Below, piece by piece: positions 1 through 32,253 of a stretch of DNA of 32,253 bases. The DNA comes from Desulfuromonas sp. (GTDB taxonomy: Bacteria; Desulfobacterota; Desulfuromonadia; Desulfuromonadales; BM501). The stretch's first letter is position 1, and every line of letters starts with the position of its first letter. The stretch lies in NCBI RefSeq assembly GCF_002868845.1, contig NZ_PKUB01000016.1, positions 97,174 to 129,426 of the forward strand, read 5' to 3'. The notes beneath the pieces were generated by a model, which was not told where the DNA came from, ran no database searches, and saw nothing but the letters and a program-made list of their open reading frames with translations. The translations under genes and the position numbers were made by a program.

Positions 1-99
1 GAAGAGGCCGAGCACGACCTCCGTCCCCTCCAGCAGATAGCCCTGTACCGGCCCGAAAAGCTCCTCTCCCAGCTCGTACTGCTCGTAGTTCTCCAGGTC
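1..99 (-). pseudogene. efpL: efpL (EF-P-like protein) 3' fragment, cut by the element and running off the window
   Basis: The minus strand encodes DLENYEQYELGEELFGPVQG followed by YLLEGTEVVLGLF, the central part of an EF-P-like protein. It aligns without gaps to residues 85-117 of the complete copy at 5680..6240, with about 10 differences in 33 residues. It continues exactly where the 5' fragment at 16349..16603 stops, so both belong to one host gene. Upstream, in the element, the frame stays open to a TAA at 154..156 and contains an in-frame ATG at 136..138. A truncated C-terminal product starting MRKVCPVL is therefore possible, but no good ribosome site precedes it. The rest of the gene lies outside the window. 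Confidence 0.9.
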
Positions 100-141
100 T
101 TTTGCGGAAACTCTCAAAACGGGACAAACCTTTCGCATGAA
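100..141 (+). repeat. Left end of the element: terminal 9-bp and subterminal 16-bp inverted repeats
   Basis: TTTTGCGGA at 100..108 abuts host efpL DNA directly, and AAACCTTTCGCATGAA follows at 126..141. Both recur in inverted orientation at the right end (16334..16342 and 16311..16326). The gap between the two motifs is 17 nt here and 7 nt at the right end, a difference of about one helical turn. These are the likely recombinase core-binding and accessory-binding sites. Confidence 0.85.
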
Positions 142-246
142 ATGCCATCGATTTTAACGGGTCATCACAGCATAGCTTCATAAGTCATTTTATTCAACAG
201 AGCTTCAGGGGAATGTGATCCGAACACATGGGCTCCACGACACGCT

Positions 247-396
247 ACACAACAGCGGTTCTTGATATGCCACACAACAGCGGTTCTTGATATGCCACAC
301 ATCAGCGGTTCTTGATATGCCACACATCAGCGGTTCTTGATATGCCACACATCAGCGGTTCTTGATATGCCACACATCAGCGGTTCTCGATACGCC
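247..396. repeat. Six tandem copies of a 25-bp repeat
   Basis: Six contiguous 25-bp units start at 247, 272, 297, 322, 347 and 372, with a partial copy after 396. The core of each unit is CAGCGGTTCTTGATATGCC. The first two units have AACAG and the rest ATCAG at one position, and the last unit carries two T-to-C changes. There are no spacers, so this is not a CRISPR array. The minus-strand core GTGGCATATCaaGAACCG is related to copies at 531..549 and 663..682, which lie in the opposite orientation. Confidence 0.95.
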
Positions 397-418
397 ACAC
401 ACGGTATCACTGCCCTCA

Positions 419-458
419 AATAGTGCAGGCTACCCTGTAATGAGTGGCCTGCACTATT
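419..458. repeat. 12-bp perfect inverted repeat
   Basis: AATAGTGCAGGC (419..430) is repeated inverted as GCCTGCACTATT (447..458) around a 16-nt loop. No T-run follows on either strand, so a classical terminator is unlikely. It lies just inside the 25-bp repeat array and may be a protein-binding site or a structural element. Confidence 0.75.
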
Positions 459-530
459 GAATGTTTGTTGGACTGGTCACGAGGCAAGACACACCGACAT
501 ACTGATGGCAATCGTATCTATGCCCCTGCC

Positions 531-565
531 CGTGGCATATTGTGAACCGCCCACGATATGCCACG
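531..565. repeat. Inverted repeat built from the GTGGCATAT motif
   Basis: CGTGGCATAT (531..540) pairs with ATATGCCACG (556..565). Allowing one mismatch, the arms extend to 14 bp around a short loop. The left arm with its continuation into GTGAACCG is repeated directly at 663..682 as CGTGGCATATCGTGAACCGG. GGCAATCGTATC also recurs upstream of each copy (507..518 and 616..627). The motif matches the minus strand of the 25-bp tandem repeat. Confidence 0.75.
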
Positions 566-733
566 GAGAACGCCCACGGAGAACGCCCACGAAGATTCTG
601 GAACTGTAGCGCCGGGGCAATCGTATCGCTATTCACAAAAGAGCCTTTTTCTTGTCCCTGTGCGTGGCATATCGTGAACCGGACCTCTTGTCTCATTCTT
701 GCCGGCTTTGCGACGCCTATAGCTGTGCAATAA

Positions 734-824
734 CGAGGACTGGTGACGAGGACTGGTGACGAGGACTGGTGACAAGAACTTGGGACAAGGACTGTCCACG
801 AGGACTGTCCACGAGGACTGTCCT
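734..824. repeat. Seven tandem copies of a 13-bp repeat
   Basis: Units start at 734, 747, 760, 773, 786, 799 and 812. The first three are CGAGGACTGGTGA, the fourth is degenerate, and the last three are of the CGAGGACTGTCCA type. The change from GGTGA to GTCCA between the two halves suggests two successive expansions. No start codon or ribosome site is associated, so phase variation of a gene is not apparent. Confidence 0.9.
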
Positions 825-860
825 CGATTATTTCATGTACTATTCTAGTGAGGAGTGGGA

Positions 861-892
861 CGAAGGAGTGGGATTCCTGTCCCACTCCTTCG
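861..892. repeat. 13-bp perfect inverted repeat with 6-nt loop
   Basis: CGAAGGAGTGGGA (861..873) and TCCCACTCCTTCG (880..892) form a perfect 13-bp stem with loop TTCCTG. The stem is strong, but neither strand has a following T-run. It lies about 200 bp downstream of the res gene on the minus strand. It could end or stabilise that transcript, or be a binding site in the left arm. Confidence 0.7.
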
Positions 893-1098
893 CATGATGA
901 AACTATAGGAAAAAATCCTCACTATTCCTCAGACAGTTTTACGTCGAGTTCCGACCTGAATGATGCAATGCTTCCGTCGCGCAAGCACTGGAAAAACTTG
1001 TTAAAGTTTTGGCCGGTAAGAAAAGTAAACTTATAACGCGTGGTACTACCTTGATTTTCTAGATGCTCGTTAACCCTGACGAAGTGATTAACCGCATA

Positions 1099-3450
1099 TT
1101 AGTTCTTTTTAAAATTCTCAGCAGAAGGTTCTCTCAGCTCTTCGTCACCCTTGATTTCTACAACTACGACCAAGTCTCCAACTTTGACAAAGAAATCAGG
1201 ACTGAACTTACCACGCTTCGGGTGCTCCCCTTTTTTCCAAGCGTAGTCTATTTCGTAGAAGCGCATCGAAGTAGACTTAAGCCAAGCATCATATTTCGTA
1301 ACGTTTTCCGCTTGGAGCAGCCCATTGATGAAACGTCTTTCGTTATCTGAATCGGCGATTGCTGCGTTCAATGGGGTCTTAAAGTCATGGCGGTTCGCAA
1401 CCTGAATTACTTTGTAACCGCTACCAGGCTCTGCTACTTCGTCGAAGAACTCAATTTGTTCATCTGCAACGCTCGAACGTGTTTGGTAAGTATAGAAGAA
1501 GGCTTTTGTGCTTCGAAGTTCGGCGGCGGAAACACTACTTGCTTGCCGTTGCTCAGTAGAAAAGGTCTGAAAACTATTGATTTTGGTGGTATAGCGAACA
1601 TTTTCAGATGTTTTCCGCCGAAGTGTACCTAAGGACTGCAGAAATTTCTGCTTCATGCTTTCAGTGGCAACATCAGTATCAAGACGAGCAAGCGATTTTT
1701 GTACGATTTTCTCTAACTTGCGTATCGTAAACTTATCGGTGTAGATAGTCCGCATCTTTGGATCAGGATCTTCAGGGTCCTGGGCTTCTTCTAGCCTGTT
1801 ATACATATCAATTGCAATTTGCCGTGGTGTATATGTTTTATGTTGAATCGTCGTCTGCCACATGTACCTTTGGCCAGTTGAAGCGCGTTCAAATTCAATA
1901 CTGACGTCCTCCGATGCGGAATCCGTCGCCAAGTCAACGTACCCCTTTGTGAAGAGGTTATATTCGCGCTCCATCGGCTTTTTAATTGATGTTGGCTCCA
2001 AGGTGTAGTCAATAGTATGAAGGTCGAAATGGTTTGGTGAGCCTTCGAGGATACGCGAGGTGAGCCTTTTTTCGATTTCTAAGATCTCATTGACGAGGTG
2101 TCTAATACGAGGTGCCCAAGAGTCATGGTTAAAGACCGTCACTTCAGGCTGTTCACCAACCCAGCCGACGGGGACGCGCAATCCACGGCCCAAAACCTGA
2201 GCAATAAGCAACTTGCTGTTGAAGGCGCGTTCCTCATGTGGGACGATTTGGAATACTCGCTTAACGTCCCAGCCCTCATTGAGCATTGATACGGCAATAA
2301 TCCATTCAACGGGGTTATCCGGCATGTCGACGCGTGAGAGCTTATAAACATCCGGGGCGTTATTGTATACAACCAAGACTTTCTCGTTGATTGTTTCTGG
2401 AGACTGCCCGGCTTCTTCAATCAAGAATGCCTTGAGTTCTTCGGCCACGTCTTTGCATTTCGCTATCGTCTGCGTAACAATAATGGTAAGTGGTTTAATG
2501 TTTCGTTTCTTTAGCTTGCTCCGCGCCTCTTCATGCTTACTGCAGACTACCTGCCACTTTTCGTTAGGGTCTCCCGTACGCGGCATCTCCGCAACATACT
2601 CAACTCTTTTGACATATTTTTCTTCCATTGCCTGACGGAGAGAATAGCGGAAAATTACGTCTGAAAAGTATTCATTCGCAACATAGCAGGTGCCTGACAC
2701 CCCGATGATATATCGAAAATCGTAATCAGGATTAGTGAGAAACTCTTTCCATTTTTTTGTTTTTGCCGCCGACTCATTGGCTACATGGTGCGTTTCATCG
2801 TTCAAAACTGCTACGCGGGAACCCTTACCTTTCAGGCTGTCGCTGATTGACGAACCGACATGCTCTAATATTGCATGATAGTTCTCTACACAGATGCTCC
2901 CTTGGGTGATGGTTTGGCTAGCATTGATAATCGATGGGGCGGCAATCTTACTCCCGACGGGAAGCTGATCCATCAAGTCCGCCCTGGACGCTAGTTGACG
3001 GAACTTTTCCAAAAGACCATCCTCAATGGTGGTGGATGGACACAAAACTAGAACCCGGTCAACTACACCCTCAGCTAAAAGGATAGCTGCCAATCCGTAC
3101 ATTACGTAGCTTTTGCCAGTTCCGGTCGCAAGGTCTAGTGATGCAGCAAGCTTGTAAGGTATTTGCAAGTGGCGCTGCATTCCGGCCCAGGACCCATAGC
3201 GCGTTTCAAGCGTAGAGTTCTCTTCAAGGTTATCCTTTGCAAGAGCGCGTAAATCGGGATACTCACCACCTAGCAGATACCGCAGAGTTGTTCGTATCGC
3301 TTCTTTCTGATATTCGCGAGTCTCACAAAGCTCTTCGATGAAATCTTCATACTTACTCTCATCCCATTTAGCCCGATCAATGGCCGGGCTAACCTTGAGT
3401 AGCAAGTCTTCGTTTCGAAAGCGTTGATTATTGGCATTTTTGGCCATCAT
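1099..3450 (-). CDS. res: Type III restriction endonuclease subunit Res (helicase-nuclease)
   Basis: This 783-aa protein is the ATP-dependent translocase/nuclease subunit that acts with the Mod protein encoded just upstream. A superfamily 2 motor domain is visible: Walker A ATGTGKS at about residues 108-114 and a DEAD-like DETHH at about 218-222, followed by SGTC. The C-terminus has a PD-(D/E)xK nuclease signature, FSPDFF then VVVVEIKGDEE, in the last 35 residues, as in type III Res subunits. It is somewhat shorter than the usual size of about 900 aa or more. The start ATG shares its A with the TGA of mod (TGATG), so the two genes are translationally coupled. The reading frame is intact. It acts in the cytoplasm on DNA lacking the Mod methylation pattern. 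Confidence 0.9.
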   Translation of the reverse strand: MMAKNANNQRFRNEDLLLKVSPAIDRAKWDESKYEDFIEELCETREYQKEAIRTTLRYLLGGEYPDLRALAKDNLEENSTLETRYGSWAGMQRHLQIPYKLAASLDLATGTGKSYVMYGLAAILLAEGVVDRVLVLCPSTTIEDGLLEKFRQLASRADLMDQLPVGSKIAAPSIINASQTITQGSICVENYHAILEHVGSSISDSLKGKGSRVAVLNDETHHVANESAAKTKKWKEFLTNPDYDFRYIIGVSGTCYVANEYFSDVIFRYSLRQAMEEKYVKRVEYVAEMPRTGDPNEKWQVVCSKHEEARSKLKKRNIKPLTIIVTQTIAKCKDVAEELKAFLIEEAGQSPETINEKVLVVYNNAPDVYKLSRVDMPDNPVEWIIAVSMLNEGWDVKRVFQIVPHEERAFNSKLLIAQVLGRGLRVPVGWVGEQPEVTVFNHDSWAPRIRHLVNEILEIEKRLTSRILEGSPNHFDLHTIDYTLEPTSIKKPMEREYNLFTKGYVDLATDSASEDVSIEFERASTGQRYMWQTTIQHKTYTPRQIAIDMYNRLEEAQDPEDPDPKMRTIYTDKFTIRKLEKIVQKSLARLDTDVATESMKQKFLQSLGTLRRKTSENVRYTTKINSFQTFSTEQRQASSVSAAELRSTKAFFYTYQTRSSVADEQIEFFDEVAEPGSGYKVIQVANRHDFKTPLNAAIADSDNERRFINGLLQAENVTKYDAWLKSTSMRFYEIDYAWKKGEHPKRGKFSPDFFVKVGDLVVVVEIKGDEELREPSAENFKKN

Positions 3451-5528
3451 CAGCTCCGTTTCTTTGACTTCGCTTGGCCTTTAGATGTCTCGGCTAGGGC
3501 AGTTGAGAACGACTTACGTGCGACGACCTCTCTCGCTTCGTTGCCATAGATATCGAGAAATACCACCATGATATTCTCACCTAGACGATCTAACTTGAAC
3601 CAAGTTTGCCATTCGTGTGCTTCTAGCTCATGTGCAAAGTGAGTTTCGTCCATATCAAAGACTGCGCCGTTGTAATTGAAGTCCACCATCAGCATCGAGA
3701 AGGTTTCCAATCCGCCTTTTGTGTCTTTGCCTCTCAGTCGAGCACGGCTTTCAAAATCCTTTATCTGCAAGCATGCTTCTTCAAGCTTTTTGCCCTTTCG
3801 CTTTTTTAAGTCAATCGACCAGTCCACTAGCGGTGGTTGGATGAAGTCAAAGCCAACAGCATCTACAGTATCATTTACTGCTGTTTCGTCGTTGGGTTGC
3901 TGAAGGGCACTGAACTCACGGGAATGCAATTCGTTAATTACAGAATATGGAATGCGCAGAGCATAGTAGCGCACGCCACCGCAATCAATGTAGTCCTGCT
4001 GGAAATCAAACACTCCTCGTGGTGCCACAATGAAAAATCGATTGCCAATTTTTTTGCCGACGGCACCATGAATATCATGAATCGTTTCCTCATCGATCCT
4101 CTGCCCAGGATTTTCCTGATGATTTAACACGAGAACACTCGCGCCCTTGAGTTTGCCGTCGAGCTTCAGCCCGCCGATGGAATGAGGTTCCTCTTTGCAG
4201 CCAAATAGTTGTAGTGCAAAAAAACGCCATTCGAACCATGGAAGTTGTTTCAAGGTCGAGAAGTCATATAGACCAGCGTTGTAGACCGTAAAGGGTTTTG
4301 GTGAAAGGCATTTTCCTTTGTTGCCGATTTTTTCCTTCATGTTTAGCATTCTCTTCTGTATTGAGTAGATAGAAAGCTTGCCGCAATCAATACCAGCCCA
4401 GCGGCGCCCGAGTTTTTCTGCTACAGCCAAAGAAGTGCCTGAACCCGCAAACGCGTCAAAGACAATATCTCCTTCAGAGGAAGATGTTTTTATGATTCTT
4501 TCCAGAAGAGATTCCGACTTTTGGGTCGGGTAGTCAAGCCGCTCAGCCGCTTGCGAATTTACCGGATTAACATCGGTCCACACATCGGAAAGTGGAACAC
4601 CTGGTAGGTCTTTAACGAACCGTTTTATCCGGGCTACTCCGTTTCTTGTATAGTAAAGCTTATTCTCTTTTGCATACTTCCGCATCGTATCAATAGGGCA
4701 TCTCCACGTACGAAAAACCCCTTTCCAGTCATATGGGTAGCCGCCACCCCTCAGACCAGTACCAATCAAATTATCATCCGCATACCTTTCCCCCTTTCGA
4801 GGGCCTTTGGTTTCAATATGCTTGTAGCGCTCAGCGATGTAAGCTTCCGTATAATCTGTGAACTGTTGGTTGAAGGTGAATTTTGATGACTTAGAATAAA
4901 GTAGCAAAGTGTCATGTACGTTTGCATAAAGGCTTGAGTCGCTATGCGCTGAAGTCCTTTTCCAGATGACTTCATTGACGAACCGTTCTTCACCAAAAAT
5001 CTCATCTAAAACCACTTTCATGTAATGAATCTTCTTGGTGTCCAGATGAAAATAAAGACAGCCGTCGTCAGCCAGAAGCTCGTAAAGAAAGACAAGTCTC
5101 TTGCGCATGAACTCTACGAACTGAGCACCTGCAATTTTATCTTGATATGCTTTTTGCTCTTTACTGCCTCGGAATTCCTGTTTAGTCGCGAAGGGTGGAT
5201 CGATATAAATAAGCTTTACCCCAGGAGAACCGTCCGCATTTACAAGTTCATTACGTTCTTTCATTCTCAACAGGCTTTTCATCGCCTGAAGGTTGTCACC
5301 GAAAATCAGTTTGTTGTGCCAGTCGGCGCTATTTTTTCCAAACGAGCTTGCAGGCTGGAGAGGGACACCCATCGTCCCACGGATAACTTCCTCTTTCCGC
5401 TCTTTACCGTGATAAACGAGTTCATATTCTTGCTTGTCGGGGGGGAAGAGTATCCTCGACCATTCTGTGGGTAGGTCTTCACCGCGTCGGAGCGCATCAA
5501 TTACCATCTGTCTAAAATCGTCTTTCAT
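3450..5528 (-). CDS. mod: Type III R-M adenine-specific DNA methyltransferase Mod
   Basis: A 692-aa site-specific DNA methyltransferase and specificity subunit. The motif order is that of beta-class N6-adenine methyltransferases: GDNL near residues 77-80, then the catalytic DPPF (about 110-113, in LIYIDPPFATKQEF), then the S-adenosylmethionine-binding FDAFAGSGTS near residue 355. Type III Mod enzymes usually have DPPY or DPPF. The target-recognition region should lie between these motifs, and the long C-terminal part probably contacts Res. AGGTGG lies just upstream of the start ATG. It overlaps res by one base. It can methylate alone or drive restriction with Res. No simple-sequence repeat is seen, so there is no sign of phase variation. 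As cargo of the element it would protect the host from phage and could also stabilise the element. Confidence 0.92.
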   Translation of the reverse strand: MKDDFRQMVIDALRRGEDLPTEWSRILFPPDKQEYELVYHGKERKEEVIRGTMGVPLQPASSFGKNSADWHNKLIFGDNLQAMKSLLRMKERNELVNADGSPGVKLIYIDPPFATKQEFRGSKEQKAYQDKIAGAQFVEFMRKRLVFLYELLADDGCLYFHLDTKKIHYMKVVLDEIFGEERFVNEVIWKRTSAHSDSSLYANVHDTLLLYSKSSKFTFNQQFTDYTEAYIAERYKHIETKGPRKGERYADDNLIGTGLRGGGYPYDWKGVFRTWRCPIDTMRKYAKENKLYYTRNGVARIKRFVKDLPGVPLSDVWTDVNPVNSQAAERLDYPTQKSESLLERIIKTSSSEGDIVFDAFAGSGTSLAVAEKLGRRWAGIDCGKLSIYSIQKRMLNMKEKIGNKGKCLSPKPFTVYNAGLYDFSTLKQLPWFEWRFFALQLFGCKEEPHSIGGLKLDGKLKGASVLVLNHQENPGQRIDEETIHDIHGAVGKKIGNRFFIVAPRGVFDFQQDYIDCGGVRYYALRIPYSVINELHSREFSALQQPNDETAVNDTVDAVGFDFIQPPLVDWSIDLKKRKGKKLEEACLQIKDFESRARLRGKDTKGGLETFSMLMVDFNYNGAVFDMDETHFAHELEAHEWQTWFKLDRLGENIMVVFLDIYGNEAREVVARKSFSTALAETSKGQAKSKKRS

Positions 5529-5679
5529 TTCCCACCTTGTGCCTGGATAGCAAAACCCTATGACTGCTATACGTAAAGCATTAATTGTTTTGGACAGTCG
5601 TTCCCGCCCTTGGCAGGGGTGAATGGACCCTGTGTGTTAAGCTGGGACCAACTTGCTCTGCCATGTGTTTCCGTCTGGT

Positions 5680-6240
5680 TCAGGCCCGCGAGATGAAGCG
5701 CCCTTCGCGGGTATCGACCTTGATTTTTTGCCCCGATTCGAGGTAGCCCGGAACCTGGATGGCGATGCCGGTTTCCAAAATCGCTTCCTTGGTCTGGGCC
5801 GTTGCGGTAGCGTTCTTGATCGCCGGCGCAGTTTCGCTGACCACCAGCTCAACTACCGAAGGTGCTTCTAGGCTGATCACCTGTTCATCATAGACGCCCA
5901 GTGTGACTTCAGTGCCATCTAGTAGATAGCCCTTCACTGGCTCGAAAAGGTCTTCGCCCAGGTGATATTGCTCGTAGCTCGAAAGGTCCATAAATACCCC
6001 TTCGTCACCATCGGAGTAGAGAAACTGCCCTTTGCGGCGCTCGAAGTCGGCTTCATCGACACGATCTCCGCCTTTGAAGGTTTTCTCCAGAACTTGGCTT
6101 GTGAGAAGGTTTCGATACTTGGTCTTGACTAAGGTGCTTCCGCCCCGCGCAGAAGGGGATTGGGAGGTGACATTGAGAACTATGCAGGGGGCGTTATCGA
6201 TCTGAATGACCAGGCCGCGTTTCAGGTCTGCTGTTGTCAT
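5680..6240 (-). CDS. efpL: Elongation factor P-like protein EfpL (YeiP), complete copy carried by the element
   Basis: This 186-aa protein has the full EF-P fold length (E. coli YeiP/EfpL is about 190 aa). The KOW-like N-domain has loop SPSARGG with Arg32 at the tip, the unmodified-arginine type of EfpL rather than the lysine of EF-P. Two OB domains follow and end in DTREGRFISRA. EfpL binds stalled ribosomes and relieves pausing at proline-containing motifs. Against the host 5' fragment (16349..16603) it has about 15 differences in 83 residues, so it is a diverged homologue and not a recent duplicate. The start ATG is preceded by AGGAGA and by a candidate promoter at 6307..6335. It lies between the third recombinase gene and the R-M genes and probably replaces the gene interrupted by insertion. 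Confidence 0.93.
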   Translation of the reverse strand: MTTADLKRGLVIQIDNAPCIVLNVTSQSPSARGGSTLVKTKYRNLLTSQVLEKTFKGGDRVDEADFERRKGQFLYSDGDEGVFMDLSSYEQYHLGEDLFEPVKGYLLDGTEVTLGVYDEQVISLEAPSVVELVVSETAPAIKNATATAQTKEAILETGIAIQVPGYLESGQKIKVDTREGRFISRA

Positions 6241-6306
6241 TATTGAAGTCTCCTATTGGGGCACCGAAGGGTGCATCTATTATCTACGGGTTTCTATTGG
6301 ATTAGT

Positions 6307-6335
6307 TTTATAGTCTCTTCTCGTCGATCATGCAA
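6307..6335 (-). promoter_or_regulatory. Candidate sigma-70 promoter for the rescue efpL
   Basis: On the minus strand TTGCAT (6330..6335) and TATAAA (6307..6312) are separated by exactly 17 nt. The -10 matches five of six consensus positions and the -35 three. It lies at the very end of the third recombinase gene, about 65 bp before the efpL ATG. A small hairpin (GCACC/GGTGC, 6261..6274) sits in the leader just upstream of the ribosome site. This would allow rescue expression independent of the recombinase operon. Confidence 0.45.
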
Positions 6336-6336
6336 G

Positions 6337-6885
6337 CTACGCTTCGCCGGCCTTCATATTTCGCAGCAGCTCTTCAACCTCGCGGATAAATCCACCTCGG
6401 TCCCCTTCGGTTAGTTTCCCCGCTGCTTCTCGCAATAATTCTATTTCTCTAACTTGTCGCGTTAAAGCTTGGAGCCGTCGCTTTTTGGCTGTTATTTCAG
6501 TATCCAAGGAATCGGCTTTTGACGCGGGTGTTTTAGCCAAAAGCCGCTTACGTTCCAGCACAACATATGGTCTCAGATACTCAATGCTTGCATGCCCCAA
6601 CCTTTCGGCAGCTTCCAACAAGATCGTGTCTACATCTATCGCTTCCCAGCCGGAGCCTTCTTTGATGATGTTGTCAATTTTTTGCTGAATGAACTTGGTA
6701 ATGAATTTAGCTCGAAGGTCATGATTGCGTGCGTCGACACCCGTCTTGCGGAACGCTTTTGTGACATATTTGGAGAACGTTTCAGAATCAAGAGGCTGGC
6801 CAGTCGTTTTGGACAAAAACACTTCCTCGGGTTCGTGATATGCCCCGCCTTTCTTTTTTTTGCGTTCGACGAGCTGTGCTCTTTC
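6337..6885 (-). pseudogene. Third tyrosine recombinase, C-terminal catalytic part after an in-frame TGA
   Basis: This reading frame is continuous with the gene at 6886..7746 and is separated from it by a single TGA (6886..6888), with no frameshift. It encodes ERAQLVERKKKKGG, then the catalytic boxes HDLR (about residue 342 of the joined protein) and LGHASIEYLRPYV, which supply the box II His/Arg, the second His and the nucleophilic Tyr. An Arg/Lys/Glu-rich helical tail follows. The joined protein would be 469 residues. A GTG at 6820..6822 could restart translation, but that product would lack box I. As read, the recombinase is split before its active site is complete, so it is probably inactive unless the stop is a sequencing error or is read through. 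Confidence 0.75.
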
Positions 6886-7746
6886 TCACTCGATATATTC
6901 ACGAGTGGAAGTTAGCAGATCTGATTGAACGTAGATAAAGCGCTCCTTGCGACCCTTTCCTTTCAGCAGGAATTTATGATGATTGTCGGCGTCCTCTAGC
7001 GCATCGATGTCGTCGAACGACGGAACGTCTTCAACTTTAATTTTGCAGATTTCGAAAGCGCGAAGTCCGGTCTGCTCAGTCCACTGCGACATGATCTGGT
7101 CACGAAAACTACTCAGCTTCGCTTGCATTTTACTGGTCTGGTCTTCTGTAGGAATAGTTCGCTTGGGAGCGCGGATGTTCTTATACAAAAGGGGACTGCT
7201 GTACTTTAGGTCCTTATACGGACTGTCACTCCTTGGATCATATCCTTTGACATCTAAAACTATCTGAGGTCGGAAATGGCCTTCTTCTTCCCATCTTGAT
7301 GGGCCGATCATATCCTCTCTAACTTTGCCGTTTTTATGACACCACCAATAGAAAGCGAGAATAGTCATGAGGCGGCCGTTTATCGTCCCCTCAAAAAGCT
7401 CTTCACCTTTTTGTTTGTGCGAAATTCTCACGCCTGAACGCTGGAGGTTTCTGAAATCTCTCAAGAAATCGTCATCAACGTCCTTCCAGTCTCTGCCTTC
7501 GTTCGATAGGTGCTCCCAGAACATTCTCATGTGGTCTGCATATGTGGAGAGAGAAGAAGTCGGTCTAGTCTCGGTGACTTTGAGATACCTAAACCACGAC
7601 ACTAGCTCCCATACGACCTGGTTGTGGCAATCAATGATGATGGGAATGCCACTTTGGGGTAGCCTGTTGATGATGCAGGCATCGTTTGTATAACGAATTA
7701 TCGGGTACGGTCTTCGTTTCCTTTTGAATTTTAATACCCTGGCCAC
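6886..7746 (-). CDS. Third tyrosine recombinase (phage-integrase family), N-terminal part ending at a premature TGA
   Basis: A 286-aa product with an N-terminal SAM-like core-binding region (about residues 40-150, LSTYADHMRMFWEHLSNEG) and the start of the catalytic domain, with box I Arg in TGLRAFEI near residue 228 and the beta-hairpin Lys in LLKGKGRKER. Translation then meets an in-frame TGA, after which the frame continues with boxes II and III. The start is GTG, two bases after the TGA of the helicase gene and preceded by GGGGAG. This indicates tight operon coupling to the helicase. In related multi-recombinase elements the smallest integrase performs strand exchange together with the larger ones. 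Without its C-terminus this protein cannot be catalytic. Confidence 0.8.
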   Translation of the reverse strand: MARVLKFKRKRRPYPIIRYTNDACIINRLPQSGIPIIIDCHNQVVWELVSWFRYLKVTETRPTSSLSTYADHMRMFWEHLSNEGRDWKDVDDDFLRDFRNLQRSGVRISHKQKGEELFEGTINGRLMTILAFYWWCHKNGKVREDMIGPSRWEEEGHFRPQIVLDVKGYDPRSDSPYKDLKYSSPLLYKNIRAPKRTIPTEDQTSKMQAKLSSFRDQIMSQWTEQTGLRAFEICKIKVEDVPSFDDIDALEDADNHHKFLLKGKGRKERFIYVQSDLLTSTREYIE

Positions 7747-7748
7747 GA

Positions 7749-10133
7749 TCAGCTCCCCTGTGCGTGGGGTTGGTCGAAGGCATTTCTAGAGTATGAATGC
7801 ACTTCTAACTTAAGGAGATGGCCCAGTCCCACCTGTCGTTTATCGGCGTGGGCCTCTGATCTGACCGCATTAGCTGCAGCTTCAATGTCACCTACTAGGA
7901 CGACTTGCTTAACTCCACGTGTGATTGCGGTATATATCAAGGATCGATCGAGAAGGTTTCCCTTTCTGATCGGAATAATGACACGCTCAAACTGGCTTCC
8001 TTGCGCCTTGTGGACAGTAATGCTGTACGCCAATTCACACGAGTCCAGATCTTCGGCGTTGAGTTCCTGGGCGCCTGTATCGAAGTCAACCTCCATGCGT
8101 GGACTATCAGTTTCGGGTGCGGGGTCTGAGGTTGAACCATAGGCGTTGGTGACAACACCGAGGGACCCGTTGAACAGATCACGGTCCCAGTCGTTGTAAG
8201 TGAACATCACCTTGTCGCCTTCACTGAAACCTGAATCGATCCACCTCTCCAAAAAGTAATCCACGTGGTTGTACCAAACAAGAGCTTTGCGACAGCCAAG
8301 CGCATATTTTTCGTGGAAGGCCTCGTTAATTCCCACTGTCCCACAAGAGTCTTCTCCGCGGGTCGCTGACAGGATCTGAACGTCCTCTTCGCTGTTTCCG
8401 CCCAGTTTTTCGTAAAGGTCTTCAAGAATGCCGTTTTGGTATTTGCCCTCTTTATCGAAAGAGCCTAGCAATGCACTGCCTGGGGCTGGAATAACACTGA
8501 CGCCGACTCCTTTCTGGCCATCAAATTCAGGTAGTTCTGGCCACTCGCTTCTCCTGATGGCGTCGGCGACCGCCGGGATGCCTGTAGCGCCATCCTGTCG
8601 GTACACTTTGGTTAATTCAACGGTCGGAAAAATGCCACGGAAATCTTTTGTCAACAGATGGAACACCTTGCCTGGACCGATGGGTGACAACTGCTCTGCG
8701 TCCCCGACAAAGACCAGGCGACAACCAAGGGGAACCTTCTTGACGATACGGTAGGTCAGCGGTAGGTCTAGCATCGAGGCCTCATCGATGATAATTGTCG
8801 GCTTTCCGTCGAAGTCTTGCTCTTTGCTCAGAAAACCGGCGATGGTGATCGCATGGCGCTTGGTTGTTGTTGCCATACGTCGAGAGGCCCGACCGCTAAG
8901 GGCCATTTGGATCACCCTACCCCCAGCATCCTCAATACATTTATGAAGACATGTTAAAACTGAGGTTTTTCCTACACCGGCTCCCCCAGTAATGACTGAC
9001 ACCTGGTTCTCTAGGGCGAGTTCTACGGCTTTTTTTTGTTCATCCCCTAGGTCGTACCCTTCTTCGCCCTCAAATTCTCGTATAACACCCCTGATTCGTT
9101 CCTTATTCGCCGCATTCTCCCCAAATAATTCGTACTGCTTGATCTGAGCGAGCGCCGCCAATCCTTCCGCGACGGCTTTTTCCATGAGGAAGGCCCCCCT
9201 GGCCTGCCAGAATCGGTCATTGGTTAGGAATGCCCGTGAAGCAAAATTCTCCTTCAGGGTGCGCTCAGCGAGTTTTTCATTGCCAAGCCTCTTTTTGAGT
9301 TCATCGAAAAGGGTGTCCCTGTCAACAATCGTTGATTTCTCATCGTACTGGCAGAAGAGCGAGTCAACGATTGCGGCGTGCTGGCGCCTTACATCATCAG
9401 GCGGAATCATGAAGACGGACCGGGCAATGCCGTCGACAAGTTTCCAACCCTTTCTTTTCTTGTTGTCTTTTTTTTTCTCGTAGCTGTTTGTGAAGGCGAC
9501 TAGCCGATAAGGGTCGGCCGTGACAATTTCCTTGGCTTTGTCACCCCAGCACTCATATATTTTGCGTCCCATACGCACGCCCATCTTCTCTCCTGCACGG
9601 AGCGAATCCAGCCAAGACACAACCTCGCCATAACCCATCTCGGCCCATGCTTCAATAGCTGTTCGGGCGACCTTCTCTGCGTTGCGGACCTCAGCCACCA
9701 TCATGGCGTCTTCAAGCGCATGGAAATCGCCTGAGTTTAGGATGTCATGGAGATCTGTCCCAAGGTTCGCCCATAGCCGTTCAGCATATGCTTCGCCTAG
9801 TCCAGCGAACCTTGGGTTATGGGTGAGCAGGTCGACAATGTGATCGCCGCGGGGACGGAAGAGGAAGGCCTGTTGAGCTGTAATCTGCTTTTTGCCTTTA
9901 TAGGTTTCCCAGGAACCGATGATGCGCCATATCTCGCGATCGTTGACACATGATTCGCGGCCAATGGCTTTGTAGTCAGCCCGGACAGTGATGGTTTTGC
10001 CTGTCGTATTGAGGTCTTTATCCAAGGTCTCCGCAAGGAAGATTGCTCCTTTGCCCACAACCCCACTCCTTGGCCATGTGAGTCTTTTTACGCGAAGTAA
10101 AACATCGACCATAGCACCCATCAGCAAGTTCAT
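7749..10133 (-). CDS. RecD2-like superfamily 1B DNA helicase carried by the element
   Basis: A 794-aa ATP-dependent 5'-3' DNA helicase of the RecD/RecD2 type. The N-terminal third has helix-hairpin-helix-like segments (FAGLGEAYAERLW and following) and a winged-helix-like region. The motor has Walker A GGAGVGKTS near residue 381, Walker B IIIDEAS near 447, motif III VGDAEQLSP near 474, and C-terminal motifs HKAQGSQF (about 707) and YTAITRG (about 733). RecD2 proteins act outside the RecBCD complex in repair and fork processing. Here the gene sits two bases upstream of the third recombinase gene and in line with the two other recombinases, so a role in element processing is a reasonable inference. 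The ATG at 10133 has no clear ribosome site; internal ATGs at residues 5 and 8 are alternatives. Confidence 0.85.
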   Translation of the reverse strand: MNLLMGAMVDVLLRVKRLTWPRSGVVGKGAIFLAETLDKDLNTTGKTITVRADYKAIGRESCVNDREIWRIIGSWETYKGKKQITAQQAFLFRPRGDHIVDLLTHNPRFAGLGEAYAERLWANLGTDLHDILNSGDFHALEDAMMVAEVRNAEKVARTAIEAWAEMGYGEVVSWLDSLRAGEKMGVRMGRKIYECWGDKAKEIVTADPYRLVAFTNSYEKKKDNKKRKGWKLVDGIARSVFMIPPDDVRRQHAAIVDSLFCQYDEKSTIVDRDTLFDELKKRLGNEKLAERTLKENFASRAFLTNDRFWQARGAFLMEKAVAEGLAALAQIKQYELFGENAANKERIRGVIREFEGEEGYDLGDEQKKAVELALENQVSVITGGAGVGKTSVLTCLHKCIEDAGGRVIQMALSGRASRRMATTTKRHAITIAGFLSKEQDFDGKPTIIIDEASMLDLPLTYRIVKKVPLGCRLVFVGDAEQLSPIGPGKVFHLLTKDFRGIFPTVELTKVYRQDGATGIPAVADAIRRSEWPELPEFDGQKGVGVSVIPAPGSALLGSFDKEGKYQNGILEDLYEKLGGNSEEDVQILSATRGEDSCGTVGINEAFHEKYALGCRKALVWYNHVDYFLERWIDSGFSEGDKVMFTYNDWDRDLFNGSLGVVTNAYGSTSDPAPETDSPRMEVDFDTGAQELNAEDLDSCELAYSITVHKAQGSQFERVIIPIRKGNLLDRSLIYTAITRGVKQVVLVGDIEAAANAVRSEAHADKRQVGLGHLLKLEVHSYSRNAFDQPHAQGS

Positions 10134-10216
10134 ATGATTTGTTCGGTACAGAAAGTTATTGGCTCTGTTAGCGCATTGAGTTGGCAGTGTAACTAAGCGG
10201 AAACTAAAGACCTTTC

Positions 10217-10255
10217 GTCGTTACGCTTTTTGCGTTACGCAAAAAGTGTAACGAC
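10217..10255. promoter_or_regulatory. Near-perfect long palindrome between the small gene and the helicase gene
   Basis: TCGTTACGCTTTTTGCGT (10218..10235) is repeated inverted at 10237..10254 with one mismatch and a single central base; an extra G-C pair closes the ends. A weaker inverted repeat TCTGTT/AACAGA lies at 10267..10283. No T-run follows on the minus strand, so this is more likely an operator, a recombinase or helicase site, or an RNA hairpin separating expression of the two gene groups than a classical terminator. Confidence 0.6.
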
Positions 10256-10298
10256 AAGAACGAAAATCTGTTTCGCGAACAGAGCTAAATCATCTGTC

Positions 10299-10775
10299 TC
10301 AATCCCATGGTAACCTGATGTTGCCGTCATTCAGCTCGGCGTCTTTGTAGCCCAGTGTTGCCAGCTTTTCATTGGCTTCATCTCGCTCCAGAGTTAGAGT
10401 CGCATTTCGTTGCTCAAGTTTCAGAATGCGGTTGTTTAGATCGCGTACCCGCTGGTCGTCCCCCCCAGATTTCCTGGAGTTTCCGCCCCACTCGGAACCG
10501 GACTTACCTGCTATTTTCAAGTCGTAGTCATCGACTAAATTTGCAAAGTCGGAGTCGACCTTAACTCGCTGGCCATCAACAGTTTTTGTCGCCTTCTGAA
10601 AGGCTGAACGTGCGAAGCCACACTCTTGCGCAACCTCGTCTCGCTTGATCGTTCCGTCAGCTTTCAGAGGTAGGTCGCCATTGCGGAGGCCTTCCTCTAG
10701 TCGCTCCTTTAGCTTCGCTAGATTCTGCGCCTTGATCTCTTGCTTCGATAGGCCTTGGGGCTTATTGCTCATCAT
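10299..10775 (-). CDS. Small coiled-coil protein of the element (TnpC-like in position), function unknown
   Basis: A 158-aa soluble, charged protein. The N-terminal part (about residues 8-75) contains GTIKRDEVAQECGFARSAFQ, which resembles a helix-turn-helix. The part from about 108 to 142 is a heptad-like coiled coil (LNNRILKLEQRNATLTLERD). Size, position after two large tyrosine recombinases, and this HTH-plus-coiled-coil plan recall the TnpC-type accessory protein of Tn554-like elements. I cannot confirm homology by eye. A strong GGGGAGGAAAGG precedes the ATG, and a second in-frame ATG follows directly. It is probably a DNA-binding accessory factor for integration or for regulation of the operon. 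Confidence 0.7.
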   Translation of the reverse strand: MMSNKPQGLSKQEIKAQNLAKLKERLEEGLRNGDLPLKADGTIKRDEVAQECGFARSAFQKATKTVDGQRVKVDSDFANLVDDYDLKIAGKSGSEWGGNSRKSGGDDQRVRDLNNRILKLEQRNATLTLERDEANEKLATLGYKDAELNDGNIRLPWD

Positions 10776-10830
10776 TATCCTTTCCTCCCCTGTGGGATCG
10801 AAGCAGAGTGGTATTTTTCAGGGAACGTAT

Positions 10831-11367
10831 TTAAACACTTGCCCGTTGTAGATCCTCTTCCATTTCCTTGTATCTGCGCCTTAATCTATCGTTTTCGCGA
10901 TCTAAACTTTCATTTTCAGCTTCTACCATGACAACTTGGTTCTGGAGGTCTTGGGTAAGAGTTTCCTCGGCCTTTAATAGCGCCTTCAGCTCTTTCACGA
11001 CATCTGAGGTTTTAGTGGTAGAAAGCCTATTGAGGGCCTTTATCAGCTCTACGGCCTGTTTTACATGCTTAACGTTCCATTCTTTATTCAATGAAGCGGG
11101 TGAACCTATTTTGAAGATTCCTTTGATGGTTTTACCGCGCACTTTCACTTCCAATTCGGGATCATGCCAGACTCGAAAAGCTTCTGTGCCGGATAAAACT
11201 TTCTTGTTCTTCTTAGTTGTCCACCCGGGCCAATTGTAGCCTTCTGGAACCCCTCCTTCATTGAGCCATGTTTTCAGGACAAGCACCTTGTCTTTGATGT
11301 GCCGGGTAGTTTGGTCTTTCTTTTCCTGACTGATCTGGGGCGTCTGTCCTGCTTCTCTACGAGCCAT
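10831..11367 (-). CDS. Small element protein with C-terminal coiled coil, function unknown
   Basis: A 178-aa basic protein. Residues 20-100 form a compact region rich in Trp and Lys (WLNEGGVPEGYNWPGWTTKK), and residues 120-175 are a long coiled coil (VEAENESLDRENDRLRRRYK). The start codon overlaps the end of the 744-aa recombinase gene by 11 bases and has AGGAGG five bases upstream, so the two are translationally coupled. I do not recognise a family. Its place between the recombinases and the 158-aa protein suggests an accessory subunit of the recombination complex. A comparison with the third protein of Gamma-Mobile-Trio elements would be worth making; I cannot claim it from the sequence alone. 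Confidence 0.7.
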   Translation of the reverse strand: MARREAGQTPQISQEKKDQTTRHIKDKVLVLKTWLNEGGVPEGYNWPGWTTKKNKKVLSGTEAFRVWHDPELEVKVRGKTIKGIFKIGSPASLNKEWNVKHVKQAVELIKALNRLSTTKTSDVVKELKALLKAEETLTQDLQNQVVMVEAENESLDRENDRLRRRYKEMEEDLQRASV

Positions 11368-13591
11368 TATCTTCCTCCTGCCAGAGGGCGGCGATGCCCC
11401 TTCGGAACTTTTTGGCCCTTTCGGACTGCCAGTTCCTCATGAGAGGTGGATTGCTTTTGTTGTTAGCGACCGTCTCGCATTTCAGTGCCTGCATTTCCCA
11501 ATACTGCCTAAAGCTGTCGTCTGCCAAAAATCTCTCGCAGTGGGCGCAGTTTGCGGGGTCGGAATGACTTAATCGTGTAACCTTTGCCCCATCAACTGAC
11601 TTTAGGCAACAGGCCGTTTCAATGGGTTCATGCGTCTCGACGGCACAAAAGCCCCATGGCAATGGGACAATGTGCGTCTGGTGCTTTTCTAGGTAGCGTT
11701 CGATGCGGCGCTTAACATTTTGTTCGGTCAGAACGACAATCTGCTTGCGTGCAACTGCTGTAAGCTTGTCAATGGTTTTCCCGAATCGCTTTGCAAATTC
11801 ACCAACATACCCACTACGATGAAACGCTACATCATTTACTATCCGATAGTTTTCTTCTGCATTGGCTTTTTCGAACACTTCGCCGGGCCTTATCTCGGTG
11901 ACATAATGCATTGTTCTCTCGACTGAAGCATGGCGGAGTTGATTTAGGAGCGCTTCAAGCGACTTGAGACGATCTGAATATCTCCACATATAAAGCATGG
12001 CGAAGAATCTCCGGAACTGATGCGGTTTAAAGTCCCAGAAGGAGCCATCATCAAGAGGAGACACCTTCACGAAGGCTGCAAATCCCCTAAGCCCCTTACC
12101 CATCTCAAATGTCTTAACGCCATTGTTCTCGCCCTCTTCAGCCCATCTTCCTTGAAACCTAAAAAGGTAGGACTCCCCTGTTTTCTCACGGGCCATCTGG
12201 CTGAGTCGTTTAAGAACTTCTACCGCGCGGACAACAACTTTTGGACATGGAGTCTTGTCCCAGTTCTGAACCGTTTTTTCAATCCAGGTTTCGATCCATG
12301 CCCCATCATTCTCGAACGATATACAGTCTTCTTTGCTTGTTAAAATCTCTATGTGCCGCCGTGCAGTAAAGGCACCTATTACAATTGAACAAGCTGCGGG
12401 AAGAAGGACGTAGAGTGCATCAAAAAGACTCAGCCCATCGGAATGCATAAGCGCCGGATCAACGGGCCAAGGGCTTCCCTTGCCTTGGCTAGTGGGCCTA
12501 TATTTTGCGAAGGCCTTTCGAATAAAAACCAAGCGCTTTGTAACTAGATGTGGAATGCCTTGATGAGGGCCAAACTTTTCTCTGAATTCCCTTGAGGCGG
12601 CATCGTAAATATCTTTAAGAGCAAAGAGATCGTCGCCATAAAAAAGAACCCAGCGGATCGCGCGGTCGATTAATTCTGCTGCCTGTTTCTCTGGGATTGT
12701 TCCCGTGCGGGCCCCTTCACGGCCCAAGGCATGAGCCCGTTTTTTAAGCGACTCTATGCTGCCAAAAGGCATAAAAGTAAGTTTGTCGTCGACATATTTC
12801 CTGTGCTCCCATAGGTCGAGCCACGCCCAGAGTGTATCTTCAATTGAAGCGCTAGTAATGACTTGTATTTCAGGTGGCTCAGCCATAATCTGAGTTCCAT
12901 CGGGAAGCGTGTCTAGATACTTTTCCTGATTTGCTGGCTTTATCTTAAGGCCCTGCTCAAGCGCAATTTCGACACCCTTCCACGTGATCAAGGTGTCGGA
13001 TCTGAGCATGTAGGGCTCACATCCAAACTCTTCACAAAAGCTAGATGCAGCAAAATGGCCTGCCGCTGTAACTGGAAAAGCATCTCCTTGTGATCTGACC
13101 TTTTGAACATGTCTATCAAACCGTTCGTGAAGGTTCATTAGTCCGCTGATTCCGTATTTGACTTCGGCGAGAAAATCATCCAAGTCCTTGAGCGTGAGTC
13201 GACCGAAACTCTTGATTCTTTTGAGGACCATCCACTGGACGAGACTTATTAGCTTCTGTACTTTGCCTTTATGAGTAGCTGGTGATGTGATGTTCGAATA
13301 CGCCCTGCTTCGCATGTGGTAAGCAATCAACTGCAAAGATTTAAGGAAGGAGGCATTCTCTGGGTCGGTCAAATAGGTTCCGTCTGAGAGTAGTTGCTTC
13401 CAGCGGATTTTCTGCGGGCGGAGCGGCGAGCCAACCTTGTTCCCCAATATCCACTCGTCACTATGTAGGGCGCTGGCTAGCCAGGCCGGCTGTGCTAGTG
13501 TGTCAAGCCATGGTCGTTGGCTTCTGTTTAGGTGTTCGTCGGCTGCCGGAAAGGGCAGAACTTGTGCGAGATTTGTGTTGTTGTTTGACAT
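11357..13591 (-). CDS. Second tyrosine recombinase of the element (744 aa), catalytic residues intact
   Basis: A large phage-integrase-family protein. Box I Arg is in FTARRHIEI (about residue 410), box II His-x-x-Arg in FKPHQFRRFFA (about 520), and the second His and Tyr nucleophile in LRHASVERTMHYV (about 553). The N-terminal 400 residues are much longer than in a typical integrase of 350-400 aa and hold core-binding and arm-binding helices. The C-terminal 190 residues contain CC and CAHC cysteines that may bind zinc. AAGGGGG just before the ATG overlaps the stop of the upstream 868-aa gene, 11 bases away, so the genes form one operon. It is the only one of the three recombinases with a complete visible active site in one uninterrupted frame. 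Confidence 0.88.
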   Translation of the reverse strand: MSNNNTNLAQVLPFPAADEHLNRSQRPWLDTLAQPAWLASALHSDEWILGNKVGSPLRPQKIRWKQLLSDGTYLTDPENASFLKSLQLIAYHMRSRAYSNITSPATHKGKVQKLISLVQWMVLKRIKSFGRLTLKDLDDFLAEVKYGISGLMNLHERFDRHVQKVRSQGDAFPVTAAGHFAASSFCEEFGCEPYMLRSDTLITWKGVEIALEQGLKIKPANQEKYLDTLPDGTQIMAEPPEIQVITSASIEDTLWAWLDLWEHRKYVDDKLTFMPFGSIESLKKRAHALGREGARTGTIPEKQAAELIDRAIRWVLFYGDDLFALKDIYDAASREFREKFGPHQGIPHLVTKRLVFIRKAFAKYRPTSQGKGSPWPVDPALMHSDGLSLFDALYVLLPAACSIVIGAFTARRHIEILTSKEDCISFENDGAWIETWIEKTVQNWDKTPCPKVVVRAVEVLKRLSQMAREKTGESYLFRFQGRWAEEGENNGVKTFEMGKGLRGFAAFVKVSPLDDGSFWDFKPHQFRRFFAMLYMWRYSDRLKSLEALLNQLRHASVERTMHYVTEIRPGEVFEKANAEENYRIVNDVAFHRSGYVGEFAKRFGKTIDKLTAVARKQIVVLTEQNVKRRIERYLEKHQTHIVPLPWGFCAVETHEPIETACCLKSVDGAKVTRLSHSDPANCAHCERFLADDSFRQYWEMQALKCETVANNKSNPPLMRNWQSERAKKFRRGIAALWQEEDNGS

Positions 13592-13602
13592 TGCGTTCCC
13601 CC

Positions 13603-16209
13603 TTAGATGGCAGATGGTATTCCGGCGAACTTTGCACCTTCAACTTCAGTCAATGCTTCTTGGTAAACCCCTGACGTCCCCCCCTTCATCAATTTCGCCA
13701 GGGCAGTGTCGTGCAAGGTCATGTAGGGAAGCCAGATATTCTCCCAGTCAGCCGGAGAGGTCGCTGCCAGGTCGTCACTATGTTCCTGTAGATACTGGCT
13801 AAATAAGATCATGTCTTTTATGTTTTCAACGGTCGCGGGAATAAACATGCTTTTGCATGAATGGCAGCTTTCTAGTTTGTCGCATTGCGTACCTTCTTGT
13901 GTCCCTGGCTGCACTCCTGCTTTCGGGTTGAGGCACATAACTCCGAGGCCAGTACGGTGAGCTTCACTTAGAGCCTCTTCCCATTTTTCCTTTGACATTC
14001 CAAGGGCTTTGTAGCCGTTCTTGATGTCGGTGATCAGAATTGCTTCAAGAAGGTTCTGGAATTTGCGGATCGACTGCACGGCCATGATGCTTTGTGTGTA
14101 TTTTCGGTTGTAACCGCTCGTCGTGTCCTGATGCTTGTGATTTGCTATCGTTTGGCCCACCAGGAGTCGACCTTCCTTCTTGATGGTTGCGTCTAAGATG
14201 ATGGTACTTCTGATGAATTCCATTTTCATGGCGATTTTTTCTAGTTCGGAATGACGCTTCAGAAGCTTTTTGAAAGATTTTGTTCGGGTTGCCTTATTGA
14301 AGACCCGCATTGGTTTTGATGGATAGAGACGGGAGATGAAGAGATGATTGTGGACCTTGTCAAGGCCGCTATCCCTGTGGGTGCCATATGCTTCGCTTTG
14401 AAAAGGTCCGGTCGGCCCATGTTTTGCCATTCGCCGCAGCCGTGAGGTCATTTCCTCTATCATTTCAATGGCCCTTACGCTGCTGATGCGGTTTCTGTCG
14501 TTTACTTGGACAATCTCCTGAATGAGGGCATGACCTGCTCTTGGTTTCCAAGTAGAGAGGATTTTTTCATTTGGATCGTCCGTGTCTTGAAGGCATGGGT
14601 ATGGAAGATCGTTTATGGAATCAACATTGCCTCCTGTGTCAACGAGCAAGATCACCATGGCGGCGACGTACGCATCTTTGTGAGGCTGCATCATCGGGAG
14701 AATGTCCGTTCGGCTTGCAACGCTCATGAAGAACTCTTTATTGAAGCTGTGCAGCTCCCAGTGTTGGCTGGTCGGAAGGATTCCATTCCAACGATTCTCG
14801 ATTAAGCAGAGGTAACGTGAGAGGGCAACGTCTTTTGGAGTTTCCTGGTTTCTATAAAGGATTCTGGCAAGCTTTGTGTTGGATCTGTTTGAGGCCTGAA
14901 GCCACTCTTCAATGAGGGGGAGGATGCCTTTTTCATAAGAAAGGTCGCAGGACTTGAGGAGTTTCTGTCCCGCCTGGTAGGTCTCGTACCATTTTAGGAG
15001 TTCATCCTCGGCGCATCGCCTCAAGCTGGAAAGGCGCTTTTCGGTGAGGTCGGCTATATGCTTGAGATGTTCTTCCTGCGATGCCGTAATGTCAAAGCCG
15101 TCGGCTGCCAATGTTTTTAAGAAGTCATTTTTTGTTGCCTCTACTATTTCATCGCTACTGACATTCTTTTCTAGCAGGGGCTCGACAATTTTCTTTAATT
15201 CCTTCTCCGAAAAGGTAGTCGCGGGAACCTCTGCGAGGCTCTTCTTGGGGCGGTTGTTTTTATTGGCTTTCCAGCCCCGGCCTGGCTGCTTAAGGTCAAT
15301 TGGCTTTGGGAGTACCCCTTCGCGGTCAAGCGCTCTGAATAGGCGGTTGATATTCCCAAAGTAGTTTTGTAGTACCCCGCCAGTCCACATCCCTGAGTGC
15401 AGCACATGCTCACGAAATCGAGTTAGCACCATCTCCATTTCTTCATGATTTGGCTTTTCTCCATCCATTAGCTTTCGACTGATATTTAGATAGCCTGGTG
15501 CGCCGTTGCTGGCCTGTTCGATCCAGAACTCAAGAAACGCGCAGATAGAAAAGAATGAATTCTGTGTTGTGGCTTTCGCCTTGCTTTCGAACTCTTTTTT
15601 GAAGACCTCTACAATTTCGAGGATCAGCTCACTATCTAGAGGCCTGTACTTTTCAAAAGAATAAAACCGCTTGTGCTTGTCGATGTTGGCAACGTAAGGA
15701 CTGTTGTCTGGGTGGGTGGGAAGCTTTGCTAAGATGCGATCGACGCGCTCAACGTGACGGCGAAAAGTTTTATTCCATCCGTTGCGACTATTCTTGACAT
15801 TGATCGCTTTGGCCATCTCGTTAACGCTGAGGTAGCCAAACTGGTTCAGCGGCAACGTTCCTTCTTTTGCGTGCGCACGAAGCCAGCCACGAAGACGCTT
15901 GCATATCTCTCGGGACGAGGCGGGAATAGGCCTGAGCTTATTGTGCTGATATTTCAGTTGATTGTCGGCGGCGAATAAGATCTCTTTAAACAGGGCGGGC
16001 ATTGTGGATTCCTTCATGGGCGCACCGAAGGCCTCAAACATGCCACGTCTGTGTAGTGTTAGCTTTTGACTGACGGTTACTGCTTTGTTTTTTGCGATGT
16101 CTTCGAGGTAACCAAAAAGGAGGGGGACAAGTTCGGCGTCCTGCTTGCAGGAGGGCTTTCTTTGATGAAACTGCTTTCTTAGTGCCTCAACATCAATGGT
16201 GTACTCCAT
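13603..16209 (-). CDS. First, largest tyrosine-recombinase-like protein of the element (868 aa), atypical active site
   Basis: The first gene inside the right end, preceded by GGAGGGA and a candidate promoter. The C-terminal half has an integrase-like layout. A segment LLVDTGGNVDSI near residue 525 occupies the usual box I place but has Asn where TGLR-type proteins have Arg. EFIRST near 663 is box II-like with Glu instead of His. NHKHQDTTSGYNRKY near 690 carries the box III-type His and Tyr. A cysteine-rich tail (CLNP, then CDKLESCHSC, about 757-783) resembles a zinc site. The N-terminal 450 residues are helical and unrecognised. It probably forms part of the recombination complex, perhaps in target recognition, with the 744-aa protein as the catalytic partner. 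The family call rests on these motifs only. Confidence 0.78.
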   Translation of the reverse strand: MEYTIDVEALRKQFHQRKPSCKQDAELVPLLFGYLEDIAKNKAVTVSQKLTLHRRGMFEAFGAPMKESTMPALFKEILFAADNQLKYQHNKLRPIPASSREICKRLRGWLRAHAKEGTLPLNQFGYLSVNEMAKAINVKNSRNGWNKTFRRHVERVDRILAKLPTHPDNSPYVANIDKHKRFYSFEKYRPLDSELILEIVEVFKKEFESKAKATTQNSFFSICAFLEFWIEQASNGAPGYLNISRKLMDGEKPNHEEMEMVLTRFREHVLHSGMWTGGVLQNYFGNINRLFRALDREGVLPKPIDLKQPGRGWKANKNNRPKKSLAEVPATTFSEKELKKIVEPLLEKNVSSDEIVEATKNDFLKTLAADGFDITASQEEHLKHIADLTEKRLSSLRRCAEDELLKWYETYQAGQKLLKSCDLSYEKGILPLIEEWLQASNRSNTKLARILYRNQETPKDVALSRYLCLIENRWNGILPTSQHWELHSFNKEFFMSVASRTDILPMMQPHKDAYVAAMVILLVDTGGNVDSINDLPYPCLQDTDDPNEKILSTWKPRAGHALIQEIVQVNDRNRISSVRAIEMIEEMTSRLRRMAKHGPTGPFQSEAYGTHRDSGLDKVHNHLFISRLYPSKPMRVFNKATRTKSFKKLLKRHSELEKIAMKMEFIRSTIILDATIKKEGRLLVGQTIANHKHQDTTSGYNRKYTQSIMAVQSIRKFQNLLEAILITDIKNGYKALGMSKEKWEEALSEAHRTGLGVMCLNPKAGVQPGTQEGTQCDKLESCHSCKSMFIPATVENIKDMILFSQYLQEHSDDLAATSPADWENIWLPYMTLHDTALAKLMKGGTSGVYQEALTEVEGAKFAGIPSAI

Positions 16210-16274
16210 CCAGAAATCCCTCCAAAAAAATGCATTTTAGGTACAGAAAAAAAGCATGAATCTTTCGTATGGAG

Positions 16275-16303
16275 ACAATAGCAAATTTCGTTAGTGATAT
16301 CAA
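16275..16303 (-). promoter_or_regulatory. Candidate promoter of the recombinase operon
   Basis: On the minus strand TTGATA (16298..16303) and TATTGT (16275..16280) are 17 nt apart, about 65 bp before the ATG of the 868-aa gene. The -35 starts eight bases inside the subterminal repeat, so recombinase bound at the end could repress its own operon. Confidence 0.45.
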
Positions 16304-16310
16304 GCATTCA

Positions 16311-16348
16311 TTCATGCGAAAGGTTTTCATATGTCCGCAAAACATATA
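16311..16348 (-). repeat. Right end of the element with terminal repeats and 6-bp coupling sequence
   Basis: The inverted copies of the left-end motifs are at 16311..16326 (16 bp) and 16334..16342 (9 bp). CATATA (16343..16348) then separates the element from host efpL, which resumes with CATGAACACC. If the element circularised, the joint would read TCCGCAAAA-CATATA-TTTTGCGGA, a perfect 9-bp inverted repeat around a 6-bp spacer, as expected for a tyrosine-recombinase crossover site. Confidence 0.85.
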
Positions 16349-16603
16349 CATGAACACCCCGTCATCCCCGGTAGCGTACAGGAACTGCCCCTTGCGCTTC
16401 TCGAAATCGGCCGCGTCCACCCGCTCGCCGGACTTATAGGCCTTGTCGAGCACCTGTCCGGTCAGCAGGTTGCGGTACTTGATCTTGACCAGGGTGCTTC
16501 CCCCGCGGGCGGAGGGAGACTGGCTGGTGACGTCGAGGACGAGGCAGGGGGCGTTGTCAAGCTGAATGACGAGGCCGCGTTTCAGATCGGCGGTGGTCGG
16601 CAT
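16349..16603 (-). pseudogene. efpL: Host efpL 5' fragment (codons 1-85), interrupted by the element
   Basis: This encodes the complete N-domain of EfpL, with loop SPSARGG, and the start of the first OB domain, ending GDDGVFM. It continues with Asp86 at position 99 on the other side of the element. The start ATG at 16601..16603 has GAAGGAGA upstream. It is GC-rich like the flanking genes, unlike the element copy. It is divergent from efp across an intergenic region of about 170 bp. The host promoter is intact and now points into the recombinase operon. Without the OB domains the product cannot work as an EF-P-type factor. Confidence 0.92.
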
Positions 16604-16775
16604 GGCTGTCTCCTTCGGTTGAGTTATGCGCTGCCGGGCAAATCTACCATAAAGGGCGGGGCGAGAACAACCGGCCGGGGGACTTTTTCGATGACAATCT
16701 GTCCACATCTATGCTTAAATAACGAGTTTTGTTCTCGGAATAATCGTTGAAACCACATAAAAGGAGAAAAGCGTC
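16604..16775. promoter_or_regulatory. Divergent intergenic region between efpL and efp
   Basis: The promoters of both genes must lie in this 172-bp stretch, which is AT-rich toward efp. I see no pair of boxes good enough to assign. AAGGAG precedes the efp ATG and GAAGGAGA precedes the efpL ATG. Confidence 0.5.
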
Positions 16776-17339
16776 ATGTACAGTTGCGCAGATCTGAAAA
16801 AAGGCCTCAAGCTGATGGTAGACGGCGAACCCCACGTCATCGTCCAGTTCGACTTCACCAAGCCCGGCAAGGGCCAGGCCCTCTACAAGTGCAAGCTGCG
16901 CAACATGATCACCGGCTCGCTCTTCGACCGCACCTACCGCTCGGGCGAGTCCTTCTCGCCGGCCAGCCTCGAAGAGCGGGACATGCAGTACCTCTACCAG
17001 GACGAGTCGGGGTATGTCTTCATGGACCAGAAGACCTACGATCAGGTCACCCTCACCGAGGAGACCCTCGGCGACGACAAGTACTTCCTCCTCGACAACA
17101 CCGAGGTCAAGATCCTCATGTTCAACGGCCAGGGCATCGGCATCACCCTGCCCAACTTCGTCAACCTGCGGGTCACCCAGTCCGAACCCTGGGTCAAGGG
17201 CGACACCGCCGCCGGCAACAACAAGCCGGCCACCGTGGAGACCGGCTACACCCTGCAGGTCCCCTCCTTCGTCGAGGAGGGGGTCCTGATCCAGATCGAC
17301 ACCCGCACCGGGGAGTACGTCACCCGGGTCAAGGAGTAG
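16776..17339 (+). CDS. efp: Translation elongation factor P
   Basis: This 187-aa protein matches EF-P in length and has the three-domain plan: N-terminal KOW-like domain, then two OB domains ending QIDTRTGEYVTRVKE. Loop PGKGQA places Lys32 at the position of E. coli Lys34, which is beta-lysylated by EpmA and EpmB. EF-P enters between the P and E sites of ribosomes stalled on polyproline and promotes peptide bond formation. The start ATG has AAGGAG upstream. epmA follows 61 bp downstream on the same strand, consistent with a lysine-modified EF-P. The gene is GC-rich and belongs to the host chromosome. An epmB gene is not in the window. Confidence 0.97.
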   Translation: MYSCADLKKGLKLMVDGEPHVIVQFDFTKPGKGQALYKCKLRNMITGSLFDRTYRSGESFSPASLEERDMQYLYQDESGYVFMDQKTYDQVTLTEETLGDDKYFLLDNTEVKILMFNGQGIGITLPNFVNLRVTQSEPWVKGDTAAGNNKPATVETGYTLQVPSFVEEGVLIQIDTRTGEYVTRVKE

Positions 17340-17365
17340 GCGGCCGATTTCGCCCTCTTGAGCCT

Positions 17366-17383
17366 CCCCCTTTTCAAAGGGGG
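17366..17383. repeat. Short palindrome between efp and epmA
   Basis: CCCCCTTT and AAAGGGGG form an 8-bp inverted repeat around TC. It may modulate the efp to epmA read-through ratio or be a dispersed short repeat; there is too little sequence here to tell. Confidence 0.5.
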
Positions 17384-17400
17384 ACTTCCAATGGAAGACC

Positions 17401-18312
17401 ATGGAACCGAACTGGGCACTCGCCCGCAAGCGGCAGAACCTTCAGAAGCGGGCCCGGATCGTTCAGACGATCCGGGCCTTTTTCGCCGAACGCGACTACC
17501 TCGAGGTGGAGACCCCCCACCGCATTCCGGGCAACGCCCCCGAGGCGCACATCGACCCCGTCCCGAGCGGATCCTGGTGCCTGCACACCTCCCCGGAACT
17601 CGCCATGAAGCGCCTCCTCGCCGCGGGCTACGAGCGCACCTTCCAGCTCTGCCGCTGCTGGCGCGAGGGCGAGCGGGGCGCCAACCACCTCCCCGAGTTC
17701 ACCCTCCTCGAATGGTACCGGGCCGGGGCCGACTACACGGCCCTGATGACCGAATGCGAAGCGCTCCTCGCCGCCCTCCTCCCCGGGGGGAAAGCGACCT
17801 GGCAGGGCCACGCCATCGACCTCGCCGCCCCCTGGCAGCGACTGTCGGTCCGCGAGGCCTTCGACCGCTACGCCCCCATGCCACTGGACCGGGCTCTCGC
17901 CTCCGAGCGCTTCGAGGAGGTCCTCACCGAGTACGTCGAGCCCCGCCTGGGTCAGGGCCGGCCCACCTTCCTCTATGACTATCCCCTCGAGCTGGGCGCC
18001 CTGGCCCGAACCAAACCGGATGATCCGACCGTGGCCGAACGCTTCGAGTTGTACATCGCCGGGCTGGAGATCGCCAACGCCTTCTCCGAGCTTACCGACC
18101 AGGCCGAGCAGCGCGAGCGCTTCATGCAGGACGAGAAGAGCCGCCGCGCCGCCGGCAAGAAACCCTACCCCTTCCCCGAAAAGTTCCTCTGCGAACTGGA
18201 GGCCATGCCCGAGGCCGCCGGCATCGCCCTCGGCGTCGATCGCCTGGTAATGCTCCTGACCGGGGCCGAGGCCATCGACGAAGTGGTGGCCTTCACCCCG
18301 GAGGAGCTGTAG
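17401..18312 (+). CDS. epmA: EF-P--(R)-beta-lysine ligase EpmA (GenX/PoxA/YjeA family)
   Basis: A 303-aa protein resembling the catalytic domain of class II lysyl-tRNA synthetase without the anticodon-binding domain (E. coli EpmA is 325 aa). Motif 2 is seen in FQLCRCWREGERGANHLPEF (about residues 81-100), followed by TLLEWY, and motif 3 in ALGVDRLVMLLTG near the C-terminus. EpmA activates (R)-beta-lysine with ATP and transfers it to the conserved lysine of EF-P, here Lys32 of the gene just upstream. The close efp-epmA pairing supports the assignment. The ribosome site is weak (GGAAG close to the ATG). The gene ends shortly before a strong terminator. Confidence 0.95.
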   Translation: MEPNWALARKRQNLQKRARIVQTIRAFFAERDYLEVETPHRIPGNAPEAHIDPVPSGSWCLHTSPELAMKRLLAAGYERTFQLCRCWREGERGANHLPEFTLLEWYRAGADYTALMTECEALLAALLPGGKATWQGHAIDLAAPWQRLSVREAFDRYAPMPLDRALASERFEEVLTEYVEPRLGQGRPTFLYDYPLELGALARTKPDDPTVAERFELYIAGLEIANAFSELTDQAEQRERFMQDEKSRRAAGKKPYPFPEKFLCELEAMPEAAGIALGVDRLVMLLTGAEAIDEVVAFTPEEL

Positions 18313-18407
18313 GGTCGCGGCCCCCGTCGTCTTCCCCCCCCTGAAAGCCCCTGAAGAGACCCTTTCACGACAAGCGAGGGGCCGGGCGGAACCCGGTTGC
18401 AACGGAC

Positions 18408-18446
18408 AAAAAAGAGGCCGCGCCCATCATGGCGCGGCCTCTTTTC
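18408..18446. terminator. Bidirectional rho-independent terminator
   Basis: GAGGCCGCGCC (18414..18424) and GGCGCGGCCTC (18431..18441) form a perfect 11-bp stem. AAAAAA lies on one side and TTTT on the other, so it can terminate the plus-strand efp-epmA transcript and the minus-strand giant gene. Confidence 0.92.
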
Positions 18447-18466
18447 GATGCGATCTAAGTTAAGGG

Positions 18467-21400
18467 TTATTGCCGTCTGCGCCGAAGCATTCCGCCCCCT
18501 GCCGCGACCGCGGCCAGCAGCCACCAGCCGTCGAGAATCGGCACCCGCGCCGGCTCCGATGCTCCCGCAGCGGTTTCGCCCGGAGCACAAGCGCCGTCGT
18601 CGACCCGGTAGTTCTGGTCGTTGTCGAGGCCGTCGCAAAGCTCGGGAGCATTGGGGTAAACGGTGTTGTTGCTGTCGTCTCTGTCCTCATCGTTAAGCAC
18701 ATAGGTTCCGGTCTGAGGCGGCGAACAGGTCTCGATCGGCAACGCACTGTGATCCCCGTAACCGTCGCCGTCACCGTCGATGAAGTAATTCAGGGGCTCG
18801 CACATGCCGGCCATAAGCCGGTCGATGTTCAGCGTCATCGCATTGTTCGCTTCCTCGAACTCCTGCAGAGCGTTGTTCTGGTCAACCTCGATGATCAACG
18901 TGTAGTTGGCATTCGCGATCTGATTGGCGGTCAACGGACCGATCTCGATATCGGTCGAATTATACGGCTCAAGCACCCCGACCGACCCGCTGGTGATCGT
19001 GCCGCTCTCGGCCCCCCGGAGCACCCAACCGGTCGAGGACGCATCGACGGCGCCCTGGTTGATGACATCGAAGGTCACGTAGTAATTGTCGCCGATCTTC
19101 TCCCAGTCGGCCGTGGCGATGGTCAGGTCGGGCTCCAGGAACGAACTGGTCAGGGTGTTGTTCAGGCGGTCGCTGTCCTCCAGCGCCAGATCGGGGTCTA
19201 CCAGCACGCTGATCTGCAGGTTCGTCACCCCGGCAGGTATCGTCCAGTCGAGGGTTACCACTTTTGCCGCGCCGGGAGCCAGAATGCCCTCGGCAACGAC
19301 GGTGTCGATCAGGTTGGCCGGATCGGGACTGCCGTTATAGAAGGCGACAATGACGTCCTCGGCACCGGTATCGCCGATATTCTCGATCTGTGCACCGAGA
19401 GTGACCGGCGTGCCGGGAAGCGGGTTGGGCGGTGTCATGGCGATGCCGTCTTCGGCGACGCTCAGGTTGCTGCTGATCTGGTGCTCGAGCATATACAGGC
19501 CCGTTGTTCCCGCTTCGAAAGAGTTTACGGTCAGCGTGTCGCCACCACCGGTCACAACCTCCTCGGAAATCTTGACCATCTCGGTCCGATTGTAAACGCT
19601 GAACAGGGTATCGTCGACAAAGGCCGCGGTAATCGCCTGTTCGATTTCCGGATCAGAGGTCAGTTGGCGCGGGTGACCCCAGACATCGAGGATCGGGTCG
19701 TAGAATATCGTCTTGATATCCGACGAGGGCATGTCGGGTTCGATTTCTGATTGTGTCGTCTCCGCCCAGACGAGAGCAATCTGCCCGGTGCCGTTCGAGG
19801 CGAGCTTAAAATCGGCCAGGTTGGTCGTATATTCGTCGGTGCGAATAACGGAACGGTTGGCAAAGTCGAAGTTGGTCACTCCACTTACTTCGTTGCCGCG
19901 CAACCATGCCATGACGACATCACCTGTCGGGTCGAAAGCCAGCTGCGGATTATCGTCGGCCAGAACGTCAGAGGTCAACTGAACCATCTGGTTCCAGGCG
20001 CCGCCGTACTCGAGATGGAAGAGTTCGTGGTCTTCGACCGTCGCACTGTTCCCGTCCGTATCCATGGTCAGAACGATATCGGCCCGGGTGCCGTCATAGA
20101 CCACATCGTATTTAACAATGTAGTTCGGGACCGTCGCCACCACCTCGGGTGCGCTCCAGTCGGCACCGTTCCACCAGGCAGCCATGATGGTGTTGGGGGC
20201 GACACCGCTGCCCTGAATGTCGTTCTGATCGTTGGCGATCCAGATCAGGAGAAGATCGGCGGCGAAACTTCCTGCCAGTTGAGGGGTGCGATCCAGAATG
20301 CTATTGGCCGTCAAAGTCTTTTCCGGCCCCCAGGTCTGCGTGGTCGGATTGTAGACGGATGTGGAGATTTCCATGTTGGCAGTCACGTCCTCGAGTTCAG
20401 GAAGGGTCGTATTGTCAATCACGGTGCTCAGGTCTTCCCAAACCGCCATGACTGAACCGTCGCCCGAAGTGAACAGGTTTGGATGAAAGTCAGCGGTCCC
20501 GTCGTCGGCAATCGCCACCGGAGTCGACCAGGCCGAACCGCTCCAACCGGACCAGACCAGCTCCGTCCGGTTGGGAGCCAAAATCGCACCGACGTCCCGC
20601 GCCGGGTCATCGTACAGCCAGGCGAGATCGAGATGTGAACCGCCGGCAGACAAGGTTGCCTGCGAGCGAGGATAGATAGTCGTCTGGATCGGCGTTAGAG
20701 AAGGACCGCTATCCCCGTCACCCAAGGCCTGCACCTTCGGAATCGTTCCCCCATCGAAGACCGCATAGTCGGGGCGCACCAAATAATTTCTCGCGATCAA
20801 GCTCGGCCCGCGTGCAGGCGTCATCCTCAAAGGAGATGCCAGGGGGGGCGAACCGTTGCTTGCAAGTAGGTCGAGCGTTTTGCGGAACAGCTCGACTTCG
20901 TAGGAGAAAATCCACACATAAGCCGTCGCGCCCGCGTTGACATACAAAGACGCTTCATTGAGGGGGGGCTGAACGGGGAACTGGAAGCCGATGTCGGCCC
21001 CGCCGCCGACCCAACCTTCGAGGGCGGCAACCCCATCGACACCAGCGGCGATCGTACCCCTCAGGTAAGGACCGATATCGAGTTTCCCATTGAACTGCGG
21101 TTCGGGCAGCAGGTCTTCAATTCCCAGATTGAAGCCGAGGGCCAAATCGGCCGAGGCCTTGTAGTAGCCGGGAATCGGCGGAGTGACCGGCGTGATAATG
21201 ACCGTCGGCCAGGTGACCGAAGCGCTTATCGCGGCTTCGACACCGATGTAACCGCCGTAGTTCCAGCTGCAGATCTCATCCTCGAACTCGCCGACCAGGG
21301 AGAACGTGGGGGTAAATTCCATCTCCATCCCGGCGACCCGCTGCTTGCCCTTGGCATCTTTCAGCCCCTTTTTCCAGGCATCCTTCAGTGACTCCGAGGG

Positions 21401-24400
21401 CTCGTCGTCCCCGCCGAAACCAGAACCGGAAAGAACGTATTCCAATTCATTCCCGTCAATCTCACTTTCCACCGTCGGCACGAAATCCAGTTCGATCGCC
21501 CCGCCGCTGAAAAGCGGCACATCGCTCGGGATCATGTCCTGGGGAATCATCGCTGTCAGCAGATCGATCGGGCCGGGCGCCCCCTTATACGAAAAGGAGT
21601 CGTCTCCCCACAGCGGAGGCGGAACAAACTCCATCGCCGGCATGTACGCGGGCCGGGGCATTATCGAGAACGGCGCCACCGAATTCTGTGTAACGGTGCC
21701 GTCGGCACTTACCGCTTGGACATAGAGTTTGGAACAGACATCCAAGTCCCCGACATTGTAACTCTTTGAGGCCGAAGCCAGGGTCGTCACCTGATCTTGC
21801 GCGCCAACACCGACGATCGAGGTTCCATTGGACGAGGTGAAATGAACATCCCCTTTGGGATGGACCCCCCACTTGACGTCGACCGTATAAGTCACGTCGT
21901 GGTCAATCCCTTCCACGAAATAGGCATGATCGGAATATTTCGAATTGATTACGACAATGGCCATGTTGTCGCCAACGGTCGAATAGAGCTTATAGTTGCG
22001 GATCAGCGTCCCGCCCGGGGCAACGCTGATCGCCTCTTCCTGAGTGAAAAACCCCGCCCTTTCCACCTTGATGTTCTGACTGCCGCCAGGCACGGTCATC
22101 GAATAGAGACCGTCCGAACCGGTGGAGGAAGAGGCCCCTGCAACGGATACTGTTGCGCCACTCAACGGGGCGCCGGCGGAATTTAAAACCCGGCCCTGAA
22201 GCGTCGCCTCCGACTTTACGAAAATCGCGTTGATCGAATGAGGCCTGTCGATATCGCTGAATGTGTAGGACGTCACGGCACCGATGGGTCTTCCGTCAAC
22301 AACGACGTCTTTGAGCAGGTAACCCGAATCGGAGCTGATCACGTAGGTCTGCGAGGTCCCGTAGACCTTGGTCACGCTGCCGGCAGGGAAGATGGCACCA
22401 TGGGCCGACGCGCTCGAGGTCAGCACGTAGCGGCTGGCCTCCACGTCGAAGGTCATGAAGTACGAATTTTGGCTGAATTCCGTCCCGTCAAAGACCCGGA
22501 AGGCGAAGCTGTCGTATCCGACCCCGGACTCGTTGGGCGCCGGGGTGAAGACCAGGCTGCCGAGGTCGTTTGCCGAGACAACCTGGTTGACGCCAACCGC
22601 CGAAGATCCCAGGGAGAGGGAGCCGTCCGCCGGCAGATAGGTGACCTGGATGCCCTTGAGCACATCCCCGTCGATGTCGTTGAAGGCGAAGTCGCTCCCG
22701 GAGAAGCGGTAGGGGGTGTTCTGCGTGGTCTGGACCGTGTTGCTCGCCGAGGTCGGCCTGTCGTTGGTCGGCGCGATAGCCAGGCGTACCGCAACGGCAT
22801 GGATCGATGCGTCCGAAGCGTCCTCCACCCGGTAGGCGAAATCCTGGTCCGCAGTGGAATTGGCCACCGGTTCGAAGATGACCCGGCTCTGGGAGTCCGT
22901 CACCACGGTCGGGACGGAGGTAATCATCGCGCCGGGGCTGGTGCCGTTGGAGGCCTGGTAAAGCTGACCCAACTGGGGCAGTGCGGTAATCGTCGCCGAG
23001 AGGCTGTCGCCTTCGGTATCGGCACCGGCCAGGGCAACGGTCACCCGGTTGTCCTCGAGGCCGTTGACCACGACCTTGCGACTGGTCATCTGGCCGGCGA
23101 CCCAGTCGGACGCTGACATTTGGCCGCCGAGGGTGCCGTCGTTACCGTCGCCGGACAGGTCGTCGATTTTGAAACCGGTCGCCTCGTCCATCGGCCAGTA
23201 GCCGACCAGGTTCGCTTCATCGCCCGCCAGGGGCTGGTTCATGGTCCGGCGTATTTCGGTGACCGTGCGCGGGACGCTCCACAGCCGGACTTCGTCAATC
23301 GCGCCGACGAAGGGCTCGAAATCGAGCTGCCCCGAACCGGAGTAGGTCAGACCCATGGTCAGGTTCTGGCCGGACGCCAGGGGGTTGAAGGCGTTGCCGG
23401 TGGTGCCGACCGAAACGCCGTCGACGAACACCTCGCTGTCGGAACCGCTGTCCACCAGGGCGATGTGATACCACTCCCCTTCCGTCGTCGCGAAACCGAC
23501 GGTATTGAAGCTGGTCCCGTTCCACAGCCCGATCGCGGTGGCGGAAAGGTGCACGCTGTAGCGCGTCTCGCTGCCGGAGAAGCCGCGGTTGGCGAGGACG
23601 CAGGTGTTGCCCACGGTCGGCCCGCGCTTGACCCAGAACTCGATGGTGCCGTCCGCAAGGTCGAGGGAGGCATCAGGCGCCACGAGGACATGGTCGTTGA
23701 TCCCGTCGAATTCGAGGGCGGAGCCGAGGCCGATGCCCGCGACCGGGGCGTCGTTGACCGCCGTGACCGACACGCTCAGATCATACGCTTCACTGGTCGC
23801 CTGGCCATCGCTGACTTCGACCGGCACCGTCAGGGTGCCGCTGAAATCCGGCACCGGCACGATCGTCGCACCGTAGACGTGGTAGTTGCTGCCGGAGAGG
23901 ACGGTCAGGGTGAAATCATCGGGCCAGGTGCTGTCGACATCGCTGACGGTCACATCGTCCAAGGTAATCGCCAGTGGCGTGTCTTCCGGAGTGCCCAAGA
24001 CGGACTGCCCGGTCAGCACCGGGGTGTCGTTGACCGCGCCAATGTTCAGCGCGAACGTGTCGCTGGCCGTGTCGCTCCCGTCGGAGACCGTCAGGGTGAT
24101 CGTGACATCGCCCGTCTGGTTCTTTTCCGGGGTGATCGTCACCGTGCGGCTGGCGCCGCTGCCGACGACGACAATTCCGGCGTCGGCAACCAGTGCCTGG
24201 TCGCTGGAAGACGCCGTCACGGTCAGGCTGCCCGCCGCCGTCTCGATATCACCCACGACAAACCCGATCGGGCTCGTAGCGGTATCCTCCTGCGTGGACT
24301 GGTTGCCGACATCTGTAATGGTCGGCACGTCGTTGACGGCGTTGACGGTCACGCTGAGGTTGTAGGAATTGCTGTCCGCCGTGCCGTCATTGACCTTGAC

Positions 24401-24532
24401 CGGCACCGTCAGGGTGCCGTTGAAGTTCGCCGCCGGGGTGATCGTGTTGCCGCTACGCGTGTAGTTGCTGCCATTTTGCACCGCGAGGGTGAAACCCGTC
24501 GGGTAGCTGTTGTCCACGTCGGTGACGTTCAA
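18467..24532 (-). CDS. Giant exported repeat protein, C-terminal part after an in-frame TAG (LamG, CNA-B-like, CARDB, MopE-like, sorting tail)
   Basis: 2021 codons remain in the same frame as the gene at 24554..30217, from which they are separated only by a TAG. In order: the rest of a cadherin/Ig-like repeat and two more repeats; a LamG-like domain (about residues 268-460); tandem-95-like segments; a carboxypeptidase-regulatory or CNA-B-like domain (about 774-849, GRVLNSAGAPLSGATVSVAG); a large unassigned beta-rich region; two CARDB-like domains (about 1689-1900); a MopE-like metal-binding stretch with DGDGDGYGD and DGLDNDQN (about 1914-1980); and a C-terminal VPILDGWWLL, hydrophobic segment and RRRR. 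The tail resembles IPTL-CTERM sorting signals. The first Met here is probably not a real start: it lies inside a repeat and lacks a ribosome site. It is likely the cell-surface-distal half of an adhesin-like protein. Confidence 0.8.
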   Translation of the reverse strand: MNVTDVDNSYPTGFTLAVQNGSNYTRSGNTITPAANFNGTLTVPVKVNDGTADSNSYNLSVTVNAVNDVPTITDVGNQSTQEDTATSPIGFVVGDIETAAGSLTVTASSSDQALVADAGIVVVGSGASRTVTITPEKNQTGDVTITLTVSDGSDTASDTFALNIGAVNDTPVLTGQSVLGTPEDTPLAITLDDVTVSDVDSTWPDDFTLTVLSGSNYHVYGATIVPVPDFSGTLTVPVEVSDGQATSEAYDLSVSVTAVNDAPVAGIGLGSALEFDGINDHVLVAPDASLDLADGTIEFWVKRGPTVGNTCVLANRGFSGSETRYSVHLSATAIGLWNGTSFNTVGFATTEGEWYHIALVDSGSDSEVFVDGVSVGTTGNAFNPLASGQNLTMGLTYSGSGQLDFEPFVGAIDEVRLWSVPRTVTEIRRTMNQPLAGDEANLVGYWPMDEATGFKIDDLSGDGNDGTLGGQMSASDWVAGQMTSRKVVVNGLEDNRVTVALAGADTEGDSLSATITALPQLGQLYQASNGTSPGAMITSVPTVVTDSQSRVIFEPVANSTADQDFAYRVEDASDASIHAVAVRLAIAPTNDRPTSASNTVQTTQNTPYRFSGSDFAFNDIDGDVLKGIQVTYLPADGSLSLGSSAVGVNQVVSANDLGSLVFTPAPNESGVGYDSFAFRVFDGTEFSQNSYFMTFDVEASRYVLTSSASAHGAIFPAGSVTKVYGTSQTYVISSDSGYLLKDVVVDGRPIGAVTSYTFSDIDRPHSINAIFVKSEATLQGRVLNSAGAPLSGATVSVAGASSSTGSDGLYSMTVPGGSQNIKVERAGFFTQEEAISVAPGGTLIRNYKLYSTVGDNMAIVVINSKYSDHAYFVEGIDHDVTYTVDVKWGVHPKGDVHFTSSNGTSIVGVGAQDQVTTLASASKSYNVGDLDVCSKLYVQAVSADGTVTQNSVAPFSIMPRPAYMPAMEFVPPPLWGDDSFSYKGAPGPIDLLTAMIPQDMIPSDVPLFSGGAIELDFVPTVESEIDGNELEYVLSGSGFGGDDEPSESLKDAWKKGLKDAKGKQRVAGMEMEFTPTFSLVGEFEDEICSWNYGGYIGVEAAISASVTWPTVIITPVTPPIPGYYKASADLALGFNLGIEDLLPEPQFNGKLDIGPYLRGTIAAGVDGVAALEGWVGGGADIGFQFPVQPPLNEASLYVNAGATAYVWIFSYEVELFRKTLDLLASNGSPPLASPLRMTPARGPSLIARNYLVRPDYAVFDGGTIPKVQALGDGDSGPSLTPIQTTIYPRSQATLSAGGSHLDLAWLYDDPARDVGAILAPNRTELVWSGWSGSAWSTPVAIADDGTADFHPNLFTSGDGSVMAVWEDLSTVIDNTTLPELEDVTANMEISTSVYNPTTQTWGPEKTLTANSILDRTPQLAGSFAADLLLIWIANDQNDIQGSGVAPNTIMAAWWNGADWSAPEVVATVPNYIVKYDVVYDGTRADIVLTMDTDGNSATVEDHELFHLEYGGAWNQMVQLTSDVLADDNPQLAFDPTGDVVMAWLRGNEVSGVTNFDFANRSVIRTDEYTTNLADFKLASNGTGQIALVWAETTQSEIEPDMPSSDIKTIFYDPILDVWGHPRQLTSDPEIEQAITAAFVDDTLFSVYNRTEMVKISEEVVTGGGDTLTVNSFEAGTTGLYMLEHQISSNLSVAEDGIAMTPPNPLPGTPVTLGAQIENIGDTGAEDVIVAFYNGSPDPANLIDTVVAEGILAPGAAKVVTLDWTIPAGVTNLQISVLVDPDLALEDSDRLNNTLTSSFLEPDLTIATADWEKIGDNYYVTFDVINQGAVDASSTGWVLRGAESGTITSGSVGVLEPYNSTDIEIGPLTANQIANANYTLIIEVDQNNALQEFEEANNAMTLNIDRLMAGMCEPLNYFIDGDGDGYGDHSALPIETCSPPQTGTYVLNDEDRDDSNNTVYPNAPELCDGLDNDQNYRVDDGACAPGETAAGASEPARVPILDGWWLLAAVAAGGGMLRRRRQ

Positions 24533-27250
24533 ATCGCCGAAAACGATCGTCCGCTACGCGTCCTCGCCCACGGTGATCGCGCCTTGGCCCGTTACCGTCG
24601 GCGCGTCGTTGACCGCGGTGACGGTCACCACGAAGGTGTCCGTCGCCGACAGGCTGCCGTCCGATACCGCCAGAGTGATCGTTGCGGTCCCGGTTTCATC
24701 GCTCGCCGGGGTCACGGTCACGCTGCGACTGCCGCCGCTGCCGCCGATGGCGAGGTTGCTGTTCGGCACCAGGGTCGTGTTGCTGGAACTCGCCGTGACG
24801 GTCAGGCTGCTCGACGCCGCCTCAATATCACTCACGACAAACCCGATCGGACTCGTCGCGGTATCTTCAGGCGTAGACTGGTTGCCGACATCCGTAATGG
24901 CCGGCACGTCGTTGACGGCATTGACGGTCAGGACAAAGGTGTCGCTCTGGGTGTCGAGGCCGTCATCGACCGTCACTGTGATCGTCGCACTGCCGAACTG
25001 ATTGGCCGCCGGAATCAGGGTCAGGGTCCGACTGGTGCCGCTACCGCCGAGCGAAATGTGGCCATTCGGGACCAGCGCCGTGTTGCTGGAACTGGCCGTC
25101 ACGAGCAGGCTGGCGGCTGCCGACTCGGTGTCGCCCACGATGAACGAAATCGCACCCGTCGCAACGTCCTCGGGCGTGCTCCGGTTGGCGATGTCGGAGA
25201 TCGTGGGCAGGTCGTTCACCGGACCGACAGTCAGAACGAAGCTGTCATTGGTTGAATCGGTCCCGTCCGAGACCGTCACCGTGATCATCGCGCTGCCCGA
25301 CTGATTGGCTGCCGGAATCAGCGTAATGTTCCGGTTTGCACCGCTTCCACCAAGGCTGATATTGCCGTTAGGAACCAGCGCCGTATTGCTGGAACTGGCC
25401 GTTACCGTCAGACTTGCAGCAGCCGTTTCCACATCGCCCAGGGCAAACGGGATCGGCCCCGCGGTCACGTCCTCGGGTGTGCTCCGGTTGGCGATGTCGG
25501 TAATCGTCGGCACATCGTTCACGGCATTGACCGTCACGCTCAGGTTGAAGGTATTGCTGTCCGCCGCGCCGTCGTTGACCTTGACCGGCACGGTCAGGGT
25601 GCCGTTGAAATTCGCCGTCGAGGTGATCGTGTTGCCGATGCAGGTATAATTGACGCCGCCGAGCACCGCGAGGCTGAACCCGGTCGGGTAGCTGTCGTCC
25701 ACGTCGGAAACGCTCACATCGCCGAACACAATCGTTCGTGACATGTCCTCGTCCAAGGTGACGGCGCCCTGGCCCGTAATCGTCGGGGCATCGTTCACGG
25801 CGTTGACCGTCACGCTCAGGTTGAAGGTATTGCTGTTCGCCGCACCGTCGTTGACCACCACCGGCACCGTCAGGGTGCCGGTGAAGTTCGCCGCCGGGGT
25901 GATCGTGTTGCCGCTGCGCGTATAGTTGCTGCCATTTTGCACCGCGAGGGTGAAACCCGTCGGGTAGCTGTTGTCCACGTCGGTGACGCTCACATCTCCG
26001 AAGACGATCGCCCGAGAGGTATCCTCGTCCAGGGCGATCGTGCCCTGCCCGGTAATCGTCGGCGCATCGTTCGCGGCGTTGACCGTCACGCTGAGGCTGT
26101 AGGTATTGCTGTCCGCCGTGCCGTCGTTGACCACCACCGGCACCGTCAGGGTGCCGTTGAAGTTCGCCGCCGGGGTGATCGTGTTGCCGCTGCGCGTGTA
26201 GTTGCTGCCATTTTGCACCGCGAGGGTGAAACCCGTCGGGTAGCTGTTGTCCACGTCGGTGACAGTCAAATCGCCAAACACGATCGTCCGCGGCGCATCC
26301 TCACCGATGGTGATCGCGCCCTGGCCAGTGATCGACGGCGCATCATTGACCGCGGTGACGGTCACGACAAAGGTATCCGACGCTGACAGGCTGCCGTCCG
26401 ACACCGTCAGGGTGATCGTCGCGGTCCCGGTTTCATCGCCCGCCGGGGTCACGGTCACGCTACGGCTGCCGCCGCTGCCGCCGATGGCGATGTTGCCGTT
26501 CGGCACCAGCGTCGTGTTGCTGGAGCTCGCCGTGACGGAGAGGCTGCCTGCAGCCGTTTCCACGTCAGCGACGTCGAACGCGACCGGACCGACCGCAGAG
26601 TCCTCGCTGGTCGACTGATTGCAAACGTCCGTGATCGTCGGTGCGTCGTTGACCGCGGTGACGGTCACGACAAAAGTATCCGACGCCGACAGGCTTCCGT
26701 CCGACACCGTCAGGGTGATCGTCGCGGTCCCGGTTTCATCGCCCGCCGGGGTCACGGTCACGCTACGGCTGCCGCCGCTGCCGCCGATGGCGATGTTGCC
26801 GTTCGGCACCAGCGTCGTGTTGTTCGAACTCGCCGTGACGGAGAGGCTGCTGGCCGCCGTTTCCACGTCCGCAACGCTGAACGCAACCGGGCCGACCGCC
26901 GTGTCCTCGCTGGTCGACTGGTTGCCGACATTCGAGACCGTCGGCGCGTCGTTGACGGCGTTGACGGTCACGCTGAGGTTGTAGGTGTTGCTGTCCGCCG
27001 TGCCGTCGTTGACAACAACCGGCACCGTCAGGGTGCCGTTGAAGTTCGCCGCCGGGGTGATCGTGTTGCCGCTGCGCGTGTAGTTGCTGCCGTCTTGCAC
27101 CGCGAGGGTGAAATCCGCCGGATAGCTGTCGTCGGGGTCGGTAACGACCAGGTCGCCGAAGACGAGGGTTCTGGAGGTGTCCTCATTGAAACCGATGGTG
27201 CCCTGCCCGGTGATCGTCGGCGTGTCGTTGACCGCGCTGATGGCAATGCT
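24240..27250 (-). repeat. Array of about ten near-identical 270-300 bp coding repeats
   Basis: Two alternating domain types are encoded. Type A (about 92 aa) has EDxxRTIVFGD, SYPTGFTLAVQNGSNYTRSG and NFNGTLTVPV. Type B (about 99 aa) has NQSTSEDTAVGPVAF, NTTLVPNGNIAIGG and SRSVTVTP. The order in the protein is A B B A A A B B B A B, with a further, more diverged A after 24240. Several type A copies share almost identical DNA; for example, CCCGTCGGGTAGCTGTTGTC recurs near 24500, 25955 and 26235. This points to recent duplication or gene conversion. Confidence 0.85.
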
Positions 27251-30217
27251 CAGGCTCGCCGGGTCGGCAGACAGTCTCCGCCCGTCGTACGCCTTGTAGC
27301 TGAAGCTGTCGCTTCCCGTCGCATTCAGGTTCGGCTCGTAGATGACCCGGCCGGCCGCGTCCGAAACCGTCTGCTCGGAGGTGATCTGAACGCCCTTGGT
27401 CGTACCGTCGCTGGTCTGGTAAAGCTTGCCCACTGACGGCAGTGTCGTGATCCGGTACGAGACGGTTTCCAGCTGGCTGCTGCCGTCGTTGTCGGCATCG
27501 AAACCGCCCAGGGTCAGAGTGATTGCCGTGTCCTCGACGGTCGAGCGGGGCTGCGCCTGGTAGCCGCTCGTCCAAGCAGCGCCTTCGATGACGGCGTCGT
27601 TGGTTTTGACCGAGCGATCGAGCGTCAGGGTGCAGAGGCCTTCTTCGAACGGCCAGTAGCCGACGAGGTTGTTTTCATTGCCCTTGAGCGGGTTGAACCG
27701 CGCCGCCTGAATCTCCGCCAGGCTTTTGGCAACGTTCCAGATCCGGACCTCGTCGATCAGGCCTTTGAAATGTTCAGACCCGTTTCCTACGCCCCATGAG
27801 GAGGTGCCGATCCCATGCGCTCCACCGGGACCGTAATAGGTGATGGTCCCCGACTGGCTCTGGGTCCCGATCTCGACGCCATCGACATAAAGACGCTTGG
27901 TCGCCCCGTCGTAGGTCGCCGTCACGTGGTGCCAGCTGCCGTCGGTGAAGTCCGCTGCTGTAATCGGGACATCGAGTTCCAGATATTCGGCCGACGTGTG
28001 CAACCCGAAGGAGAGGATCGTCCCTTTACCCTGGAACGACAGCAACCAGTCCGGAGAACCGGTAGCGGGATTCTGCCGTACAATTTCGTAGTAAGTATTG
28101 GTGGTGATATCCGTCGGCTTGATCCAGGCTTCGAGGGTGAATTTGTCGCCCGCCATGTTGATGGGCGCAGCAATCACCCTGTCATTGACCCCGTCGAAAG
28201 AAAGCGCTTTGCCGAGACCTGCATTCGGCGACGCTAACAGGTAGGCCGTCGCATCCGCGCTCATACCGGAGACCGATGCAGCGCCTTCCTCGGCGTACTG
28301 GACCTTGAGCTTGACCGGACCGGCCGGCACCAGGGTGACGTAGACTTCTCCGGCCGACAGGTTGGCCTTGCCGATGTCGGCGGAGCCGCCAAAGAGCGGA
28401 TCATTGGCGTAGCCCCCTATCAGCAAACCATTTTCGACCGGCTCGCTTCCGTTCAGGCCGACACCGAAGCTGACGTTGGACAGTGCGCTGTCGGTGAGGT
28501 TGATGATAAACAGGTAGTCATGGTCAGGGTAGGAGGATTCGTAACCGGTCGGCCCGACATCGGTGATGACCACCGCGACCTTCGGCAGCCCCGGCTCGGT
28601 CGACGCGGACAGCTGCGGGAAATCCGCCCGGGTCAGGTTGGTCGGGCCAAAGGCCTCAGCCCCACCGGGAAGCCCTGAGATCAGGGGCGTTTCGACAGGG
28701 CCTGAAGCATCCTTCAGAAACGGGTTCGTTGCGGTCGGGCCACTCGTCGGAACCGTTGCCGCGACGCCGGTTTTCGTACCGGAAAACGTGGTCCCAAGAC
28801 TGTCGCCCACGATGAGTCGACAGCTTGCGCCCGCGTTGCCTCCGGTTCCCCCGGTAGCGTTAACCGTGCCTCCGGCGGATGCCAAAACACTCGCAACGAG
28901 TTTGACCGACCCGCCTGCGCCGCCGCCGCCTGCGCCGCCTGCGCCGCCGGGACCGCCGTTACCTCCCCAACCGCCTTTCCCGCCAGAGCCACCGTCTCCG
29001 CCGTCGCCGGAGCAGCATTCCCCGCCACCTGCTGAGCCTCCCGAGCCCGCTACACCATCCAAACCGACATCACCTGCCGCGTTTCCTCCGGGTGAGCCGC
29101 TGGCACCGTTACTGCCCTTGACCTGCACCTCACCACCGAAGGTCAATTCACCAAGTACCAACAGGCTGATCGCTCCGCCGCCGTTGCCGCCCTGGCCGCT
29201 GATGCCGCCATCGTCGCCACCGGCACCGGAACCGCCTGAGCCCCCATGACCTCCACTGCCGCCCGTGCCACCGGGGCCGGTCCAGGTGCCGGCACCACCG
29301 CCGCCACCACCGCCGCCGCGACCGCCGCCGCCCTGGCCGCCAGCACCGCCGCCACCGCCGGTGCCGCCGGAGCCTCCGCCGCCGCCGGCACTTAATGTCT
29401 CACCCGTACCGGCATTCGTGCCACCGCCGCCGGATCCGCCATTGCCACCGAGGCCACCGCTTCCTGCGGTATAACCCGCCTCACCGGTAGTTCCGTTATA
29501 ACCATTTTCCCAATTGACGCCATTGACGCCCCCGCCACCACCGGCACCACCATTGACGGCTCCGCCACCTCCGGGGCCACCGCTTCCAGGGGAGCCAGCA
29601 GCCCCACTGGCACCGCCACCGGCAGCGGTCATTTGATTTCGCTTGCCGCCACTACCGCTGACCCCAGGCTGACCGGAGCCACCTGAAGCTCCGGTAACGC
29701 CACTACTCCCATTTGAACCGGCCCCGCCACTGCTACCCGGCCGGGCACCTGTCCCTTGTCCTCCCCGCGCGCCGCCGCCTCCTCCACCTCCATAATTGGT
29801 ATTCCCGGGTGTCCAGTCAGCGCCAATGCCAATAGTCGTTACCGCACCACCGCCGGCACCGCCACCCGGCCCAGGAGTGCTATCGGTGGCAGAAAAATCA
29901 ACCAATGCCCCGACCGGAATCGTCGCATCGTTGCCGACCACCATTTCAGCCATCCTGGTCCCGACCCCCTTGAGGGTGTCCCCGACCGGAACGTCGAAAT
30001 CACCGTGGATGTAGAAAGTGGTGACATCCCCCGAGGTAACCGCCGTGAAGGGAACGCCATACACCGTCGTGCCGCTGCCGCCGATGGTCTTATTGTCGGT
30101 GTGAATGATCATCTCTGCCGCGAAGCCTGTCCCCTGGAACAGCAGAAGCATCACGAGTGTGACCAAACTATTCCTCCAACAACGGCCAGATTGGCCATAA
30201 AACATTCCGCCAGACAT
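24554..30217 (-). CDS. Giant exported cadherin/LamG repeat protein, N-terminal part ending at a premature TAG
   Basis: 1887 residues. An N-terminal signal peptide is clear: RNSLVTLVMLLLFQGTGFAA, with likely cleavage after about residue 34. Residues from about 110 to 460 are extremely Gly-rich (GGxGG runs). A LamG/concanavalin-like domain (about 672-862) contains ALSFDGVNDRV and LIDEVRIWN, followed by a tandem-95-like segment and then ten cadherin/Ig-like repeats of two types. The frame stops at TAG (24554..24556) where sibling repeats have Pro, and resumes without any shift. The intact protein would be about 3,916 residues. GGGAGGGG precedes the ATG, and a sigma-54-like promoter lies about 210 bp upstream. 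It is probably a surface adhesin or matrix protein. As read it is truncated. Confidence 0.82.
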   Translation of the reverse strand: MSGGMFYGQSGRCWRNSLVTLVMLLLFQGTGFAAEMIIHTDNKTIGGSGTTVYGVPFTAVTSGDVTTFYIHGDFDVPVGDTLKGVGTRMAEMVVGNDATIPVGALVDFSATDSTPGPGGGAGGGAVTTIGIGADWTPGNTNYGGGGGGGARGGQGTGARPGSSGGAGSNGSSGVTGASGGSGQPGVSGSGGKRNQMTAAGGGASGAAGSPGSGGPGGGGAVNGGAGGGGGVNGVNWENGYNGTTGEAGYTAGSGGLGGNGGSGGGGTNAGTGETLSAGGGGGSGGTGGGGGAGGQGGGGRGGGGGGGGAGTWTGPGGTGGSGGHGGSGGSGAGGDDGGISGQGGNGGGAISLLVLGELTFGGEVQVKGSNGASGSPGGNAAGDVGLDGVAGSGGSAGGGECCSGDGGDGGSGGKGGWGGNGGPGGAGGAGGGGAGGSVKLVASVLASAGGTVNATGGTGGNAGASCRLIVGDSLGTTFSGTKTGVAATVPTSGPTATNPFLKDASGPVETPLISGLPGGAEAFGPTNLTRADFPQLSASTEPGLPKVAVVITDVGPTGYESSYPDHDYLFIINLTDSALSNVSFGVGLNGSEPVENGLLIGGYANDPLFGGSADIGKANLSAGEVYVTLVPAGPVKLKVQYAEEGAASVSGMSADATAYLLASPNAGLGKALSFDGVNDRVIAAPINMAGDKFTLEAWIKPTDITTNTYYEIVRQNPATGSPDWLLSFQGKGTILSFGLHTSAEYLELDVPITAADFTDGSWHHVTATYDGATKRLYVDGVEIGTQSQSGTITYYGPGGAHGIGTSSWGVGNGSEHFKGLIDEVRIWNVAKSLAEIQAARFNPLKGNENNLVGYWPFEEGLCTLTLDRSVKTNDAVIEGAAWTSGYQAQPRSTVEDTAITLTLGGFDADNDGSSQLETVSYRITTLPSVGKLYQTSDGTTKGVQITSEQTVSDAAGRVIYEPNLNATGSDSFSYKAYDGRRLSADPASLSIAISAVNDTPTITGQGTIGFNEDTSRTLVFGDLVVTDPDDSYPADFTLAVQDGSNYTRSGNTITPAANFNGTLTVPVVVNDGTADSNTYNLSVTVNAVNDAPTVSNVGNQSTSEDTAVGPVAFSVADVETAASSLSVTASSNNTTLVPNGNIAIGGSGGSRSVTVTPAGDETGTATITLTVSDGSLSASDTFVVTVTAVNDAPTITDVCNQSTSEDSAVGPVAFDVADVETAAGSLSVTASSSNTTLVPNGNIAIGGSGGSRSVTVTPAGDETGTATITLTVSDGSLSASDTFVVTVTAVNDAPSITGQGAITIGEDAPRTIVFGDLTVTDVDNSYPTGFTLAVQNGSNYTRSGNTITPAANFNGTLTVPVVVNDGTADSNTYSLSVTVNAANDAPTITGQGTIALDEDTSRAIVFGDVSVTDVDNSYPTGFTLAVQNGSNYTRSGNTITPAANFTGTLTVPVVVNDGAANSNTFNLSVTVNAVNDAPTITGQGAVTLDEDMSRTIVFGDVSVSDVDDSYPTGFSLAVLGGVNYTCIGNTITSTANFNGTLTVPVKVNDGAADSNTFNLSVTVNAVNDVPTITDIANRSTPEDVTAGPIPFALGDVETAAASLTVTASSSNTALVPNGNISLGGSGANRNITLIPAANQSGSAMITVTVSDGTDSTNDSFVLTVGPVNDLPTISDIANRSTPEDVATGAISFIVGDTESAAASLLVTASSSNTALVPNGHISLGGSGTSRTLTLIPAANQFGSATITVTVDDGLDTQSDTFVLTVNAVNDVPAITDVGNQSTPEDTATSPIGFVVSDIEAASSSLTVTASSSNTTLVPNSNLAIGGSGGSRSVTVTPASDETGTATITLAVSDGSLSATDTFVVTVTAVNDAPTVTGQGAITVGEDA

Positions 30218-30816
30218 TTCCCCCTCCCAAATCGTTGTTCTGCAGGCGCTATCTGTAATCGACCCAAACCATTTTGTTTCAGCCGCCCTGTCGAAGATCC
30301 CTTGATCAGGCGGGCATGCATTTGTTCCAGAAACCGAACAGGGGCGCTGCTCTATAAACCCACCCCCCTATCAGGTGTTTCCATCGACAAAATATTGTTA
30401 TACCCAAAACAAATGCCTCACTGATGCAAAAAATAAGCCACGGCTAACTAGAGGCGCCTTAACAAGCCAGACCACCCCACTCCCCCCCACCAAGCGGGTC
30501 ATTTCCCCCACCCTTTGGGCGATTTGGCCCTTTCTTTTTTCCATTTAAAGTTTTCCTTTTCCGCACGATCGGGGGAGAGGACAGATCCCCCCGTCCTTGC
30601 CTCCCTGCTCCACTCAGCCCATCGCTGATGGCAACAGGATGTGTTTTCTCTTTTGTCGGACCAAGGCTTTTCTTACCGCTTCCACCCCACCGCCCCGCAG
30701 AACAAAGCACGTCGCTCGTGGGCTCGCCGCTCCCTTGACCAGGGTCCAAGGATGTCATGGCCTCTCAAAACTCGGTTGATTCCACAGGAAATCAAGATGA
30801 TGCCTTGCGCAGCACA
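30218..30816. other. Intergenic region upstream of the giant gene
   Basis: About 600 bp without a convincing gene. It holds the candidate sigma-54 site, the ribosome site of the giant gene, and a stretch of low-complexity C- and T-rich sequence on the plus strand (about 30470-30560). Open frames here lack ribosome sites and protein-like composition. I looked for a c-di-GMP riboswitch core in the leader and did not see one. Confidence 0.55.
30425..30440 (-). promoter_or_regulatory. Candidate sigma-54 promoter upstream of the giant gene
   Basis: The minus strand reads TGGCTTATTTTTTGCA, which keeps the invariant GG and GC of the -24/-12 consensus TGGCACGNNNNTTGCW at the correct 10-nt spacing. 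It lies about 208 bp before the ATG, which would give a leader of roughly 195 nt. Confidence 0.4.
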
Positions 30817-30846
30817 AAAAAAAGGCGGACCGTTTCGGGTCCGCCT
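30817..30846 (-). terminator. Rho-independent terminator after the PepSY-TM gene
   Basis: GGCGGACC and GGTCCGCC form an 8-bp stem around a 6-nt loop (30825..30846). On the minus strand it is followed by eight T residues (30824..30817). It is correctly placed 26 bp after the stop of the gene at 30872..31426. Confidence 0.9.
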
Positions 30847-30871
30847 TTCTGGTTTTAGGGAAAAGCCAATC

Positions 30872-31426
30872 TCAGAGATACAACAACAAAAAGACGAGCG
30901 GCACGGCGAAACCCGCAGCCGTCAGCCAGGCGCCGCGGCCGGAGATCCCCTTTTTGCCTCGAATGACGAAGAGCCCGGTCAGGGCCAGAAGCCCGAGGGC
31001 CACGGCGTAGATGTCGGCCACCCAGGTCCACAGCTTCTTGGGATGGTTGAGGTGCAGGAAGTTCATCTCCCGCAGCACCGGGCGCCCTTCGGCCCTTTCG
31101 TGGCGGACCGCGCCGCTGCGCAGATTGACGGTGACGGCCCGCTTCTCGATGAAAATCTGCAGGGTCTCCGGGTCGGGACGGAAGCTGCCGGTGTGGGTCT
31201 CGGTCTCCCCCAGGCGTGCCAGGATGCCGGCGACGACCGCGTCGGTGACCCCTTCGGGCGTCGCGACAGGCCCGATGTTGGTTTCCACCGTCTCGACCGC
31301 GTAGCTGGGGTTCCAGTCGGCGATGTGGTTGACCGCCACGCCGGAGACGGCGTAGATGACGGTCAGGCCGAAGCAGAGATAGCCGAGATCACGGTGGAGG
31401 ATGTTGTTCCACTTGCGCCAGTTCAT
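30872..31426 (-). CDS. PepSY-associated TM helix protein (membrane protein)
   Basis: A 184-aa inner-membrane protein. The N-terminus RKWNNILHRDLGYLCFGLTVIYAVSG is the first helix of PepSY-TM proteins, with a conserved HRD-like segment and a helix at about residues 15-35. A soluble periplasmic-type domain follows (about 40-128), then two further helices (about 133-152 and 163-183). PepSY-TM proteins occur near iron uptake and redox genes, but the exact role is unknown. It follows the DUF4920 gene by 16 bp on the same strand and shares its terminator, so the two form an operon. No strong ribosome site is seen, so translation may depend on coupling. Confidence 0.8.
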   Translation of the reverse strand: MNWRKWNNILHRDLGYLCFGLTVIYAVSGVAVNHIADWNPSYAVETVETNIGPVATPEGVTDAVVAGILARLGETETHTGSFRPDPETLQIFIEKRAVTVNLRSGAVRHERAEGRPVLREMNFLHLNHPKKLWTWVADIYAVALGLLALTGLFVIRGKKGISGRGAWLTAAGFAVPLVFLLLYL

Positions 31427-31442
31427 GACCGGTGGCGCGGGC

Positions 31443-31913
31443 CTACTGGTCGATGGCGGCGCCGAGGCCGCGGATGCGGTAGACGGTCTCTCCGCCGGTC
31501 ACCGTGGAAGGATCGAAGGTCTCCCCCTTCTCCTCGGCGAGGTGGCGCTTCCAGCCGATGACCTGCTCCTTGGAGAGCTTCAACTCCTGGACGACCCCCT
31601 CGACGGTCGCCTGCCGGCCTCGGGCCTCCATGGGAAAAACGATCTCGCCGTCGGTGACCTTGACCTGGATTTTCTCGAAGGGACGGTCGCTGGCCAATTC
31701 GATCCAGCAGCCGCGCTTGGGACAGACCTCGACCACGGTGCCCCGGACCTTGACCGTCTTGCCGATAAAGGCTTCGGGGTGTTCGAGGATCTCCGAGACC
31801 TTGGAGGTCTCGGTCAGGGTGATCCCCTTGCCGTAGGTGCGGGCCTCTCCGGCGAAAGCGGGGACGGCGAGGAACAGGGCGACAAGGATGAGCAAAAACA
31901 ATTGCCTCTTCAT
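31443..31913 (-). CDS. DUF4920-like exported protein
   Basis: A 156-aa protein from the ATG at 31913, chosen because AAGGAG lies just upstream; a start 12 codons earlier has no such site. The N-terminus KRQLFLLILVALFLAVPAFAG is a signal peptide. The mature part contains an OB-like stretch, GKTVKVRGTVVEVCPKRGCW, with two cysteines four residues apart, typical of DUF4920 proteins, which may bind metal or be redox active in the periplasm. It is followed by the PepSY-TM gene. A good promoter lies 41 bp upstream. Confidence 0.8.
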   Translation of the reverse strand: MKRQLFLLILVALFLAVPAFAGEARTYGKGITLTETSKVSEILEHPEAFIGKTVKVRGTVVEVCPKRGCWIELASDRPFEKIQVKVTDGEIVFPMEARGRQATVEGVVQELKLSKEQVIGWKRHLAEEKGETFDPSTVTGGETVYRIRGLGAAIDQ

Positions 31914-31953
31914 AACGACTCCTTCGTAACTGCGTTGAATATTGTCCACCCGG

Positions 31954-31983
31954 ATTCTACATTAGAGCAGGGGAAAGGGTCAA
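31954..31983 (-). promoter_or_regulatory. Candidate sigma-70 promoter of the DUF4920/PepSY operon
   Basis: On the minus strand TTGACC (31978..31983) and TAGAAT (31954..31959) are separated by 18 nt. Both match five of six consensus positions. Confidence 0.6.
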
Positions 31984-32073
31984 CGGATTAGGCCGGATAT
32001 CCGTCCCCCAACTCGCGGAATGGGGCGACCCATCGGAACGGGGAGCCCTTCGAGTCCGCACTCGATGTCTCCC

Positions 32074-32253
32074 TCACTCCCTTTCCGTTTTCTCTTTCAC
32101 CGCAGCAACCACTGCATCCTGCAATCCCTCCCAGCCGGCCGGGTCCCGAACAGTAAATTCCTGGTTCATCTCGATCTCGATCCCCAGGTAGGACTCGGCC
32201 GGCAGCTCCCGGCGCAGGGTGGTGACAAGGGCGTCGTATGTGCCACGGTAGGG
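32074..32253 (-). CDS. 3' end of a gene resembling N-formylglutamate amidohydrolase (partial)
   Basis: The last 59 codons of a minus-strand gene that starts outside the window. The residues PYRGTYDALVTTLRRELPAE, then YLGIEIEMNQEF, resemble the C-terminal part of N-formylglutamate amidohydrolase-type proteins, and the product ends KEKTERE. The family call rests on this short stretch from memory and is tentative; the open frame and its codon use look genuine. The stop is TGA at 32074..32076. A promoter for the next operon follows about 90 bp downstream. Confidence 0.45.
   Translation of the reverse strand, partial: PYRGTYDALVTTLRRELPAESYLGIEIEMNQEFTVRDPAGWEGLQDAVVAAVKEKTERE

Follow-up and report, generated by a model that had tools for sequence, protein, structure and literature searches.

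The efpL gene of Desulfuromonas sp. is interrupted by a mobile element that carries a complete, diverged efpL of its own, and each of its six strong relatives in the class likewise sits within a gene of which it brings a complete homologue. We put at roughly 0.86 the probability that these are site-specific three-recombinase elements which insert in a conserved motif of a single-copy gene and carry an independently evolving replacement copy. The arrangement, the ends, the 6-bp border pattern and the recurrence with different gene pairs were observed directly.

The element, its ends and its copy of efpL

In the window (the whole stretch of DNA analysed, 32,253 nucleotides), codons 1-85 of host efpL lie at 16349..16603 and its 3' part at 1..99, continuing to the left of the window, both on the minus strand. 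When the flanks were joined, leaving out an N and a duplicated overlap of 12 bp that lie at a scaffold gap on the left edge of the window, an intact, uninterrupted 187-aa EfpL was obtained with the junction at codons 85/86 (GVFM^DLENYEQY), as a sequence-only reading had proposed. That reading had extended the element over 100-16603; the left end at 100 stood, but the right end was found at 16342, followed by six base pairs and then by host efpL.

The element (100..16342) has inverted ends, TTTTGCGGA, and an exact 16-bp repeat, AAACCTTTCGCATGAA, at both ends; each end begins with the former, and the terminal inverted repeat regions lie at 100..141 (left) and 16312..16342 (right). Positions 94-99, within the 3' part of host efpL (minus strand), hold the central 6 bp of the host, which read GACCTG in the sense orientation, and GAY-CTN was found at this position in all relatives with a readable site. 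At 16343..16348 there are 6 extra, non-host bp, TATATG in the sense of efpL, similar to the 6-bp footprint of strand-biased circularizing integrative elements (SEs). TATATG is unlike an efpL site; should the rule for SE footprints apply, the prior insertion would therefore not have been in efpL, which counts against the main reading.

The efpL of the element (5680..6240, minus strand), the proposed replacement gene, is complete and encodes 186 aa with 79% identity to host EfpL, which bears out the full-length, diverged gene first noticed; the earlier count of about 15 differences in 83 residues agrees with the alignment of the two proteins. Both proteins have the EfpL-like loop SPSARGGST. The best model for the element protein was NF011175 'elongation factor P' (PRK14578), with 329.7 bits against a cut-off of 301, and the NCBIfam EfpL model NF003392 stayed below its cut-off (180.5 vs 216 bits). 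The G+C content was 62.5% in the right flank and 64.5% in host efpL, in contrast to 48.3% in the element and 54.5% in element efpL. Since the copy is diverged and differs in G+C, a duplication of the host gene was ruled out. In a weakly supported EfpL tree the element copy stood apart from the host gene, which grouped with other families (89/93); the nearest neighbour of the copy changed between runs, and its best identity was 83%, to L043. An EfpL-type gene was present in 54 of 58 relatives, normally single and beside one ordinary EF-P, and the sole intact efpL in this genome is the element-borne copy.

Six core genes, all on the minus strand, follow in the order TR1-TR2-coiled coil-VPA1267-like-RecD2-like-Xer. 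TR2 (11357..13591), a tyrosine recombinase of 744 aa, has the complete catalytic set R-K-HxxR-Y, with R412, K439, H524, R527 and Y563 invariant in all seven elements. TR1 (13603..16209), an 868-aa protein of the tyrosine-recombinase fold, lacks the full R..K..HxxR..Y set: only R667 and Y700 are invariant, and the first arginine is replaced by asparagine N528 in a TGxN motif of three aligned members. Thus, of the two proteins first described alike as recombinases, the 744-aa one has the full catalytic residues in all relatives, but the 868-aa one lacks the first arginine; judged by its sequence alone, TR1 appears to resemble the Tfp/GinC type. TR1 had no match in Pfam or NCBIfam and none in a profile search of solved structures, in which TR2 gave only weak matches, to the structures of HP1 integrase and XerA; for TR1 and TR2 alike the AlphaFold2 models were unusable (mean pLDDT 40 and 44, respectively). 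The core continues with a 178-aa coiled-coil protein (10831..11367) with homologues in 6/6 other elements, a 158-aa VPA1267-family-like protein (10299..10775) matching NF040697 weakly here and more strongly in relatives G159, G247 and G068, and a RecD2-like SF1 helicase of 794 aa (7749..10133) with 46% identity to its G068 homologue. The last core gene, TR3 (6337..7746), encodes a Xer-like tyrosine recombinase whose frame is broken by one in-frame TGA, as seen by tblastn with the intact G068 homologue. A frameshift in this gene, hinted at by the open reading frame list, was ruled out, as there is one continuous frame with a single stop. Because of this stop the present copy of the element may now be immobile. 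The cargo on the same strand includes an N6/N4 DNA methyltransferase (type III-like Mod, 3450..5528) and a ResIII-type helicase/restriction subunit (1099..3450). An Rfam search gave no match.

Target and cargo pairs in related elements

A class-wide profile search for relatives of TR2 was performed in 277 genomes. Each of the seven strong elements, the window element included, breaks a gene and brings a complete homologue of that gene: efpL in the window, pfkA (G068), recQ (G175), an M48/Ste24-type protease gene (G159), rnhB (G247), recJ (G118) and mobB (G225). In a seven-by-seven matrix of targets against cargo, the diagonal was filled in 7/7 cases and no full-length homologue was found off it (0/42); random matching of targets to elements yields such a diagonal once in 5040. 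The insertions hit strongly conserved motifs, often catalytic ones (besides that of efpL, GGDC^PGLN, VAFG^MGID, DEAGR^GSA, GTGK^TTLLE, HGDYD^VDG and EPLFN^KFEP). The carried copies are complete with intact frames, and their protein identity to the targets is 34-78%. Either of two findings would have refuted the sequence-only reading: no related element inserted in efpL without carrying efpL was found, and chance cargo in elements inserted elsewhere was not seen, none of the seven having the target of another in full length. Its view that a conserved gene is targeted and the damage paid for by the element's own copy is therefore supported by 7/7 class relatives, the rescue itself remaining an inference.

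Outside the class, two independent alphaproteobacterial groups added an ardC-like gene on three plasmids and thyA in two genomes. The ardC-like gene is split at its zinc motif, HE^LGH, and accompanied by a complete copy on Novosphingobium and Mesorhizobium plasmids, and the same arrangement was found in Sphingobium. In the two genomes with interrupted thyA a complete copy is also carried; the two copies of ThyA on the elements share 82% identity and are far from the interrupted host gene, indicating that the copy travels with the recombinases. The 5' half of host thyA could not be located in G858, one of the genomes examined. Altogether, at least 11 related elements show the pairing of target and replacement, with eight genes other than efpL, which suggests a survival strategy in general use among these elements and not an isolated curiosity.

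The rule of target plus copy holds for the seven class elements but is not universal: a relative in Aquibium interrupts comM, and no complete comM copy was found in that genome. In distant relatives (G460, G610, G985, G971, G916, G751 and five plasmids) no pair was found in the available sequence, and their boundaries are unresolved. A NADAR gene in G460 was considered as an interrupted target and proved to be complete. A match in G176 was rejected as degenerate and lying within ordinary genes, and one in G018 had a GInt-like gene order with no copy seen. When IMG/VR and GTDB contigs were scanned with degenerate patterns, no relative of viral origin emerged and just two genome loci came up, including that of G068; no relative was found in phage records.

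Proposed mechanism and rival explanations

We propose that TR1-TR2-TR3 most likely release the element as a circle, by copying or by excision. The circle would insert where conserved codons (GVFM^DL in the case of efpL) flank a 6-bp crossover site, destroying the resident gene. The copy of the element, derived from a different lineage and located next to the core genes or close to one end of the element, would then supply the function; the insertion would therefore be cheap, and the host would come to depend on the element. Transposition, expression of the copy, rescue of host function and host dependence are all inferred.

Other explanations of the copy were weighed. That efpL is ordinary cargo, unrelated to the insertion site, might be supported by the restriction-modification system also carried by the element and by the ribosome-binding-like site of its own that the efpL copy has; as 7/7 class relatives carry precisely their own target and no other's, and the pairing is repeated in the ardC-like and thyA groups, we regard this as highly improbable. 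Hardly credible at all is the idea of two ancestral efpL copies, one hit by the element and the other moved inside it by rearrangement: islands do commonly rearrange, but the second copy lies within the inverted ends and adjoins the core operon, a layout found repeatedly in unrelated hosts.

The copy might also be retained not for what it encodes but as a decoy conferring site immunity or to provide homology for recombination; where the insertion falls, the DNA of the copies is indeed diverged (six elements plus recJ). However, the full, intact frames are too diverged in protein for efficient homologous recombination, and recoding of the target site for self-immunity was rejected since codon change there is not greater than elsewhere in the gene (identical codons 0.33 near the site vs 0.36 elsewhere, P=0.39), which leaves this explanation improbable. 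A takeover, in which a variant enzyme with changed properties, for example in RecJ, RecQ or EfpL activity, favours the element, is unlikely but keeps some weight, because the copies stem from other lineages and nucleic acids are what three of the targets (recQ, recJ, rnhB) work on. What speaks against it is that targets such as pfkA, mobB, thyA and the M48 protease show no evident connection with the biology of the element, and that the factor shared among targets is conservation of the target motif. Insertion with a replacement copy remains our preferred reading.

Comparison with known systems and meaning

The window element belongs to the broad three-recombinase, SE/GInt-like type. Like SEs, it has three recombinase-type genes, imperfect inverted ends (the C/C' motifs of SEs) and an insertion within a coding gene. 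A pattern resembling the 6-bp crossover footprint of SEs, with the donor 6 bp at one border and the target 6 bp at the other, was read in three elements (window, G068, G175), but its agreement with the SE rule is uncertain, as the foreign 6 bp are proximal to TR1 in the window and intA-distal in SEs, if TR1 marks the intA side. The core genes also differ in kind and order (intA-tfp-intB-srap in SEs), and SEs are reported from Gammaproteobacteria only, with one published target pair against nine targets here. That single published precedent for the insert-and-replace principle is SE-6283 in Vibrio, which sits in bcp and carries bcp (PMC9345347).

GInts share with the window element three recombinase-type proteins, a small protein and site specificity, and the alphaproteobacterial plasmid relatives L015, L106 and L111 have the GInt four-gene layout (378-592-608-148 aa). 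The GInt ginABCD operon, three integrases and a small protein at one end, contrasts with the six-gene core of the window, which adds the RecD2-like and VPA1267-like genes and has its Xer-like gene last. GInts are reported at gene ends or between genes with 10-11 nt direct imperfect repeats, and no replacement gene has been described for them; an inspection of the window borders, short of a dedicated search, showed no such direct repeat. Gamma-Mobile-Trio (GMT) elements also combine a mobile trio, which includes recombinases, with defence cargo, and in V. parahaemolyticus the VPA1267 family is encoded close to such a trio. For the GmtX/GmtY/GmtZ proteins, GMT-named NCBIfam models gave no match in the core proteins tested, the presence of such models being unchecked.

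Synthetic 'home-and-rescue' gene drives also aim at a conserved gene and bring a rescue copy with them, but they are engineered and use a nuclease together with a recoded version of the target gene, whereas no special recoding was detected here. ICEs, IMEs and phages, which regenerate gene ends at tRNA, dusA, guaA, rpsI and other genes (PMC5704250), likewise avoid the cost of inserting in a conserved gene. They restore the target end via the attachment site, whereas the window element abandons the target and supplies a whole foreign gene.

What is new is the generalisation that the choice of target and the replacement gene move as one. We lean, with some reserve, towards a widespread natural 'insert-and-replace' class, in which recombinases and replacement gene form one co-inherited module that switches jointly to new conserved genes (at least nine), lets elements insert in core genes and locks them in, since the host is left with no working copy other than that of the element.

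In the usual view, mobile elements avoid conserved genes or repair just a gene end. Here whole core genes are broken and foreign versions substituted, among them a translation factor, a glycolytic enzyme, and DNA repair and nucleotide-synthesis enzymes. A search rule is gained, since a split gene with a complete homologue between its halves finds such elements and reads their target sites. If general, this would be a route for the horizontal swapping of core genes, a source of split 'pseudogenes' and xenologues that confuse annotation and gene trees, and a way for an element to become indispensable.

Structure and gene content of the efpL element

The element in the window was 16.2 kb long (100..16342) and A+T-rich, with a G+C content of 48.3% vs 62.5% in its surroundings. 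Its inverted ends both started with TTTTGCGGA and had the exact 16-mer AAACCTTTCGCATGAA in common. Host efpL, which encodes an EF-P paralogue on the minus strand, was cut between codons 85 and 86, and joining its flanks recovered a 187-aa protein, confirming the split described in the sequence-only reading. The insertion site was nearly invariant (GVFMDLE(N/S)YEQY) in relatives from the order with a readable site. These relatives had GAY-CTN where the host retained GACCTG, indicating that the TATATG on the other element border is the foreign 6 bp. The same 6-bp pattern was observed in three elements.

All genes had minus-strand orientation and, starting at the right side of the element, encoded the recombinase-type proteins TR1 (868 aa) and TR2 (744 aa), a coiled-coil protein (178 aa), a VPA1267-like protein (158 aa), a RecD2-like helicase (794 aa), a Xer-like tyrosine recombinase (6337-7746), EfpL (5680..6240), and a methyltransferase with a ResIII-type protein, a pair similar to type III restriction systems. 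R-K-HxxR-Y was retained by TR2 in seven relatives, and the first arginine was not retained in TR1. The Xer-like integrase gene was broken by a single in-frame TGA, yet the efpL beside it was intact, as if the element were fixed in place.

Four efpL/EF-P matches were found in this genome: the element copy, two host fragments, and an ordinary EF-P. The element efpL is the only intact efpL of its genome; its expression, rescue of the host, and the host's dependence on it are inferred only. It was complete and diverged, as had been claimed from the sequence alone, with 79% protein identity to host EfpL. The SPSARGGST loop, which fits the published EfpL definition (PMC11611912), was present in both proteins. 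The element copy passed the cut-off of NF011175, the general EF-P model, but not that of the NCBIfam EfpL model; its naming as efpL is therefore based on the loop and on paralogy. Its best identity was 83%, to a sequence of another family (L043), and host EfpL was placed with other families with moderate support.

Several further features were noted. Close to the element's left border, about six copies of a 25-bp tandem repeat (GATATGCCACACATCAGCGGTTCTT) occupied 239-413, with inverted partners (GTGGCATATYGTGAACCG) at 532-550 and 661-681; this could be a binding array for a recombinase or replication protein. Seven 13-bp direct repeats similar to ACGAGGACTGGTG lay at 720-833 in the same non-coding end. 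A scaffold gap inside efpL at the left edge (window 1; G000:C16, the window's own contig, around 97173; L072) comprised a single N and a 12-bp duplicated overlap, GAAGAGGCCGAG. Beyond the element's right border were two neighbouring giant ORFs on the minus strand, at 18467-24532 (2021 aa) and 24554-30217 (1887 aa).

Targets and replacement genes in related elements

A TR2 profile was searched against 277 genomes of the class, and six strong elements were found besides that of the window. All six interrupted a gene and held a complete homologue of that gene, which favours the sequence-only reading that the element pays for the damage to its target. pfkA was cut after GGDC, with the copy at the far end (G068); recQ was cut at VAFG^MGID (G175), and there, as with an M48/Ste24-type protease target (G159), the copy lay immediately 3' of the integrase gene. 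The rnhB copy adjoined the integrase gene (cut within DEAGRG; G247), the recJ copy was within the core operon (HGDYD^VDG; G118), and the mobB copy (cut within Walker A, GTGK^TT; G225) lay on another contig, where it adjoined the far end. When seven targets were compared with seven cargos, each cargo matched only the target of its own element, except for one partial match in a helicase domain. Host target and element copy shared 34-78% protein identity.

The recJ halves of G118 were 108 kb apart (C1:956050-1065967), with arsenic/copper-type genes and other cargo in between; this locus is a composite island grown within a replaced gene. The recQ element also carried an RNA pseudouridine synthase gene (L007 7875-8657), and no interrupted resident homologue of it was found nearby.

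Alphaproteobacterial relatives repeated the pattern with other targets. In G891, the insertion split thyA at DVFLGVP^FN, and just within the element lay a second thyA, complete and distinct from the first. G858 had a 3' fragment of host thyA at the element far end, and the 5' fragment was not found; its element ThyA was 82% identical to that of G891. Since the target is the same and the copies are related to each other and not to the hosts' genes, the thyA copy travels with the element. In three plasmids (Novosphingobium KA1, Mesorhizobium loti NZP2037, and Sphingobium yanoikuyae pF2, the last taken from annotation and partial matches), an ardC-like gene was cut at its zinc motif HE^LGH by a four-gene core like that of GInts (ginABCD-type elements), followed by a complete ardC-like gene. 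Recurrence was thus observed with nine targets.

Not every relative followed this pattern. comM of Aquibium carbonis (L014 5690-7100) was interrupted by a related element, and no complete comM was found in that genome. Six genomes (G460, G610, G985, G971, G916, and G751) and five plasmids were unresolved, and the G018 element resembled a plain GInt. For these reasons, members of the close group carry a replacement gene as a rule, and in more distant relatives it recurs without being universal. The comM element carried imuA and imuB as cargo. In G971 (L125-L126, concatenated 32594-46535), a 2.6-kb stretch with 295- and 399-aa genes occurred twice in nearly identical form at a distance of 11 kb, inside a related element and outside it.

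Comparison with known elements and proposed mechanism

Strand-biased circularizing integrative elements (SEs; core intA-tfp-intB-srap) leave a 6-bp footprint, with the foreign 6 bp on the intA-distal side (PMC10214605). The TATATG border resembles this footprint, but its foreign 6 bp was TR1-proximal, and TR1 has not been established as the counterpart of intA. Gene content and order differed from those of both SEs and GInts, so the family was assigned to neither. By analogy, its mode of action appears to be that of an SE which compensates the host with a copy of the target gene. In the open-licence literature, searched without the Gamma-Mobile-Trio paper, no publication was found that states a general target and replacement rule; what is new here is the generalisation that, in elements of a known kind, target choice and replacement gene go together.

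A test of whether the copy is recoded at its insertion site to confer immunity gave no support for this idea. Mobility is inferred only, and insertion would most likely proceed by site-specific recombination at a 6-bp crossover within conserved codons. Because the protein needs these codons, they would stay conserved and make the target available in many species, and the damage to it may be offset by the complete foreign gene.
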